The notes beneath the pieces were generated by a model. The model was not told where the DNA came from. It saw only the letters and a program-made list of their open reading frames with translations, and made no database searches. From assembly GCA_017983755.1 (NCBI GenBank), contig JAGOAU010000013.1:1-64000 (forward strand): DNA of 64,000 bases, given 5' to 3'. Shown here one piece after another: positions 1-64,000 of this stretch. The translations under genes were made by a program, and so were the position numbers. Origin of the DNA: Azonexus sp. (GTDB lineage: Bacteria > Pseudomonadota > Gammaproteobacteria > Burkholderiales > Rhodocyclaceae). Each line of letters starts with the position of its first letter. Position 1 is the stretch's first letter.

Positions 1-302
1 ATGAGCCGGAGCGCCGGCTGACGTTTTCCGCCGAGCGCGCCAGCTCGGGGCAGGTGGCGCTGGCCGTCAGCGATACCGGTGCCGGCTTTACCGAGGCGGC
101 GCTCGAGCATTTGTTCGAGCCTTTCTTCACCACCAAGCAGCCGGGCGAAGGCCTCGGTCTCGGGCTGACCATTTCGCGCGACATCCTGCGCGATTTTGGC
201 GGTGACCTGCTGGCCGGCCCGGCCCCCGGTGGCGGCGCACGTTTTGTTATCCTGTTGCCGCCAGTGCCATCGACTTCTCCTGCCGAAAAAGATCCACCAT
301 GA
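1..302 (+). CDS. Sensor histidine kinase, C-terminal end (partial at window start)
   Basis: The reading frame is open from base 3 and ends with TGA at 300-302, so only about the last 99 residues are present. They carry the ATP-binding HATPase_c signatures of two-component kinases: an N/G1-type DTGAGF box, the FEPFFTTK F-box and the GLGLGLTIS G2 box. The stop overlaps the start of the next gene in an ATGA, so kinase and regulator are translationally coupled. The pairing with a DctD-type regulator suggests a DctB-like membrane sensor, but the sensing domain lies outside the window and the ligand cannot be read. Confidence 0.9.
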   Translation, partial: EPERRLTFSAERASSGQVALAVSDTGAGFTEAALEHLFEPFFTTKQPGEGLGLGLTISRDILRDFGGDLLAGPAPGGGARFVILLPPVPSTSPAEKDPP

Positions 303-1618
303 CGCCCCCCCTTTCCGTCCTGCTCGTCGAGGATGACCCCAATGTCCGCCTCGGCTGCGAGCAGGCCATGCAGCTGGCCGGCATCCCGGTCGACGCATTC
401 GCCACCGCCGAGGAGGCGCAGCGCCGCCTGAGCGCTGACTACGCCGGCATTGTCGTCACCGACATGCGCCTGCCGGGCATGGACGGCATGGCGCTGCTGC
501 GCTGGGTCAATCAGCTCGATCCCAACCTGCCGGTCATCATGATCACCGGCCATGGCGACGTGACCCTGGCGGTCGAGGCGATGCGCAGCGGCGCCTACGA
601 CTTCATGCAGAAGCCGTTCTCGACCGGTGATCTGGTCGATGTCGTCCGCCGCGCGCTGGAAAAACGCCAACTGGTGCTCGAGATCGACGCACTGCGCCGC
701 CGCCTCGATCATCGCGACGATCTCGAAGCGCGCCTGATCGGCCGCTCACCGCAGATGGCGAAAGTTCGCCAGCTGATCCTCGATGTCGCCGGTGCTGCGG
801 TCGACGTGCTGATTTTCGGCGAAACCGGGACCGGCAAGGAAATGGTCGCCCGCTGCCTGCACGATCTGAGCGGCGCCAAGCAGGAAAACTATGTCGCCCT
901 CAACTGCGGCGGCATGGCCGACAACCTGCTCGACAGCGAACTCTTCGGGCACGAGCCCGGCGCCTTCACCGGCGCCCAGAAGCGGCGGATCGGCAAGATC
1001 GAATACGCCAGCGGCGGCACGCTCTTCCTTGATGAAGTCGAGTCGATGCCGATGAACATGCAGATCAAGCTGCTGCGCGTGCTGCAGGAACGCGTCATCG
1101 AGCGCCTCGGCTCGAATCAGCTGGTGCCGGTATCCTGCCGGGTGGTGGCGGCGAGCAAGGAGGACCTCAAGGTACTTTCCGACCAGGGAAAATTCCGCGC
1201 CGACCTCTATTACCGGCTCAACGTCGTGCGCATCGAACTGCCGCCGCTGCGCGAACGCCGCGAAGACATCCCGGCGCTCTACGACCAATTCCTGCTGCAG
1301 GCCGCCAAGCGCTACAACCGGCCGCCGCCGGTGGTGACCCCGGAACACCTGCGCCGCCTGATGGCGCTCGACTGGCCGGGCAACATCCGCGAACTGCGCA
1401 ACGCTGCCGAGTGCCACGCGCTGGGCATCGGTCGCGATGCGCCGGCGTCGGGCGGGGGCGAGCCGCTGTCACTGACCGAAACCGTGGAAAACTACGAGCG
1501 TCTGCTGATCGCCGCCGAGTTCACGCGCCAGCAAGGCAACGTCGCACGCACCAGCGAGGCGCTCAAGGTGGCGCGCACCACACTGCACGACAAACTGAAG
1601 AAATACGGCTTGATCTGA
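299..1618 (+). CDS. dctD: NtrC/DctD-class sigma-54-dependent response regulator
   Basis: A 439-residue three-domain activator. Residues 5-120 are a receiver with the acidic pair at 11-13, phospho-acceptor Asp55 and Lys105. Residues about 145-375 are the AAA+ domain with Walker A GETGTGKE (174-181), the sigma-54 contact loop GAFTGA (221-226) and the Walker B DE at 245-246. The last 45 residues form a Fis-type helix-turn-helix ending in LHDKLKKYGLI. It would switch on sigma-54 promoters when phosphorylated by the kinase encoded just upstream (ATGA overlap). Sequence style is closest to DctD, the C4-dicarboxylate transport activator; the class is certain, the dct assignment is an inference, since no dct transport gene is in view. 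Confidence 0.85.
   Translation: MTPPLSVLLVEDDPNVRLGCEQAMQLAGIPVDAFATAEEAQRRLSADYAGIVVTDMRLPGMDGMALLRWVNQLDPNLPVIMITGHGDVTLAVEAMRSGAYDFMQKPFSTGDLVDVVRRALEKRQLVLEIDALRRRLDHRDDLEARLIGRSPQMAKVRQLILDVAGAAVDVLIFGETGTGKEMVARCLHDLSGAKQENYVALNCGGMADNLLDSELFGHEPGAFTGAQKRRIGKIEYASGGTLFLDEVESMPMNMQIKLLRVLQERVIERLGSNQLVPVSCRVVAASKEDLKVLSDQGKFRADLYYRLNVVRIELPPLRERREDIPALYDQFLLQAAKRYNRPPPVVTPEHLRRLMALDWPGNIRELRNAAECHALGIGRDAPASGGGEPLSLTETVENYERLLIAAEFTRQQGNVARTSEALKVARTTLHDKLKKYGLI
796..805 (+). repeat. TGCGGTCGAC repeat copy 1
   Basis: In the dctD-like gene, read AAVDV. Preceded by GC; one tract, ATTTT at 812-816. Confidence 0.85.
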
Positions 1619-1633
1619 GTCCTGCCGCCGCGA

Positions 1634-2251
1634 CTAAGCGGCGGCTTGCGTAGTTGCCAGCCGGCGCACGATGTCGTCGAACACGGCGCGGGAGTTCATG
1701 ATGAAAGTGTGGCTGGCCGCTACCTCGACCCGCTCGCCGCCGTCGCTTGCTACCTCGTCGAGCGCCAGGATGCCGTCGTTGGCCTGATTGCCGAAGGGCA
1801 GCCAGTTGGCGCGCGGGCCGCCGGTGCCGGCGTAGATGACGGTATTGGGCGGTAGCGGCAGACTTTGCATGAAGGACTCGTCGGCGAGCAGGCCGCCCAT
1901 TTCGCCGGTCAGCGCCCGGTAGAGCCGGTAACGCGAGAAAAACCGCGCCGCCTTGCAGGCGCGCATCGGCGGCGCCAGGAAAAAGCAGTGGCAGGGCGGA
2001 TTGGCCGATAATTTACCCAGTGCCCGGCGCAGGATGACCGAGCCAAGCGAATGGCCGATCACCGCGTAAGGCCGCATGCCGGCCACTTGCGCGATGCGGC
2101 GCGCCAGCCGGGCGCTGACGCCGTCCAGATGTTCGGCCCAGGCCGCGTAGCCGAACAGGTGCGTTTGATGCCCGAGTTGCGCGAGGCGCCGCTTCAGGAT
2201 CAGCATCGACGCCGGCGTGCGCCCCATGCCGTGGATGAGGACGATGTGCAT
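1634..2251 (-). CDS. Alpha/beta-hydrolase (lipase-like), 205 aa
   Basis: Starts at the ATG giving MHIVLIHGMG, where the hydrolase fold begins; an upstream in-frame extension to 2305 would overlap the previous gene and adds no recognisable sequence. The oxyanion HG motif is at residues 7-8, the nucleophile elbow GHSLGS puts Ser68 at the active site, and a late ASHTF supplies the likely catalytic His. No signal peptide or membrane helix is seen, so it is probably cytoplasmic. It is the last gene of the leftward envelope operon, two bases after the PAP2 stop. Substrate unknown; an esterase or thioesterase acting on lipid material is plausible. Confidence 0.75.
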   Translation of the reverse strand: MHIVLIHGMGRTPASMLILKRRLAQLGHQTHLFGYAAWAEHLDGVSARLARRIAQVAGMRPYAVIGHSLGSVILRRALGKLSANPPCHCFFLAPPMRACKAARFFSRYRLYRALTGEMGGLLADESFMQSLPLPPNTVIYAGTGGPRANWLPFGNQANDGILALDEVASDGGERVEVAASHTFIMNSRAVFDDIVRRLATTQAAA

Positions 2252-2253
2252 CG

Positions 2254-2937
2254 TCAGCGCGCCGGCAGCCAGCCCAGCTTGCGGAACAGCCATTCGGTAA
2301 GCCACAGACTGAAATAGGTGGCGAACCAGGCGAAGATGGTGTCAGACAGGAAATGTCCGCCCGGCACCATGCGCACCAGCGCGAACAGGCCGCCGAAGGC
2401 GATGCTCGCCAGCAGCCAGCGGCGGCGCACCGCCGGCGCGCCGAGCCAGCCGAAGGCCATGATGAACGAGGCGGTGGCGACATGGCCGCTGACGAAGGAG
2501 CAGTTCCTGGCGCACTGGTCGGCCGGGATGAAGGCCGGCGTGAATTGCTTGCTGCCGCCGAAATCCACGGTATTGACCGGCCGCGTCCGCCCCGAATGTT
2601 CCTTGAGCGTCGCGTCGACCAGCAGGATCGGGCCGAGCAGCCCGCCGACCAGCATGAAGCCGATCACCGCGCGGCGCGCTCTCAGCCCGGGAAAGCGTTT
2701 CCAGAAGCTGAGCAGGAGGAGGACCAGCAGCACGACCAGCAGCCCCTGGCCGACACGCGGAAGGCCGCGATAAGGGATCTTCAGCCACCACGACTCGTTG
2801 TTCGCCATCCATTGGCCGGCACCCCGGTAGAACAGGCCGCTGGCCGCCAGGTCGAACTGCGGGAAGGCGACGAAGAGCACGGCCAGCAGGCCGAACACGA
2901 GCAGCGCGATACGAAACTCAGTAGCCCTTGAAGTCAC
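2254..2937 (-). CDS. PAP2-family membrane phosphatase
   Basis: A 227-residue integral membrane protein with about six helices and the complete PAP2 (type 2 phosphatidic acid phosphatase) signature: KEHSGRTRP (motif 1), VSGH (motif 2) and RMVPGGHFLSD (motif 3, with the catalytic His and Asp). Members remove phosphate from lipid substrates such as undecaprenyl pyrophosphate, phosphatidylglycerophosphate or lipid A on the periplasmic face. It overlaps the 3' end of the GT39 gene by 20 bases, so both are made together; next to two envelope glycosyltransferases, lipid A or undecaprenyl phosphate is the likeliest substrate. Which of these cannot be decided from sequence alone. Confidence 0.88.
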   Translation of the reverse strand: MTSRATEFRIALLVFGLLAVLFVAFPQFDLAASGLFYRGAGQWMANNESWWLKIPYRGLPRVGQGLLVVLLVLLLLSFWKRFPGLRARRAVIGFMLVGGLLGPILLVDATLKEHSGRTRPVNTVDFGGSKQFTPAFIPADQCARNCSFVSGHVATASFIMAFGWLGAPAVRRRWLLASIAFGGLFALVRMVPGGHFLSDTIFAWFATYFSLWLTEWLFRKLGWLPAR

Positions 2938-4393
2938 GGAGCAGATAGACGTTCATGGTGCGCGCGGCGCCGCCCGGCAACGGCGCCTGCAGCGTGGCCA
3001 GTTGTTCGCTGGCAGCGAAGCGGCGGGTGAACTCGTCGTCGACCGGGTCCTCGCGGATCAGGATCGCGTCGCGGCCAACATAAGGGCGCAGGTCGGTGGT
3101 CAGCTTGTAGTGGTCGCTGGCGATGCCGGCCGGATTCCAGCTGGCGGCGGCCGGCTTGAGGTCGCGCACTTCGTAGAGCATGTGGGCGAGCAGGGTGCGG
3201 TTGTCGGCTATCAGCACGGCATCCGGGTGGGCCTGCAGCAGCGGCTTCAACTGGCGGCCAAGCTCGTCCCAGCCCTGGGCGCGGGCGTAGAAGTTCGTTT
3301 TTGCCTGTTTTTGCCCGTCGACCGCAGCAAGCACCAGTTGCCAGTGGTAGGCGACGCCGATCAGGGCGATGTTGAGCGCGATGCCGGCGATCAGCAGCCG
3401 CTGCTTGCCGCGCTGCAGCAGCCAGGCGACGACCGCGATGGCGGCCGGGGCGAAGGCTGGCGCCGCCCAGTTGGCGTTGGCGGTGCTCTTGAACGCCTGC
3501 GCCGAGACGACCGCCCACAGCGGCAGGGCGAACCACAGCAGCAGGCGCGTCCGCTCGTCGCGCCAGCTTTTCCTGACCTGAAACAGCAGGATGAAGAAGA
3601 CAGTGCCGAGCACTGGCCCGAAGGCGCCCCATTGCGCCGCCCAGAATTCGCCGAGCGCCTTCAGGCCGCCGCCGGCTTTCCGGTTAACGGTGATGTCGGC
3701 GGTGTGTTTCAGCGTCGGGAAATCGTGGGTGACGTTCCACCACAGGTTCGGCCCCAGGATCGCCAGCGCCAGTCCAGCGGCCAGCCAGGGCTTGGGCGAC
3801 GCCAGCCGGTGGCGGTGGAAGGCCAGCAGGTGCAGGAAGGCGGCGCCCAGCCAGGCGGCCATGGTGTATTTGGAGAGCAGGCCGAGGCCGCAGACGACGC
3901 CGAGCAGCAGCCAGTCGCCCCAGGCGTCGCTGTCCAGCGCGCGCAGGTAGGCCCACAGCGCCAGCGCCCAGAACAGCGTGAGCAAGGCGTCGGTCGAGAC
4001 GAATAGCCCGAGCCAGGCGAAGATCGGCAGGGTCAACACGGCCAGCGCCGACCAGAAGGCGACGCGTGCGTCGTAGAGGCGGCGGGCGATGGCCCAGCAG
4101 GCGGCGGCGGCGAGCGGGTAGCAGAGCATGCCCAGCGCCTTGACGCCGAGCAGGCCGTCGCCGAACAGCGTGGTCGACAGCGCGATCAGCGCGGCGACGC
4201 CGGGCGGCTTGGAGAAGTAGCCCCAGTCGAGGTGCTGCGCCCAAGTCCAGTATTGCGCCTCGTCGACGTAGAGGGTGACGCCCATGTGCGGGACGACCCA
4301 GAAGCGCCAGGCGAGCAGGACGGCGGTCAGGCCGAGCAGGAGCTTGCCGCCGGATTTTCCGTATATTCCGGCGTCGACCGCAGCAGGCGTCAC
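2918..4393 (-). CDS. GT39-family glycosyltransferase, ArnT-like (491 aa)
   Basis: Integral membrane glycosyltransferase of the PMT_2/ArnT family. The diagnostic N-terminal periplasmic loop is present about residues 38-60 (VDEAQYWTWAQHLDWGY, then KPPG), with the acidic pair that is catalytic in this family, followed by about ten hydrophobic helices and a C-terminal soluble part. It would move a sugar from a polyprenyl phosphate to a lipid acceptor at the periplasmic face of the inner membrane. I place the start at the GTG at 4391-4393, which overlaps the TGA of the GT2 gene; the frame stays open further upstream but that stretch is only antisense-frame read-through of the GT2 gene. One TGCGGTCGAC copy lies at codons 4-8 and another inside the gene. 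Confidence 0.85.
   Translation of the reverse strand: MTPAAVDAGIYGKSGGKLLLGLTAVLLAWRFWVVPHMGVTLYVDEAQYWTWAQHLDWGYFSKPPGVAALIALSTTLFGDGLLGVKALGMLCYPLAAAACWAIARRLYDARVAFWSALAVLTLPIFAWLGLFVSTDALLTLFWALALWAYLRALDSDAWGDWLLLGVVCGLGLLSKYTMAAWLGAAFLHLLAFHRHRLASPKPWLAAGLALAILGPNLWWNVTHDFPTLKHTADITVNRKAGGGLKALGEFWAAQWGAFGPVLGTVFFILLFQVRKSWRDERTRLLLWFALPLWAVVSAQAFKSTANANWAAPAFAPAAIAVVAWLLQRGKQRLLIAGIALNIALIGVAYHWQLVLAAVDGQKQAKTNFYARAQGWDELGRQLKPLLQAHPDAVLIADNRTLLAHMLYEVRDLKPAAASWNPAGIASDHYKLTTDLRPYVGRDAILIREDPVDDEFTRRFAASEQLATLQAPLPGGAARTMNVYLLRDFKGY
3317..3326 (-). repeat. TGCGGTCGAC repeat copy 2
   Basis: In the GT39 gene, read AAVDG. Two five-T tracts on the plus strand at 3308-3312 and 3298-3302, ten bases apart. 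Confidence 0.9.
4373..4382 (-). repeat. TGCGGTCGAC repeat copy 3
   Basis: At codons 4-8 of the GT39 gene, read AAVDA. Tracts TATATT (4362-4367) and ATTTT (4354-4358). Confidence 0.9.
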
Positions 4394-5427
4394 GCCGGCT
4401 TGTGCCAGCCTTCGTCGGCGGCCAGCGGGTGCTCCGGACGCGCCGAATAGGAGCGGATGGTGCCGGATTCGAAGTAGATGCGGGCCAGCAGTTCGGCCAG
4501 CACGCCGGTGGTGATGAAATGGACGCCGGCGATCAGGCCGCCGATGCCGACGATCAGCGCCGGGCGGCCGCCGATCGGGTTGCCGAGGCCGAACTTGACC
4601 CACGCCAGCCAGGCCAGCACGAGCCCGGAGAGGGCGGTCAGGCCGAGGCCGATGCCGCCGAAGAAATGGCCGGGGCGGGCGCGGAAGCGCATGAAGAAAT
4701 ACACCGCGATGAGGTCGAGGATGACGCGGAAGGTGCGCGAGATGCCGTACTTGGAGACGCCGGCAGTGCGCGCGTGGTGCGTCGTCGGCTCCTGGGCGAT
4801 GCGGCGCGGCGTCGTCACGGTGGCCAGCCAGGCCGGGATGAAACGGTGCATTTCGCCGTAAAGGCGCACGCTCTTGATGACGCTGCCGCGGAAGGCCTTC
4901 AGGCTGCAGCCGTAGTCGCGCAGCTTGACGCCGGTCATGCGGGCGATCAGCTTGTTGGCGATCTTGGAGGGAATCTTGCGCAGCACCAGGCCGTCCTGGC
5001 GGTTCTGGCGCCAGCCGGCGACCAGGTCGAGGTCTTCGTTCAACAGCCGGGCGACCATGCGCGGAATGTCGATCGGGTCGTTCTGCAGGTCGCCGTCCAT
5101 GGTGACAATGACATCGCCGCGCGCCGCGTCGATGCCGGCCTGCATGGCGGCGGTCTGCTTGAAATTGCGCGTCAGTTCGACGATGCGCACGTGCGGGCCG
5201 TATTCCTTCGCCGACTGCAGGGCGCGCTCGACCGTCGCGTCGCTGCTGCCGTCGTCGACCAGCACCAGTTCCCACGGATTTTCGTAGCCGGCCAACGCCT
5301 CATGCACGCGCTTGACCAGCGGGGCGATGTTGTCTTCCTCGTTGTAGAACGGAACGACGATGGAAAGCGTGTGTGGCGGGACAGTGTGGGCGGCGTTCAT
5401 GAGCGAATCCGGCGGTAAAGACGGCAT
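4390..5427 (-). CDS. GT2-family polyprenyl-phosphate glycosyltransferase (ArnC/DPM1-like)
   Basis: 345 residues. The N-terminal GT-A domain has SIVVPFYNEEDNI, LVDDGSSD and the metal-binding MDGDLQ motif; two C-terminal helices (about 245-270 and 285-310) anchor it in the membrane. Such enzymes load a sugar from a nucleotide donor onto undecaprenyl phosphate, which the ArnT-like partner encoded immediately downstream would then use. A second in-frame ATG at 5398-5400 (MNAAHTVPP) is an equally good start; neither has a clear ribosome site. It leads a four-gene leftward operon diverging from trpG. The pair resembles ArnC/ArnT, but no aminoarabinose synthesis genes are nearby, so the sugar is unknown. 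Confidence 0.85.
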   Translation of the reverse strand: MPSLPPDSLMNAAHTVPPHTLSIVVPFYNEEDNIAPLVKRVHEALAGYENPWELVLVDDGSSDATVERALQSAKEYGPHVRIVELTRNFKQTAAMQAGIDAARGDVIVTMDGDLQNDPIDIPRMVARLLNEDLDLVAGWRQNRQDGLVLRKIPSKIANKLIARMTGVKLRDYGCSLKAFRGSVIKSVRLYGEMHRFIPAWLATVTTPRRIAQEPTTHHARTAGVSKYGISRTFRVILDLIAVYFFMRFRARPGHFFGGIGLGLTALSGLVLAWLAWVKFGLGNPIGGRPALIVGIGGLIAGVHFITTGVLAELLARIYFESGTIRSYSARPEHPLAADEGWHKPA

Positions 5428-5512
5428 TTTAATCGAAAAGCCCCGGCCCGGCTGTGGAACGGGCCTTTAATGTAGAATCGGAGGCTCACGAAACAGGCAA
5501 GGAATCAACAGC

Positions 5513-6085
5513 ATGCTGCTGATGATCGACAATTACGACAGCTTCACCTACAACATCGTCCAGTATTTCGGCGAACTGGGGCAGGAGGTGCAGGTTTACC
5601 GCAACGACGCCATCACCGTCGCCGACATTGCCCGCCTCAAGCCCGAGTACCTGGTGATTTCGCCCGGCCCCTGCGCGCCGGCGCAGGCCGGCATCTCGCT
5701 GGCGGCGATCCGCGAATTCGCCGGCAGGATTCCGCTGCTCGGCGTCTGCCTCGGCCACCAGGCGATCGGCGAGGCCTTCGGCGGGAAAATCGTGCATGCC
5801 AAGCAGCTGATGCACGGCAAGGTGTCCGCGGTCCACCACAAAGATATGGGCGTTTTCAGGGGCCTGCCCAACCCGCTGACCTGTACCCGCTACCACTCGC
5901 TGGCCATCGAGCGCGAGACGCTGCCCGACTGCCTCGACATCACCGCCTGGACCGACGACGGCGAAATCATGGGCGTCCGCCACAAGACGCTGGCCGTCGA
6001 GGGCGTGCAGTTCCACCCCGAATCGATCCTGACCGAACGCGGTCACGACCTGCTCAAGAACTTCCTGGACGAACACAAGAAATGA
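5513..6085 (+). CDS. trpG: Anthranilate synthase glutamine amidotransferase subunit
   Basis: 190 residues, the normal length of TrpG/PabA. Class I glutamine amidotransferase: the GVCLGHQ nucleophile elbow gives Cys79, and FHPES supplies His168 and Glu170; the N-terminal [11 protein letters not shown] is typical. It releases ammonia from glutamine for the chorismate-binding TrpE (and, in many bacteria, PabB) partner. Its stop overlaps the trpD start (ATGA), giving a coupled trpG-trpD-trpC set. No trpE is found upstream, where a divergent glycosyltransferase operon lies, so the synthase large subunit must be encoded elsewhere. Confidence 0.95.
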
Positions 6086-7107
6086 CCCCGCAAGCCGCCC
6101 TCCAGCGCGTGATCGAACACCGCGAAATTTTCCATGACGAAATGGTCTCGCTGATGCGCCAGATCATGAGCGGCGAAGTGACGCCGGTCATGATTGCCGC
6201 CATCGTCACCGGGCTGCGCGTCAAGAAGGAAACCATCGGCGAGATCGCCGCCGCCGCCAGCGTCATGCGCGAGCTGTCCACCAAGGTGGCCGTGCCCTAC
6301 GACAACCGCTTCGTCGACATCGTCGGCACCGGCGGCGATTCGGCGCACAGCTTCAACATCTCGACCACCTCGATCTTCGTTGCCGCCGCTGCCGGCGCCA
6401 AGGTGGCAAAGCACGGCGGGCGCAGCGTGTCGTCCAGTTCGGGCAGTGCCGACGTGCTCGAAGCGCTGGGCGCCAACATCATGCTGACGCCGGAACAGGT
6501 CGCCGCCTGCATCGCCGAAACCGGCATCGGCTTCATGTTCGCGCCCAACCATCACAGCGCGATGAAGCACGTCGCGCCGGTGCGCCGCGAAATGGGCGTA
6601 CGCACCATCTTCAACATCCTCGGGCCGCTGACCAACCCGGCCAGCGCGCCGAACACGCTGATGGGCGTCTTCCATCCCGACCTCGTCGGCATCCAGGTGC
6701 GCGTCATGCAGCGCCTGGGCGCCGAGCGCGTGCTGGTCGTGCATGGCAAGGACAACCTCGACGAAATCTCGCTGGGCGCGGCGACGCTGGTCGGCGAGCT
6801 GAAGGATGGCGAGGTGCGCGAATACGAAGTGCATCCGGAAGACTTCGGCCTGCAGATGATGTCGCTGCGCAACCTGCGCGTCGGCAGCGCCGAGGAGTCG
6901 AAGGCGGCGATGCTCGGCGCCCTCGACAACAAGCCGGGCGCGGCGCGCGAGATCGTCTGCCTGAATGCCGGCGCGGCGCTCTACGTCGCCAACGTCGCGG
7001 ACACCATCGGCGACGGTATCGCCAAGGCACGCGAAGCCATCGCCAGCGGCGCGGCGCGCGCCAGGCTGGCGCAGTTCGTTGAGTGCACCCAGCGGCTGGC
7101 GAAATAA
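6082..7107 (+). CDS. trpD: Anthranilate phosphoribosyltransferase
   Basis: 341 residues, full length. The PRPP-binding glycine-rich GTGGD is at 82-86, followed by the family motifs KHGGRSVSS and a conserved FAPNHHSAM. It transfers phosphoribose from PRPP to anthranilate, the second committed step of tryptophan synthesis, in the cytoplasm. The ATG overlaps the trpG stop and its own TAA shares one base with the trpC ATG (TAATG), so the three enzymes are translated as a unit. Confidence 0.97.
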
Positions 7108-7895
7108 TGGCCGACATTCTCGAACGGATCGTCGCCACCAAGCGCCAGGAAATCGCTGCTGCGCTCGCCGTCAGGCCGCTCGCCCAAGTCGAGGCGGAGG
7201 CGGCGGCGCAATCGGCGCCCCGCGATTTCATCGGCGCCATCCGCAGCAAGATCGGTTGCGGTCAACCTGCCGTAATCGCCGAAATCAAGAAAGCCAGTCC
7301 GTCGAAAGGCGTCATCCGCCCCGATTTTCAGCCGGCCGACATCGCACGCAGTTATGCTGCGCACGGTGCCGCCTGCCTGTCGGTGCTGACCGACCGCCAG
7401 TATTTCCAGGGCTGCCCGGAATACCTGCAGGCCGCCCGCGCCGCCTGCGCCCTGCCGGTGCTGCGCAAGGACTTCATGGTCGACACCTACCAGGTCGCCG
7501 AGGCGCGGGCGATGGGTGCCGACTGCATCCTGCTCATCGCCGCCAGCCTGTCGCTCGCCGAAATGCAGGCGCTGGAAGCGCAGGCGCACGGCTATGGCAT
7601 GGCGGTGCTGGTCGAGGTGCATAACGGCGAGGAACTCGACGCCGCGCTGCAGTTGAAGACGCCGCTGATCGGCATCAACAACCGCAACCTGCGCACTTTC
7701 GAGGTCACGCTGCAGACGACCCTCGACCTGCTGCCGCGCATCCCGGCCGAGCGCATTGTGGTCGCCGAAAGCGGCATCCTCAAACCCGAAGATGTGGCGT
7801 TGATGCGCGCCAACCAGGTCGATGCCTTCCTGGTCGGCGAGGCCTTCATGCGCGCCCCGTCGCCCGGTGAGGAACTGGCCCGCCTCTTCGGCTGA
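7107..7895 (+). CDS. trpC: Indole-3-glycerol phosphate synthase
   Basis: 262 residues, a monofunctional TIM-barrel IGPS. The start is the ATG sharing a base with the trpD stop ([12 protein letters not shown]); an upstream GTG-type start would only extend into trpD. Family motifs are [11 protein letters not shown] (catalytic Lys), VLTD and GINNRNL, with VAESGI near the C-terminus. It cyclises carboxyphenylamino-deoxyribulose phosphate to indole-3-glycerol phosphate. No trpF is fused or adjacent. Confidence 0.97.
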
Positions 7896-7985
7896 GCGCA
7901 CGGAGATATGTTGCCGGCTTATTGACGGCCGGGGGTGTCGACTGCCAAACTGAAGGCGAACCGTCGTTCCGACGGTAGGAATCCC

Positions 7986-9302
7986 ATGGACCAGCCACAA
8001 CCCACCCTGTTTCGCTCGCTCGGCAATGCCGGCTTCAGCCCGGATGACGACGCCGAAACCCGCCTGAAGAAATCGCTGCTGATCTTCGCCACCGGCCTCG
8101 TGTCGCTGGGGTCGATGCTGTGGCTGTTCCTCTATTGGCAGATGGGACCGCGCTTTTCGTCGACGGCGCCGTTCGCCTTCCAGTTGCTGCTGGTTTCCAA
8201 CCTGGTGTTCTTCCTGAAGAGCGGCAATTTCAATTTTTTCCGCTATTCGCAGCTGGCGCTGTTCCTCTTCATGCCCTTCGTCGTGCAGTGGAGCATCGGC
8301 AACTTCATCACGGCCAGCGGCATCAGCCTGTGGGGCCTGCTGGCGCCGATCGGCGCCGTGCTGTTTTTCGGCGTGCGCGAGTCGGCTGCCTGGTTCTTCG
8401 CCTATATTTTTCTGACCGCGCTCTCCGGCTTCTTCGATTATTTCCTGGCCGACAGCATTGCCGCTGGCACGCCCACGGTGCCGATCCGGGTCAGCGTCTT
8501 CTTCTTCGCGCTCAATTTCGCGGCGGTGTCGACCATCGTTTACCTGCTGCTGCGTTATTCGACGCAGGAAAAGGCCAAGGCGCAGGCCCGGCTGGAGGAA
8601 ACCCATCGCCTGCTGCAGGGCGAGCAGGAGCGTTCGGAGCGCCTGCTGCTCAACATCCTGCCCGGCCCGATCGCCGAGCGCCTGAAGAACGAGAAGCAGA
8701 CCATCGCCGACGGCTTCGCCGACGTGACGGTGATGTTCGTCGACATCGTCAATTTCACCCGGCTGGCCGAGGGCATGACGCCGCAGGAAGTGTTCGCGAT
8801 GCTCAACCGCATCTTTTCCTCGTTCGACGAACTGGCGGAAAAGTACGGCATGGAGAAAATCAAGACCATCGGCGACGCCTACATGGTGGCTGGCGGCCTG
8901 AACAACGATGAAGGCAACTACACGCGGGCGATCGCCGAACTGGCGGTGGCCATGCGCGACCTGCTGCGCGACGATATCGAGGTCAATAGCCTGCGCCTCG
9001 AAGTGCGCATCGGCATCGGCACCGGGCCGGTGGTCGCCGGCGTCGTCGGCAAGAAGAAATTCATCTACGACCTGTGGGGCGATACGGTCAATCTGGCCAG
9101 CCGCATCACCAGCGAGGGGGTGCCGGGCATGGTGCACGTCGACGAGACGACCTATCGGCGCCTGGCCCGGGATTTCACTTTCCAGGGGCCGCAGGTCATC
9201 CACCTCAAGGGCAAGGGCAATACGCCGGTTTACCGCCTGGTCGGCCTCCTGAAGGACCCGGCATCGGTAGCGGCGGCGTTCAGTTCCGGGGCGCCAGCGT
9301 AA
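7986..9302 (+). CDS. Membrane-bound class III adenylate cyclase
   Basis: 438 residues from the ATG at 7986, which has an AGGA ribosome site five bases upstream; an upstream GTG at 7935 is less likely. Residues about 30-190 hold six hydrophobic helices, then a charged coiled-coil linker (about 195-225) leads into the catalytic domain. Metal-binding Asp253 lies in FVDIVNFT, with a second Asp in TIGDAYM. The Lys of KIKTIGD and the Asp of YDLWGDTVN are the pair that selects ATP over GTP, so cAMP is the expected product. It converges with a histidine kinase gene, overlapping it by 23 bases. The membrane part matches no sensor I know. Confidence 0.9.
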   Translation: MDQPQPTLFRSLGNAGFSPDDDAETRLKKSLLIFATGLVSLGSMLWLFLYWQMGPRFSSTAPFAFQLLLVSNLVFFLKSGNFNFFRYSQLALFLFMPFVVQWSIGNFITASGISLWGLLAPIGAVLFFGVRESAAWFFAYIFLTALSGFFDYFLADSIAAGTPTVPIRVSVFFFALNFAAVSTIVYLLLRYSTQEKAKAQARLEETHRLLQGEQERSERLLLNILPGPIAERLKNEKQTIADGFADVTVMFVDIVNFTRLAEGMTPQEVFAMLNRIFSSFDELAEKYGMEKIKTIGDAYMVAGGLNNDEGNYTRAIAELAVAMRDLLRDDIEVNSLRLEVRIGIGTGPVVAGVVGKKKFIYDLWGDTVNLASRITSEGVPGMVHVDETTYRRLARDFTFQGPQVIHLKGKGNTPVYRLVGLLKDPASVAAAFSSGAPA

Positions 9303-10974
9303 AGTTCACGGCGCCCGGCCGGTTCTCGGCGAGGCTGAGGACGTAGCCGGTTTCCTCGGCCTGCCTGGCGGCATGGTAAAGGCCGATGCCAAGCCCGTAT
9401 TCCGACGCAACCGGCGCCCGGAACAGCGATTCGGCAATCTCCGGCGCAATGGCCTGGCCGCTGTCGCGCACGCTGAAAACCGGGCTGTTGCGGTCGACCG
9501 TCAATTTGACCGATATTTCGATGCCGCTCTCATGCTGCCGCTTGCTCAATGCGTTCTGCAGCAGGTTTTCGGCAATGCTGTCGAACATGGCGCTCGACAC
9601 CTCGGCGTCGCCCTCCAGGCTCTCGAACCACTGGATGCCGTTGCCGGCATGGCGATCCTGCAGGCGATCCCACCAGGCGACCGCGGAAACGCTGCGACTG
9701 TCTTCGACCTGCGGGCGTTGCAGCTTGTCGAGGGTGGATTTCAGCCGCTCGGCGATCTGCGGCAACTGGCGCGCCAGCAACTGCGCCACGGCGGCCGGGT
9801 CGCCAGGCTGCGCAGCGGCGTAGCACAGCGTCTGGAGTGACTGCAGCAGGTTCTTGACGTCGTGCGTGACGCGGGCACCGGTTTCATACACCGCCTGCAG
9901 GTAGCCCATGCGCTGCAGTTCGTGCGTCTGGAATTTCACGAGATAGAACTCGGTCGCCAGGCGCAGCAGCCATTCCACGTGCCAGCGCATCGCCGGCGAC
10001 GGCGTGTAGCGGAAATACACCGTCAGGCCGACATCGTTGCGCCGGTATTCCTGGGTGTGCGACGAGGCGATGCCGAACTCGCCGGTGTCGTTGCCGGCTC
10101 GCCATTTGCAGCCGACGACCCAGGGCATGCGATCCAGCTGCTCGAGCACAGTGGCTAGGAAGCGGACCGGGTGGGTTTCGCGCTCGCTGGTTTCGGCGAG
10201 GTGGATCAGCCACTGCTCCAGCGGCAGGCCGACAGAAAGCAGGTAGCGCGAAAGCGCCGAGCCGATGCCGGAAAAGCCGCCGCGCGGATTCCATGCCCAG
10301 GCCAGGACAAGCAGGGCGGCGGCAATGGTCAGCGAGGTCTTGGCCAGTGCTTCGACGTAACTGACGTTTCCGACCAACGTGAAGGCGAGGGCGCCGAGCA
10401 CGAAAACGGCGAGGGCCAGAAAGACCAGCATGCCGTAGAAGAGATCGAAGGCGTCGCCGGCCTGGCGGCGCAGCGGATGCGCCGGAAAGGCCAGCAGGAT
10501 GGCCAGCAGGGCGGGCATGTAGAGGGCGATCGTGTTGCGCGGCAGCGGATCGAGGGCCACGGTCGGGGAAATCTCGGGAACGACGCCGAAGATGATCAGG
10601 CAGACGAGATAGCCGAAGGCGTAAAGATAGCCGGTGCGCTCGATGCGGCGGCTGGTCCACAGCACGCGGCCGCCGATGACTGCCGCCAATGCGCCGCACC
10701 AGATCAGCATCAGCCAGGGGCCGAGCAGCCAGGTCGAGGCCAGCGCAATGCCCAGCAGTACGCTGCCCTGGCGCAGGTTCATGCGCTGTTCGCCGGCGAC
10801 GAAAGGTTGCCAGAGCAGGAACAGGCCGAGCGCGACAAACCACAGGATACGGACCGCGGGCAGCTTCCAGCCGCCGAAGGCCAGTGCGTGCAACAGCAGC
10901 AAATGGCCGGCCAGCAAAAAATGCGGGTGGCGCGACCACCAGGGAAGCGGGCTGGAGATGTCTGCGGTGTTCAT
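9280..10974 (-). CDS. Orphan membrane sensor histidine kinase
   Basis: 564 residues from the ATG at 10972-10974; the frame can be read back to a TTG at 11028 but adds no clear domain. About eight N-terminal hydrophobic helices (residues 15-235) are followed by a GAF-like soluble region, a dimerisation helix with the H-box THDVKNLLQ, and a reduced HATPase_c domain with ENLLQNAL (N-box), DSGQAI and GLGIGL. The DVKNLLQ H-box and overall layout recall PrsK-type kinases. No response regulator is adjacent, so its partner is encoded elsewhere. It contains a TGCGGTCGAC copy at 9489-9498. Confidence 0.82.
   Translation of the reverse strand: MNTADISSPLPWWSRHPHFLLAGHLLLLHALAFGGWKLPAVRILWFVALGLFLLWQPFVAGEQRMNLRQGSVLLGIALASTWLLGPWLMLIWCGALAAVIGGRVLWTSRRIERTGYLYAFGYLVCLIIFGVVPEISPTVALDPLPRNTIALYMPALLAILLAFPAHPLRRQAGDAFDLFYGMLVFLALAVFVLGALAFTLVGNVSYVEALAKTSLTIAAALLVLAWAWNPRGGFSGIGSALSRYLLSVGLPLEQWLIHLAETSERETHPVRFLATVLEQLDRMPWVVGCKWRAGNDTGEFGIASSHTQEYRRNDVGLTVYFRYTPSPAMRWHVEWLLRLATEFYLVKFQTHELQRMGYLQAVYETGARVTHDVKNLLQSLQTLCYAAAQPGDPAAVAQLLARQLPQIAERLKSTLDKLQRPQVEDSRSVSAVAWWDRLQDRHAGNGIQWFESLEGDAEVSSAMFDSIAENLLQNALSKRQHESGIEISVKLTVDRNSPVFSVRDSGQAIAPEIAESLFRAPVASEYGLGIGLYHAARQAEETGYVLSLAENRPGAVNFTLAPRN
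9489..9498 (+). repeat. TGCGGTCGAC repeat copy 4
   Basis: Antisense to the histidine kinase gene, which reads it TVDRN. Tracts AATTT (9503-9507) and ATATTT (9513-9518). Confidence 0.9.
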
Positions 10975-11105
10975 GATTTTGACAGCTGTCCATTTTTCGA
11001 CAGGTTGATTGCGGGTTTTTGCCGACAAACCGGCAAATTTCCGGCGTTTTTATCTGGCATGGAGTTTGCTGTAGTTAAACCGTAGAGATTCAACCGGAGA
11101 ATGAC

Positions 11106-11738
11106 ATGAAAAACAATCAAAGCGGCTTCACCCTTGTCGAAATCGCTATCGTACTGGTAATTATCGGCCTGTTGCTCGGCGGCGTGCTGAAGGGACAGGA
11201 ACTGATCACCCAGGCGAAGATCAAGAACGTCGCCAATGACTTCAATGGCATGTCGGCTGCTGTATTCGGTTACCAGGACCGTTTCAAGAAGTTCCCGGGA
11301 GACGATGATCAGGCTGAGGGGCGATGGGGAAACACCGTGACCAAAAATGGAGATGGCAATGGTTCCGTCGGGGCGACAGGTGTGGACGCGGAGGTCGTCT
11401 GTTCTAGCACGGACAACGAAAATTGCCGTTTCTGGCAACATCTTCGCTTGTCTGGCTTTGTCGGTGGCGATACCGCCAGCAAGCTTGCACCCCAAAATGC
11501 AGGGGGTGGAATATTGCAGGCACAGAACGGAGCGCTTGGCTTGGCTGGTTTGACGATTTGCTCCACGAATCTGCTCGGCAAGATTGCAAACGCCATCGAT
11601 GCGCAATTTGACGATGGCAAACCCGCGACGGGTCAGGTTCGTGGTGCAAAAATGGCTGATAAATGGGATAAGGCAACTACGGACACGGCGTATGTCGATG
11701 ATGGAAGTCAAGTCTACGTGATTTGCAAGTCGCTTTAA
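11106..11738 (+). CDS. Type IV pilin-like (prepilin) protein
   Basis: 210 residues with a class III leader: a short basic leader ending in Gly, then FTLVEIAIVLVIIG, with Glu at position +5 and a long hydrophobic helix. PilD-type peptidase would cut before the Phe. The mature part has GYQDRFKKFPGDD, seen in a family of minor pilin/pseudopilin-like proteins of betaproteobacteria, and four cysteines that could pair. A GGAG ribosome site precedes the ATG. Base composition is clearly less GC-rich than the neighbours. It stands alone, with its own terminator shared with the convergent antiporter gene. A role in type IV pili, DNA uptake or secretion cannot be separated by sequence. Confidence 0.85.
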   Translation: MKNNQSGFTLVEIAIVLVIIGLLLGGVLKGQELITQAKIKNVANDFNGMSAAVFGYQDRFKKFPGDDDQAEGRWGNTVTKNGDGNGSVGATGVDAEVVCSSTDNENCRFWQHLRLSGFVGGDTASKLAPQNAGGGILQAQNGALGLAGLTICSTNLLGKIANAIDAQFDDGKPATGQVRGAKMADKWDKATTDTAYVDDGSQVYVICKSL

Positions 11739-11758
11739 ATCTCGCTGCTTCATTCGTA

Positions 11759-11783
11759 AGCCCGCCTCGGCGGGCTTTTTTCA
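11759..11783. terminator. Bidirectional rho-independent terminator
   Basis: Perfect 8-bp stem AGCCCGCC/GGCGGGCT with a two-base loop, followed by a T-run. It ends the pilin-like gene and its far end overlaps the stop codon of the convergent antiporter gene, so it serves both. Confidence 0.9.
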
Positions 11784-13733
11784 TTTTTGCAGCAGTCTTT
11801 CTTCGGCTGCCGATACGGCTTCCGGGTCGCCGAGCACGACCACGACGTCACCCGCGACGAGCCGGGTTTCCGGCGCCGGTTCGACGCCGCGGATGCCGCG
11901 GCGGCGGATGGCGCTGACTTCGCAGCCTAGTTGTTCCAGACGCAGGTCGGCCAGCGTCATGCCGATGGCAGACGCACCGGGTGTCAGCCAGATGGAGTGC
12001 AGACGCGGCTGGATTTCCTCTTCTTCATCGCGGTCGGACAAGCCGTGGAAGAAGCCGCGCATCAGGCGGTAGCGTTCCGCGCGCGTCTGACGGATGCGCT
12101 TCAGTACGCGGTTGACCGGGATGCCGACCAGGATCAGGGCATGCGAGGCGAGCATCAGGCTGGCTTCGAGCGACTCCGGAACGACTTCGGCGGCGCCCGC
12201 CTGTTCCATCCGCTCCAGGTCGCGTTCGTCGCTGGTGCGGACGACCACCGGCAGGTCGGGGCGCAGTTCGTTGATGTGGTGCAACACCTTTTCGGCAACC
12301 TGCGTGTCGCTCATCGTCGTGATGACCACGCTGGCCCGCAACAGGCCGGCGGCGATCAGCGCCTCCTTGCGCGAGGCATCGCCGAAGACGACGGTTTCGC
12401 CAGCGGCGGCGGCTTCGCGCACGCGGTCGGGGTCGAGGTCGAGGGCGATGTAGTTGATGCCCTCCTGGCCGAGGAAGCGGGCGAGGTACTGCCCGCTGCG
12501 CCCGAAGCCGCAAATGATCGCGTGTTTCTCCGTGCCCATCGACTGCGCCGCGATCTTCGTCAACTGCATCGAGCGCAGCAACCATTCGCCGGCGACGAAG
12601 CGCATCACCAGTTTCTCGCTGTATTGCACGATGAAAGGGGCGATCAGCATGGAAAGGACGAGGACAGTCAGGGCAACCTGCTCGATGGCTTTCGGCATGC
12701 GGGTTATTTCGCCGAGCAGCACGAAGCCGAATTCGCCGCCGGCGCACAGCCAGAGCGCCGAGCGGATGGCGTTGCCCGGCGTCGAGCCCAGCCGCGAGGA
12801 GAGCAGGCCGACGACGATGCTCTTGATCAACAGCAGGCCGATCAGCGCCAGCAGCACCTGCCACCACAGGCCGACCAGGATGTGCAGGTCGAGCTTGACG
12901 CCGATGGTCACGAAGAAAAGCCCCATCAGCACGTCGCGGAAGGACTTGATGTCCTCCTCCACCTGCAGGCGGTATTCGGTTTCGGAGATCAGCATGCCGG
13001 CGACGAAGGCGCCCAGCGCCAGGGACAGGCCGGCCAGTTCGGTGAGCGTGGCGAGGCTCAGCGTGATCAGCAGCACGTTGAGCACGAACACTTCGGATGA
13101 CTTAGCGCGGGCGACGAAATGGAACCACTTGCGCATCAGCCGTTGGCCGAAGACAAGGATCACCGCGAGGACGACGACCGCCTTGAGCAGTGCGATGCCG
13201 AGCAGCATCGCCAGCTTCTCCGGCGGTTGCGTCAGCGAGGGAATCAGCACCAGCAGCGGCACCACCGCCAGATCCTGGAACAGCAGCACGCCCATGATTT
13301 CGCGCCCGTGTGCGGAGTCGAGTTGCAGGCGCTCGGCCAGCAGCTTGGTGAGAACCGCCGTCGATGACATGGCGAAGACGCCGCCGAGGGCGATGCCGAG
13401 CTGCCAGCTGACGCCGAACAGCATGGCCAGGCCGGTGATCAGCGCCATGCTGACGACGACCTGCAGGAGGCCGAGGCCGAACACGATGCGTTTCATCGCA
13501 TAGAGCTTGGGCAGCGAAAACTCGAGGCCGATCGAGAACATCAGGAAGACGACGCCGAATTCGGCGAGATATTCGGCGCGATGCACGTCGCGCATCAGGT
13601 TCAGCGCGTGCGGACCGATCAGGCTGCCGACCAGCAGATAGCCGAGCACCGGTGGCAGGTTGAATCGGCGGAAGATCACCACCGCGAGCACCGAGGCGCC
13701 AAGAAGCAGGAGAACGAGGGAGAGCGCGCTCAA
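11781..13733 (-). CDS. CPA2-family K+/H+ antiporter with RCK domains (KefB/KefC type)
   Basis: 650 residues. Residues 1-385 are a 12-13 helix Na+/H+-exchanger fold with FMFSIGLEF and the FQDLAVVP motif (its Asp is the proton/cation site). Residues about 400-520 are an RCK-N (TrkA-N) domain with the GFGRSGQ nucleotide-binding loop and LDLDPDRV, and about 570-650 an RCK-C domain. Such proteins expel K+ in exchange for H+, often under glutathione-adduct control. The start is a TTG at 13731-13733, with the first helix directly after it. It diverges from kdsD by 52 bases. No KefF/KefG ancillary subunit is adjacent. Confidence 0.88.
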   Translation of the reverse strand: MSALSLVLLLLGASVLAVVIFRRFNLPPVLGYLLVGSLIGPHALNLMRDVHRAEYLAEFGVVFLMFSIGLEFSLPKLYAMKRIVFGLGLLQVVVSMALITGLAMLFGVSWQLGIALGGVFAMSSTAVLTKLLAERLQLDSAHGREIMGVLLFQDLAVVPLLVLIPSLTQPPEKLAMLLGIALLKAVVVLAVILVFGQRLMRKWFHFVARAKSSEVFVLNVLLITLSLATLTELAGLSLALGAFVAGMLISETEYRLQVEEDIKSFRDVLMGLFFVTIGVKLDLHILVGLWWQVLLALIGLLLIKSIVVGLLSSRLGSTPGNAIRSALWLCAGGEFGFVLLGEITRMPKAIEQVALTVLVLSMLIAPFIVQYSEKLVMRFVAGEWLLRSMQLTKIAAQSMGTEKHAIICGFGRSGQYLARFLGQEGINYIALDLDPDRVREAAAAGETVVFGDASRKEALIAAGLLRASVVITTMSDTQVAEKVLHHINELRPDLPVVVRTSDERDLERMEQAGAAEVVPESLEASLMLASHALILVGIPVNRVLKRIRQTRAERYRLMRGFFHGLSDRDEEEEIQPRLHSIWLTPGASAIGMTLADLRLEQLGCEVSAIRRRGIRGVEPAPETRLVAGDVVVVLGDPEAVSAAEERLLQK

Positions 13734-13753
13734 GGCCGTTTCGCTAAGTCAGG

Positions 13754-13759
13754 TATACT
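13754..13759 (+). promoter_or_regulatory. Possible -10 element for kdsD operon
   Basis: TATACT sits 27 bases before the kdsD ATG in the short divergent gap. No convincing -35 hexamer lies 16-18 bases upstream, so this is a weak call. Confidence 0.35.
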
Positions 13760-13785
13760 TGGGGCATCATAACCGCAGCCTGCCC

Positions 13786-14784
13786 ATGAGCCAAAGCGCC
13801 AATTCCCATCAATTCTCGCCCGAACGTGCCCTGGCGCTGGGTCGCCAGACGCTGAGCATCGAGGCGGCTGCGGTCGACGCGCTGGTTGGGCGGATAAATG
13901 GCGGCTTCGCGGCGGCGGTCGAATTGATTCTCGGCTGCCATGGTCGCCTGATCGTCAGCGGCATGGGCAAGTCCGGGCATGTCGCGCGCAAGATCGCCTC
14001 GACCATGGCCAGCACCGGGACGCCGGCCTACTTCGTGCACCCTGCCGAAGCCAGCCACGGCGATCTCGGCATGATCACCCGTGACGATGTGTTGCTGGCG
14101 CTCTCCAATTCCGGTGAATCGGAAGAACTGCTGCGCATCGTGCCGCTGATCAAGCGCCAGGGCGCGCGGCTGATCGCCATGACCGGCGTGCCGACCTCGA
14201 CGCTGGCGCGCGAGGCCGATGTCCATCTCGATGCCGGTGTCGAACAGGAGGCCTGCCCGCACAACCTGGCGCCGACCGCAAGCACGACCGCGGCGCTGGC
14301 GCTTGGCGACGCGCTGGCGGTGGCGCTGCTCGATGCGCGCGGCTTCGGGCCGGACGATTTCGCCCGCTCCCACCCCGGCGGTTCGCTTGGCCGCCGTCTG
14401 CTGACGCACGTGCGCGACGTCATGCGCAGCGGCGAGGCGGTGCCGACGGTCGGGCCGCAGGCCGGCGTGAGCGAGGCGATCCTCGCCATGTCGCGTGGCG
14501 GCCTCGGGCTGGTGGCCATCGTCGATGACGGCGGCCGGACGCTCGGCATCTTTACCGATGGTGACTTGCGCCGTGCCTTCGAGAAGCGCATCGACCTGCA
14601 GTCGGCACCCATCGCCAGCGTCATGCACGCCGGGCCGCGCACGATTTCGCCTGAGCGCCTGGCTGTCGAGGCAGTCGAAATGATGGAGCGCTACCGGATC
14701 AACGCGCTGCTGGTGGCCGACCCGGATGGCCGCCTGCTCGGCGCGCTCAACATGCATGACCTGTTCACGGCCAAGGTGATCTGA
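13786..14784 (+). CDS. kdsD: Arabinose-5-phosphate isomerase
   Basis: 332 residues from the ATG at 13786. An N-terminal SIS sugar-isomerase domain (about 35-170: GMGKSGH, STGTPAYF, SNSGESEE) is followed by SHPGGSLGR and two CBS domains (about 205-332). It interconverts ribulose-5-phosphate and arabinose-5-phosphate, the first step to Kdo for lipopolysaccharide. kdsC follows with a TGATG overlap, then lptC and lptA, a standard LPS-core/transport operon. Confidence 0.95.
   Translation: MSQSANSHQFSPERALALGRQTLSIEAAAVDALVGRINGGFAAAVELILGCHGRLIVSGMGKSGHVARKIASTMASTGTPAYFVHPAEASHGDLGMITRDDVLLALSNSGESEELLRIVPLIKRQGARLIAMTGVPTSTLAREADVHLDAGVEQEACPHNLAPTASTTAALALGDALAVALLDARGFGPDDFARSHPGGSLGRRLLTHVRDVMRSGEAVPTVGPQAGVSEAILAMSRGGLGLVAIVDDGGRTLGIFTDGDLRRAFEKRIDLQSAPIASVMHAGPRTISPERLAVEAVEMMERYRINALLVADPDGRLLGALNMHDLFTAKVI
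13869..13878 (+). repeat. TGCGGTCGAC repeat copy 5
   Basis: In kdsD, read AAVDA. One distant tract, ATAAAT at 13894-13899. Confidence 0.8.
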
Positions 14785-15311
14785 TGGATACGCGGATCCG
14801 CGCCAGCCGCATCAAGCTGATCGCTTTCGATATCGACGGCGTGATGACCGATGGCGGCCTCCATTACACCGACGACGGCCATGAACTGAAGACCTTCAAT
14901 GTCCAGGACGGTCTCGGCCTGAAGCTCCTGCAACGCGCAGGGCTGGAACTGGCCATCGTCACCGGCCGCAACTCAGGTGTGGTCGCAGCGCGTGCCGCCG
15001 ATCTCGGCATCGCCCACGTCTTTCAGGGGGTCGGCGACAAGCGGGCGACGGTCGGCGCGCTGCTGGAAAAGCTCGGTCTGCACTGGCAGGACTGCGCCTT
15101 CATGGGCGACGACCTGATCGATCTGGCGGTCATGGCCCAGTGCGGGCTGGCCATCGCGCCGGCCAATGCCCGCCCGCTGGTGCGCGAACGAGCGCATGCG
15201 GTGACCGACGCTGCCGGCGGCCATGGCGCGGTGCGCGAGGCCGCGGAATTCATCCTGGCGGCGCAGGGCCAGCTCGAAGCCCTGTTTGCTACCTACCTCG
15301 ACCCGCAATGA
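14784..15311 (+). CDS. kdsC: 3-deoxy-manno-octulosonate-8-phosphate phosphatase
   Basis: 175 residues, a cap-less HAD phosphatase that works as a tetramer. The catalytic DIDGVMTDG gives Asp16 and Asp18; TGRNS and GDDLIDLAVM are motifs II and III. It releases Kdo from Kdo-8-phosphate. Its stop overlaps the lptC ATG (ATGA). Confidence 0.96.
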   Translation: MDTRIRASRIKLIAFDIDGVMTDGGLHYTDDGHELKTFNVQDGLGLKLLQRAGLELAIVTGRNSGVVAARAADLGIAHVFQGVGDKRATVGALLEKLGLHWQDCAFMGDDLIDLAVMAQCGLAIAPANARPLVRERAHAVTDAAGGHGAVREAAEFILAAQGQLEALFATYLDPQ

Positions 15312-15889
15312 GATTCGGTTCCAGCCAGCTTTTTGTCATCGTCCTGCTGGCGCTGCTGGCCGGGCTCAGCTTCTGGCTGCAAAGGGCGGTCGCGCCGGTC
15401 GAGGTCGTGCGCGACGGCAAATTGCGTCACGACCCGGATGCCATTGCCGAAAATTTCATGGTGCGTCAGTTCGACGAAAAGGGGCGCATCAAATATCGCC
15501 TGACGGCACCGTACATGATGCATTTCCCGGATGACGATTCATCCGAATTGAAGTCGCCGACCCTGATCCACTATCGGCCGAATGCGCCGCAGCTGACGCT
15601 GACCGGCAATAACGCCAAGGTCACGAGCAAGGGGCAGACGGTTTTCCTGTGGGACGACGTCAAGGCGGTGCGGGCGGCAACGCCGGCGCGCCCGGAGCTG
15701 GTTGCCCGCATGCCGGATCTGACCGTCCAGCCCGATGACGGAACCGCATTCACCCAGAGCCGGGTCGAAATTACCGAAGACAAATCCTGGGTCAAGGGGG
15801 TTGGCATGCATCTGGACAACAACACCTCGACCTTCGAGCTGCAATCACAGGTCACCGGCCTGTCCTATCCACGCCGAGCGAAAAAATGA
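15308..15889 (+). CDS. lptC: LPS export protein LptC
   Basis: 193 residues with one N-terminal membrane helix (about 8-24) and a periplasmic beta-jellyroll. It is the bitopic inner-membrane component that passes LPS from LptBFG to LptA. ATG overlaps the kdsC stop; the frame open further upstream lies inside kdsC. The sequence is divergent, as usual for LptC, but length, topology and the kdsC-lptC-lptA order make the call safe. Confidence 0.9.
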   Translation: MRFGSSQLFVIVLLALLAGLSFWLQRAVAPVEVVRDGKLRHDPDAIAENFMVRQFDEKGRIKYRLTAPYMMHFPDDDSSELKSPTLIHYRPNAPQLTLTGNNAKVTSKGQTVFLWDDVKAVRAATPARPELVARMPDLTVQPDDGTAFTQSRVEITEDKSWVKGVGMHLDNNTSTFELQSQVTGLSYPRRAKK

Positions 15890-16488
15890 ACTACCGAACC
15901 GCCATTTTCCTGATCCTTGCGTCCCTGGCCCAGCCCGCGCTCGCCGAGCGGGCCGACCGCGACAAGCCGCTGCAACTGGAAGCCAACCGGATATCGATCG
16001 ACGATGCCAAGAAAATCCAGATTCTCGAAGGCGACGTCGTCGTGATCAAGGGAACCATGGTCCTGCGCGCCGACCGGGTGGTCGTCACCGAGGACCAATA
16101 CGGCTTCCAGAAGGGCGTCGCCACGGGTGGCAAGGATGGTCTGGCGCGCATCCGGCAGAAACGCGAGGGGCGCGAGGAATACATCGACGGCGAAGCCGAA
16201 CGCATCGAATACAACACCAATACCGAGGTAGCCGAGCTGTTTCATCGGGCCTGGGTCAAGAGCGGCGAGGACCAGGTCAAGGGCGACTACATCTGGTACG
16301 ACGCGATCAGCGAAAAATACCTGGTGACCGCCGGCAAGAACAGCGATCCGAAGGGCCAGCCGACCAGGGTTCGCGCGATCATCCAGCCGAAAAACAAGAC
16401 GGCACAAGGAAATCAGCCGGCCGAACCCGGACAACGCCTGGAGCTCAAGGGATCCGGTGCGCCGGGGGCTGCCGCGGCCCGCAACTGA
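15886..16488 (+). CDS. lptA: LPS transport periplasmic protein LptA
   Basis: 200 residues. A 20-residue signal peptide ends in PALA before ERADRD; the rest is an OstA/LptA beta-jellyroll (KPLQLEANRISIDD, EGDVVVIKG, a YIDGEAERIEYN repeat) with a Gly/Ala/Pro-rich tail. It bridges inner and outer membranes for LPS. It overlaps lptC by ATGA. The ATPase gene lptB, often next in line, is absent here; phasin genes follow instead. Confidence 0.93.
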   Translation: MNYRTAIFLILASLAQPALAERADRDKPLQLEANRISIDDAKKIQILEGDVVVIKGTMVLRADRVVVTEDQYGFQKGVATGGKDGLARIRQKREGREEYIDGEAERIEYNTNTEVAELFHRAWVKSGEDQVKGDYIWYDAISEKYLVTAGKNSDPKGQPTRVRAIIQPKNKTAQGNQPAEPGQRLELKGSGAPGAAAARN

Positions 16489-16582
16489 AGGGTTTCCGGC
16501 GCTTGGCACCGATCTGGTGCCTGCGTGCCCGATGGGCGTCGGCATGGTCGCTAACTGCCTGATTTCAGTCGCCAAAAATAAA

Positions 16583-16675
16583 TTGTTGCAGTGCACAAAA
16601 CACTTGACATTCAATAAATCATCTCTATAATTGAGCGCATGGTGCAGTGCAGCAAAAAAGTCAACGCACTGCAAC
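16583..16675. promoter_or_regulatory. TGC-rich repeats around the phasin promoter (candidate PhaR operators)
   Basis: Three related elements flank the phaP promoter: TTGTTGCAGTGCAC (from 16583), GGTGCAGTGCAGCA (16641-16654) and the inverted GCACTGCAAC (16666-16675). The PHA-responsive repressor PhaR is known to bind TGC-rich sites upstream of phasin genes in other proteobacteria. One copy lies just upstream of -35, two lie downstream of -10, where a repressor would block transcription. PhaR binding here is inferred. Confidence 0.6.
16604..16631 (+). promoter_or_regulatory. Sigma-70 promoter of phasin gene phaP
   Basis: Consensus TTGACA at 16604-16609 and consensus TATAAT at 16626-16631, 16-base spacer. 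This is the best promoter in the window, in line with phasins being among the most abundant proteins in PHA-storing cells. Confidence 0.88.
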
Positions 16676-16720
16676 GGATGGTCCCGTTTTGCATGAACTT
16701 TCAATTTAGGAGATTCCACG

Positions 16721-17275
16721 ATGTTTACCACCCCCGAGCAATTCGCTGCTGCCAACAAGGCTACCGTTGATTCCCTGCTGTCCGTGGCCAACACCGCCCT
16801 GGCTTCCGCCGAGCGCATCGCCGCCCTGAACCTGAACACCGCCCGCTCCGTGATGGAAGATTCCGTCTCCGGCGCCAAGGCCCTGATGGGTGCCAAGGAC
16901 GTTCAGGAAGCGATGTCGATCCAGGCTTCCCTGGCCCAGCCGAATGTCGAGAAGGCCGTTGCCTACTCCCGTTCCGTGTATGAGATCTCCGCTCAGACCC
17001 AGGAAGAGCTGTCCAAGATGATCGAAGCCCAGTTCGGCGACTTCCAGAAGACCGTTGCCGGCCTGCTCGACAAGGCTGCCAAGTCCGCTCCGGCCGGTTC
17101 CGACGTTGCCGTCGCTGCTGTCAAGAGCGCCATCGCCGCCGCCAACTCCGCTTTCGACAACATGAACAAGGCTGCCAAGCAAGTTGCCGAAATCGCTGAA
17201 GCCAACGTGGCTGCTGCGACCAACGCCACCGTCAAGGCTGTCGGCGCCACCGCCGCCACCGGCAAGAAGAAGTAA
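16721..17275 (+). CDS. phaP: Phasin, PHA granule-associated protein (copy 1)
   Basis: 184 residues, nearly all alpha-helix and Ala-rich, ending in a basic GKKK tail; matches the betaproteobacterial phasin family (FTTPEQF start, NVEKAVAYSRSVYEIS core). It coats polyhydroxyalkanoate granules, controlling their number and size. AGGAGA lies eight bases before the ATG and the gene has its own strong promoter and terminator. A second, related phasin follows. Confidence 0.95.
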   Translation: MFTTPEQFAAANKATVDSLLSVANTALASAERIAALNLNTARSVMEDSVSGAKALMGAKDVQEAMSIQASLAQPNVEKAVAYSRSVYEISAQTQEELSKMIEAQFGDFQKTVAGLLDKAAKSAPAGSDVAVAAVKSAIAAANSAFDNMNKAAKQVAEIAEANVAAATNATVKAVGATAATGKKK

Positions 17276-17286
17276 TCAGCTTTAAA

Positions 17287-17316
17287 AGCCCCCGCCTGAC
17301 GGCGGGGGCTTTGTTT
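17287..17316 (+). terminator. Terminator of phaP copy 1
   Basis: 10-bp perfect stem AGCCCCCGCC/GGCGGGGGCT with TGAC loop, followed by TTGTTT. Confidence 0.9.
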
Positions 17317-17345
17317 CATCCACACCCAAAACCAGACTGGAGAAG

Positions 17346-17912
17346 ATGATGACCAAACCGAACATGGAACAACTGGCTGCCGCCCAGAAGGCCAATGCCG
17401 AAGTGATGATGGCCCTGCTGCGCACCGCTTTCAACGGCGTCGAGCGCCTGACCGCCCTCAACATGGCTGCATCCCGCGAGTTTTTCAACAATACGGTGGC
17501 CAACACCCAGCAACTGATGGGTGCCAAGGACGCCGGCGCAGTCGCCAAGCTGAATACCGAACTGGCCAAGCCGAATGTCGACAAGTGGGTCGATTACTCG
17601 CGCAGCGTTTATGATCTGGTCACCAGCATGCAGAAGGAAGTCACTTCGGTGATGGAATCGCAGTACAGCAGCTTCACCAAGAACGCCGCCACGGCGGTCG
17701 AAAAGGCCAAGACCTCCGCCCCGGTCGGTGGCGACGTCTTCGCGGCCACCATGCAGTCGATGCTCGGTGCCTCGACCAAGGCTTTCGACCAGATGACCTC
17801 GATGGCCAAGCAGCTGTCCGATATCGCCGAAGCCAACATGAAGGCTGCCACCACGGCGACCACCAAGGCGGTCAGCGCAACGACCGCCGCCGCCAAGAAG
17901 AGCGCCAAGTAA
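17346..17912 (+). CDS. Phasin, PHA granule-associated protein (copy 2)
   Basis: 188 residues, collinear with the preceding phasin (shared MGAKD, KPNVDKWVDYSRSVYDL and IAEAN segments) and with the same Ala/Thr/Lys tail, so the pair looks like an old tandem duplication. GGAG precedes the double ATG at 17346/17349; either Met could be used. No separate consensus promoter is visible in the 30-base gap after the first terminator, so expression may depend on read-through. Confidence 0.92.
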   Translation: MMTKPNMEQLAAAQKANAEVMMALLRTAFNGVERLTALNMAASREFFNNTVANTQQLMGAKDAGAVAKLNTELAKPNVDKWVDYSRSVYDLVTSMQKEVTSVMESQYSSFTKNAATAVEKAKTSAPVGGDVFAATMQSMLGASTKAFDQMTSMAKQLSDIAEANMKAATTATTKAVSATTAAAKKSAK

Positions 17913-17936
17913 TTCGGCGTTCCCGGCAGCAAAAGG

Positions 17937-17963
17937 AAACCCGCGAATTTCGCGGGTTTTTTT
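17937..17963 (+). terminator. Terminator of phasin copy 2
   Basis: 9-bp stem AAACCCGCG/CGCGGGTTT with AATTT loop and a seven-T run. A TGCGGTCGAC copy begins three bases after the T-run; the terminator's A/T tracts take the place of the flanking tracts seen at other copies. Confidence 0.92.
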
Positions 17964-17965
17964 AC

Positions 17966-17975
17966 GTCGACCGCA
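17966..17975 (-). repeat. TGCGGTCGAC repeat copy 6 (intergenic)
   Basis: Between the phasin terminator and the CinA-like stop. T7 at 17957-17963 and AATTT at 17946-17950. Confidence 0.9.
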
Positions 17976-17984
17976 AGCGGCCGT

Positions 17985-18749
17985 CTAGGGCCGCCAGGCC
18001 CAGGTGATGCCGCGTTTCTCGACCTCGACGCGGATTTCCTCCATCGCCCGGTCCACCAGTTCCGGCTCGCCCTCGACGCCGAGTTCGAGGTGCCGGCGCT
18101 CCTTGCCGACCAGCGAGGGCAGCGAAAACAGGCGCAGGCTCGGGTAGTACTTGACGATGCGTTCCATCAGGTCGAGCAGTGCGCTTTCGTAGGCAGTCGG
18201 GCCGGTCAGCAGAAAGGCCTTTTCGACCTTGCCGCCGGGCGGCTGGAAGAGGTCGCCGTAGAAGGTGTCGAGTGCCCATTCGATCATCGGATGGGCCATC
18301 TGCGGGAACCCGGGGACGAAGTAGTGCTCGTTGGCCATGAAGCCCGGGATGCGGTTGAACGGGTTGGGAATGATGCGGCAACCGGCCGGAAAGACGACCA
18401 ACTGCTTGCGCTGGTCGGTGATTTCCTCGCCGGCAAAGCGGATTTTCAGTTCCGAGAAGCCCTCGGGGTGGAGTTCGAGGCGGACGCCGAGGGCAGCGGC
18501 GACGGCCTGCCGGGTGTGGTCGTCCGGCGTATTGCCGATGCCGCCGCAGGAAAAGACGACGTCGCCAGCGGCCATCGTGCGCTTGAAGGTGGCGGCCAGG
18601 CGTTCGCGGTCGTCGCCCAGGTATTCGACCCAGGAGAGGCGCAGGCCGCGCGCGCCGAGCAACTCGGCGATCTTCGCGAAGTGCTTGTCCTGGCGCTTGC
18701 CGGACAGGATCTCGTCGCCGATGACGATGGCGCCGAAGGTGCGATTCAT
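17985..18749 (-). CDS. CinA-like molybdopterin-binding (MoCF) domain protein
   Basis: 254 residues from the ATG at 18747-18749. It is the N-terminal CinA/MoaB-like nucleotide domain alone (GDEILSGKR, SCGGIGNTPDD, then a C-terminal alpha/beta part), without the C-terminal PncC deamidase domain of full CinA. CinA-N domains hydrolyse ADP-ribose or related pyrophosphates; the competence link of the name comes from Gram-positives. It overlaps the EI24 gene by ATGA, in a leftward run hrpA-EI24-cinA-like. Confidence 0.85.
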   Translation of the reverse strand: MNRTFGAIVIGDEILSGKRQDKHFAKIAELLGARGLRLSWVEYLGDDRERLAATFKRTMAAGDVVFSCGGIGNTPDDHTRQAVAAALGVRLELHPEGFSELKIRFAGEEITDQRKQLVVFPAGCRIIPNPFNRIPGFMANEHYFVPGFPQMAHPMIEWALDTFYGDLFQPPGGKVEKAFLLTGPTAYESALLDLMERIVKYYPSLRLFSLPSLVGKERRHLELGVEGEPELVDRAMEEIRVEVEKRGITWAWRP

Positions 18750-19480
18750 GGTGTTTCTCCCTCGATGGTCACGATCGCGCCGCCACGCGAGCGGCGCAGG
18801 GCTTCCAGCCCGTAATGGACGAATGATAGCGCCGCCAGCGCCGGCACCAGCAGGCCGACGAGCGGGACATGGGCGAGCAGGGCCATGGTCAGGCCGAGCA
18901 TGAACATCGGCCCCTTGGTCGTTGGCCGCAGAGCCTTCCATTCCGGCTCGGTGGCGTGCATCGACAAGGCGTCGTAGGCGAAGGTGCGGCGGTTGTACCA
19001 GGCCATCAGCAGCAGCGGCAGGATCAGTGACAGGCCGGGGATGATCCAGAACGGCAGGGTCAGCATCCAGCCGGAAACGAACAAAATCGATGCCAGAACG
19101 CTGTTGACCGCAGCCGCCACGAAGCTGTCCTTGCCCATCGGCGCCACGTCGCGGTAATCGTTCGTGGCGAGGTGCTTGAGCAGCAGCGGCATGACGACGA
19201 TCGCGGCGAGCAGCGACGCCGTCAGGTAGGCGCAGGCGAAGATGGCCATCCAGGCCCCCATGTAGGCTAGTAGTGTCGCCAGCCAGGCGACGCCCCAGGC
19301 GATCAGGAGCGTCATCGGCTGGTGCGTGAGCAGCCAGTTCACCATCTGGCCGAGCCCCCAGACGGCGAGCGTGATCCACAGGATCAGCGAGACCAGCGCC
19401 GGCGCCAGCACGTAGGCCCAGATGCGGCCGCTGCGCAGGCTGGCAATGGTGCGCATCAGCGCCAGAACGACATCACCCAT
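18746..19480 (-). CDS. EI24-domain (CysZ-like) membrane protein
   Basis: 244 residues from the ATG at 19478-19480, with a GGGAGGGG ribosome site inside the end of hrpA; upstream in-frame codons only read through hrpA. Several long hydrophobic helices with the EI24/CysZ pattern (IWAYVLAPALVSLILW, then a NDYRDVAP loop). CysZ imports sulfate in enterobacteria; this protein is divergent and its cargo is unknown. Overlaps hrpA by eight bases. Confidence 0.75.
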   Translation of the reverse strand: MGDVVLALMRTIASLRSGRIWAYVLAPALVSLILWITLAVWGLGQMVNWLLTHQPMTLLIAWGVAWLATLLAYMGAWMAIFACAYLTASLLAAIVVMPLLLKHLATNDYRDVAPMGKDSFVAAAVNSVLASILFVSGWMLTLPFWIIPGLSLILPLLLMAWYNRRTFAYDALSMHATEPEWKALRPTTKGPMFMLGLTMALLAHVPLVGLLVPALAALSFVHYGLEALRRSRGGAIVTIEGETP

Positions 19481-22400
19481 GCTGAATCCCCTCCCATTGT
19501 TTCTGCAGGCGCTTGACCGACACCGGCACCGGCGTCCGCAGCTCCTGCGCGTAAAGTCCGACGCGCAATTCCTCCAGCAGCCAGCGGAACTGCTCGATCT
19601 GCGGATCGACGGCACCGAGCTTGGCGAGCTGGATGGCGCGGCGCTCGTAGCTGGTCCACAAAGGCGCGTAATCGGCCAACAAGGCGGCGTCGCGCGCCGG
19701 GTTGGCCTTCAGCTTGTCGAGGCGGATCTGGATCGCCTTGAAGTAGCGCGGGTAGTGCTGCAACCGCTCGAACGGCGTATCGATGACGAAATTCCTGCCC
19801 ATCAGCCGCTTCACCTGCGACTCGATGTCCTGCACCGCCGCCGCGTGTGCCTTGAAGGGCGGCAGTTTCTTGACCACCGCCTGCCATTCGGCCAGCACGG
19901 TGCCGACCAGGCGGCAGACTTCCTGCATGATCAGCCCCAGCCGCGCCTTGCTGTCGCCGCAGCGGCTCTTGAAGGCAGTCGGCGTCGTCGGCAAGGGCTC
20001 GCTCAGGCAGGCACGCTCGAAAGTCAGCGCGACGATCTGCCGCTTCAGGTCGTCGTTGCTGCCCAGCGCCATGTATTGCATCGCCATCTGGCTGAGGCCG
20101 GGGATGTTCTTGTCGAAATACTTCACCTGATCGCGGAATTGCAGCATGAACAGCCGCAGCAGCCCGGCGCGGTGTTCGGCGGCGGCTTCCTCGGCCGAGT
20201 CGAAGACCTTGAGGCTGACCGTCTCGCCATCGTCGGTCAGCGCCGGGTAGCCGAGCACGGTCTGCCCGGCTACCGGCACCTCCATCAGTTCCGGCAGTTC
20301 GCCGAAGGTCCAGTCGGTAAGGTTGGTGAATTCGGACGGCGTTTCGTGCAGTTCGGCGAATTCCTGTTTCGCCTCCTTGCCCCACTCGGCACGCAAGGCG
20401 ACCAGGCTGCGGTTCATGTCCAGCTGCCGGCCATGCTCGTCGATTAACTTGTAGTTCATCGAAAAATGGGCGGGCAGCGCGTCGGGGCGGAAGGCGTCGG
20501 GCGTCACCGCCCAGCCACGCGCATTCAGGCCGCGCGCTTCGAGGATGTGGTCGATCAGCGGCTGGATCAGCCCCTGATTCATCTTCTTTTCGTTGCCGGC
20601 TACGGTCGACATGAATTCTTCGACGAATTCCGGCACCGGCACCAGTTTTGCCCGGATCTTCTGCGGCAGCGTCTTGATCAGCTGCACCAGCTTTTCCTTG
20701 AGCAGCCCCGGCACCAGCCACTCCATGCGCAGCACCGGAATCTGGTTCAACTGCGCCAGCGGCAGGGTCAGCGTCACGCCGTCGCGCGGCGAGCCCGGCT
20801 CGAAATGGTAGGTCAGCGTGTAATCGACGCCGCCGACCTTGAGGTGATGCGGGAAGGCCTCGGTCGTGACGCCCGCCGCCGAGTGGCGCATCAGGTCGTC
20901 TTTCGACAGGTAGAGCAGCTTCGGCGACTCGCGTTCGGCCTCCTTGCGCCAGTGGTCGAAGGTGGCGCCGTTGTGGATGCCTTCGGGTATCAGGTGGTCG
21001 TAGAAGGCGAAGATCAGTTCGTCATCGACCAGCACGTCCTGCCGGCGCTGTTTGTGTTCGAGGTGCTCGATCTCGCGGATCAGCTTCTGGTTGTGCTGGA
21101 AGAACGGCCAGCGCCTGGCGAAGGCGTCGTCGATTTCCTCGCCGACCAGGCCCTGGCGGATGAAGATCTCGCGCGACTCGGCCGGGGCCAGCGGGCCGTA
21201 ATGAATGCGCCGCTTGGGGTTGATGACTACGCCGTAGAGCGTCGTCCGCTCCCAGCCGGCGACCTGCATCGCCTTCTTTTCCCAGTGCGCATCGAAGTAC
21301 TGGCGCTTGATCAGGTGAGCGCCCGCTTTTTCGATCCAGCCATCTTCGATGCGGGCGACGCAGCGCCCGAACAGCCGCGTCGTCTCGGTGATCTCGGCCG
21401 CCATGATCCACTTGCCGGCCTTTTTCTGCAGCGGCGACGACGGGTGGATCAGGTAGCGGATGCCGCGGGCCCCGAGGTAGTAGCCGGATTCGTCGGACTT
21501 GCAGCCGATGTTGCCGAGCAGGCCGGAGAGCAGCGCCATGTGGATGGCGTCGTAGGTGCCGGGAATCTCGCTTTCCTTCCACCCGAGTTCGGTCACCATC
21601 GCATGCAGCTGGCCATGTACCTCGCGCCACTCGCGCAGGCGCAGGTAGGAGAGAAAATGGGCGTGGCAGGTGTCGACCAGCGATTTGTTCGATTTCTTGT
21701 GGTCGACCGCGGCCTTGAACCAGTTCCACAATTTGACCCAGCCGAGGAATTCCGACTTTTCATCGGCGAACAGCTTGTGCTTCTCGTCCGCCGCCTGCTG
21801 ACGCTCCTGCGGCCGCTCGCGCGGGTCCTGCGTCGACAGCCCGGCGGCGATGACCAGTACCTCCTTGAGGCAGCCGAGATCGCGTGCCGCGACCAGCATG
21901 CGGCCGATGCGCGGATCGAGCGGCAGCCTGGCCAGCGCCTCGCCGACGCGGGTCAGGCGATTGTCGTCATCGAGCGCGCCGAGTTCCTGCAGCAGCGCGT
22001 AGCCGTCGGCGACCGCCTTGGCCGGCGGCGGTTCGATGAAGGGAAAACTCTCGACGTCGGTTAGCTTCAGCGACTTCATGCGCAGGATGACGCCGGCCAG
22101 CGACGAGCGGAGGATTTCCGGATCGGTAAACGGTGCCCGGGCGTTGAAATCGTCCTCGTCGTACAGGCGGATGCAGACCCCGGCCGCCACCCGGCCGCAA
22201 CGTCCGGCCCGCTGCCGGGCCGCCGCCTGCGAGATCTTCTCGATCTGCAGCTGCTCGACCTTGTTGCGGTAGGAATAGCGCTTGACGCGGGCCAGGCCGG
22301 TGTCGATCACGTAGCGGATGCCTGGCACGGTGAGCGAGGTTTCGGCGACGTTGGTGGCGAGCACGATGCGCCGCTGGCTGCCCGAGGGCTTGAAAATGCG

Positions 22401-23426
22401 GTCCTGTTCGCCGGCCGAGAGGCGCGAGAACAGCGGCAGGATTTCCGGCGCGTGGGCGCTGCTCAAACCGGGTCTTGCCAGCGCGTGCTTGCGCAAGGCT
22501 TCCGCCGCCTCGCGGATTTCGCGTTCGCCGGGCAGGAAGACAAGGATATCGCCGCTGCCCAGCCGCGCCAGTTCGTCGGCGGCATCGACGATGGCGTCGT
22601 AGAGATCGCGCTCGTCGTCGTCCTTGTCGAGATCGGAAACCGGCCGGTAACGCACGTCGACCGGATAGAGGCGGCCCGAGACCTCGATCACCGGGGCACC
22701 CGTGAAATGCTGCGAAAAGCGCTCGGCGTCGATGGTCGCCGAGGTGATGATCAGCTTCAGGTCCGGGCGCCTGGGCAGCAACTGCTTCAGGTAGCCGAGC
22801 AGGAAGTCGATGTTCAGGCTGCGCTCGTGCGCCTCGTCGATGATGATCGTGTCGTAGGCGCCGAGATACGGGTCGGACTGCGACTCGGCGAGCAGGATGC
22901 CGTCGGTCATCAGCTTGACCCAGCTGTCTGCGGTCGACTTGTCGTGGAAGCGGATTTTGACGCCGACGCCGGCGCCGACCTGCGTTTTCAGTTCCTGCGC
23001 CAGCCGCGTCGCCACCGAGCGCGCCGCCAGCCGGCGCGGCTGGGTATGGCCGATCAGTCCGCTGCCGCCGCGCCCGAGTTCGAGGCAGATTTTCGGCAAC
23101 TGCGTCGTCTTGCCGGAGCCGGTCTCGCCGCAGACGATCACCACCTGATGCTTGCGGATCAGTTCGGCGATTTCAGCGCGCCGCTCGTTGACCGGCAGGT
23201 CGGCCTGGAAGTCCGGCCTGGGCAGGCTGGACTGACGCTTTTCCAGGGCGGCGCGCGATTTCTCCAGCAGCGCCGAGAAGTCGGCCTGCAGTTTTTCGCG
23301 TTTTTCACCCGTCGACCGCAACAGATTGCGCTGCATGCCGCGCAAGCGGCCGTAATCGGCCGTCAGGCACGGCAGGCGTTCGCTGGATTCCGCGTGCGTC
23401 CGTTTTTGCGCAGTGTTTTTTGCCAT
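19473..23426 (-). CDS. hrpA: ATP-dependent RNA helicase HrpA
   Basis: 1317 residues, normal for HrpA (about 1300). Start set at the MAKN ATG; a preceding ATG adds one Met and the open frame further up looks non-coding. DEAH helicase motifs run in order: GETGSGKTT (I), DEAHER (II), TSATID (III), TNVAETSLTV (V) and QRAGRCGR (VI), followed by the ratchet/OB region and the HrpA-specific C-terminal DUF3418 domain. It resolves stalled ribosomes and acts on mRNA in E. coli. Two TGCGGTCGAC copies lie in its N-terminal third. Confidence 0.96.
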   Translation of the reverse strand: MAKNTAQKRTHAESSERLPCLTADYGRLRGMQRNLLRSTGEKREKLQADFSALLEKSRAALEKRQSSLPRPDFQADLPVNERRAEIAELIRKHQVVIVCGETGSGKTTQLPKICLELGRGGSGLIGHTQPRRLAARSVATRLAQELKTQVGAGVGVKIRFHDKSTADSWVKLMTDGILLAESQSDPYLGAYDTIIIDEAHERSLNIDFLLGYLKQLLPRRPDLKLIITSATIDAERFSQHFTGAPVIEVSGRLYPVDVRYRPVSDLDKDDDERDLYDAIVDAADELARLGSGDILVFLPGEREIREAAEALRKHALARPGLSSAHAPEILPLFSRLSAGEQDRIFKPSGSQRRIVLATNVAETSLTVPGIRYVIDTGLARVKRYSYRNKVEQLQIEKISQAAARQRAGRCGRVAAGVCIRLYDEDDFNARAPFTDPEILRSSLAGVILRMKSLKLTDVESFPFIEPPPAKAVADGYALLQELGALDDDNRLTRVGEALARLPLDPRIGRMLVAARDLGCLKEVLVIAAGLSTQDPRERPQERQQAADEKHKLFADEKSEFLGWVKLWNWFKAAVDHKKSNKSLVDTCHAHFLSYLRLREWREVHGQLHAMVTELGWKESEIPGTYDAIHMALLSGLLGNIGCKSDESGYYLGARGIRYLIHPSSPLQKKAGKWIMAAEITETTRLFGRCVARIEDGWIEKAGAHLIKRQYFDAHWEKKAMQVAGWERTTLYGVVINPKRRIHYGPLAPAESREIFIRQGLVGEEIDDAFARRWPFFQHNQKLIREIEHLEHKQRRQDVLVDDELIFAFYDHLIPEGIHNGATFDHWRKEAERESPKLLYLSKDDLMRHSAAGVTTEAFPHHLKVGGVDYTLTYHFEPGSPRDGVTLTLPLAQLNQIPVLRMEWLVPGLLKEKLVQLIKTLPQKIRAKLVPVPEFVEEFMSTVAGNEKKMNQGLIQPLIDHILEARGLNARGWAVTPDAFRPDALPAHFSMNYKLIDEHGRQLDMNRSLVALRAEWGKEAKQEFAELHETPSEFTNLTDWTFGELPELMEVPVAGQTVLGYPALTDDGETVSLKVFDSAEEAAAEHRAGLLRLFMLQFRDQVKYFDKNIPGLSQMAMQYMALGSNDDLKRQIVALTFERACLSEPLPTTPTAFKSRCGDSKARLGLIMQEVCRLVGTVLAEWQAVVKKLPPFKAHAAAVQDIESQVKRLMGRNFVIDTPFERLQHYPRYFKAIQIRLDKLKANPARDAALLADYAPLWTSYERRAIQLAKLGAVDPQIEQFRWLLEELRVGLYAQELRTPVPVSVKRLQKQWEGIQHG
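22929..22938 (+). repeat. TGCGGTCGAC repeat copy 7
   Basis: Antisense to hrpA, which reads KSTAD. One far tract, ATTTT at 22954-22958. Confidence 0.8.
23311..23320 (-). repeat. TGCGGTCGAC repeat copy 8
   Basis: In hrpA, read LRST, only 372 bases from copy 7 and in the opposite orientation. Two five-T tracts, 23301-23305 and 23292-23296. Confidence 0.9.
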
Positions 23427-23613
23427 CATTCCGAGTACGCCACCGCAAATGCCGGGCGGCAGCCTGCTCTTTGTTCCTGCAGAAGTCGAATCGCGAATTG
23501 TGCAGCAAATCCCAGGCGCGTTCCACGTGAACAAGCGCGAAAACGATCTGCCAGGGCGGTGACGGAGGGTAATTGGCTATACTGCTCGCGTGCCCAACTT
23601 GAGAGGATTGACC

Positions 23614-24060
23614 ATGCCAACCGGCACCATCCGACTTCACCGCGTGCTCCGGACGCAACCGGAGAAGGTCTATCGCGCGTTCCTCGATGCCGCTGCCATC
23701 TGCAAGTGGCTTCCGCCTTACGGTTTCACCTGCAGGGTCGAGCACATGGACGTCCGGGTCGCAGGCTCCTTCAGGATGTCGTTCCATAATTTCTCGACGG
23801 GGCTTGGTCACTCGTTCGGCGGGGAGTATCGGGAACTGGTGCCGGGTGAACTCATCCGCTACACCGACAGGTTCGACGATCCGAATCTGCCAGGGGAAAT
23901 GCAGGTCACCGTGTCCTTGAAGCCGGTGTCGTGCGGAACCGAGGTGAACGTGGTGCAGGAGGGCATCCCGGAAGTCATTCCGCTCGAAATGTGCTACCTC
24001 GGCTGGCAGGAGTCGCTTGCCCAGCTCGCCAATCTCGTCGAGCCCGACATTCCGGGGTAG
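23614..24060 (+). CDS. SRPBCC/AHSA1-family protein
   Basis: 148 residues from the ATG at 23614, preceded by GAGAGGA; the in-frame GTG at 23590 is less likely. The START-like fold is recognised from RTQPEKVYRAFLD, CKWLPPYGF, GGEYREL and the late LGWQESLAQLANLVE helix, all typical of activator-of-Hsp90-ATPase-1-like polyketide-cyclase proteins. These bind small hydrophobic ligands, but no reaction can be assigned. It is transcribed away from hrpA. Confidence 0.85.
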   Translation: MPTGTIRLHRVLRTQPEKVYRAFLDAAAICKWLPPYGFTCRVEHMDVRVAGSFRMSFHNFSTGLGHSFGGEYRELVPGELIRYTDRFDDPNLPGEMQVTVSLKPVSCGTEVNVVQEGIPEVIPLEMCYLGWQESLAQLANLVEPDIPG

Positions 24061-24136
24061 CGCGGCGGGGCTCGCCGGACGCGGAAAGGTGGTCCGTTCC
24101 GCTGGCGGTTGAGCGCAGTCCGGCCTGAAGGAACGC

Positions 24137-24754
24137 ATGTACCACGGAGAGAAATTCAACGCCTGGACGCATCTGGTCGGCGCCCTGCTGGCGCTGACCG
24201 GCGCGGTGTGGCTGCTGGTCGTGGCCAGCGCCAGCGGCGATGGCTGGAAGATATTCGGCGTGGCGATCTACGGCGCGACGCTGGTGCTGCTTTACAGCAT
24301 CTCCACCATCTATCACAGCGTCCGCGGGCGGGCGAAGCGGGTGCTGCGCAAGCTCGACCACCTGTCCATCTATCTGCTGATCGCCGGCAGCTACACGCCG
24401 TTCTGCCTGATCACCCTGCGCGGGCCGTGGGGCTGGTCGCTGTTCGGCATCATCTGGTCGCTGGCGGCCATCGGCATGCTACAGGAGATCAAACCGCGTT
24501 CGGAGGCGCGGGTCATGTCGCTGGTGATTTACGCGGTGATGGGCTGGATCGTCCTCGTGGCCATCCGGCCCTTGCTGGAAAACCTCGGCACCGCCGGCTT
24601 CGTCTGGCTGGCGGCAGGCGGCGTGTTCTATACGGTGGGCATCGTCTTCTTCGCCTTCGACGAGCGCTTCCGGCACTGGCACGGCATCTGGCACCTGTTC
24701 GTGATCGCCGGCAGCCTGATGCACTTCATCGCCATCCTGTTCTATGTTGTCTGA
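24137..24754 (+). CDS. Hemolysin III / PAQR-type membrane protein (YqfA-TrhA family)
   Basis: 205 residues with seven hydrophobic helices. Family marks: EKFNAWTHLVGA at the start, the YHSV motif with RKLDH, and a C-terminal HxxxH (HGIWHLFV), the likely metal site. Despite the name, bacterial members are linked to membrane energetics and lipid homeostasis, not proven haemolysis. The DUF1294 gene starts directly after the stop. Confidence 0.9.
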   Translation: MYHGEKFNAWTHLVGALLALTGAVWLLVVASASGDGWKIFGVAIYGATLVLLYSISTIYHSVRGRAKRVLRKLDHLSIYLLIAGSYTPFCLITLRGPWGWSLFGIIWSLAAIGMLQEIKPRSEARVMSLVIYAVMGWIVLVAIRPLLENLGTAGFVWLAAGGVFYTVGIVFFAFDERFRHWHGIWHLFVIAGSLMHFIAILFYVV

Positions 24755-25150
24755 ATGAAAAACATCCGCTACGAGGGCCGTTTTCCCCTGCTGCTGGCGG
24801 CGCTCTTTTTTACCTTCCTCGGGGCGTCGACCGCAGCCGGCAAGCTGCCGCCGATGCTGCTCGGCCTCTATGCTGCGGCCAGTCTGGTCGCCTTCGCCGC
24901 CTACGCACTGGACAAGTCGGCGGCTCGTGGCGGCCGCCGGCGAACGCCGGAAAAAACCTTGCACCTGCTGGCGCTGCTCGGCGGCTGGCCGGGCGCGCTG
25001 GTGGCACAGAACCGCCTGCGCCACAAGTCGAGCAAGACGCCGTTTCTTGCCGTTTTCTGGGCCACCGTCCTGCTTAACTGCATGGCACTCGGGCTGTATC
25101 TGACGCCGGCCGGTGCCAGGGCGCTGCGTGCCGCACTCGGCATTGCCTGA
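24755..25150 (+). CDS. DUF1294 membrane protein
   Basis: 131 residues, three or four hydrophobic segments. The DUF1294 signature is clear: YALDKSAA, then TPEKTLHLLALLGGWPGA and NRLRHKSSKTPF. In many bacteria this domain is fused to a cold-shock domain; here it stands alone. ATG follows the upstream stop without a gap. Function unknown. A TGCGGTCGAC copy on the opposite strand is read as STA at codons 24-27. Confidence 0.85.
   Translation: MKNIRYEGRFPLLLAALFFTFLGASTAAGKLPPMLLGLYAAASLVAFAAYALDKSAARGGRRRTPEKTLHLLALLGGWPGALVAQNRLRHKSSKTPFLAVFWATVLLNCMALGLYLTPAGARALRAALGIA
24826..24835 (-). repeat. TGCGGTCGAC repeat copy 9
   Basis: Antisense to the DUF1294 gene, which reads ASTAAG. Tract at 24806-24812, 13 bases away. 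Confidence 0.85.
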
Positions 25151-25154
25151 ATTC

Positions 25155-25433
25155 TCAGCCGGTCTTCTCGTTGGCCAGCGCGGTTTCGGTGATTTCGCGG
25201 TAGAGCGTGGTCAGCTTGCTGGCCAGCACGCCGAGTTCTGGATGGTTGGCGACCATCGGGGCGACGTTCTGGGCGTCGGTCAGGACTTCCTGGAGGAAGT
25301 GCAGGTCGTAGTCGCTCAGGCGTGCGCCTTCGTCGACACTCTTCTTGATCTCCAGCAATCTTGGCAGTCGCTGGCTTTCAAGGCGCTGGATCAGTACGGA
25401 AAGGACGCCTGCTTCGTTTTGTTTGTCGGTCAT
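25155..25433 (-). CDS. Small conserved hypothetical protein, 92 aa
   Basis: Starts at the ATG giving MTDKQNEAG, with GGAG eight bases upstream. Acidic, helical, soluble: LSVLIQRLESQRLPRLLEIKKSV then a DYDLHFLQEVL segment. No cysteine cluster, membrane helix or known catalytic motif. I do not recognise a function; it converges with the DUF1294 gene, only four bases apart. Confidence 0.65.
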   Translation of the reverse strand: MTDKQNEAGVLSVLIQRLESQRLPRLLEIKKSVDEGARLSDYDLHFLQEVLTDAQNVAPMVANHPELGVLASKLTTLYREITETALANEKTG

Positions 25434-25639
25434 GTCTTGCTCCTCGGGAAATCGGGCAGGCCCGATGGCTTGCCGCCTCGGAAAAAGTCTATCACTTTCG
25501 CCGGCCGGTGGCGCTGGCGGAAATATCCCGATGGCAAGGGCGGCCGCCAGTGGCTGGCATGGCAGTTGCACGTAGTCGCAGCATGTGCCCGGCGACGTCG
25601 ACTTTCCGACATTGCCGCCGTTCAACCTCGGAGTCCGCC

Positions 25640-25897
25640 ATGTCCGCCACCACTGTCGACCGCCACGGTCAGCCCGTCGCCACCGGCGACCACGTCAGGA
25701 TACTTGCCATCACCCCCGACCCGGAGATGGACGAGGACGATCTCGACATGTTCAACGACATGATCGGTTCGACCTGCCCGGTCGAGCGCATCGACGCCGA
25801 CGGCGCGGCCTGGGTGGCGATCTGGTGGAACGGCTGCGAGGGGCCATTGCTGACCAGCGTCGGCCTGGCGCCGGGGCAGATGGAGAAGGCCGCCTGA
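25640..25897 (+). CDS. Small acidic hypothetical protein, 85 aa
   Basis: ATG at 25640 with GGAG upstream. The sequence (DHVRILAITPDPEMDEDD, WVAIWWNGCEGPLL) resembles small SH3-like beta-barrel proteins but carries no motif I can name. It faces away from the 92-aa gene; the 206-base gap between them shows no clear promoter. A one-mismatch relative of TGCGGTCGAC sits at codons 6-9 without A/T tracts. Confidence 0.65.
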   Translation: MSATTVDRHGQPVATGDHVRILAITPDPEMDEDDLDMFNDMIGSTCPVERIDADGAAWVAIWWNGCEGPLLTSVGLAPGQMEKAA

Positions 25898-25922
25898 GCG
25901 GGTCGGCCGCCAATTTTGCCGC

Positions 25923-26657
25923 CTATTCGTCGTCGACCGCAGCGTTGTAGTTCTTCAGCCGCTTCTCGGCTGCGACACCGAGTATCTTCAGCAGCCAGGG
26001 CGGTGGCGACTCGAGCATGGCGGTCTGGAAGGGCCTGAGGATGTCAGCGGCCGGGCCGCCGTCGGGAATCTTGATTGGGTAGATGTCGGCGCGGATCACC
26101 TTGGCCGCCGCCGGGCCGCCGATGGAGACGACGTAGCAGACGTGGCAGTCGCCGATCAGTTTGGCGCGCCACAGGTTGCGGTCTTCGGCGAACTCGGCAT
26201 CCATCGTGTCGCGGATGTCGACGAGGCGGATTTCGCCCGGCGATACCTGATACACGAGGAAGCGCAGGCAGGCGCCGAAATGCCCGGAGAGCGTGTCGCC
26301 CTTGTCCGAGGCGATGGCGACGCGCACCGAACCGGGCATCTCGCCGTCTGCGTAAGGCTGTATCTTGGGCAGCGTGTCGTCGCCCTGGGTTTCACCCCAG
26401 AGGATGCGCACCGCCAGCTTCATGGATTCAAGGCCGATGCCGATGTCCTCGCCGTCCTCCTCGCCGTCGGTGCTGGCGAAGCCGGTCTTGAGCATGGTCA
26501 CCGTGACCTGGCGCAGCTTTTCTTCGTCGATCGTGTCGCCCAGGCGGCGTTGCAGCTGTTCGATCAGCGCCGGCAGCGTCACCCTGGGCATTGCCCGCGC
26601 TGCCAGCACCACGCGCAGCGCGGCCTCGCGGGTGATCGGAAGCGTGCCTGTTTCCAT
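25923..26657 (-). CDS. NafY/NifX-like iron-molybdenum cofactor-binding family protein
   Basis: 244 residues from the ATG at 26655-26657 (GAGGAG upstream). N-terminal helical domain (about 1-110) resembles the NafY sterile-alpha-motif-like part; residues about 125-230 are a dinitrogenase FeMo-cofactor (NifB-C/NifX) fold: VRVAIASDKGDTLSGHFG and the late VSIGGPAAAKVIRA. NafY holds FeMo-co or apo-dinitrogenase during nitrogenase assembly. No nif gene is nearby, so it may be a nif accessory gene away from the main cluster or a metal-cluster carrier with another role. The last codons (AAVDDE) contain a TGCGGTCGAC copy. Confidence 0.8.
   Translation of the reverse strand: METGTLPITREAALRVVLAARAMPRVTLPALIEQLQRRLGDTIDEEKLRQVTVTMLKTGFASTDGEEDGEDIGIGLESMKLAVRILWGETQGDDTLPKIQPYADGEMPGSVRVAIASDKGDTLSGHFGACLRFLVYQVSPGEIRLVDIRDTMDAEFAEDRNLWRAKLIGDCHVCYVVSIGGPAAAKVIRADIYPIKIPDGGPAADILRPFQTAMLESPPPWLLKILGVAAEKRLKNYNAAVDDE
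25932..25941 (-). repeat. TGCGGTCGAC repeat copy 10
   Basis: In the last codons of the NafY-like gene (AAVDDE). Tracts TATT (25924-25927) and AATTTT (25912-25917). Confidence 0.9.
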
Positions 26658-26810
26658 CGTGTTCTCCTCGGTCGGGTCGGGGTGAGTTCCCGGTGCAGAT
26701 ACAGTGCCAGGCACGCCAAGTATCTGATTTCAAATGACCGTCATTGCCCGCGGGAGAGCGGGGCGGGCATGCCGCCCGCTATCGTGTCGGATACCCGACA
26801 ACGGCTGTTT

Positions 26811-27017
26811 TCAGCAGGAGCGCCGCTGTTGCGGGTTCCACGAGAAAGCCGGGCGCAGGATCTTGCTGACCGCTTGCGCCAGCGACAGCAGGCTGTGACC
26901 GAGCAGACGGGCGCAGAGACCCAGGCGCTCGGCGAAGATGCCTTGCAGGCGCTGCATTTCCTGTGCGCGCAGTTCGCGGGCCTGGCGTTCAATGGCGGCG
27001 ATATCGATGGGTGCCAT
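26811..27017 (-). CDS. Small hypothetical protein, 68 aa
   Basis: Starts at MAPIDIAAIERQ, with AAGGAAC seven bases before the ATG (two upstream Mets lack this). An amphipathic N-terminal helix with ARELRAQEMQR is followed by a hydrophobic stretch and a basic tail. The start resembles a group of small RSP_7527-type proteins, of unknown function; this is a weak resemblance. It diverges from a LysR gene across an AT-rich 119-base gap, so that regulator might control it. Confidence 0.55.
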   Translation of the reverse strand: MAPIDIAAIERQARELRAQEMQRLQGIFAERLGLCARLLGHSLLSLAQAVSKILRPAFSWNPQQRRSC

Positions 27018-27136
27018 GATTGTTCCTTTCATGATGCGATGCAACATTGCACGACTCGCACTTTAATTACCAATGCAATGAATCACAATCCATCCAAATG
27101 GAAAAACATTTTTGAATTTTATTCTAAAATGAGCGC
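27018..27136. promoter_or_regulatory. AT-rich divergent regulatory gap (LysR / 68-aa protein)
   Basis: The stretch 27058-27134 is strikingly AT-rich in a GC-rich region and contains TTCTAAAAT just before the LysR start and T-rich runs. It is the expected place of the LysR box, but I could not fix a unique T-N11-A palindrome. Confidence 0.45.
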
Positions 27137-28045
27137 ATGGACCGCACCGCCGAAATGACCGCTTTCGTGCGCGCCGTTGAAACCGGCGGCTTTTCTGCAG
27201 CGGCGCGCGACCTTGGCCTGACGCCCTCCGCCCTTTCCAAGCTGGTCGGCCGGCTCGAGGACCGGCTCGGCGTGCGCCTGCTGCACCGAACCACGCGCCG
27301 CCTGCAGCTGACCGCCGAGGGCGAGACCTTCCTCAACCGGGCGCGGCCGATCCTCACCGCCCTCGACGAGGCCGAAGCCGAAGTCGCCGCCGCCGGCGCC
27401 CGGCCGCGCGGCCTGTTGCGCATCAATTGCGGCTCGGCCTTCGGCCGCCACCAGTTGACGCCGGCGATCCCGCGTTTCCTTGAAAAATATCCGGAAATCG
27501 AGCTTGACCTGACCATCGACGACCTGGCGCCGGTGTCGATCGACGAGCGCTACGACCTCACACTGCGCATCGGTGCGCTCGACGAGTCGTCGGTCGTGGC
27601 GCGCCGCATCTGCAACCTGGACCGCGTCATCTGCGCCGCGCCGGCTTACCTGGAGCGCCACGGCACGCCGCGCACGCCGGACGACCTGCAGCGCCACAAC
27701 TGCCTGTGGATCACCAGCCTGCCGGCGCTGCGCCGCTGGCCCTTCGACACCGACGATGGCATCCGCGTCGTCCATATTTCCGGCAACGTCGCCGCCAACA
27801 ATGCCGAAACCGTGCTGCAGCTCGCCGTCGCCGGCGTCGGCATCACGCGGCTGACCGACGTCATCGTCGGCGATGCCCTGCGCCGCGGGGCGCTGGTGCC
27901 GATCCTCACCGAATGGCACCACGTCGAGCCGGTACCGCTGTTCGCCACCTACCCGAGCGGCCGCCACCTGGCGCCCAAGGTGCGCGCCATGATCGATTTT
28001 CTCGTCGAGCAGTTCGGCCATACCCCCCGGCGGCAAATGCGCTGA
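27137..28045 (+). CDS. LysR-family transcriptional regulator
   Basis: 302 residues. Winged HTH at 1-60 (FVRAVETGGFSAAARDLG, SKLVGRLEDRLGVRLLHR) and a periplasmic-binding-protein-like effector domain (about 90-295) of the CrgA/DhcR-like subgroup. Regulates neighbouring or distant genes on binding a small co-inducer. Candidate targets are the divergent 68-aa gene and the nitroreductase gene 53 bases downstream in the same direction. Effector unknown. Confidence 0.92.
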   Translation: MDRTAEMTAFVRAVETGGFSAAARDLGLTPSALSKLVGRLEDRLGVRLLHRTTRRLQLTAEGETFLNRARPILTALDEAEAEVAAAGARPRGLLRINCGSAFGRHQLTPAIPRFLEKYPEIELDLTIDDLAPVSIDERYDLTLRIGALDESSVVARRICNLDRVICAAPAYLERHGTPRTPDDLQRHNCLWITSLPALRRWPFDTDDGIRVVHISGNVAANNAETVLQLAVAGVGITRLTDVIVGDALRRGALVPILTEWHHVEPVPLFATYPSGRHLAPKVRAMIDFLVEQFGHTPRRQMR

Positions 28046-28098
28046 ACCGGGCATGGGGCTTGCTGTCTTCCCTGCATCCCCGCCACGCACAGCGCACA

Positions 28099-29754
28099 AT
28101 GTCGGATAGCCAACAAGCGCGCGACGAAACCATCGTCCGCGCCTACCATGCCCGCACCAAGCACCGTTTCGACGCCTATGCCGAAGGCCCCGGCCAGCTC
28201 GACTGGGACGCCCAGCCGGCAGCCTTCCGTCGCTATGCCGGCGCGCCGCAGCTCGAATTGCCGCTCTCCGCCGACCGCTTCGAGCGCTGCTACGGTCGAC
28301 TGCCGGAAAAGCCCGAAAATCAGGTTGCCGCCGATCTCGACAGCCTCGGCGCCCTGCTCGAACTGTCTTTCGGCATCTCGGCCTGGAAAAGCTGGGGGCC
28401 AAGCCGCTGGGCGCTGCGCTGCAACCCGTCCTCCGGCAACCTGCACCCGGTCGAGGCCTACGTCCTGGCCGCCAGCCTGCCCGGCGTGGCGGACGGCCTG
28501 CATCACTATGAACCGGAAAATCATGTCCTCGAAGGCCGCGCCCTGACGGCGTCCACCGCTGGCCAGCCGTGGCTCGCCATCGGCCTCTCCAGCATCATGT
28601 GGCGCGAGGCGTGGAAATACGGCGAGCGCGCCTTCCGCTACTGCCAGCTCGACATCGGCCACGCGCTGGGCAGCCTCGCCTATGCCGCCGCGCTGCTCGG
28701 CTGGCGCGTCGAGCCGCTGGCCGTGCCCGGCGACACGCTGGCGCATTGCCTCGGCCTCGATCGCCCGGAAGATTTTTCGCCCTCGCGCTATGCCTTTACC
28801 GAAAACGAGGAGCCGGAGATCCTGCTTGCCGTCTACGCACCCGGCGTGGGTGCGCCGCCGGCCAACGCTGCGGTGCACGACTGGCTGGCCGGCGCCCGTT
28901 GGTGCGGCCAGCCGAGCCGCATCGACCCGGCGCCCGGCTACCGCTGGCCGGCGGTCGACCAGGCCGCCGCCGCCAGCCGCCTGCTGCGGTCGACGCCCGA
29001 AAAAGGCCAATTTCCAGCCCTGCCACCGCTGGCGCCGCACGCGAACGCGGCCGGCGCCGCGCAGTTAATCCGCCAGCGGCGCAGTGCCCAGCGCTTCGAC
29101 CCGAAATCCACCCTCGACAAGGCCGCCTTCTACCGCATCCTCGATGCCACGCTGCCGCGGCCCGGCGCTCCCTTTTCGGCTCAGGAGGCGGCACCGGCCA
29201 TCCACCTGCTGCTTTTTGTGCTGCGCGTGGACGGCCTGCCGAGCGGCCTCTACCTGCTGCCGCGTACGCCGCTGGCGGCGGCCGAACTGCCCGCCGTGCT
29301 CGGCCGCGCCGACGAACGCTTCGCCGGCCGTTGCGCGGTGGCCGATGGCGATCCCGACTGCCCGCGCCATCTCGGCCTGGTCATGCTCGCCGCACTCGGC
29401 CTTCAGGAAATGCAGCGCCTCGCCCGCGCCCTTTCCTGTCATCAGGACATCGCCGCGACCAGCGCCTTCTCGCTCGGCATGCTCGGCGACTTCGCGGGCG
29501 CCGACGGCTACGGCTATCGCTGCTTGCTGCACGAAGCCGGGCTCGTCGGCCAGGTGCTCTACCTCGAAGCCGAGGCCGCCGGCGTGCGCGGCACCGGCAT
29601 CGGCTGCTTCTTCGACGACCCGGTGCACCAGGCCTTCGGCATCGCCGACCCGCGCTGGCAGAGCGTCTATCACTTCACCGTCGGCACACCGATCAGCGAC
29701 GCCCGCATCGAGACCGCTCCGCCCTATCCACAACGCCAACAGGAAAACCCATGA
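28099..29754 (+). CDS. SagB/ThcOx-type double nitroreductase-family oxidoreductase
   Basis: 551 residues from ATG 28099. Two nitroreductase-like halves in tandem: residues about 75-270 (CNPSSGNLHPVEAYVL, FMN-site pattern) and about 325-545 (RQRRSAQRFD start, GTGIGCFFDD end). This is the layout of SagB/ThcOx-type FMN dehydrogenases, which oxidise azolines in peptide natural products, but no YcaO cyclase or precursor peptide is present. It overlaps a short ankyrin gene by ATGA, an arrangement that suggests a joint role unrelated to RiPPs. Substrate unknown. Confidence 0.82.
   Translation: MSDSQQARDETIVRAYHARTKHRFDAYAEGPGQLDWDAQPAAFRRYAGAPQLELPLSADRFERCYGRLPEKPENQVAADLDSLGALLELSFGISAWKSWGPSRWALRCNPSSGNLHPVEAYVLAASLPGVADGLHHYEPENHVLEGRALTASTAGQPWLAIGLSSIMWREAWKYGERAFRYCQLDIGHALGSLAYAAALLGWRVEPLAVPGDTLAHCLGLDRPEDFSPSRYAFTENEEPEILLAVYAPGVGAPPANAAVHDWLAGARWCGQPSRIDPAPGYRWPAVDQAAAASRLLRSTPEKGQFPALPPLAPHANAAGAAQLIRQRRSAQRFDPKSTLDKAAFYRILDATLPRPGAPFSAQEAAPAIHLLLFVLRVDGLPSGLYLLPRTPLAAAELPAVLGRADERFAGRCAVADGDPDCPRHLGLVMLAALGLQEMQRLARALSCHQDIAATSAFSLGMLGDFAGADGYGYRCLLHEAGLVGQVLYLEAEAAGVRGTGIGCFFDDPVHQAFGIADPRWQSVYHFTVGTPISDARIETAPPYPQRQQENP
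28985..28994 (+). repeat. TGCGGTCGAC repeat copy 11
   Basis: In the SagB-type gene, read LRSTPEK. Tracts AAAAA (29000-29004) and AATTT (29009-29013). Confidence 0.9.
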
Positions 29755-30059
29755 CCCCGACCCTCACCGCCTTCCTCGACCAGCACGGCTTCCCGCATGA
29801 CCAGCTATCCGCCCCGCAGGCCGACCGCCGCTTCACGCCGCTGATGCGCGCCTGCAAGGAAGGCCGGCTCGACATCGTCGACGAACTGCTGGCGCTCGGC
29901 GTCGATATCGCGGTCACCAACGCCGACGGCTGCAACGCGCTGTGGCTGGCCTGCTACCACGGCAGCCACGCCACCATCGAACGCCTGATCGCCGCCGGAA
30001 TCGACATCGACCTGGCGGCCTCGGTCGAGTGCCTGAAATTGCTGCGGCGGGCGGCCTGA
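29751..30059 (+). CDS. Short ankyrin-repeat protein
   Basis: 102 residues; AGGAAA before the ATG. About two ankyrin repeats are visible (FTPLMRACKEGRLDIVDELL, then CNALWLACYHGSHATIERLI), followed directly by a capping helix, LAASVECLKLLR. From memory, relatives next to this nitroreductase carry two more repeats between the second repeat and the cap, so this copy looks internally shortened in frame. Ankyrin proteins mediate protein contacts; the partner is probably the upstream oxidoreductase. Confidence 0.75.
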   Translation: MTPTLTAFLDQHGFPHDQLSAPQADRRFTPLMRACKEGRLDIVDELLALGVDIAVTNADGCNALWLACYHGSHATIERLIAAGIDIDLAASVECLKLLRRAA

Positions 30060-30171
30060 GGGCAGCCCGCTTGCCGACGATGCTGCTACGGTGCTAGGTT
30101 GCGTTGCGAAAGCGGCATGCGACGCCGCGCGGCCGCCAAGAGCTTGAAATGCCACTTGCACAGGACAGATC

Positions 30172-30558
30172 ATGCACATCATCGCCCTCGTCTGCACCAC
30201 CATCCTCGGTCTGCTGATTTTCGGCCTTGGCCTGGCTGTTTCGGTATGCCGTTTTCGCGACCGCCGGAGTACGGGACATGTCGACGATCCCGCCAACATG
30301 CTGCACAAACTGGTTCGGGCGCACGCCAACACGACCGAATTCGCGCCCTTCCTGGCCGTGCTCGTTCTTTATCTCGGGGCGCAGTCGCCGTCGGCAGCCG
30401 TTCTCGGACTGATGGTTGCCGCCACTGCCTGCAGGGTGCTTCTGGTCATCGGCCTGGTGGCCTGGCCGACGCTGGCCAGGCCGAACCCGGCGCGCTTCGT
30501 CGGCGCGCTGGGCACCTACGTTTTCGGGGCGGCGCTCTGCCTCGCCCTGCTGCTGTGA
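30172..30558 (+). CDS. MAPEG-family membrane protein
   Basis: 128 residues with four hydrophobic helices and the MAPEG pattern: a helix-1 tail with RRSTG, then LVRAHANTTEFAPFLAV in helix 2. The family includes glutathione transferases and peroxidases acting in membranes; bacterial members are mostly uncharacterised. AGGAC precedes the ATG. Confidence 0.85.
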   Translation: MHIIALVCTTILGLLIFGLGLAVSVCRFRDRRSTGHVDDPANMLHKLVRAHANTTEFAPFLAVLVLYLGAQSPSAAVLGLMVAATACRVLLVIGLVAWPTLARPNPARFVGALGTYVFGAALCLALLL

Positions 30559-30568
30559 ATGACGAGGC

Positions 30569-30976
30569 TCAGGCCCAGATCTTCGTCGCGCCGACGGTCA
30601 GCAGCCCGAGCCAGGTCGCCGTCAGCGAGCCGGCCAGATGCACTGTGGCGAGGCCGATGGCCCAGGCCGGTTGGCCGGCCAGCAGGCGCTCGACGACTTC
30701 GGCCGAGAAGGTCGAGAAGGTGGTCAGCCCGCCGAGAAAGCCGGTGATGGCGAACAGCTTCCAGGCCAGCGGAAAATGCGTGTTGATGTGGAAGACGCCG
30801 ACCGCCACGCCGACCAGGTAGCCGCCGATCAGGTTGGCCGCCAGTGTCCCGAGCGGCAGTGCGATGAACAGAGGGTTGAGCGCCAGCCCGAGCAGCCAGC
30901 GCACCCAGGCGCCGAACGCGGCGCCGAGGCCGACGGCGAGGAAATTCAGGGCGGTGAGGTTGTGCAGTGCCGACAT
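30569..30976 (-). CDS. crcB: Fluoride channel FluC (CrcB)
   Basis: 135 residues, four helices, with the FluC signature GFLGGLTTFSTFS containing the Phe box and Ser/Thr track that line the two fluoride pores, and NLIGGY. It works as an antiparallel dual-topology dimer that lets fluoride leave the cell. No fluoride riboswitch was recognised in the 68 bases upstream. Confidence 0.95.
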   Translation of the reverse strand: MSALHNLTALNFLAVGLGAAFGAWVRWLLGLALNPLFIALPLGTLAANLIGGYLVGVAVGVFHINTHFPLAWKLFAITGFLGGLTTFSTFSAEVVERLLAGQPAWAIGLATVHLAGSLTATWLGLLTVGATKIWA

Positions 30977-31044
30977 CCGGTGAATTCTAGCGGTTTCAGG
31001 ACACCAACCGGTAAAATAGCGCGATTGAAATCCGAGGTTTTACC

Positions 31045-32844
31045 GTGAGCAGCCCCAACAAACCGGAAGTCGCCCCCGCCGCCAATTTCATCAGGAATAT
31101 CGTCGAAGCCGACCTCGCCGCCGGCAAGCATGGCCAGCGGCGCTGGGCCGGCCACCCGGGCAGCGCCGCCGACCACGCGGCCGGCCCGCTCGATCCGGCG
31201 AAGATCCGTACCCGCTTTCCGCCCGAGCCGAACGGCTACCTGCACTTCGGCCATGCCAAATCGATCCTCCTCAACTTCGGCCTTGCCGAAGCTTTTGCCG
31301 GCCGCTGCCACCTGCGTTTCGACGACACCAACCCGGAAAAGGAAGAGCAGGAGTACGTCGATTCGATCATCGACGCCGTGCATTGGCTCGGCTGTTCGTG
31401 GGAGCAGGGCGGCGAAAGCAACCTCTATTACGCCTCCAATTATTTCGACTGGATGGCACAGTTCGCCGAATACCTGATTTCGGCCGGCCATGCCTACGTC
31501 GACAGCCAGTCGGCCGAGGAAATGCGCGTCAACCGCGGCACGCTGACCCAGCCGGGCAAGGATTCGCCGTACCGCACGCGCAGCGTCGCCGAGAACATGG
31601 ACCTCTTCAAGCGCATGCAGGCCGGTGAATTTGCCGACGGCACGCACATCCTGCGTGCGAAGATCGACATGGCGGCGCCCAACATCAACCTGCGCGACCC
31701 GGCGATCTACCGCATCCGCCATGCCACCCACCACAACACCGGCGACAAGTGGTGCGTCTACCCGATGTACACCTTCGCCCACCCGATCGAGGATGCGCTG
31801 GAAAACATCACGCACTCGATCTGCACGCTGGAATTCGAGGACCAGCGCCCGTTCTACGACTGGTTGCTCGAACGCCTGGCCGAGGGCGGCCTGCTGCAAC
31901 GGCCGCTGCCGCAGCAGATCGAATTCTCGCGCCTCAACCTGACCTATGTCGTGCTCTCCAAGCGCAAGTTGATCCAGCTGGTCGAGGAAAAGCACGTCGA
32001 CGGCTGGGACGATCCACGCATGCCGACCCTGGTCGGCGCCCGCCGCCGGGGCTATTCGCCCGAAGGTTTCCGCCTGTTTGCCGAGCGCATCGGTGTCTCC
32101 AAGAACGATTCGCTGATCGACTACGTGCTGTTCGAGGATGCGATGCGCGAGGTCATGAACGAGTCCGACCAGCGCCGCATCGCCGTGCTCGACCCGCTCA
32201 AGCTGATCATCGACAACTACCCGGAAGGGCAGGTCGAGGAATGCTTTGCGCCCAACCATCCGCTGCATCCGGAGCTCGGCCAGCGTGCCATGCCCTTCAG
32301 CCGCGAGTTGTGGATCGAGGGCGAGGACTTCATGGAGGTCCCGAGCAAGGGTTTCCGCCGCCTGTTCCCCGGCAACATGGCGCGCCTGCGCTACGGCTAC
32401 GTCGTTGAATGCACCGGCTGCGACAAGGACGAGAACGGCAAGGTGATTGCGGTCCACTGTAATTATCTGCCCGAAACCAAGTCCGGCACGCCGGGCGCCG
32501 ATAGCGTCAAGGTCAAGGGCAACCTGCACTGGGTCTCGGCCGCCCAGTCCTGCGCCGCCGAAATCCGCCTCTTCGACCGCCTGTTCGCCGTTCCGGCGCC
32601 CGGCGCCCGCCGCGAGGGCGATGCCCCGGAACTGGAGCGCGATTTCCTCGATGACCTCAATCCGGCGTCGAAGCAGACCATCACCGCCCAGCTCGAACCC
32701 TGCCTGCGCGACGTGAAGCCGGAAGATCGCTTCCAGTTCGAGCGCCACGGCTATTTCGTCGCCGACCGCGTCGATTCCCGCGACGGCAAGCCGGTGTTCA
32801 ACCGGGCCGTCACGCTCAAGGATTCGTGGGGCAAGGCCGGCTGA
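31045..32844 (+). CDS. glnS: Glutaminyl-tRNA synthetase
   Basis: 599 residues, class I synthetase with PNGYLHFGHAKS (HIGH motif) near residue 62 and VLSKRKL in place of KMSKS. A C-terminal anticodon-binding beta-barrel follows. Start is a GTG with GAGG upstream. The presence of GlnRS is typical of beta- and gammaproteobacteria. The stop overlaps the DUF924 start. Confidence 0.97.
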   Translation: MSSPNKPEVAPAANFIRNIVEADLAAGKHGQRRWAGHPGSAADHAAGPLDPAKIRTRFPPEPNGYLHFGHAKSILLNFGLAEAFAGRCHLRFDDTNPEKEEQEYVDSIIDAVHWLGCSWEQGGESNLYYASNYFDWMAQFAEYLISAGHAYVDSQSAEEMRVNRGTLTQPGKDSPYRTRSVAENMDLFKRMQAGEFADGTHILRAKIDMAAPNINLRDPAIYRIRHATHHNTGDKWCVYPMYTFAHPIEDALENITHSICTLEFEDQRPFYDWLLERLAEGGLLQRPLPQQIEFSRLNLTYVVLSKRKLIQLVEEKHVDGWDDPRMPTLVGARRRGYSPEGFRLFAERIGVSKNDSLIDYVLFEDAMREVMNESDQRRIAVLDPLKLIIDNYPEGQVEECFAPNHPLHPELGQRAMPFSRELWIEGEDFMEVPSKGFRRLFPGNMARLRYGYVVECTGCDKDENGKVIAVHCNYLPETKSGTPGADSVKVKGNLHWVSAAQSCAAEIRLFDRLFAVPAPGARREGDAPELERDFLDDLNPASKQTITAQLEPCLRDVKPEDRFQFERHGYFVADRVDSRDGKPVFNRAVTLKDSWGKAG

Positions 32845-33428
32845 TGGACAGCGCAGCAGCGGCGGACATTCTCGCCTTCTGGTTCGGCCGTCCGGGCGAG
32901 CCGGGTTACGGCCAGCCGCGCGGCGAATGGTTCCGCAAGGATGCCGGGTTCGACGCCGCGATCCGCAGCCGCTTCCTGCCTGGCGTCGAGGCTGCGCTGG
33001 CGGGCGATCTCGACGCCTGGGCCGACGACCGGCAAGGCCTGCTCGCCCTGCTGATCCTGCTCGACCAGTTTCCGCGCAACCTCTTCCGTGGCGAAGCGCG
33101 CGCCTTTGCCGGCGACGAGCAGGCGCGCCGTCTGGCCGGACTGGCTCTCGCCAAGGGCTGGGACCAGCCCCTGAGCGCCGTCGAAAAGCTGTTCGTCTAT
33201 CTGCCTTTCGAGCACAGCGAGTCGCTGGCCGACCAGGAACGTTCGGTTGCCCTGTTCTCGACGCTGGCCGCCGGCCATCCGGGCTGCGAAGGCTTCCTCG
33301 ACTACGCGCACCGGCATCATGAAGTGATCGCCCGCTTCGGCCGTTTTCCGCATCGCAATGCGGCACTCGGTCGCCCCTCGACCCCCGAAGAGACGAGTTA
33401 TCTCGCTCAGCCGGGCAGCGGTTTCTGA
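32844..33428 (+). CDS. DUF924-family (TPR-like) protein
   Basis: 194 residues from the ATG sharing a base with the glnS stop. DUF924 marks: ADILAFWFG at the start, LLILLDQFPRNLFRG in the middle, VYLPFEHSE and RNAALGRPSTPEE near the end. All-helical, cytoplasmic; often found beside tRNA synthetases, function unproven. Confidence 0.92.
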   Translation: MDSAAAADILAFWFGRPGEPGYGQPRGEWFRKDAGFDAAIRSRFLPGVEAALAGDLDAWADDRQGLLALLILLDQFPRNLFRGEARAFAGDEQARRLAGLALAKGWDQPLSAVEKLFVYLPFEHSESLADQERSVALFSTLAAGHPGCEGFLDYAHRHHEVIARFGRFPHRNAALGRPSTPEETSYLAQPGSGF

Positions 33429-33433
33429 TTCTC

Positions 33434-34618
33434 GTGTCGGCGCGCGACGTTGCCAGCCTCGGCCAGGTATTCACGCCACCCAATGTGGTGGCCTTCATGC
33501 TCGACCTGTGCCGCAACAATGGCCGCGTGCTGGAACCGTCGGCCGGCGACGGGGCCTTCTTCGCGACCCTGCGCGAGCGCCAGGCCGATTGTGTCGGGAT
33601 CGAGGTCGACCCGCGCGTCGCCCCAGAGGGCGCCGAAATCCGCGATTTCTTCGATTACCCGCTGAGCGAGCAATTCGACACCATCGTCGGCAACCCGCCT
33701 TACGTGCGCTTTCAGGATGTTGCGGTCGACACCCGGAAAAGGCTGAAATCCGATCTGTTCGACGGGCGCAGCAACCTCTTCCTGTTCTTTATCGAGAAGT
33801 GCATCCGCCACCTGAAACCGGGCGGCGAGCTGGTCTTCATCGTGCCGCGCGAGTTCATCAAGCTGACCGCCGCCAAGAAGCTCAATGCCTGGCTCTACGA
33901 GCAGGGCAGCATCACGCATTTCTTCGAGACCGGCGACACCCGCGTCTTCGGCGAACACACGCCGAACTGCGCCATCTTCCGCTTCGAAAAGGGACGGATG
34001 GATCGCCACATGGCCGACGGGCGACGTTTTGTCGAGGTGGACGGCCAACTGATGTTCCTGCGCGACGATTACAGCGTGCGCTTCGCCGATGTGTTCACGG
34101 TCAAGGTGGGGGCGGTGTCCGGCGCCGACACCATCTACACGCACCCCAAGGGCAACATGGAATTCGTCTGCTCGAAGACCGTGGAAACCGGCGAAACGCG
34201 CCGCATGCTCTACGGCATCAAGCATCCGCACCTGGAAAAGCACAAGGCCGAACTGCTCGCCCGCCGTGTCCGCAGTTTCGACGAAAGCAACTGGTGGCAG
34301 TGGGGGCGCGCCTTCCCGATCAACCTGCATCCGCGCATCTACGTCAATGGCCGCACGCGCAAGCGCGAGCCCTTCTTCCTGCACGACTGCAACAGCTTCG
34401 ACGGCGCCGTGCTGGCGCTGTTCACTAAGAACCGTCGCATGCCGCGTCGCGAGCTGATCGAATGCACGCTGATGCTGAACCGGGAAGTCGATTGGCAGGA
34501 ACTCGGCTTCGTCTGCGACGGCCGCTTCCTGTTCACCCAGCGCAGCCTGCAGACCTGCGTGCTGCCCGACAAGTTTTCCCGATTCCTCCCGCCCGAAGCG
34601 AAAAAGGACGCCGCATGA
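33434..34618 (+). CDS. Gamma-class N6-adenine DNA methyltransferase (M.TaqI-like), apparently orphan
   Basis: 394 residues from a GTG five bases after DUF924. Motifs in M.TaqI order: X ([13 protein letters not shown], about 9-21), I (EPSAGDG, 34-40), II (GIEVDP), and the catalytic IV motif NPPY (87-90), followed by [13 protein letters not shown] and a C-terminal target-recognition region. It would methylate adenine in a specific DNA site. No endonuclease gene adjoins; it sits between DUF924 and pyrF. M.TaqI reads TCGA; the window's repeated TGCGGTCGAC contains TCGA, but any connection is speculation. One copy of that repeat lies inside this gene. Confidence 0.85.
33721..33730 (+). repeat. TGCGGTCGAC repeat copy 12
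   Basis: In the adenine methyltransferase gene, read VAVDT. Tracts AAAA (33737-33740) and AAAT (33746-33749). Confidence 0.9.
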
Positions 34619-35427
34619 CCTTTACCCAGATGCTCGCCGCCGCCTGGCAGAAAAACAATTCGCTGCTCTGCGTCGGCCTCGATCCCGATCCTGCCAAGTT
34701 CCCCGCTCACCTCAAGGGTCGCGACGATGCCATCTTCGAATTCTGCGCCGCCATCGTCGATGCCACCGCCGACCTCGTCTGCGCCTTCAAGCCGCAGATC
34801 GCCTACTTCGCCGCCCGCCGTGCCGAAGACCAGCTCGAAGCGCTGATCGCCCACATCCACGCCAAGCATCCCGGTATCCCGGTCATTCTCGATGCCAAGC
34901 GCGGCGACATCGGCTCCACTGCCGAGCAGTACGCGATCGAAGCCTTCGAGCGTTTCCAGGCCGACGCCGTCACGGTCAACCCCTACATGGGCCGCGATTC
35001 GGTCGATCCTTATCTGGCCTGGCCGGACAAGGGCGTCATCCTGCTCTGCCGCACCTCCAACCCCGGCGGTTCGGATCTGCAGTTCCTCGACGTCGGCGGA
35101 GAAAAGCTGTACGAGCGAGTTGCCCGGCTGGCCGCCGGCGAATGGAATACGAACGGCCAGATCGCGCTGGTCGTCGGCGCCACCTTCCCGGCCGAGATCG
35201 CCCGCGTGCGCGAACTCACCGGCGACATGCCGCTGCTCGTGCCGGGCATCGGCGCCCAGGGCGGCGACGTCGCGGCGACGGTCAGGGCCGGCCGCACGGC
35301 GGCGGGAAGCGGCTTGATGATCAACTCCTCGCGTGCCATTCTCTACGCCGGCAAGGACGAGAATTTCCACATCGCCGCCCGCGCCGCGGCGCAGGAAACG
35401 CGCGCCACCATCAATCTCTACCGCTGA
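34615..35427 (+). CDS. pyrF: Orotidine 5'-phosphate decarboxylase (group 2)
   Basis: 270 residues, the longer bacterial type. The catalytic DAKRGDIG is near residue 98, with VGLDPDP at the start and [11 protein letters not shown] as the phosphate loop. Final step of UMP synthesis. ATG overlaps the methyltransferase stop (ATGA), AAGGACG upstream. Confidence 0.96.
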
Positions 35428-35437
35428 GGAGTCCGCC

Positions 35438-36325
35438 ATGCGCATGGATGACCAACGTGAAAGCGACAACATCGAAGACCGCCGCGGCGGTGGCGGCTTT
35501 GGTGGAGGCGGCGGCTTGCGGCTCGGGGGTGGGCGCCTCGGCATCGGCACCATCGTCATCGCGCTGGTCGCCAGTTACTTCCTCGGCATCAACCCGCTGA
35601 CCGTGCTCAGCATGCTTAGCGGTGGCGGCGGCATGCCGGCCATCGAGCAGAGTGCCCCGCCGGCCCACAAGCCGCCGGCCGGCGACGAAACGGCGCGCTT
35701 CGTGTCGAAAGTGCTGGCTTCCACCGAGGACACCTGGATCGAAGTCTTCCGCGCCAGCGGCCGCCAGTACGAGGAACCCAAGCTGGTTCTGTTCTCCGGC
35801 GTGACGCCGACCGCCTGCGGCACCGGCCAGTCGGCGATGGGGCCGTTCTACTGCCCCGGCGACCAGAAGGTCTATATCGACCTGACTTTCTTCCGTGAGC
35901 TGAAGGAGCGCTTCAAGGCACCCGGCGAATTCGCCCAGGCCTATGTCATCGCCCACGAGGTCGGCCACCACGTGCAGAACCAGCTCGGCATCTCCGACCA
36001 GGTGCAGGCGGCTCGCCAGCGTGCCGGCAAGGCCGAAGGCAATGCGCTTTCGGTGCGCCTGGAACTGCAGGCCGACTGCCTGGCCGGCGTCTGGGGCAAG
36101 CGCACCGACACCATGAAGAACGTCCTCGAACCGGGCGATCTGGAAGCGGCGCTGACCGCCGCCACGGCTATCGGCGACGACCGTCTGCAACAGCAGGCGC
36201 AAGGCCGCATCGTGCCAGAGAGCTTCACCCACGGCACCTCGGAACAGCGCGTGCGCTGGTTCCGGCGCGGCTTCGAAACCGGCGACATCAACCAGTGCAA
36301 CACGTTCAAGGCGGCCCAGCTCTGA
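35438..36325 (+). CDS. ypfJ: Neutral zinc metallopeptidase, YpfJ family
   Basis: 295 residues. A Gly-rich N-terminus ([10 protein letters not shown]) leads to one membrane helix (about 36-60) and a periplasmic peptidase domain with HEVGHH (173-178) and a distal ELQADCLAG that supplies the third zinc ligand. Conserved but poorly studied. AGGAG precedes the ATG. Confidence 0.93.
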
Positions 36326-36330
36326 ATTTC

Positions 36331-37140
36331 GTGCGCCTGTGCGGCGCGCTGGGACTGCTGCTCGCCAGCGCCGCCGGCCTGGCGCTGCCGCAGCATTCAC
36401 CGGTGCCGGGCGGCGTCGCCGTCATCGACCTTAGCGCGGCGGGCACGCCGGCGCCGACCGCGCGGTGGGGCGAGCAGCCGCTCGCCGTACTGCGCGACAA
36501 CGGGCGCTGGGTGGCGCTGCTCGGTATCCCGCTCGACACTTTGCCGGGCCCGCTGGAAATCGACGTTTTCAGCGGGTCGACCGCAACCGCCCGTAGCGTG
36601 GCGGTCCAGGTCAAGAACTACCCGGAACAGCGCCTGACGATCAAGGACAAGCGCAAGGTCGAGCCCAACGCGGACGATCTGGCGCGCATCGAGCGCGAAC
36701 GGGAGATAACCGAAGCGATCAAGCGCCGCTTCAGCCCGCCAGCGCCGGATGCCGACTTCGCACTGCCGGCCGCCGGCCCGCTGTCGTCGCGCTTCGGCCT
36801 GCGCCGCATCTTCAACGGCCAGCCGCGCAACCCGCATGCCGGGCTCGACGTCGCCGTCGGCACCGGCGCGCCGGTCAAGGCACCGGCCGCCGGCATCGTG
36901 GCCAACACCGGCGATTACTTCTTCAACGGCAACACCGTGTTCATCGACCACGGCCAAGGTCTGATCACCGCCTACATGCACCTGTCGCGCATCGACGTCC
37001 GTTCCGGTCAACCGGTCAAAAAGGGCGAAATCCTCGGCGCCGTCGGCGCCACCGGCCGGGTGACCGGCCCGCACCTGCACTGGGCCGTCATCCTCAACAA
37101 TACGCCGGTCGATCCCGAGCTGTTCCTGGCGCGGCCCTAG
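36331..37140 (+). CDS. M23-family peptidoglycan endopeptidase
   Basis: 269 residues if started at the GTG at 36331, which gives a clean signal peptide (MRLCGALGLLLASAAGLA); an earlier GTG at 36295 would overlap ypfJ. The C-terminal LytM domain has the zinc ligands of HAGLD and PHLHW with intact spacing, so it should be active and not a degenerate EnvC/NlpD-type activator. It would cut peptide crosslinks in the periplasm. Confidence 0.88.
   Translation: MRLCGALGLLLASAAGLALPQHSPVPGGVAVIDLSAAGTPAPTARWGEQPLAVLRDNGRWVALLGIPLDTLPGPLEIDVFSGSTATARSVAVQVKNYPEQRLTIKDKRKVEPNADDLARIEREREITEAIKRRFSPPAPDADFALPAAGPLSSRFGLRRIFNGQPRNPHAGLDVAVGTGAPVKAPAAGIVANTGDYFFNGNTVFIDHGQGLITAYMHLSRIDVRSGQPVKKGEILGAVGATGRVTGPHLHWAVILNNTPVDPELFLARP
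36576..36585 (-). repeat. TGCGGTCGAC repeat copy 13
   Basis: Antisense to the M23 peptidase gene, which reads GSTAT. Tracts TTTT (36566-36569) and AAAT (36557-36560). Confidence 0.9.
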
Positions 37141-37142
37141 CG

Positions 37143-37739
37143 TCAGCCGGGGTTCTTGCCAGTTCCGGCGCCAGCGGTTGCAGTGGCCGGTGGCGCGTAC
37201 TCGGGCACCTTGTTCTTCACCGCCGGCTGCGCCATCAGATAGGCGTAGATGGCGCGCAGGTCGCTGTCCGGCAGCGTCCCGACCGCTTGCCAGGGCATCG
37301 GCGGCATGATCGGGCGCGCGACGCCGACGTGCTTGCCGGTGCGCATCGCCTGCACGAATTCCTTCTCCTTCCAGGCGCCGATGCCGGTCTCGCGGTCGGG
37401 CGTCAGGTTGGCCGCGTAGGTCGTTCCCCAAGGGCCGATGAAGGCGGTCATCGTCGCCGAGCCGGCCCAGTTCCAGTCGTTGTCGAGCTTGGGCGGCGGT
37501 GCCAGCTTGAGGCTTTCCGGATGGCCGGAAAGCCCGCGCGCCATGTCCTTCTCCGGCCCGCTGGCGCCCATGCGGAACGGTGTGTGACAGGTGACGCAGT
37601 CGCCGGCGGCGACCAGCAGGGCGCCGCGCTTGACCCGGGCGGCATTGTTGCTGTCGGCCTGGGCGACGGTGGCGAGAAGCAGTCCGCCGGCAAGGGCGGC
37701 GGCGATCGATGCGGATTTCTGTTTGGGGCTGGGATGCAT
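37143..37739 (-). CDS. Periplasmic c-type cytochrome, one haem
   Basis: 198 residues from the ATG at 37737-37739 (AGGAG upstream). Signal peptide to about residue 28 (VAQA), then one CVTCH haem site at 48-52 and a likely axial Met in the PIMPPMPW segment. A Pro/Ala-rich tail follows. It resembles the cytochrome subunits that accept electrons from membrane alcohol/aldehyde dehydrogenases, though here it follows acoB-like in the same direction, 40 bases away. Confidence 0.88.
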   Translation of the reverse strand: MHPSPKQKSASIAAALAGGLLLATVAQADSNNAARVKRGALLVAAGDCVTCHTPFRMGASGPEKDMARGLSGHPESLKLAPPPKLDNDWNWAGSATMTAFIGPWGTTYAANLTPDRETGIGAWKEKEFVQAMRTGKHVGVARPIMPPMPWQAVGTLPDSDLRAIYAYLMAQPAVKNKVPEYAPPATATAGAGTGKNPG

Positions 37740-37779
37740 GGTGCGATCTCCTGTTGTGGTTTGAAACGGTGTCTGAAAA

Positions 37780-38748
37780 TCAGGCGTGCTGGTGGCGGCA
37801 CAGTCTTTCGGCCGCCGCCGCGATGGCCTCAACCTGGGGAACGAAGGCCTGTTCGAGCGGGTAGCTGGAAGCCACCGGCGCATCGGGGCCGCCGAGGCGA
37901 ACGATCGGCGCCTTGAGTGAGGTGAACGCTTCCTCCGCCACCAGCGCGGCGATTTCGGCGCCGACGCCGCACAGGCGGTTGGCCTCGTGCACGACGACCA
38001 GGCGGCCGGTGCGGGTCACCGAGGCGAGGATGCTTGCCTCGTCGAGCGGCTTGAGGCTGCGCAGGTCGATGACCTCGGCGGCGACGCCCTGGGTGGCCAG
38101 CGTTTCCGCCGCCTGCAGGCAGTGGTGGACGGTCTTGCCGTAGGAGACCAGCGTCACGTCGCCGCCTTCGCGCAGCACGGCGGCCTTGCCGAGGGGAACG
38201 ACGTGCTCGTCGCTCGGCACCTCGCCGGGCTGGTAGAGCAGGCCGATGTCGAGGAAGAACATGACCGGGTTGTCGTCGCGGATGGCTGCCTTGAGCAGCC
38301 CCTTGGCGTCCGCCGGGTTGCTCGGCATCACCACCTTGAGGCCGGGGCTATGGACGAACCAGGCCTCGACGTTGTGATTGTGCTGGGCGCCGACGCCCCA
38401 GCCGGCGCCGGTCATGGCCAAAGTGACGAGCGGGAAGGAAAACTGGCCGCCGGACATGTAGCGCAGCTTGCCGGCGCTGTTGACCAGTTCGTCCATGGCG
38501 TAGCAGAGGAAAGGGGCGAACAGCAGATCGATGACCGGGCGCAGGCCGCTGCCGGCGGCGCCGACCGCCGTACCGGCGATGATGCCTTCGGCGAGCGGCG
38601 TGTTGCGCACGCGCCGGGCGCCGAATTCCTGCACCAGATCGTGGCGCTTGGTCGCGATGCCCTCGCCGAAGACGAGGACGCTGTGGTCGCGGCGCATTTC
38701 CTCGGTGAGGGCGGCGCCGACGGCATCGTAAAGGGTCTGTGTGGTCAT
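37780..38748 (-). CDS. acoB: 2-oxo acid/acetoin dehydrogenase E1 component, beta subunit
   Basis: 322 residues. Transketolase-like pyrimidine-binding domain (FGEGIA, NTPLAEGIIAG, DELVN) and C-terminal domain (YGKTVHHCLQA, DLRSLKPLD). It pairs with the alpha subunit encoded just upstream to decarboxylate a 2-oxo acid or acetoin with thiamine pyrophosphate. No E2 or E3 gene follows; a cytochrome c does. The aco name is by sequence style; pyruvate or branched-chain substrates remain possible. Confidence 0.85.
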   Translation of the reverse strand: MTTQTLYDAVGAALTEEMRRDHSVLVFGEGIATKRHDLVQEFGARRVRNTPLAEGIIAGTAVGAAGSGLRPVIDLLFAPFLCYAMDELVNSAGKLRYMSGGQFSFPLVTLAMTGAGWGVGAQHNHNVEAWFVHSPGLKVVMPSNPADAKGLLKAAIRDDNPVMFFLDIGLLYQPGEVPSDEHVVPLGKAAVLREGGDVTLVSYGKTVHHCLQAAETLATQGVAAEVIDLRSLKPLDEASILASVTRTGRLVVVHEANRLCGVGAEIAALVAEEAFTSLKAPIVRLGGPDAPVASSYPLEQAFVPQVEAIAAAAERLCRHQHA

Positions 38749-38757
38749 GGCGGTTCC

Positions 38758-39720
38758 TCAGGCGTAGACGTCGCGGGTCAGTTCGCTAGCGTCAGGGTAG
38801 GGCGAGGCTTCGGCGAAAGCTTGGGCGACGGCGATGCGGCTCGCCACCTTGTCGGCCAGGGCGGCCGCTTGGGCGGCGCTCAGCTGGCCGTCGGCGATCA
38901 GGCGGTCGCGGCACATGGCGATCGGGTCGCGTGCCAGCCAGGCTTCACGTTCGGCCTGATCCACGTAGGCCTGGTCGTCCGGTTCGAAATGGCCGCGCGT
39001 CCGGTAGGTCCAGGTTTCCAGCAGATAGGGCCGGCGGCTGGCGCGCACCTGGGCGGCGGCAGCCGTTGCGGCGGCGAGGACGGCGCTCACATCGTTGCCA
39101 TCCACCGTGCTCGCCGGAATGCCGTAGGGTTGGGCAAAGGCCGACACGTGGTCGCGGCTCATGGCCTCGCGCCGATGCACGAACGCCTGCCACTGGTTGT
39201 TCTCGCAGACGTAGAGTATGGGCAGGTTCCACAGGGCGGCGAGGTTGAGCGATTCGTGGAAGGAGCCCTCGCAGGCGGCACCGTCGCCGAAGAAGCAGAC
39301 GACGATGCCCGGCCGCCCGAGCATGGTCTGGGACAGCGCGACGCCCGGTGCCAGCGACAGTTCGGCGCCGACGATGGTCGAGGTGAGGACAACGCCGAGT
39401 TCCCTGGCGGAGATGTGCAGCGAGCCGCTGCGTCCACCGCAATAGCCGTCGCTGCGACCCATGACTTCCGCCAGCAGGCGGCCGGGGTTGGCGCCGCGCG
39501 CCAGCAGGTGCCCGGCGCTGCGATGGTTGGTGAGGATCAGGTCGTCTGGCGTGAGGGCATTGACGACGCCGACGGCGGCCGCTTCCTGGCCGACCGAGGT
39601 GCAGGTGCCGGGGATCTTGCCGGCGTCGCTGCCGGCGACGATGGCTTCCTCGTAGGCGCGGATCAGCAGCATCTGTTCGAGCAGGTGCCGCGGGTCGCTT
39701 TCGTGTGGTGCTGGAGTCAT
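38758..39720 (-). CDS. acoA: 2-oxo acid/acetoin dehydrogenase E1 component, alpha subunit
   Basis: 320 residues from the ATG at 39718-39720, with GGGAG upstream. The thiamine pyrophosphate motif runs from GDGAACEGSFHESLNLAA to VCENN; GRSGSLHI is the regulatory-loop region. It precedes acoB by nine bases. The upstream neighbour in the same direction is a PNPOx-GAF-wHTH protein that may regulate the unit. Confidence 0.87.
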   Translation of the reverse strand: MTPAPHESDPRHLLEQMLLIRAYEEAIVAGSDAGKIPGTCTSVGQEAAAVGVVNALTPDDLILTNHRSAGHLLARGANPGRLLAEVMGRSDGYCGGRSGSLHISARELGVVLTSTIVGAELSLAPGVALSQTMLGRPGIVVCFFGDGAACEGSFHESLNLAALWNLPILYVCENNQWQAFVHRREAMSRDHVSAFAQPYGIPASTVDGNDVSAVLAAATAAAAQVRASRRPYLLETWTYRTRGHFEPDDQAYVDQAEREAWLARDPIAMCRDRLIADGQLSAAQAAALADKVASRIAVAQAFAEASPYPDASELTRDVYA

Positions 39721-39856
39721 GGCTACTCCCGTCGTTGGTTGGTGAGTGAAGTCTAGACCGCCCGAAAGCCATGACAAGACGGGCAACCGGCGCTTACGAA
39801 TCTTTTAAGAAGCGGTGAATGAAGATTTAAGAAAGGGGCCCGCAGACCCCCAAAAA

Positions 39857-41194
39857 TCAGCCGGAAACCAGTTGCAGGGGACGGTCGACCGCCAGAGAGA
39901 AGCGGCCGCGCCCGGTCTTGGCCAGGTGGATGCCGGCCGCCCGTTCGTCGAGGCGGCGCTGTAGCAGCACCAGACGGGCCTCCAGGTTGTCGCTGACACC
40001 CGGCAGGCGGATGCGCGGATCGACGCGCAGTCCCTTGTTGGTGAAACTGGTGCGGCGACGCTCGACGAAATCGCTGAGCAGCGTCCACAGGATGGCCCCG
40101 GCGACGCCCTTGATCAGGTAGTCATCGTCGAGAAAGACGCTGTCGGTGGCCGCGAAATATCGGACCCGCAGGGGCGGGCCGGCGACCTGGGTAGCCGGGC
40201 TTTCGGCGGCCGGGGCGTCGTCGTCCTGTTCCTCGGCCTGCTGGTGGTGATGCATCGCCAGGCCCAGCTGCGCGGCGAAGGCGACCAGGGCGTCCTCGTC
40301 GTCGTAGCCGAAATGCAGGTCGGCGACGTTTTCGACGTAGATCACGCCGAGCAGGCGGTCGAAGGCGGTGACCGGGATGGCCATCTGGCTACCGGCTTCC
40401 GGCAGTCCCGGCAGCGGAATCGCCGTCTCCAGTCGGGCGCCATGGCCGTCGGCCGCGACCCCGTCGCGGATGGTGCGCCCGTAGCCGTACTCGCTGGTCA
40501 TGAAGCCGATGCGGATGGGAATGTGCTCGCGCGCGCAGATGCCGATAACCCCCGCCCCGACCGGGATCTCGGAGCCGACGCCCGATTGCGGGTAGCCGTG
40601 GCTGGCCAGGGTGTACAGGCAGCCCCGGCTTTCGTCGAGCATCAGGAACATGACATGGCCGATGCCGAACTCGCTGCCGAGGCAGTCGAGCGCCGTTTCG
40701 AGCAGGTGCGCGAGGCTTCCGCAGCCGGCCAGGCGGCCCGTGGCGCGGCGAAGCGCGGTGAGGTAGTTCACCGCCGGCGGCGGCAGGGCCAGGGTGACGC
40801 CGGGAACCTGTTCGATGTCGACGAGCCGATAGACATCCGATCCGCGCAGGCGGAATACCTCGCTCATGCCTTCGTGCGAGGCGATCCCCGCCAGCTTTGC
40901 CTTCATCTGCTCAAACAGCGGCCCGGCCGTTTCGGTACGCAGGTATTTCAGGGTCAGCCGGTACTGGGCACCAGTCAGGTGGCTGGTGAGCATGAGGCGA
41001 ACCGGCGAGCCGGCGAGGACGTTCTGCCGGGTGCGGTTGAAGAACTGGTAGGACAGCGCGACATGCTCGTTGTCGATGAACTGGACCTGCGACAGATAGG
41101 CGAGGTTCGGCATCCCTTCGGCGTCGCAGGTGGCGATGTGGCCGGGTATCACGCCTTCCAGGCACTCGCGGATGGTGACGAGGCGGACCGTCAT
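39857..41194 (-). CDS. Three-part PNPOx-like / GAF / winged-helix-like protein
   Basis: 445 residues. Residues about 1-130 look like a flavin-reductase/pyridoxamine-phosphate-oxidase split barrel (GHIATCDAEGMPNLAYLSQV). Residues about 150-315 form a GAF domain (HLLETALDCLG, VGAGVIGICA, GVIYVEN). After a charged linker, the last 90 residues resemble an OmpR-type wHTH (SDNLEARLVLLQRRLDE, GRGRFSL). It reads as a sensor-regulator binding a flavin or haem-like ligand. The wHTH part is a pattern judgement. Translation is coupled to the upstream PNPOx-like gene (TGATG). Confidence 0.7.
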   Translation of the reverse strand: MTVRLVTIRECLEGVIPGHIATCDAEGMPNLAYLSQVQFIDNEHVALSYQFFNRTRQNVLAGSPVRLMLTSHLTGAQYRLTLKYLRTETAGPLFEQMKAKLAGIASHEGMSEVFRLRGSDVYRLVDIEQVPGVTLALPPPAVNYLTALRRATGRLAGCGSLAHLLETALDCLGSEFGIGHVMFLMLDESRGCLYTLASHGYPQSGVGSEIPVGAGVIGICAREHIPIRIGFMTSEYGYGRTIRDGVAADGHGARLETAIPLPGLPEAGSQMAIPVTAFDRLLGVIYVENVADLHFGYDDEDALVAFAAQLGLAMHHHQQAEEQDDDAPAAESPATQVAGPPLRVRYFAATDSVFLDDDYLIKGVAGAILWTLLSDFVERRRTSFTNKGLRVDPRIRLPGVSDNLEARLVLLQRRLDERAAGIHLAKTGRGRFSLAVDRPLQLVSG

Positions 41195-41664
41195 CAGGTG
41201 GCGAGCGGTTCGCCGGCCTTCGGGCCGGGCGTCTGCGAGAAGGCAGCCGAGGGTGTATAGGTTACGGCGACCAGGTCATCAGGCTGGTAGCCGAGAATCG
41301 CGCGCACCACGACTTCGGACATGCCGAGCGGCACGACTTCGAGAACGAAGTCGGCGATATGGCTTTCGATGATCGAAAGGTCTTCCGCCGCGACCGGGGA
41401 AATGCGGGCGTCGCCACCTTTCAGCTGTAGCGTGCGATTACTGCTGGGCAGGCTGAAAACGTTGGCCACCCGGCCGCTGCTGCGGATGTTGCCGAGCAGT
41501 TCTTCCGACTGCGAACGGCGAATGAAAATGCTCACCTGGCGGCCGCCGTCGATCAGCTTGCAGCCGAGGCCGCGGCTCATGCTCGGCAGTCGGTCCGGAC
41601 CGCTGGCGGCGAGGCTGATGCTGACTCCAGTCAGGATGAAAGCGGCGTTGTCGCGGTCGAGCAT
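41194..41664 (-). CDS. PNPOx-like split-barrel protein, 156 aa
   Basis: Single-domain relative of pyridoxamine-phosphate-oxidase-like FMN proteins: ASGPDRLPSMSRGLGCKLI, QVSIFIRR, then a C-terminal helix with YTPSAAFSQTPGPKAGE. Non-enzymatic members bind FMN, F420 or haem. Start at ATG 41662-41664, close to an upstream terminator-like hairpin, so a promoter is needed in the short gap or transcription reads through. Coupled to the larger three-domain gene. Confidence 0.65.
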   Translation of the reverse strand: MLDRDNAAFILTGVSISLAASGPDRLPSMSRGLGCKLIDGGRQVSIFIRRSQSEELLGNIRSSGRVANVFSLPSSNRTLQLKGGDARISPVAAEDLSIIESHIADFVLEVVPLGMSEVVVRAILGYQPDDLVAVTYTPSAAFSQTPGPKAGEPLAT

Positions 41665-41673
41665 GGCAAGAAG

Positions 41674-41694
41674 AAGGCGCCACGGAGGCGCCTT
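41674..41694 (-). terminator. Hairpin terminator after small lipoprotein gene
   Basis: 8-bp stem AAGGCGCC/GGCGCCTT with a 5-base loop; on the minus strand it is followed by TTCTTCTTG, a modest T-rich tail. It lies between the lipoprotein stop and the PNPOx-like start. Confidence 0.6.
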
Positions 41695-41715
41695 TGCTGG
41701 TCAGGTTCGTCGCCG

Positions 41716-41841
41716 TCAGATTTTCGGTTTGGACGGCGTGCTCATCTGCTTTTCGTCCTTCGCCTTGTCGCCGCAGGCGATGGCGGAGACGCTGGCAACT
41801 GCGAATACGGCGGCGAGCAGGGCGGCAATCGTTTTCTTCAT
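41716..41841 (-). CDS. Small putative lipoprotein, 41 aa
   Basis: A short gene with a perfect AAGGAG ribosome site eight bases before the ATG at 41839-41841. It encodes a basic MKKT start, a hydrophobic stretch and AIACGDK, a near-lipobox with Cys23, then a charged tail ending KPKI. Signal peptidase II would leave a 19-residue lipopeptide. Similar tiny lipoproteins are found in many proteobacteria without known function. Followed by its own hairpin. Confidence 0.7.
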   Translation of the reverse strand: MKKTIAALLAAVFAVASVSAIACGDKAKDEKQMSTPSKPKI

Positions 41842-42290
41842 CGGAATCTCCTTGTATCGATACTGGAAGTTCGATCAATCTGGCAGGGATTGGTTCATTG
41901 CGCAAGCCCGAAAGCGCCGATACTCCCAAACGAGAAGCCCATGCACTGAAGGACATGGGCTTCCTTGACTGCGGCTCCGGCCCTTCCGGCTGGAGCATTC
42001 GGCATTTCGCCGAGACGGGTACTACTCGGTCATCTCAAGAGTGGTTTCCGGGAATGCGTCCATGGAATCCCCTGATACGCAGCTGATACTGCCAAGTAGT
42101 GCCGGGTTTGCTGCGAGCCACAGCACAATTTCAATTTAGCACACGATTTCCAAAAAGCCAGGAAGGTGACGATTTCCCGGTGTGCTTGCGGCATCGAAGC
42201 GCCGGACTTTGGCCAAACCGGCGGGATGGGGGAAAATGGGCGCATGCGCGGCTTCTTCGGCCGCACACCGGCTTCAGTCAAGGAATCCTC
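41842..42290. other. 449-base non-coding region with three hairpins
   Basis: No credible gene. Three inverted repeats follow one another: GAAGCCCATG/CATGGGCTTC (10 bp, loop 10, 41934-41963), GCTCCGGCC/GGCTGGAGC with one G-U (41974-41996), and CCGAG/CTCGG (42010-42029). The later part (42100-42160) is AT-richer and may hold the promoter for the exporter operon. It could be a structured small RNA or decayed sequence. Confidence 0.5.
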
Positions 42291-43439
42291 ATGCGCCGTA
42301 TTGCCGTTGTCGTTGCCATCGTCGCCGTGCTCGGCCTGGCTTTCGCCTGGTTCAGCCGGCCCAAGCCGATTCCCGTCGTGCTCAAGGAGGTTGTCGAGGG
42401 CAAGGTGGAAGCCACGCTGGCCAATACCCGGGCCGGCACGGTGGAAGCCTGCCAGCGCACCAAGCTGTCGACCATCATCGGCGGGCGCATCGAATACCTC
42501 GGCGTCAAGGAAGGTGACCGCGTCAGGAAGGGGCAGTTGCTGCTCAAGCTGTGGAATGACGACCAGCAGGCGCAGGCTTCCCTGTCGCAGGCCCAGGTGG
42601 CGCTGGCCGGCAAACGCGTCGATGAAGTCTGCATTGCTGCGGTCAACGCCGAAAAAGAGGCAAAAAGGCAGGCCGAGCTGCGCGCCAAGGGCTTCGTCTC
42701 TGCCAGCCGCGAGGAGATCGCCCGCACCGAGGCCGAGGTCAAGCGTGCCGCCTGCAACACCGCCAAGGCCGATGTCGCCCAGGCCGAGGCCAAGCTGAAG
42801 GCGACGCGCGTCGAGCAGGGTCGTGTCGCGCTCTACGCGCCGTTCGACGGCACGGTTGCCAAGATCGTCGGCGAACTGGGCGAATACTCGACGCCGTCGC
42901 CGCCCGGCGTGCCTACGCCACCGGCGATCGACCTGATCGACGATTCCTGCCTCTACGTCAAGGCGCCGATGGACGAAGTTGATGCACCGAAAATCAGCGT
43001 CGGCCAGCCGGTGCGGGTCACGCTCGATGCCCTGCCGGGCAAGATCATTCCCGGCAAGGTGCGGCGCGTCGCGCCCTATGTGTCGGCCGTCGAGAAGCAG
43101 GCACGCACGGTCGATGTCGAAGTCGATTTCGTGCAGCCGGAAGCCACTGGCAAGCTGCTGGTCGGCTACAGCGCCGATGTCGAGATCATCCTCGCCGGCC
43201 GCGACAAGGTGCTGCGCATCCCGACGGCGGCGATCCAGGAGGGTGGCCGCGTCCTGCTGTTCAACGCCGACAGCGGCAAACTGGAAGAGCGCACGGTCAA
43301 GACCGGCCTCGCCAACTGGGAATACACCGAGGTGCTCGAAGGGCTGGCGGCCGGCGACCGCATCGTCACCTCGCTCGAAAAGGAGGGCGTCAAGGCCGGC
43401 GCCAGGGTGACGCCCGACGACAAGGCCAGGGCGAAGTAG
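42291..43439 (+). CDS. MacA-like periplasmic adaptor (membrane fusion) protein
   Basis: 382 residues from ATG 42291 (AAGGA upstream). N-terminal helix (about 4-20), lipoyl/barrel-sandwich halves (GGRIEYLGVKEGDRVRKGQLLLKL and APFDGTVAKI) separated by a long coiled-coil hairpin rich in Ala, Lys and Glu (about 105-190), then the beta-barrel domain. It links an inner-membrane ABC pump to an outer-membrane channel. First gene of an exporter operon; no TolC-type gene is present. Confidence 0.9.
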   Translation: MRRIAVVVAIVAVLGLAFAWFSRPKPIPVVLKEVVEGKVEATLANTRAGTVEACQRTKLSTIIGGRIEYLGVKEGDRVRKGQLLLKLWNDDQQAQASLSQAQVALAGKRVDEVCIAAVNAEKEAKRQAELRAKGFVSASREEIARTEAEVKRAACNTAKADVAQAEAKLKATRVEQGRVALYAPFDGTVAKIVGELGEYSTPSPPGVPTPPAIDLIDDSCLYVKAPMDEVDAPKISVGQPVRVTLDALPGKIIPGKVRRVAPYVSAVEKQARTVDVEVDFVQPEATGKLLVGYSADVEIILAGRDKVLRIPTAAIQEGGRVLLFNADSGKLEERTVKTGLANWEYTEVLEGLAAGDRIVTSLEKEGVKAGARVTPDDKARAK

Positions 43440-43442
43440 CGC

Positions 43443-44141
43443 ATGGCGCTGATCGAACTAGCCGGCATCGAGCGCGTCTTCCAGCTTGGCGATTCCGAGG
43501 TCCACGCGCTGACGGCGCTCGATCTGAGCATCGGCGCCGGCGAATACGTCGCCGTGATGGGGCCGTCGGGTTCCGGCAAGTCGACGCTGCTCAACCTGCT
43601 CGGCCTGCTCGACCGTCCCAACGCCGGCACCTACCGGCTGGAAGGGCGCGACGTGACGACGCTGTCGCCGGATGAGCAGGCGCGCGTGCGCAGCGAGCGC
43701 ATCGGCTTCGTCTTCCAGAGCTTTCATCTCGTGCCGCGGCTGACCGCCGCCGAGAACATCGCCCTGCCGATGACGCTGGCCGGCATCCCGGTGAAGGAGC
43801 GCCACGAGCGCGTTGCCCGGGCGCTGGTGAACTTCGGCCTGGAGAATCGCGCTGACCACCGCCCCGACCAGCTTTCCGGCGGCCAGCGCCAGCGCGTCGC
43901 CATCGCCCGCGCCACCATCATGCAGCCGGCGCTGATCCTTGCCGACGAACCGACCGGCAATCTCGACCGACATACCGGCGAAGAAGTCGTCAATCTGCTC
44001 GAAGGGCTCAACGCCAGCGGCGTCACGCTGGTTGTCGTCACCCACGACCAGACCATGGGCGCCCGCGCCGGGCGCCAGATCGTCATGGAAGACGGGCGCC
44101 TGCAACGGGACAGCGCGCGAAACGTCGATGCGCCTGGCTGA
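43443..44141 (+). CDS. ABC exporter ATPase (MacB/LolD class)
   Basis: 232 residues with Walker [11 protein letters not shown]-loop [10 protein letters not shown], signature [10 protein letters not shown], Walker [13 protein letters not shown] and switch His in VTHD. This is the separate-ATPase form of MacB-type mechanotransmission transporters. It overlaps the first permease gene by 14 bases. Confidence 0.95.
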
Positions 44142-45336
44142 CACCCTGCGCTTCGCCCGCGACGCGGCGACCGGTTACCCGCTGCGCACGGCGTTGTCGG
44201 TGCTCGCCATGTCGATCGGTGTCGCCGCCGTCGTCATCCTTACCGCCTTGGGCGACGGTGCCCGGCGCTATGTCGTCGGCCAGTTCTCTTCGATCGGCAC
44301 CAACCTCGTCATCGTCCTGCCCGGCCGCTCCGGCACCGGCGGCTTCAACCCGGCCAACGCCATCACGACGACGCCGCGCGACCTGACCGTCGACGATGCG
44401 GCTTCGTTGCGCCGGGCGGCGGCGGTCAGCCGCGTCGCGCCGCTCGCCGTCGGCACGTCGGAAATCAATTTTGGCGGCAAGCTGCGCGAGGTCATGGTCG
44501 CCGGTTCGACCGCCGAATTCATCCCCATCCGCAATTTCGAGCTGGCTCAGGGGAAAGGGCTGCCGGAAGAGGACTGGAATCGCGGTTCCCCGGTCGCCGT
44601 CATCGGCAACAAGATTCGCGAGGAACTGTTCGGCAACGAGCCGGCGGTCGGCCATCTGATCCGCGTCGGCGATCGCCGCCTGCGCGTCGTCGGCGTCCTC
44701 AAGTCGCTCGGCCAGGGGCTGGGCATGAATACCGACGAACTGGTCATCGTGCCGGTGTCGCTGGCGCAGGCGATGTTCAATTCCAACACCCTGTTCCGCA
44801 TCCTGGTCGAGGCCAGGAGCCGCGAGGCGATTCCCGCGGCCAAGGAACAGGTCATGGAAATTCTCAAACAGCGCCATCGCGGCGAGGAGGACGTCACGGT
44901 CATCACCCAGGACGCCGTGCTCGCCACCTTCGACAAGCTGCTCGGCGCCCTGACCCTCGGCGTCGCCGGCATTGCCGCGATCAGTTTGGCGGTGGCCGGC
45001 ATCCTGGTGATGAACGTCATGCTCGTCGCCGTCACCCAGCGCACCGGCGAGATCGGCCTGCTCAAGGCACTCGGCGCGCCGGCACGGACGATCCGCCTGG
45101 CTTTCCTGGCCGAGGCGGCGATGCTGTCCACGGTCGGCGCTGTCGTCGGCTACCTGCTCGGCCAGCTCGGCGCCTTCGCGCTGCGCCAAGCCTTTCCCGT
45201 CTTCCCCGCCTACCCGCCGGACTGGGCGGTGATCGCCGGCTTGTCGACGGCACTGGTCACCGGCCTGCTGTTCGGCGTCATGCCGGCCCGCCGCGCCGCC
45301 CGGCTCGACCCGGTGCAGGCCTTGATGAAACATTAG
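44128..45336 (+). CDS. MacB-type ABC permease (first)
   Basis: 402 residues, four helices: one near 20-45 before the periplasmic MacB_PCD domain and three after about 275 that form the FtsX part ([30 protein letters not shown]). It lacks an ATPase of its own and would pair with the second, similar permease. Confidence 0.92.
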
Positions 45337-45338
45337 CC

Positions 45339-46538
45339 ATGTTGTGGGCCGATTCCCTCCATCTGGCCGTGCGCGCCATCACCGCGCAGCGCCTGCGCAG
45401 CTTTCTGACGCTGCTCGGCATCGCTGTCGGCATCGCCGCGGTGATCCTGCTGACTTCGATCGGCGAGGGCATTCACCGTTTCGTGCTCGGCGAATTCACC
45501 CAGTTTGGCACCAACGTCATCACCGTCACGCCGGGCAAGACCAAGACCGGCGGCTCGCCGTCCGGCCTGCCGTCAAGCGCCAGGCCGCTGTCGCTGGAGG
45601 ACGCCAGGGCGCTCGAACGCCTGCCGCATGTCGTCGCCGTGACGCCCAATGCGCGCGGCAACGCGGAGGTCGAAGGCAACGGGCGGACGCGGCGGACGCT
45701 GGTCTATGGCGTCAACGCCAATTTGCCCAAGGTGTTCCGGTCGACCGTGCAAAGCGGCCAGTTTCTGCCTGCCGACGACGAAGGCAGCGCCCGCGCCTTC
45801 GTCGTGCTCGGGGCCAAGGTCAAGAACGAGCTGTTCGGTAGCGAGAACCCGCTCGGCCAGCGCCTGCGCATCGGCGGCCTGCATTTCCGGGTAATCGGCG
45901 TCATGGCGCCGAAAGGGCAATTCCTCGGCATCGATCTCGACGACACCGCCTTCATCCCGGCGGCCCGCGCCCAGGAGCTGTTCAATCGCGAAGGCGTCGA
46001 TGAGATCAACGTCGCCGCCGAGGAGGGCGTGCCGTCATCCATCGTTGCCGCCGCGATCAAGGAGCGCCTGGTTGCCCGTCACGGTCGTGAGGACTTCACC
46101 ATCGTCACCCAGGAAGAGATGCTGAAGACGCTGTCCAACATCCTCAACGTGCTGACCATGGCGGTCGGTGCGCTCGGCGGCATCTCGTTGCTGGTCGGCG
46201 GCGTCGGCATCGTCACCATCATGACCATCGCGGTGGCCGAACGGACCGGCGAAATCGGCCTGCTGGTCGCCCTTGGCGCGCCACGGCGGACGATCCTCGC
46301 GCTTTTTCTCGGTGAAGCGGTGGCGCTTTCGGCGCTCGGCGGCCTGCTCGGGCTGCTGCTCGGCTTCGGCCTCGCGCAGTTGATTCACTTCGCCCTGCCG
46401 GCCCTGCCGGTGCATACGCCGCTCAGCTTCGTGCTGCTGGCCGAAGCGGTCGCCATCGCCATCGGCCTCGCCGCCGGCGTCCTGCCGGCCCGCCGCGCGG
46501 CGAAACTCGACCCGGTCGAAGCCTTGCGAGCCGAATGA
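45339..46538 (+). CDS. MacB-type ABC permease (second)
   Basis: 399 residues with the same plan as the gene before it: helix 1, MacB_PCD periplasmic domain and FtsX C-terminus (TGEIGLLVALGAPRRTI, LPARRAAKLDPVEALRAE). Two different permeases plus one ATPase suggest a heterodimeric pump. Start two bases after the previous stop. Confidence 0.92.
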   Translation: MLWADSLHLAVRAITAQRLRSFLTLLGIAVGIAAVILLTSIGEGIHRFVLGEFTQFGTNVITVTPGKTKTGGSPSGLPSSARPLSLEDARALERLPHVVAVTPNARGNAEVEGNGRTRRTLVYGVNANLPKVFRSTVQSGQFLPADDEGSARAFVVLGAKVKNELFGSENPLGQRLRIGGLHFRVIGVMAPKGQFLGIDLDDTAFIPAARAQELFNREGVDEINVAAEEGVPSSIVAAAIKERLVARHGREDFTIVTQEEMLKTLSNILNVLTMAVGALGGISLLVGGVGIVTIMTIAVAERTGEIGLLVALGAPRRTILALFLGEAVALSALGGLLGLLLGFGLAQLIHFALPALPVHTPLSFVLLAEAVAIAIGLAAGVLPARRAAKLDPVEALRAE

Positions 46539-46586
46539 CATGCTAGAGTTCGCCTTCCAATCGACCAACAATTACAGGAGCGCAGC

Positions 46587-47024
46587 ATGACGTATCACAT
46601 CGACCAACTCCAGCCCGGCATGTCCGCCAGCATCGCCAAGACCGTCACCGAAGCCGACATCATCCTGTTCGCCGGCATCTCGACCGACGTCAATCCGGCC
46701 CACCTCGACGAGGAATACGCCAAGGGCACGATGTTCGGCGGCCGCATCGCCCACGGCATGCTGTCGGCCGGCTTCATCTCCGCCGTATTGGCCAACAAGC
46801 TGCCCGGCCCCGGCACCATCTACCTGTCGCAGACGCTGAAGTTCAAGGCGCCGGTTCGTCCGGGCGACACCGTCACGGCGACGGTCACGGTCCGGGAAGT
46901 CAATGTCGCCAAGAATCGCGTGACGCTGGATACGGTGTGTACGGTCGCCGGCAAGGTGGTGATCGAGGGCGAATCGCTGATGATGCCGCCGGCGCGCGCC
47001 GCTGCACCGGGCGGCACGGCCTGA
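46587..47024 (+). CDS. phaJ: (R)-specific enoyl-CoA hydratase (MaoC/PhaJ-like)
   Basis: 145 residues, single hotdog domain with the hydratase-2 motif FAGISTDVNPAHLDEEYA carrying catalytic Asp34 and His39 and the conserved GRIAHGML. Such enzymes feed (R)-3-hydroxyacyl-CoA from beta-oxidation into PHA synthesis, which suits the two phasin genes of the window. ACAGGAGCG precedes the ATG. A PHA role is inferred; related MaoC enzymes act elsewhere. Confidence 0.85.
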   Translation: MTYHIDQLQPGMSASIAKTVTEADIILFAGISTDVNPAHLDEEYAKGTMFGGRIAHGMLSAGFISAVLANKLPGPGTIYLSQTLKFKAPVRPGDTVTATVTVREVNVAKNRVTLDTVCTVAGKVVIEGESLMMPPARAAAPGGTA

Positions 47025-47044
47025 TTATCGGGCGATCCGAATGA

Positions 47045-47072
47045 AAAACGCCGGCGGTTGCCGGCGTTTTGC
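47045..47072 (+). terminator. Terminator of phaJ-like gene
   Basis: 11-bp stem AAAACGCCGGC/GCCGGCGTTTT, GGTT loop. A TGCGGTCGAC copy follows at 47078-47087, between this and the convergent pseudouridine synthase gene. Confidence 0.88.
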
Positions 47073-47077
47073 CTTGC

Positions 47078-47087
47078 TGCGGTCGAC
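47078..47087 (+). repeat. TGCGGTCGAC repeat copy 14 (intergenic)
   Basis: Between the phaJ-like terminator and the convergent pseudouridine synthase. Tracts AAAAA (47091-47095) and AAAA (47103-47106). Confidence 0.9.
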
Positions 47088-47116
47088 CTGAAAAAGGGGC
47101 CGAAAACTGCTGTTCG

Positions 47117-48178
47117 TCAGAAGGCTTCGTCAGCCCGCAGAAAGCGCCACTGCCCGAGCGGCAGATCGCCCAGCTTGACGCGGCCGATGCGTACCCGTTT
47201 GAGGCCGGTGACGCGCAGCCCGACCTGTTCGCACATGCGGCGAATCTGGCGCTTCTTGCCTTCCTTCAGGATGAAGTGCAGCTGATCCTCGTTCAGCTGC
47301 TTGACTCGCGCCGGCTTGAGCGGCTGGCCATCGAGTTCGAGGCCGTGGTTGAGTAGCTTCAGGCCATGCGGAATCATCTCGCCGGTCACCCGCACCAGAT
47401 ATTCCTTTTCCACCTGGCTGTCGTCGCCGATCAGTTTCCTGGCGACACGGCCGTCCTGGGTCAACACCAACAGTCCGGTCGAATCGATGTCCAGTCGCCC
47501 GGAAGGCGCCAGATTGCGCAGCATCCATGGTTTGAAGTCGGGATCGCCCGACTGCCTGAGCTGGTTTTCCGCCGTGATCAGGGTGATGGCCGGGGTAAAG
47601 CCCGGCTCCGGCTGGCCGGAGACATAGCCGACTGGCTTGTTGAGCAGCACCGTGACCTGCTTGGCCTGATCCTGCTTGGCCTCTTTCGAGATCGCGATGT
47701 CGGCGTCGGGCTTGATGCGGGTGCCCAGTTCGCTGATCCGTTCGCCATCGACGAAGACCCAGCCGCGCTCGATCCAGAGATCCGCCTCGCGCCGCGAGCA
47801 CATGCCGCGTTCGGACATGATCTTGGACAGGCGCACGCCTTCCGGCGCCGGGGCATTGGCTGACGCGGCAGGGCGCACCGGCTGCGCCGCCAGCGGCTTG
47901 CGCGCGGCGGGCACCGCCTTGGTTGGTGGCGTCGGGCGTTGTCCGCCGCCGGCCGGCTTTTTCGCCGTGGGAGCAGGCGATTTGGTCGCGCGCTTGACGA
48001 CGCCAAGGGTTCCCGTCGGCTTGGCCTTGGGCTCGACGACCGTCGGTTCGGTTTTTGGCTTTTTTTCAGCGTCGACCGCAACAGGCGCTTCCGGCTTGCG
48101 CCATTTAGCCCACGGGTCGTCGCCAGCCGTCTCGCTCGTTGGCGGCCCGGATTTGCTGTCCCGTTCGGAACCGCTCAT
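47117..48178 (-). CDS. RsuA/RluB/RluF-family rRNA pseudouridine synthase
   Basis: 353 residues. A low-complexity Lys/Pro/Ala-rich N-terminus (about 1-115) precedes an S4 RNA-binding domain ([18 protein letters not shown]) and the catalytic domain with [17 protein letters not shown] (catalytic Asp) and [13 protein letters not shown]. The GYVSGQ variant in the start of the catalytic domain departs from classical RluB. Which uridine it modifies is not readable. Overlaps the FKBP gene by ATGA. Confidence 0.88.
48071..48080 (-). repeat. TGCGGTCGAC repeat copy 15
   Basis: In the low-complexity N-terminus of the pseudouridine synthase, read VAVDAEKK. Tracts at 48060-48066 and 48052-48056. Confidence 0.9.
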
Positions 48179-48519
48179 TGCACGCCGAGCAGTTCAACCT
48201 CGAAAATCAGCGTCGCGTTCGGCGGGATGACGCCGCCGGCACCGCGCGCGCCGTAGCCGAGTTGCGGTGGAATCGTCAGCTTGCGCGTACCGCCGACCTT
48301 CATGCCCTGGACGCCTTCGTCCCAGCCGGAAATGACGTGGCGCTGGCCGAGCGGAAAGTCGAAGGGATCGTTGCGGTCCTTGCTCGAATCGAACTTGCTG
48401 CCGTTGGTCAGCCAGCCGGTGTAATGGACGACGACGTGGTCGCCGGCCTTGGCCTCGGCGCCTGCGCCGACGATGGTGTCTTCGTAGATCAGGCCGGAGG
48501 CCGTGGTGATTTCAGCCAT
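48175..48519 (-). CDS. FKBP-type peptidyl-prolyl isomerase
   Basis: 114 residues, single FKBP domain with [35 protein letters not shown] and [16 protein letters not shown]. No signal peptide, so cytoplasmic. ATG at 48517-48519 with GAGGAG upstream; the open frame further up reads antisense to rplU's leader. Confidence 0.93.
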
Positions 48520-48570
48520 GAATAGCTCCTCGGGAAAGGCGGAAAGTCTACCACAACGCACCTCAAGGCT

Positions 48571-48598
48571 TTGACTTCTCAGCGAATTTCCGTATAAT
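48571..48598 (+). promoter_or_regulatory. Sigma-70 promoter of rplU-rpmA
   Basis: TTGACT (48571-48576), 16-base spacer, consensus TATAAT (48593-48598), 47 bases before the rplU ATG. Confidence 0.85.
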
Positions 48599-48645
48599 GC
48601 GCGGTTCTTCGTAGCACCCTTTGTTTCATTTTCGGAGTCCAACCC

Positions 48646-48957
48646 ATGTATGCGGTCATAAAAACCGGCGGCAAGCAGTATCGCGTTTCCGCTGGCCAAA
48701 AACTCAAAGTAGAACAGATACCGGCAGAAGTTGGCGCAGAAGTCACGCTCGATCAGGTCCTCATGGTAGGCGAAGGCGAGTCCGTGAAGGTCGGCGCCCC
48801 CCTCGTTGCTGGCGCCACCGTCAAGTGCACCGTGGTTTCCCACGGCCGCCACGACAAGGTCAAGATCTTCAAGATGCGCCGTCGCAAGCATTACCAGAAG
48901 CACCAGGGCCATCGTCAGAACTACACCGAACTGCGCATCGACACGATCGCTGCCTAA
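48646..48957 (+). CDS. rplU: Ribosomal protein L21
   Basis: 103 residues, canonical length and ends ([27 protein letters not shown]). Binds 23S rRNA near L20. First gene of rplU-rpmA-(terminator)-obgE-proB. Confidence 0.98.
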
Positions 48958-48978
48958 GTTCAGACAAGGAGCTAACAA

Positions 48979-49242
48979 ATGGCACACAAGAAAGCAGGCG
49001 GCAGTTCACGTAACGGTCGCGACTCACAGGCCAAGCGTCTTGGCGTCAAGCGCTACGGCGGTCAGTTCGTTCTCGCCGGCAACATCATCGTTCGCCAGCG
49101 CGGCACCGAATTCCACCCGGGCGAAAACGTCGGCTGCGGCAAGGATCACACCCTGTTCGCGCTCAAGGATGGCACCGTCCAGTTCGCCGTCAAGGGCGAG
49201 AAGAAGCGCCGCACGGTGACCATCGTTCCGGCCGCCGAATAA
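48979..49242 (+). CDS. rpmA: Ribosomal protein L27
   Basis: 87 residues; the N-terminus [16 protein letters not shown] reaches the peptidyl-transferase centre. AAGGAG ribosome site upstream. Confidence 0.98.
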
Positions 49243-49261
49243 TTCGGCCCGGCGGAACCGC

Positions 49262-49291
49262 AAAGCCCTATCCGCCGGATAGGGCTTTTTA
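49262..49291 (+). terminator. Terminator/attenuator after rpmA
   Basis: 12-bp stem AAAGCCCTATCC/GGATAGGGCTTT, GCC loop, T-run. Placed between rpmA and obgE, it would lower obgE-proB expression relative to the ribosomal genes. Confidence 0.9.
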
Positions 49292-49299
49292 CTTTGTAG

Positions 49300-51500
<2,201 letters not shown>

Positions 51501-51522
51501 ATCGCTGGTTTGGCAGAAAACG

Positions 51523-51549
51523 AAGGGCGCAGGGGAGGCGCCCTTTTTT
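51523..51549 (+). terminator. Terminator of proB
   Basis: 8-bp stem AAGGGCGC/GCGCCCTT, 7-base loop, six-T tail. The porin terminator at 52629-52653 has the same stem core. Confidence 0.85.
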
Positions 51550-51599
51550 GTATTCGAGTATCCACGGTTGCCAGTTCGTACAGGCGCGGATCAGAGCTT

Positions 51600-51786
51600 G
51601 CCGGGTTGGCATGTCGTGGATCAACTGCTCGCTGCGGCCGTGGCCACGCAGGGTGTCCGACTGGCAGGATGGGCATGCCGTGGGCGGGTTCGAGATCTTG
51701 GCGATGAAGTGGTAGTCGTGATCTGTTTCTTCGATCCGCACTACCTTGTAGTCGGGAAAGTTTAGGATATTCGCGGGCACGGCCAA
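51600..51786 (-). pseudogene. ISL3-family transposase, N-terminal fragment
   Basis: About 60 residues read as the zinc-finger start of an ISL3 transposase: ILNFPDYKVVRIEETD, CPSCQSDTLRGHGR, then HDMPTRQ. The match stops there; the frame runs on into unrelated residues to 51466, and the DDE catalytic domain is missing. I saw no terminal inverted repeats. It marks a former insertion next to the toxin-antitoxin pair. Confidence 0.7.
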
Positions 51787-51817
51787 ACTCGAAGCCCCTT
51801 GCAGAAGTGCCGCCCCG

Positions 51818-52204
51818 TCACGGTTTCATCCCATGGCTGTTGTTGTCATGCGGGAAGCGCTGACCTGCCTCTTGTACCTGCTGATACAGCCCCGGAAGAT
51901 CGCTGTGGATCGTCTTCCAGACGATTTCCAGGTCCACCTTGTCATACCCGTGCGAGACACGGTTACGCATCGTGTACATGACCTGCCAAGGAATTTCGTC
52001 GTGCAGTGCGGCGAACTCCGGGGCCACGCGCTGAATGTTATTCGATGCCTCGCCAATGATTTCAATGTTGCGGATCACGGCGTCTTGCACCAGTTCGCTG
52101 TTCAGGAAAGCGACCTCATCCATGTTTTCCGTATAACGGTCGATGCGCTCTATGGCCTTCAGGATGTGCCCGAGGTAGTCCGGGACGCGCAGTGCCTTGG
52201 TCAT
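51818..52204 (-). CDS. hepT: HepT-type HEPN toxin (type VII toxin-antitoxin)
   Basis: 128 residues, helical HEPN domain with the full RX4HXY motif: Arg80, His85, Tyr87 in RNRVSHGY. HepT RNases cleave tRNA or mRNA; in type VII systems the partner MntA AMPylates the tyrosine and silences the toxin. The ATG overlaps the antitoxin stop (ATGA), antitoxin first, as usual for the pair. Confidence 0.92.
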   Translation of the reverse strand: MTKALRVPDYLGHILKAIERIDRYTENMDEVAFLNSELVQDAVIRNIEIIGEASNNIQRVAPEFAALHDEIPWQVMYTMRNRVSHGYDKVDLEIVWKTIHSDLPGLYQQVQEAGQRFPHDNNSHGMKP

Positions 52205-52491
52205 ACCGGCACTGCCTCAGAGAGAACCCGACTGCGGAAAGCATCGGGCAAGGCCCTGGGGGTCAGCACATCGACTGACACGCCCAGAAGACGTTGCAAC
52301 TCCACTTGGATGGCTGCCACGTCCATCAGCGTCGTCTCCGGCGTCGGGTCAATGAGGAGATCCAAATCGCTGCTGTCCGTGTCCTGGCCGCGCAACACGG
52401 AGCCGAACACCCGAGCGTTCCGGGCGCGGTGAGACTCGACCACATGCCGAATCGCAGCGCGGTTCGAGGCTAAGGCTTCAGAGGGCTTCAT
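52201..52491 (-). CDS. mntA: MntA-type nucleotidyltransferase antitoxin
   Basis: 96 residues from the ATG at 52489-52491. Minimal nucleotidyltransferase with GSX10DXD intact (Gly30-Ser31, Asp42, Asp44), the active site that AMPylates HepT. Less GC-rich than the flanks and next to an IS fragment, in line with acquisition by transfer. Confidence 0.92.
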   Translation of the reverse strand: MKPSEALASNRAAIRHVVESHRARNARVFGSVLRGQDTDSSDLDLLIDPTPETTLMDVAAIQVELQRLLGVSVDVLTPRALPDAFRSRVLSEAVPV

Positions 52492-52628
52492 GTGTTTTCC
52501 CGCAATAAAATCCGGTTTCACGGTAACGCAACAAGTGTCACGAGACAACAGCAAAATCCGGTTTTACACCAAGATGACAGAAGCCGATTCAGACTCCTGA
52601 AACACAGTCAAATCCGGAGAGCCAAAAC

Positions 52629-52653
52629 AAAAAAGGGCGCCGAAGCGCCCTTT
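52629..52653 (-). terminator. Terminator of porin gene
   Basis: 9-bp stem AAAGGGCGC/GCGCCCTTT with a tetraloop (TTCG on the minus strand), then a long T-rich tail on the minus strand. Confidence 0.9.
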
Positions 52654-52674
52654 GCAAATCCGGCTTGCGCTGGA

Positions 52675-53916
52675 TTAGAAAGAGTGACGAACACCAACTT
52701 GGATACCCTGCTGGAAGACGCCAGCGGGGGTTCCTTGGTTGGTGGCGTTGTTACCAGCGTAATAGCCGCTGTTAGAAGCATCGCCAACAGCGCTCAGGCG
52801 GTTGTCTTGATTGTCGATGAAGGAGTAGGCGCTGTACAGGGCGGTGCGCTTGGACAGGTTGTAGTCCAGGCCAACCGCGAACTGTTGAGCATCGCCACCG
52901 ATGGAGCTGCTGCCATCAGAGTAGATGTAGGAGGCCTTACCAACGAACTTGCCAAACGGTGCGGTAACACCCAGCATGTAGTTGTTCAGGGTGCCGTTCT
53001 TGGTGTTGGTGGTGGAGCCGATGGCGTTGATGTAGTCAAGGTCGTTGTAGGAGTACAGTGCCATGACCTTGGCAACCTTGAAGTCATAGGAGCCGCCGAT
53101 CGTGACGTTCTGCACGTTCTTCACACCAAGCGGAACAGCAGCTGCAACCGGATTGGTAGTTGCAGGGATGTTAATACCACTCAGAGCCGGGTTGGAAAGG
53201 GTGCTACCGGCGCTGATGTAGTGGTAGTTCAAACCAGCCGAGATCGGGCCATTGTCGTACTTCAACAAGCCGGCATAAACCGTGTTGTTAGCAGCGGTGC
53301 TGGTTGCGTTTTCTTGACCACCAGCGTTGTTCGAGTATGCCAAGGTGCCGGTCAGGCCACCGAAGGACGGGGAGATGTAGGCCAGAGCGTTATCAACACG
53401 CACCGGATCCATCAGCTCGTTGACCAGATTGGTGTTGTCGATGCTGTTGAGGGGCAGACCGAAACCGGCCCGGTAAACGTTGTTGTAACGGCCAACGGTG
53501 CCCGCGCCAAACGGATCTAGACCAGAAACGAAGGTGTAGTGCGGGGTGTACAGACGACCACCAACCACGGTACCGAAGTTGCCGCTCAAACCCATGTAAG
53601 CTTGACGGGTGAATTGCGAGCCGGCGGTTTGCACGGTGCCAGTGTCAAGCATGAAGCCTTGTTCCAGCAGGAAGACTGCCTTCAGGCCGTTGCCCAGATC
53701 TTCCGTGCCCTTGAAGCCGATGCGATTGCCGAGGGACTGGCCACCGTTCAGTTGGCTTTGGGAATTCGGGGTGCCGCCAGTGGCGGCGTTGGTCGCGCCA
53801 TCCCAACGGTAGGCGTAACCGTAGTCAACCAGACCGTAGATGGTAACGTTCGACTGGGCGAAGGCGGCGGTGGAGGCCAGACCGGCGACTGCCAGAGCGA
53901 TGAGTTTCTTTTGCAT
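52675..53916 (-). CDS. General outer-membrane porin (Porin_4 family)
   Basis: 413 residues. Signal peptide (MQKKLIALAVAGLASTAAFA), then SNVTIYGLVDYGY, GNRIGFKGTEDLG, YMGLSGNFGTVVGGR and a terminal beta-strand ending in Phe (VGVRHSF), the outer-membrane assembly signal. A 16-strand trimeric porin typical of betaproteobacteria. AAGGAG ribosome site. Codon use is less GC-rich than around it, as is common for highly expressed porins. Confidence 0.95.
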   Translation of the reverse strand: MQKKLIALAVAGLASTAAFAQSNVTIYGLVDYGYAYRWDGATNAATGGTPNSQSQLNGGQSLGNRIGFKGTEDLGNGLKAVFLLEQGFMLDTGTVQTAGSQFTRQAYMGLSGNFGTVVGGRLYTPHYTFVSGLDPFGAGTVGRYNNVYRAGFGLPLNSIDNTNLVNELMDPVRVDNALAYISPSFGGLTGTLAYSNNAGGQENATSTAANNTVYAGLLKYDNGPISAGLNYHYISAGSTLSNPALSGINIPATTNPVAAAVPLGVKNVQNVTIGGSYDFKVAKVMALYSYNDLDYINAIGSTTNTKNGTLNNYMLGVTAPFGKFVGKASYIYSDGSSSIGGDAQQFAVGLDYNLSKRTALYSAYSFIDNQDNRLSAVGDASNSGYYAGNNATNQGTPAGVFQQGIQVGVRHSF

Positions 53917-54122
53917 CAGAATTTCTCCTTAGTGGTTAGTTTTTAATCTGCTCTTGCGAGTTGATTAAGCTTTACCTCTCGGATTGAGAAGTTGAGCCGA
54001 TTTTGGCAAAGAGCAGGCGCTCGGGCAATTGATGTTTGCTGTGGATGGCTGCTTTGAGTCACGGTTGTTGCGCTGGCGCAACAGTGCTTTGGCGAGAAAC
54101 CACGAACGCAACGGAATTCCGG

Positions 54123-54587
54123 TCAACTCGCCTGGGCAAAGCCGTTTTGTCGCCAGGCCTCGAAAACGGTCACGGCGACGGCATTGGACAGGTTGAGACT
54201 GCGTTGCCCGGCCAGCATCGGCAGGCGCAGGCGTTGTGTTTGCTGGAAGTCGTTCAGGACGTCGCTCGGCAGGCCGCTCGTTTCGCGGCCGAAAACGAAA
54301 ACGTCGTCGTCGTTCAGGCGCTGGTCGAAAGGACTGCCCTGGCCCGAAGTGGTCATCGCCCAGCGGCGGCGCCGGCCCAGCGCCAGCTGACAGGCTTTCC
54401 AGTCGGCATGCCGGAAAACACGGGCGTATTCATGGTAGTCGAGGCCGGCACGGCGCAAGGTCTTGTCGTTGATGTCGAAACCTAGCGGTTCAACAAGATG
54501 CAGTTCGGCGCCGGTATTGGCGCACAGGCGGATGACGTTCCCGGTATTGGGAGGAATCTCGGGCTGATAGAGGACGACGGCGATCAT
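54123..54587 (-). CDS. trmL: tRNA (cytidine/uridine-34-2'-O)-methyltransferase TrmL
   Basis: 154 residues, SPOUT knotted fold: YQPEIPPNTGNVIRL, FGRETSGLP and LSNAVAV are the family motifs. Methylates the wobble nucleotide of tRNA-Leu isoacceptors. Confidence 0.94.
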   Translation of the reverse strand: MIAVVLYQPEIPPNTGNVIRLCANTGAELHLVEPLGFDINDKTLRRAGLDYHEYARVFRHADWKACQLALGRRRRWAMTTSGQGSPFDQRLNDDDVFVFGRETSGLPSDVLNDFQQTQRLRLPMLAGQRSLNLSNAVAVTVFEAWRQNGFAQAS

Positions 54588-54650
54588 TCGGGAGTTTGTG
54601 GAACGGGTTATGCCGAAGGTGTCATTCGGCTAATTGAACAGGAGATTGAT

Positions 54651-55361
54651 TCAATGACGCAGTGCACGAGCCACGACGGCAACCGTGATTTGTGAAGCGC
54701 CATGCAGTTTCAGTATGCGGGCACATTCGCGAAGTGTCGATCCGCTGGTCATGACGTCGTCTATCAACAGGATGCGTTTGCCAACGAGATCCGTGTTGCA
54801 TTCAAAGGCGCCGCGAACGTTACGTGCACGCTCCTTGAGCGGCAGCGCCGCTTGCGGTGGCGTGGCCCGGGTGCGAGTCAGGCAACTCGTATTCATTGGC
54901 ATCCCCAGTTCGCGACCGACTGTTCGGGCGATCTCGGCAGACTGGTTGAAGCCGCGGCTCTGCAGGCGTGTGGGATGCAGCGGAAGCGGCAGTATCAGGT
55001 CGTACCCAGCGGCAGCGATTTCCCGGCTCAGGCATTGGCCAAACCAGGTGGCCAGGGGCAACTGGTGGCCGTACTTGAGTGCCTGAATCAGGCGATCGAC
55101 GGGAAATTCGTAACGAAAAAGCGCAATCGTGTGGGCGAAGGCTGGCGGTTCCTTGAGGCAGGCGCCACAGCGTTCGCCCAGTGTTGTTTCTACGCAGCAC
55201 TGTGGACAGCTGGCGTTGGGTAATTGTGGCAGGTCGGCGACGCAGTGGGCGCACAGCAGCGCACCGGCGCAGTCGGCGGAGCACAGCAGGCAGCTGCCGG
55301 GCAGCAGATGCGCGGCGATCCGGCCGAGGATGCTGCCTGATGGTTGGGGTAAAATTGACAT
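54651..55361 (-). CDS. comF: ComF-family phosphoribosyltransferase-like protein
   Basis: 236 residues from the ATG at 55359-55361; an in-frame ATG at 55434-55436 is possible but would sit only eight bases from bioB. Residues about 24-65 hold a double zinc-finger ([21 protein letters not shown]); the C-terminal PRT domain has the PRPP loop [10 protein letters not shown] and RGFNQS. ComF proteins are needed for DNA uptake in Haemophilus and Bacillus. Divergent from bioB, a common order in proteobacteria. Confidence 0.9.
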
Positions 55362-55374
55362 CGCTACGGGCGTC

Positions 55375-55397
55375 TTTGATAATTCATAATTATCAAA
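55375..55397. promoter_or_regulatory. Inverted repeat in the comF-bioB divergent gap
   Basis: Perfect 9-base arms TTTGATAAT/ATTATCAAA with spacer TCATA, 48 bases before bioB and 14 bases before comF. Likely an operator. It is not the E. coli BirA box or the BioR box as I know them. Confidence 0.55.
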
Positions 55398-55444
55398 GCG
55401 CTGCGTCTTTGATTCTTCTCGATTTTTCTCAAGCAAGGCCTCCC

Positions 55445-56428
55445 ATGCAAGCTAGCTCCCTCGCCGCCGTTTCTCCCGTTTCCCAGTCCGTTCCTGCGCG
55501 CCGTTGGGCGCTTGCGGAGGTGCTCGCCCTTTACGATATGCCCCTGATGGACTTGATCTGGCGCGCGCAGGGCGTGCACCGCGAGCATTTCGATCCGAAC
55601 GCCATTCAACGCTCGACGCTGCTTTCGGTCAAGACCGGTGGCTGTTCCGAGGATTGCAGCTATTGCTCGCAGTCGGCCCGCTACGACACCGACACCCAGC
55701 GCGAGCGGTTGATGCCGCTGGATGAGGTCATCGCCGCTGCCAAGGTGGCCAAGGAAAAAGGCGCCTCCCGCTTCTGCATGGGCGCCGCCTGGAAGGGCCC
55801 GAAGGACAACGATCTCGATCGTGTGCTCGACATGGTGCGCGAAGTGAAGGCGCTCGGCATGCAGACCTGCGTCACCCTCGGCATGCTCAAGGAAGGCCAG
55901 GCTGAAAAGCTCAAGGATGCCGGCCTCGATTATTACAATCACAACCTGGATACCGACAAGGAGTTCTACGGCCAGGTCATCAAGACGCACACGCACGACG
56001 ACCGCCTCGATACGCTGGATCAGGTGCGCGATGCCGGCATCAATGTCTGCTCGGGCGGCATCATCGGCATGGGCGAGTCGCGCAAGAACCGCGCCGCGCT
56101 GATCGTACAGCTCGCCAATCTGCCGCAGCCACCGGAGTCGGTGCCGATCAACAATCTGGTGCCGATTCCGGGAACGCCTATGGCGGACACTGCCCGTCTC
56201 GACCCGTTCGAGTTCGTGCGCACCATCGCCGCCGCCCGCATCACGATGCCGACTTCCTGGGTTCGCCTTTCCGCCGGGCGCCAGGAAATGACTGACGAAT
56301 TGCAGGCGCTCTGCTTCCTGGCCGGTGCCAACTCGATGTTTTACGGCGATCACCTGTTGACGACCGGCAACCCCGACGTCGACCGTGATGATGCACTGTT
56401 TGCGCGCCTGGGTATCAAGGCGGTTTGA
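55445..56428 (+). CDS. bioB: Biotin synthase
   Basis: 327 residues from ATG 55445. Radical-SAM cluster CSEDCSYC gives Cys67, Cys71, Cys74; later NHNLDT and the Arg in ARITMP bind the auxiliary [2Fe-2S]. Inserts sulfur into dethiobiotin. Its TGA overlaps the bioC TTG start. Confidence 0.97.
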
Positions 56429-57303
56429 ACGCGACCTTCGTTGACCGGCGGCAGGTCGGCCGCCGCTTTTCCCGCGTCGCGGCGAATTACGAACAGGCAG
56501 ATTTCTTCGCCCGCGAGGTCGATCGCCGCATGCAGGAGCGGCTCGATTACATCAAGCTCGAGCCGAAGCGCATTCTCGATCTCGGTTGCAGCCGGGGGGG
56601 CAGCATTCCCGGCCTCGCGGCTCGTTATCCCGCTGCCCAACTGATCGGCCTGGATATTTCTCCGGCCATGTTGCAGGCTGGCCAAATCGCACGTCCGGGC
56701 TGGCAGCGCTGGCTGGGCCTGGGGCGCCAGGCTCAGGTGCAGCGGTTGGCCGGCGATGCCGTGAAATTGCCCCTCAAATCGCAGTCGACCGCAATCGTCT
56801 GGTCCAACCTGTTGCTGCACTGGCTGGACGACCCGTTGCCAGCGCTTGCCGAGGCTCACCGTGTGCTCGAAGTCGGTGGTCTGCTGATGTTTTCGACGCT
56901 GGGTCCGGATTCGCTGAAGGAGTTGCGCTCGGCATTTTCCGATGGCTATGCGCACACCCAGCGTTTCATCGACATGCACGACCTCGGCGACATGCTGGTT
57001 GGCTGCGGCTTTGCCGACCCGGTGATGGACATGGAAGTCCTGACCCTGACGTACGACGTTTTCGACGACATGCTCGGCGAACTGCGCGCAGCCGGTTCCG
57101 GCTGTGCCATGAAGGCGCGCCGCCACGGCCTGACCGGACGCCAGACCTGGGCGAGGGCGCGTGCTGCATATGAAGGCTTGCGTAGCGACGGCAAGCTGCC
57201 GGCGACATTCGAGATCGTCTACGGCCACGCCTGGAAGGTGCCGCCGAAGCAGACCGCCGATGGCCGCGCCGTCATCCGTTTCGATGCGCCGCGCCGGAAG
57301 TAG
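56425..57303 (+). CDS. bioC: Malonyl-ACP O-methyltransferase
   Basis: 292 residues with a TTG start overlapping the bioB stop. SAM-binding [10 protein letters not shown] (about 50-60), [13 protein letters not shown] after the core, and the BioC-type FIDMHDLGD. Methylates malonyl-ACP so the fatty-acid pathway can build pimeloyl-ACP. Contains a TGCGGTCGAC copy. Confidence 0.9.
56784..56793 (-). repeat. TGCGGTCGAC repeat copy 16
   Basis: Antisense to bioC, which reads QSTAI. Tracts AAAT (56776-56779) and AAATT (56764-56768). Confidence 0.85.
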
Positions 57304-57306
57304 CCG

Positions 57307-57972
57307 CTAATCCGGCTTCTGCCTGAAGAACTTGAGCGGCTTGGCGGCAGGAAACTGCGGCACCGGAATTGCCTTGCGCTGCCGTTCGCGCACGCGCCAG
57401 CCGAGCAGGAAGGCGAGGGCAACCGAGTAGGCCAGCGGCCACAGCAGCGCCGTCGCCTTGACCAGCCAGAAATAATGGACGCAGGCGAGAATGCTGATCA
57501 GGTAGACGTTGCGGTGCAGTTCCTGCCACTTGCGCCCGCCCAGTTTGCGGATCGCCCACTGGTTCGACGTTGCGGCCAGCGGAATCAGCAGCAGAAATGC
57601 AGCGAAGCCGACGGTGACGAAGGGGCGCTTGAAAATGTCCTTGGCGATTTCGTCGACCGCAAAAGAATGGTCGAAGCCGATGAAGGACAGGAAATGGAGC
57701 GTCGCATAAAAGAAGGTGAACAGGCCGAGCATGCGCCGCAGACGGAGCAGCCAGTGCCATTCTGTGTAGTGGCGAAGCGGCGTGATGCAGAGCGTCAGCA
57801 GCAGGAAATTGATGGTCCAGGTGCCGGTCCAGCGCTGGACGAACTCGACCGGGTTGGGGCCGAAGTCGCCGGTGTAGGCGGCCCACAACAGTCGTCCCAG
57901 CGGCAGCAGGGCGACAAGGAAAAGGGCGGCTTTGAGCTGGGCGATCGGCGGGGTGGTATTTTGCGTGTTCAT
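57307..57972 (-). CDS. msrQ: Haem-binding membrane subunit MsrQ
   Basis: 221 residues, six helices of the ferric-reductase-like fold (FVQRWTGTWTINFLLLTLCITPLRH start, HFLSFIGFDHS, RKLGGRKWQELHR) with the haem-ligating histidines. Passes electrons from the quinone pool to MsrP. Three bases after msrP. Confidence 0.95.
   Translation of the reverse strand: MNTQNTTPPIAQLKAALFLVALLPLGRLLWAAYTGDFGPNPVEFVQRWTGTWTINFLLLTLCITPLRHYTEWHWLLRLRRMLGLFTFFYATLHFLSFIGFDHSFAVDEIAKDIFKRPFVTVGFAAFLLLIPLAATSNQWAIRKLGGRKWQELHRNVYLISILACVHYFWLVKATALLWPLAYSVALAFLLGWRVRERQRKAIPVPQFPAAKPLKFFRQKPD
57652..57661 (-). repeat. TGCGGTCGAC repeat copy 17
   Basis: In msrQ, read FAVDE. Tracts ATTT (57647-57650) and AAAAT (57632-57636). 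Confidence 0.85.
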
Positions 57973-57975
57973 CGT

Positions 57976-58929
57976 TCAGAAATTCTTGCGTAAATCCATG
58001 CCGGAATATAACCCGGCCACTTGTTCGGCATACCCGTTGAACGGCAATGTCTTGCGCTTAAAGAACTCGCCCAGCCGGCGTTCATGGCTCTGGCTCCAGC
58101 GCTTGTGCGGCACGTCCGGGTTGACGTTGGAATAAAAGCCGTATTCGTCGGGGGCGGCCTTGGTCCACACAGTCGGGGGCTGCTTTTCGACGAAGCGAAC
58201 CTTGACGATCGACTTGGCGCCCTTGAAACCATACTTCCACGGAACGACCACGCGCAACGGGGCGCCATTCTGCTTGGGCATATGTTCGCCGTACATGCCG
58301 AGGCCAAGCAGGGCCAGCGGATGCGTCGCCTCGTCGAGCCGGAGCGCCTCGATGTATGGCCAGTCGAGAAACGGAACGCGGACGTAGGGCATCTGCTCGG
58401 GATCGGCCAGGCTCCAGAATTCGACGAACTTCGCGTTGCCGGTGACGTCGCTGCGCTTGATCAGTTCGGCGAGCGGGATGCCGACCCAGGGAATGACGGC
58501 GCTCCAGCCTTCGACGCAGCGCATCCGATAGATCCGCTCCTCAAGCGGCGCCCACTTGAGCATGTCCTCGATGGCAAAGGTCTTCGGTGCCTTGACCTCG
58601 CCTTCGATGCTGACTGTCCACGGCCGGGTACGCAGGCGGTGCGCGTGACGCGCGGGGCTGTCCTTGTCCGGCCCGAATTCGTAGAAATTGCCGTATTCGG
58701 TGACCGAGGCGTAGGGGGTGATCTTTTCATCGCTTGCCGAAAATGGCCCCGGGGTGACTGCCTCGAAACGGGTGCGTTCGCCAGTCGCCGCAGGGCTGCT
58801 GCCGCTCAGCCCGAGACCGGCGGCGCCCAGTCCGAGCGTCAGGCCGCGCAGAAAATCGCGGCGCGCGCCATAGACGGCGGACGGAGTGATTTCCGAGGGA
58901 GGAATATCCGGACGGTGCAATATCAGCAT
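57976..58929 (-). CDS. msrP: Periplasmic methionine sulfoxide reductase catalytic subunit MsrP
   Basis: 317 residues. Tat signal ARRDFLRGL (about 22-30), then a sulfite-oxidase-fold molybdopterin domain with the Mo-ligating Cys138 in [10 protein letters not shown]. Repairs oxidised methionine in envelope proteins, for example after hypochlorite. Operon msrP-msrQ. Confidence 0.96.
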
Positions 58930-58965
58930 GGTGTTACCTCGCGTGCCTTGTTTGCACAGTAGTCG

Positions 58966-58980
58966 TTCCGGACTCCGGAA
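58966..58980. promoter_or_regulatory. Palindrome upstream of msrP
   Basis: TTCCGGACTCCGGAA, a 7-base perfect dyad around one base, 37 bases before the msrP ATG; candidate operator of an oxidative-stress regulator. No regulator gene is adjacent. Confidence 0.45.
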
Positions 58981-59052
58981 AACTTACAGTCGCGTGGCGA
59001 TACGTGTAGAACTGAGACAGTGATGGCTGCCAGCCGTGAGTTGGTGGCTGGA

Positions 59053-59088
59053 AAAGACAATCGCCCGGAAACGCGGGCGATTGTCTTT
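59053..59088 (-). terminator. Terminator after the CBS-domain gene
   Basis: 15-bp stem AAAGACAATCGCCCG/CGGGCGATTGTCTTT with a 6-base loop, the longest perfect hairpin seen here. It lies 22 bases past the CBS-gene stop. Confidence 0.88.
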
Positions 59089-59109
59089 CTGGGGCAAGCG
59101 GTTGAAGAC

Positions 59110-59541
59110 TCAGCCGGAAATGTAGTGCTCCAGTTGCTTGATCAGGAATTGCTGGCTGCTGATGGTTTCCTTGACCAGGTCGCCGATGGAGATGATGCCG
59201 GCGACGCTGCCGTCTTCATTGAGTACCGGCAGGTGGCGGAAGCGCTTTTCCGTCATCAGCGCCATGCACTCGTCGAGCGTCGTGCCGGGCGTTACATAGG
59301 CGACCTTGTCGCTCATGATTTCGCTGACCAGGGTTTCCTTCGAACTCTTGCCATGCAGAATGATCTTGCGGGCGTAATCGCGTTCCGAAAAGATGCCGAC
59401 CAGTTGTTCGCCGTCGAGCACCATCAGGGCGCCGACGTCGTGCTGGGCCATCAGGGTCAGGGCATGAAAGACGGAGTCGTTCGGCGCGACGACGGCGAGC
59501 GGCCGATGCTTGCCGGCCAGCATTTGTTTGAGCGTTTTCAT
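59110..59541 (-). CDS. Paired CBS-domain protein
   Basis: 143 residues: two CBS motifs making one Bateman module (about 8-65 and 73-130), with VFHALTLMAQHDVGALMV, GIFSERDYARK and FRHLPVLN. Such stand-alone proteins bind adenine nucleotides and tune partner enzymes. GAGGAG ribosome site. Partner unknown. Confidence 0.9.
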   Translation of the reverse strand: MKTLKQMLAGKHRPLAVVAPNDSVFHALTLMAQHDVGALMVLDGEQLVGIFSERDYARKIILHGKSSKETLVSEIMSDKVAYVTPGTTLDECMALMTEKRFRHLPVLNEDGSVAGIISIGDLVKETISSQQFLIKQLEHYISG

Positions 59542-59623
59542 GTTTGGTCTCCTCGGCGAGGTTGAACGTTGTTGTCAGAGCAGTCTATCCGCCCGTGGCG
59601 CGGATGCCAAGGCCGGAAAAAAG

Positions 59624-59648
59624 AAAAGGCAGCCGCAGCTGCCTTTTT
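59624..59648 (-). terminator. Terminator of cytochrome c4 gene
   Basis: 10-bp stem AAAAGGCAGC/GCTGCCTTTT with CGCA loop; the minus strand continues into CTTTTTTCC. Confidence 0.9.
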
Positions 59649-59664
59649 CCCATGATTCGCCGGG

Positions 59665-60300
59665 TTAGCGAAGACCGGCGGCGTATTCCGCCACGGCCTT
59701 GATTTCGACATCGGACATCTTGGCGGCGATCATCCGCATCATCTTTTCCGGATCGTTGTTGCGTTCCTCGGTGCGGAAGGTCTTCAGCTGCGCCTCGGTG
59801 TATTCCGCGAACTGGCCGGCCAGGCGCGGATACTGGGCGGGCATGCCGGCACCGGCCGGACCGTGGCAGCCGGCACAGGCCGGAATGCCCTTCTTGAAGT
59901 CGCCCTGGCGCCAGATCCTCTGGCCGAGGGCAATCTGTGACTCATCCTTGGCGACGGCCGGCTTCAGCTTCTGGCTGGCAAACCAGGCGGCGAGGTTCTT
60001 CATGTCTTCGTCCGAAAGGGCGGCAACCATGCCGCCCATGATGGCGTTGTTGCGGGCTGCCGGCTTGCCATCGGCGGCCTTGAAGTTCTTCAGTTGCTTG
60101 TAGATGTACTCCTCGCCCTGCTGGGCGAGATGCGGGTTGGCCGCGGCAGCGCTATTGCCGTCGGCACCATGACAGGCGATGCAGACGGTTTCGGCGATGG
60201 CCTTGCCCTTGGCGGGGTCTGCCTTGGCTTTGGCTTCTTCAGCCGCGTGAGACATGAAACTGGTGGCAAGAAGGATTGCCATTGCCGCTGTACGGATCAT
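59665..60300 (-). CDS. Dihaem cytochrome c4
   Basis: 211 residues: signal peptide cut after about residue 19, then two class I cytochrome domains, CIACH at 40-44 and CAGCH about 140, each with a distal Met (NAIMGGM, PEKMMRM). Periplasmic electron carrier between the bc1 complex and terminal oxidases. Confidence 0.95.
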
Positions 60301-60408
60301 TTTCGAACTCCTAGTGCGCGTTTTTGGGCGCTTTGGCCGGAACGGAAGTTACAAACCTGCTATTCTATATCAATTCTCCGCCGCCTTGGCGGCTCTCGAG
60401 AGTATTTT

Positions 60409-61071
60409 ATGCCTTTGTTCCAGCAGGCGGTTTTTCTTACGACCGTCGCCCATCTTCGCGATCTGCCGCAAGACTCCGTTCGTGAAGTCGCCTTTGCCGG
60501 GCGCTCCAATGCCGGCAAGTCTTCCGCGATCAATACGCTGGCCGGGCGTGTCCGCCTGGCGTATGTCAGCAAGACACCCGGCCGCACCCAGCATCTCAAT
60601 TACTTCACGCTGTCAGACGGCAAATACTTTGTCGACCTGCCCGGTTACGGGTATGCCAAGGCGCCGGAAGCAATCCGCTCGCAGTGGGAGGGGCTGATCG
60701 GCCCCTATCTCAGCAAGCGGGAGCAACTGGCCGGTCTGGTCGTCATTATGGATATTCGCCGGCCGTTGACTGACCTGGATTTGCGCCTGATCGACTGGTT
60801 CCGTCCGACGGGGCGTCCCATCCACGTGCTGCTGTCCAAGGCGGACAAACTGAGTCGACAGGAGCAGACGAGAGCGCTGCGTTCGGTCAAGGCGGAACTG
60901 GCGACCTGGGGCGATGCCGAGTTGTATTCGGTGCAACTCTTCTCCAGCCTGAAAAAGACGGGGGTCGAGGAGGCGGAGACGGTATTGGCCGGCTGGCTGG
61001 GGATCGAGAAAAAAGTGCCGGCAAACAAAAGACCCCCGGATAAGGGGGGTCCGGGGGCCAAAATGCCTTAA
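60409..61071 (+). CDS. engB: Ribosome biogenesis GTPase YsxC/EngB
   Basis: 220 residues from ATG 60409. G motifs: GRSNAGKSS (G1), TPGRT (G2 region), DLPGYGYAK (G3), SKADKL (G4). Needed for 50S assembly. The last 14 residues ([13 protein letters not shown] tail) are encoded by a GC-rich hairpin, 61033-61057. Confidence 0.95.
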
Positions 61072-61189
61072 CGTGGTCAAGGCACCCGCTCAGGGAGGTG
61101 AAGCGGGAGACAGCGCGTGCCATCTGCTGAGTCTGACGTGGGTCAATGCGAAAAGTTCCACAGCGAACAAAAATCTGCAATCTGAATGA

Positions 61190-62206
<1,017 letters not shown>

Positions 62207-62223
62207 GGTCAGGCTTGTCCGGC

Positions 62224-62253
62224 AAAAAGGGCGGCATGGGCCGCCCTTTCGTG
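62224..62253. terminator. Bidirectional terminator hemB / slmA
   Basis: 10-bp stem AAAGGGCGGC/GCCGCCCTTT, ATGG loop, A/T tails on both sides; the convergent gene ends three bases on. Confidence 0.88.
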
Positions 62254-62255
62254 TT

Positions 62256-62867
62256 TCAGGCGTTGGCCGGCACCCCGGACTGCGACAGGCAGGCGAAGTA
62301 AAGCATCGGCCATTGCTGCGGCCATTGTGCCAGCGGCTCGCGGACGAAGCCGCTGCGCGCATACTGTTCCCAGCGGCCGACGACGTAGCAGCGCAGCAGG
62401 TTCGCCAGGGCGCCGAAATCGGCGTCCGGCTTCAGGTTTTCCTGCGCTGCGGCGATGCGCAGCGCCTGTTTCAGGGCCGCCTCGGTCTTGTCGAGCAGGG
62501 CATTGATGCGCGTCTGCAGGCGTTCGTTTTCATTGCTCAGGGCGTCGCCGATCAGCACGCGCGTCATGCCGCGATTTTTCTGGGCGAAGCGTAGCAACAG
62601 GCCGAGGATCAATTCCACCTGCTTGAGCCCCTGGGTTTCTTCGGAAGTGATCTGGTTGATTACGCCGAACAGGCTTTGCTCAATGAATTCGATCAGTCCG
62701 TCGAACATCTGGGCCTTGCTGGCGAAGTGGCGATAGAGCGCGGCTTCGGAGCATTCCAGTTTGGCCGCGAGGGCGGCGGTGGTGATCTTCTCCCCCTTGG
62801 GCGTTTCCAGCATCTGGGCCAGGGTTTGCAGAATTTGCAGGCGGCGTTCGCCGGGCTTGGTCGCCAT
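62256..62867 (-). CDS. slmA: Nucleoid occlusion factor SlmA (TetR family)
   Basis: 203 residues; HTH with ITTAALAAKLECSEAALYRHF is the SlmA signature, and length fits. In gammaproteobacteria SlmA binds chromosome sites and disrupts FtsZ rings over DNA. Neighbouring argB and a HAD gene match the usual betaproteobacterial context. Confidence 0.9.
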   Translation of the reverse strand: MATKPGERRLQILQTLAQMLETPKGEKITTAALAAKLECSEAALYRHFASKAQMFDGLIEFIEQSLFGVINQITSEETQGLKQVELILGLLLRFAQKNRGMTRVLIGDALSNENERLQTRINALLDKTEAALKQALRIAAAQENLKPDADFGALANLLRCYVVGRWEQYARSGFVREPLAQWPQQWPMLYFACLSQSGVPANA

Positions 62868-62911
62868 GGTCTTGTCTCCCTCCGTTATGGTTTTTGGATT
62901 TTGCCCAAAAA

Positions 62912-63553
62912 TTATAGTCGACCGCAGCGTTCCGGAAGTTCGAGCACCGAGGTGATTTTTTGATCGACACTGGGTGAGCGGCGGTAGCTAGCGCTTACCC
63001 ACACGGTCTTCATGCCGAGTTTCTTGGCGGCGACGAGATTGGCGAGACTGTCCTCGACCATGATGCAGCGTCGCGGGTCGAGCCGTTCCGCGCGCAGCAG
63101 CGTGCGGAAGCCGGCGAGCATCGGTTTTGGCTGGTAACGGACGTTTTCGACCGAATAGACGGCGTCGAAGCAGGCATCCAGGCCGGTGATTTCGAGGATG
63201 GCCTCGGCGTAGAGGCGTGGCGCGTTGGAAAAGATGATCTTGCGCCCGCGCAGGCGACGCAGGGCGTGGATGACCGGGCGCTCGAAGACGACGAGGCGGC
63301 GCAGATCGGGAAACTGGTGCGTTTCGCGCAGGAAATGGTCGGGGTCAGTGCCGTGATGGCGGATCAGGCCGAGCAGTGTGGCGCCGTAGCGTACCCAGTA
63401 ATCCTGCCGGATGCGCGTCGCTTCGTGCCGGTCGACGCCCAGATGCCGCTCGATGTAGTCGCGCATCGAGCGGTTGATGTGGGGAAAGATGTGGGGGGTC
63501 GCGTTGTGGAGGGTGTTGTCGAGGTCGAATAGCCAGGTGCGACCGGACTTCAT
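62912..63553 (-). CDS. HAD-superfamily pyrimidine 5'-nucleotidase
   Basis: 213 residues. HAD motifs WLFDLDNTLH (nucleophile Asp10), SNAPRLYAE (motif II), KPMLAGF (Lys) and VEDSLANL (motif IV). Dephosphorylates pyrimidine nucleotides or related phosphates. The final codons and stop (CGRL, TAA) overlap a TGCGGTCGAC copy. Confidence 0.88.
   Translation of the reverse strand: MKSGRTWLFDLDNTLHNATPHIFPHINRSMRDYIERHLGVDRHEATRIRQDYWVRYGATLLGLIRHHGTDPDHFLRETHQFPDLRRLVVFERPVIHALRRLRGRKIIFSNAPRLYAEAILEITGLDACFDAVYSVENVRYQPKPMLAGFRTLLRAERLDPRRCIMVEDSLANLVAAKKLGMKTVWVSASYRRSPSVDQKITSVLELPERCGRL
62917..62926 (-). repeat. TGCGGTCGAC repeat copy 18
   Basis: Across the last codons of the HAD gene (CGR before Leu-stop). 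Tracts at 62907-62916, 62898-62902 and 62891-62895. Confidence 0.9.
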
Positions 63554-64000
63554 TTAGTGCGACTTGATCATCGTGCCGACCCCGTGGTCGGTCAGGATTT
63601 CCAGCAACAGCGCGTGTTCGACGCGGCCGTCGATGATGTGCACGCCTTTGACGCCGTTGCGCGCGGCATCGAGGGCTGAGCCGATCTTCGGCAGCATGCC
63701 GCCGGAGAGGGTGCCATCTTCGACCATTTCGTCGATCTGCTTGGGTGTGATGCCGGTGATCAGATTGCCGGCCTTGTCCAGCACACCTGGCGTATTGGTC
63801 AGCAGGACCAGCTTTTCGGCCTTCAGCACTTCGGCGATCTTGCCGGCGACGACGTCCGCGTTGATGTTGTAGGTTTCACCATCCTTGCCAACACCGATCG
63901 GGGCGATCACTGGAATGAAAGCGCCGCGGTCGAGGTGGTCGATCAGCGACGGGTCGATCTGGGTGATCTGCCCGACCTGTCCGACGTCGATCAGGTCGCC
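63554..64000 (-). CDS. argB: Acetylglutamate kinase, C-terminal part (cut by window end)
   Basis: 148 residues are present and the frame is open to the window end. [29 protein letters not shown] and [15 protein letters not shown] are the amino-acid-kinase and arginine-pathway marks. Second step of arginine synthesis. Its stop abuts the HAD gene start. Confidence 0.95.

Follow-up and report, generated by a model that had tools for sequence, protein, structure and literature searches.

The repeat in the window

The DNA analysed, referred to below as the window, is a 64-kb stretch of an Azonexus sp. contig (JAGOAU010000013.1) in which the 10-base sequence TGCGGTCGAC occurs 18 times exactly, 7 times on the plus strand and 11 times on the minus strand. 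In 100 dinucleotide shuffles of the window the same sequence was found 0.32 times on average and 3 times at most. A sequence-only reading of this DNA had reported 18 copies against about 0.3 expected, and the recount returned the same coordinates. Also on recounting, the base 5' of the core was a pyrimidine in 18 of 18 copies and the next base upstream was G in 14 of 18, as had been read. A/T tracts had been reported downstream of most copies; indeed, an A/T run of at least 4 bases was present at +13-21 in 14 of the 18 copies (background 7.5%) and at +24-33 in 17 (background 8.4%). The copies are as follows.

790..826, plus strand: copy 1, core 796-805 with extended motif; AVD frame
3296..3332, minus strand: copy 2, core 3317-3326 with extended motif; AVD
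4352..4388, minus strand: copy 3, core 4373-4382 with extended motif; AVD
9483..9519, plus strand: copy 4, core 9489-9498 with extended motif; antisense, VDR
13863..13899, plus strand: copy 5, core 13869-13878 with extended motif; AVD
17945..17981, minus strand: copy 6, core 17966-17975; intergenic
22923..22959, plus strand: copy 7, core 22929-22938 with extended motif; antisense, STA
23290..23326, minus strand: copy 8, core 23311-23320 with extended motif; RST
24805..24841, minus strand: copy 9, core 24826-24835 with extended motif; antisense, STA
25911..25947, minus strand: copy 10, core 25932-25941; AVD, second tract past the stop codon
28979..29015, plus strand: copy 11, core 28985-28994 with extended motif; RST
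33715..33751, plus strand: copy 12, core 33721-33730 with extended motif; AVD
36555..36591, minus strand: copy 13, core 36576-36585 with extended motif; antisense, STA
47072..47108, plus strand: copy 14, core 47078-47087; intergenic
48050..48086, minus strand: copy 15, core 48071-48080 with extended motif; AVD
56763..56799, minus strand: copy 16, core 56784-56793 with extended motif; antisense, STA
57631..57667, minus strand: copy 17, core 57652-57661 with extended motif; AVD
62896..62932, minus strand: copy 18, core 62917-62926 at a gene end; CGRL stop, tracts past the stop

Sixteen of these copies are carried by open reading frames, and the five readings given before were confirmed: AVD (8), STA (4), RST (2), VDR (1) and CGR (1). 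The two intergenic copies have their cores at 17966 and 47078; the copy at 48071 was set as intergenic by a crude gene caller alone and falls inside the ORF 47117..48178. A repeat driven by a peptide was considered as well, and is ruled out by the five readings together with the intergenic and antisense copies.

Motif architecture and abundance in the source genome

The copies share a frame of 36 bp, G.CKGY-TGCGGTCGAC-..C.-AAAAA-..GSC.-AAWTT-C, in which the core of the source genome reads YTGCGGTCGAC. The first A-tract lies at +15-19 and the second A/T tract at +26-30, with centres at +17 and +28 and thus a spacing of 11 bp, one helical turn. The first tract has an A/T content of 0.69 and the second of 0.85, compared to 0.36 and 0.34 at the tract positions after permuted 10-mers; between the tracts it is 0.23. 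Sequence conservation stops at about 36 bp. The aligned copies have a strong flanking consensus, the lack of which would have counted against the sequence-only reading.

Phased A-tracts are a typical feature of sites with bent DNA. The repeat might then be a genome-wide site for a cytoplasmic protein (nucleoid-associated, regulatory or chromosome-organising) that reads the core and the two phased tracts, and the enrichment of copies between genes would suit such a protein. The strong consensus of the 10-base core, the position of 76 of 107 copies inside genes in both orientations and the lack of copies in the single acquired island examined speak against it, and restriction to one genus, dialects and repeated whole-genome loss (all described below) would be odd for a housekeeping factor. 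This explanation is considered unlikely.

The excess is not confined to the window, so that the other outcome named beforehand as a refutation, a genome-wide count near expectation, did not occur either. The source genome is a metagenome-assembled genome (MAG; 2,515,346 bases searched, 74% complete) with 586 exact copies of TGCGGTCGAC, while the reversed control occurs 13 times. A 427 kb sample of it contains 107 copies, far above the 5.2 of an order-3 Markov model and the mean of 1.87 for 200 permuted 10-mers. The earlier guess of over 1000 copies per genome comes within reach when near-matches with tracts are counted. A weight matrix detected 191 sites in the 427 kb, a somewhat optimistic count since the matrix was refined on the same DNA, against about 5 at that threshold in Markov sequence of the same length; extrapolation gives roughly 1100 sites in 2.5 Mb. 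Exact copies do not outnumber one-mismatch copies in the sample (107 versus 189, the latter summed over 30 neighbours and including background). A common but non-defining trait of DNA uptake signals is their frequent occurrence as close inverted pairs or terminators; here such pairs are rare, with 3 of 87 neighbour gaps below 100 bp, two of these being overlapping palindromes.

Strand counts are balanced, a trait of uptake signals, with 295 and 291 copies in the source genome and 236 and 254 in the single-chromosome genome G181. This bears on the possibility of a polar motif for chromosome processing (of the Chi, KOPS or replichore-orienting kind), which would likewise be short, frequent and mostly genic, but for which such a balance is not expected. 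Furthermore, the listed plus-strand sites of G183 (those of the A-dialect subset, inspected by eye) extend over the first 2.6 Mb and leave no gap of half a chromosome, and polar motifs of this kind are not known to carry phased tracts. A polar motif is highly improbable.

Distribution in Azonexus and Dechloromonas

Core and tracts together were found in 158-650 copies in 40 of 76 Azonexus/Dechloromonas genomes, and the reversed control did not exceed 12 in any of the 76. Fewer than 50 copies were present in 34 genomes, with a search pattern built from the source genome, so that a genome counted as 'motif-poor' could have a strongly divergent dialect that escaped the search. Nine of the 76 have 25-89 copies and are read as losing the motif. 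Among the matches listed, Dechloromonas denitrificans ATCC BAA-841, D. hortensis MA-1, Azonexus hydrophilus ZS02 and A. fungiphilus DSM 23841 each have at least one match to the extended motif, and Dechloromonas sp. H13 has more than the other named cultured members. One contig of a viral collection carries the extended pattern in the TG dialect.

The sequence-only reading had proposed a search in related genera; the repeat was not found there, as matches numbered 8 or fewer in each of 241 genomes of other genera of the family and in each of 368 other genomes of the class. Because no family or class genome outside the genus exceeds 8 matches, an independent origin is supported. That reading had spoken of an independent or anciently related uptake signal, of which the first part is supported and the second is not: continuous descent from the Pasteurellaceae uptake signal sequence (USS) via related lineages was not found for this pattern in the 241 family and 368 class genomes.

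In motif-poor genomes the best other 10-mers reached z 7.9 (G016, 196 kb) and 7.8 (G180, 115 kb). Two pooled motif-poor clades gave z 11.8 and 12.5, perhaps from the same locus pooled from relatives. Sensitivity of this test is low and little DNA was covered, the pooled motif-rich genomes G183 and G184 reaching z 13.4.

Dialects, loss and origin of the copies

The two bases 5' of CGGTC vary by clade, resulting in TG, CA/TA and GG dialects with CGGTC(G/A)AC in common. In 13 of the 40 motif-rich genomes the base before CGGTC is an A in 60% or more of the copies. On a ComEC tree covering 39 of these 40 genomes the A-dialect requires 4 changes, against at least 8 in 200 shuffles, indicating that dialects follow phylogeny; the dialect of G002, whose weight matrix drifted into two registers, was taken from the simple pattern. 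Loss of the motif was repeated in the genus, with 11 changes on the ComEC tree, a single-gene tree with several long branches, of which 8 are forced by supported branches. In 8 orthologous site groups the core was kept in 43 of 148 cases in motif-rich, 2 of 40 in intermediate and 0 of 75 in motif-poor genomes, a tally that leaves out one copy per group and partly restates the copy counts.

Of 306 alignments with motif-poor genomes, 279 are ungapped across the motif span, which indicates that copies arise by substitution. A small mobile repeat (MITE or REP-like) spread by copying could account for many copies with a strong consensus, but hardly for these ungapped alignments, for conservation limited to about 36 bp or for copies within open reading frames; it is the least credible of the explanations considered. 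Of the 107 copies in the 427 kb sample, 31 are intergenic compared to 9.6 expected, a count from the crude gene caller that is too high by at least one. No CGGTCRAC is present in 33.8 kb of the acquired island that splits comEC of G002, a weak test with 2.5 expected allowing for its lower G+C.

Competence genes and receptor candidates

ComEC was found in 71 of the 76 genus genomes, a ComEA-model match in 75 (67 above the cut-off) and FimT/GspH in 69. In the source MAG, ComEA and a FimT-like protein were found; ComEC was not detected in this 74% complete genome. Presence of ComEC, ComEA or FimT/GspH did not separate motif-rich from motif-poor genomes among the 76. Of the proteins suggested earlier for a look-up, ComEC and ComEA are widespread in the genus, as is FimT/GspH; no pilin family tested tracks motif status. 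Broken comEC was slightly commoner in motif-poor (6 of 21) than in motif-rich genomes (4 of 37; p 0.15), with the slightly shortened genes of G180 and G203 scored as intact and the contig-edge genes of G001, G006, G019 and G211 excluded.

The repeat could be a relic, a signal that worked in an ancestor while the source species has since lost uptake specificity. The frequent loss in the genus, the undetected ComEC of the source MAG and the 457 copies retained by G002 despite its island-split comEC would agree with this. However, that as many as 586 copies have an identical core together with the tracts implies recent upkeep, and the genomes read as losing the motif stand at 25-89 copies. A relic is therefore regarded as very unlikely.

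For the receptor screen, N-methyl pilins of six genomes were gathered and clustered. A short PilA-like pilin appeared motif-specific in five genomes (three rich, two poor) and was rejected, as its profile matches 26 of the 76 genomes in both classes. PDB sequence searches with two minor pilins matched pilins in general, with no hit named ComP or FimT. A FimT-like or PilE-like pilin would be the natural candidate for the receptor.

A probable DNA-uptake signal

Copy number, strand balance, three-part consensus, limitation to the genus, dialects, loss, origin by substitution, intergenic preference and widespread competence genes together make it likely, on sequence evidence, that the repeat serves Azonexus/Dechloromonas as a DNA-uptake signal, Pasteurellaceae-like in its working and separate in origin. 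The core would be bound by a receptor at the cell surface, for which a minor type IV pilin is the likeliest choice, and the phased stiff or bent tracts may help to draw the duplex through the secretin. Motif-bearing DNA would then enter via ComEA/ComEC and recombine. Alleles drifting towards the motif would be taken up more often and displace motif-less ones, such that copies build up; when competence or specificity is lost, copies would decay.

Among the matches listed in the open-licence PMC literature, no description of an uptake signal of this kind was found for Dechloromonas, Azonexus or the Rhodocyclaceae at large. This group, previously without a known uptake signal, probably has a separately evolved tag with a three-part build like that of Haemophilus. 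If so, the tracts would reflect a mechanical need of pulling duplex DNA across the outer membrane rather than a family accident, and the spread of a signal, its change of dialect, its decay and its loss would all be preserved within a single genus. As this one genus of environmental bacteria includes 40 motif-rich genomes and 34 that have fewer than 50 copies, the birth of a signal, joint change of receptor and dialect, the reason for phased tracts and the course of loss would become testable.

Comparison with known uptake signals

The Neisseriaceae DUS is likewise from betaproteobacteria. Its core is not shared, with 0 copies of GCCGTCTGAA, the DUS form counted, in 427 kb of source DNA. Like the Azonexus repeat, the DUS (GCCGTCTGAA and dialects; PMC3630211) is about 10 bases long and recurs throughout the genome, and its dialects track phylogeny. 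DUS frequently form terminator hairpins (PMC1852404) and are described in PMC1626085 as being without flanking motifs, in contrast to the phased tracts found here.

The likeness to the Pasteurellaceae USS (Hin-type AAGTGCGGT, Apl-type ACAAGCGGT), as described in PMC1626085 and PMC12616744, is closer. Both contain GCGGT, and in both the core has on its 3' side two A/T-rich segments spaced by roughly one helical turn. Both are equal on the two strands, genic as well as enriched between genes, divided into clade dialects and of substitution origin. The Azonexus core differs in running on to CGAC without the AAGT/ACAA of the USS, and the Pasteurellaceae cores AAGTGCGGT and ACAAGCGGTC occur 2 and 0 times in the 427 kb of source DNA. 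The inner core GCGG is invariant in Pasteurellaceae, whereas Azonexus A-dialects read ACGG (13 of 40 motif-rich genomes); the first tract lies just 3' of the core, compared to about 8 bases after GCGGT in Azonexus; and exact copies are close to one per kb, compared to about 0.23 per kb. Unlike the Haemophilus USS, perfect Azonexus copies do not exceed near-misses, and unlike the Pasteurellaceae USS the repeat has few close inverted pairs. Lineages bridging the two signals were not found among the family and class genomes searched. It is reasonably likely that the repeat represents a third, separately born family of uptake signals, and the first that belongs to neither Neisseriaceae nor Pasteurellaceae, which has converged on the Pasteurellaceae design of a GCGGT core and two A/T tracts one turn apart.

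Abundance and anatomy of the repeat

The repeat very probably serves as a DNA-uptake signal. In sequence and descent it is independent of both families known so far, although its architecture resembles that of one of them. The analysis demonstrates the repeat itself, its structure, its range and dialects, its loss and the way in which copies originate. All 18 exact copies of the core claimed for the window by the sequence-only reading were found, and the other details of its description that were checked also hold. As contig 35, the window belongs to a genome of 2.5 Mb (74% complete), in which the predicted genome-wide excess is evident: the exact core occurs 586 times, 295 times on one strand and 291 times on the other, versus 13 for the reversed control word. 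A 427 kb sample of this genome (the window and 20 further stretches) harbours 107 copies where an order-3 Markov model predicts 5.2, and TGCGGTCGAC was the top-scoring 10-mer in this comparison. Neighbouring copies (87 gaps; window and stretches L031-L050) are spaced slightly more evenly than random (sd/mean 0.77, a value that the 20 kb stretches bias). Inverted pairs among them are rare.

Alignment of the 107 copies revealed a flanking consensus: positions -5 to about +32 are conserved, with no clear signal further out.

Segments of the repeat (alignment of 107 copies; first core base is +1)
Upstream flank: G(-5), C(-3), T/G(-2), G(-1), Y(0)
Core: TGCGGTCGAC, +1 to +10
Between core and tract 1: C13
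Tract 1: A-rich, 15-19
Between tracts: G22-G/C23-C24
Tract 2: A/T, 26-30; 96-98% A/T at 27-29
After tract 2: C31

The phasing described for the A/T tracts was recovered as well, their centres lying 11 bases apart in the aligned copies. A/T content is 0.69 in tract 1, 0.85 in tract 2 and 0.23 between them, compared to 0.36 and 0.34 after 200 permuted 10-mers. Runs of at least 4 A/T occur at the place of tract 1 in 64/107 copies, of tract 2 in 92/107 and of both in 59/107. Tracts are kept downstream of the one-base core neighbours TGCGGTCAAC (29 copies, tract 2 A/T 0.82), CGCGGTCGAC (21 copies, 0.69) and TACGGTCGAC (7 copies, 0.69), but not of others such as TGCCGTCGAC (15 copies, A/T 0.33) and TGCGCTCGAC (10 copies, 0.40). 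Core and tracts thus belong together. We infer that DNA carrying the repeat would be taken up via a receptor, with a mechanical role for the tracts.

Distribution and dialects

An extended-pattern scan of species genomes matched at least 102 stretches. Among the 80 matches listed, 76 are named Dechloromonas, Azonexus, Rhodocyclaceae or Betaproteobacteria, two are OSL_B.mb.10 and two are outsiders. The latter, with one match each under foreign names, may be a misbinned contig (L063, from a Verrucomicrobia MAG) and a chance match (L107, Enterobacter ENT03). In a viral collection the extended TG-dialect pattern matched one contig.

Counting CGGTCRAC plus both tracts in the 76 Dechloromonas/Azonexus genomes yielded at least 150 copies (158-650; motif-rich) in 40, 50-149 in 2 and fewer than 50 in 34, while the reversed control pattern reached at most 12 in any of them. 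No more than 8 matches were found in any of 241 genomes from 67 other genera of the family or of 368 other genomes of the class. G138, from another genus of the family, has 4 matches in its whole genome. Three full-length copies (YTGCGGTC / YTACGGTC kind) are clustered in some 2.7 kb of one of its contigs, 42 kb long (L287, 1-6350); either this DNA was imported from an Azonexus or the contig is misbinned.

The bases preceding CGGTC differ between clades, a dialect form first seen in genome G002 being CCACGGTCAACCGGAAAAA. In sampled DNA TG was found in 57/70 sites of the window's genome and in 6/8 and 7/8 of two other groups, CA/TA in the G204-G012 (39/53) and G181-G011 (22/23) groups and GG in G121-G186 (4/4); G183-G184 showed a mixture, and three further groups yielded fewer than 4 sites each. 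Genome-wide, A precedes CGGTC in at least 60% of copies in 13/40 motif-rich genomes. This trait needs 4 changes on a ComEC tree, versus at least 8 in 200 shuffles.

Gain and loss of copies

Places aligned to a motif copy matched the 8-base core at 0.83 and the upstream flank at 0.69 in other motif-rich genomes (604 pairs), versus 0.455 and 0.68 in motif-poor genomes (<20 copies; 306 pairs). As these pairs are not independent, sites were grouped by orthology, and the comparison used those 8 of 42 groups in which motif-rich and motif-poor genomes together numbered at least 5. The core was kept in 51/156 motif-rich cases (43/148 leaving one copy per group out), 2/40 intermediate and 0/75 motif-poor cases (Fisher 3e-9, uncorrected for phylogeny). 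Because motif-rich genomes supplied the sites, the zero partly restates copy counts. In 279/306 alignments to motif-poor genomes the motif span is ungapped; copies are therefore gained and lost by substitution. In the sample of the window's genome 31/107 copies are intergenic versus 9.6 expected, and 42/76 genic copies are read xxT GCG GTC GAC (AVD), both according to a purpose-made gene caller that misplaced at least one window copy.

Motif-rich genomes are spread over many parts of the ComEC tree (69 genomes). The motif-rich label must change 11 times on it, and well-supported branches account for 8 of these changes, compared to a shuffled mean of 22.6; the estimate is limited by its dependence on one gene, whose tree has long branches. 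In nine genomes the count is 25-89 (G005, G215, G171, G202, G182, G185, G007, G201, G213), and here the repeat may be decaying because uptake specificity was lost; for G005 (89 copies, 10% contaminated) and G213 (6%) contamination may explain the counts instead.

Competence genes and comEC insertions

ComEC is present in 71/76 genus genomes, including all 51 good ones, and FimT/GspH in 69/76. The ComEA model matched in 75/76, 67 over the curated cut-off; the weaker matches, where they lie in long frames, probably belong to other HHH proteins. Besides a ComEA match above cut-off, the window's genome encodes two minor pilins, one with a GspH domain (FimT-like) and one PilE-like, as well as a PilV-like pilin that falls slightly short of its model's cut-off; ComEC was not found in this 74% complete genome. 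No pilin family tested separates motif-rich from motif-poor genomes. Two further window features were observed:

11106-11738 (+): ORF, 210 aa, with PF07963, the N-terminal methylation motif of type IV pilins; apart from this motif no NCBIfam family reaches its cut-off
61025-61110 (-): anti-hemB small RNA (Rfam RF02837, 72 bits)

Insertions have interrupted comEC repeatedly in the genus, with breaks near residues 273-290 of ComEC (G181 protein numbering).

comEC insertions besides that of G002
G207:C1 (L270): 32.5 kb
G035 (L259): 5.3 kb
G028 (L264): 2.3 kb

In G002 (G002:C33; L285, L286, L271), the one insert whose content is described, about 33.8 kb interrupts the gene. A large serine recombinase is encoded at its start (Pfam Resolvase/Recombinase), and it also carries genes for a restriction-methylation protein of type IIG and for a CHAT protein similar to BovA. 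CGGTCRAC occurs 0 times in this insert versus 74 times in 156 kb sampled from the rest of G002; since the insert's own composition predicts only 2.5, the empty island is supporting rather than decisive evidence. Broken comEC is somewhat more frequent among motif-poor genomes (6/21 versus 4/37, p 0.15; contig-edge cases left out).

Comparison with known uptake signals

In a 2025 paper, Neisseriaceae and Pasteurellaceae are the only families named as known for uptake signals (PMC12616744). A 2026 terminator survey likewise reports them in these two families (PMC13020248), and could have missed the repeat because the latter seldom forms close pairs. The methylation-dependent recognition that a further paper describes for Campylobacter is of a different kind (PMC8468864). 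Neisserial DUS are without such flanking motifs as the repeat has. From the Pasteurellaceae USS the repeat is set apart by its core, its density and how sharp its consensus is, and tract 1 starts about 8 bases past GCGGT rather than, as there, just 3' of the core. GCGGT is common to the repeat and both Pasteurellaceae cores. Also shared are the arrangement of the segments, the balance between strands, a preference for non-coding DNA, origin by mutation and the occurrence of dialects.
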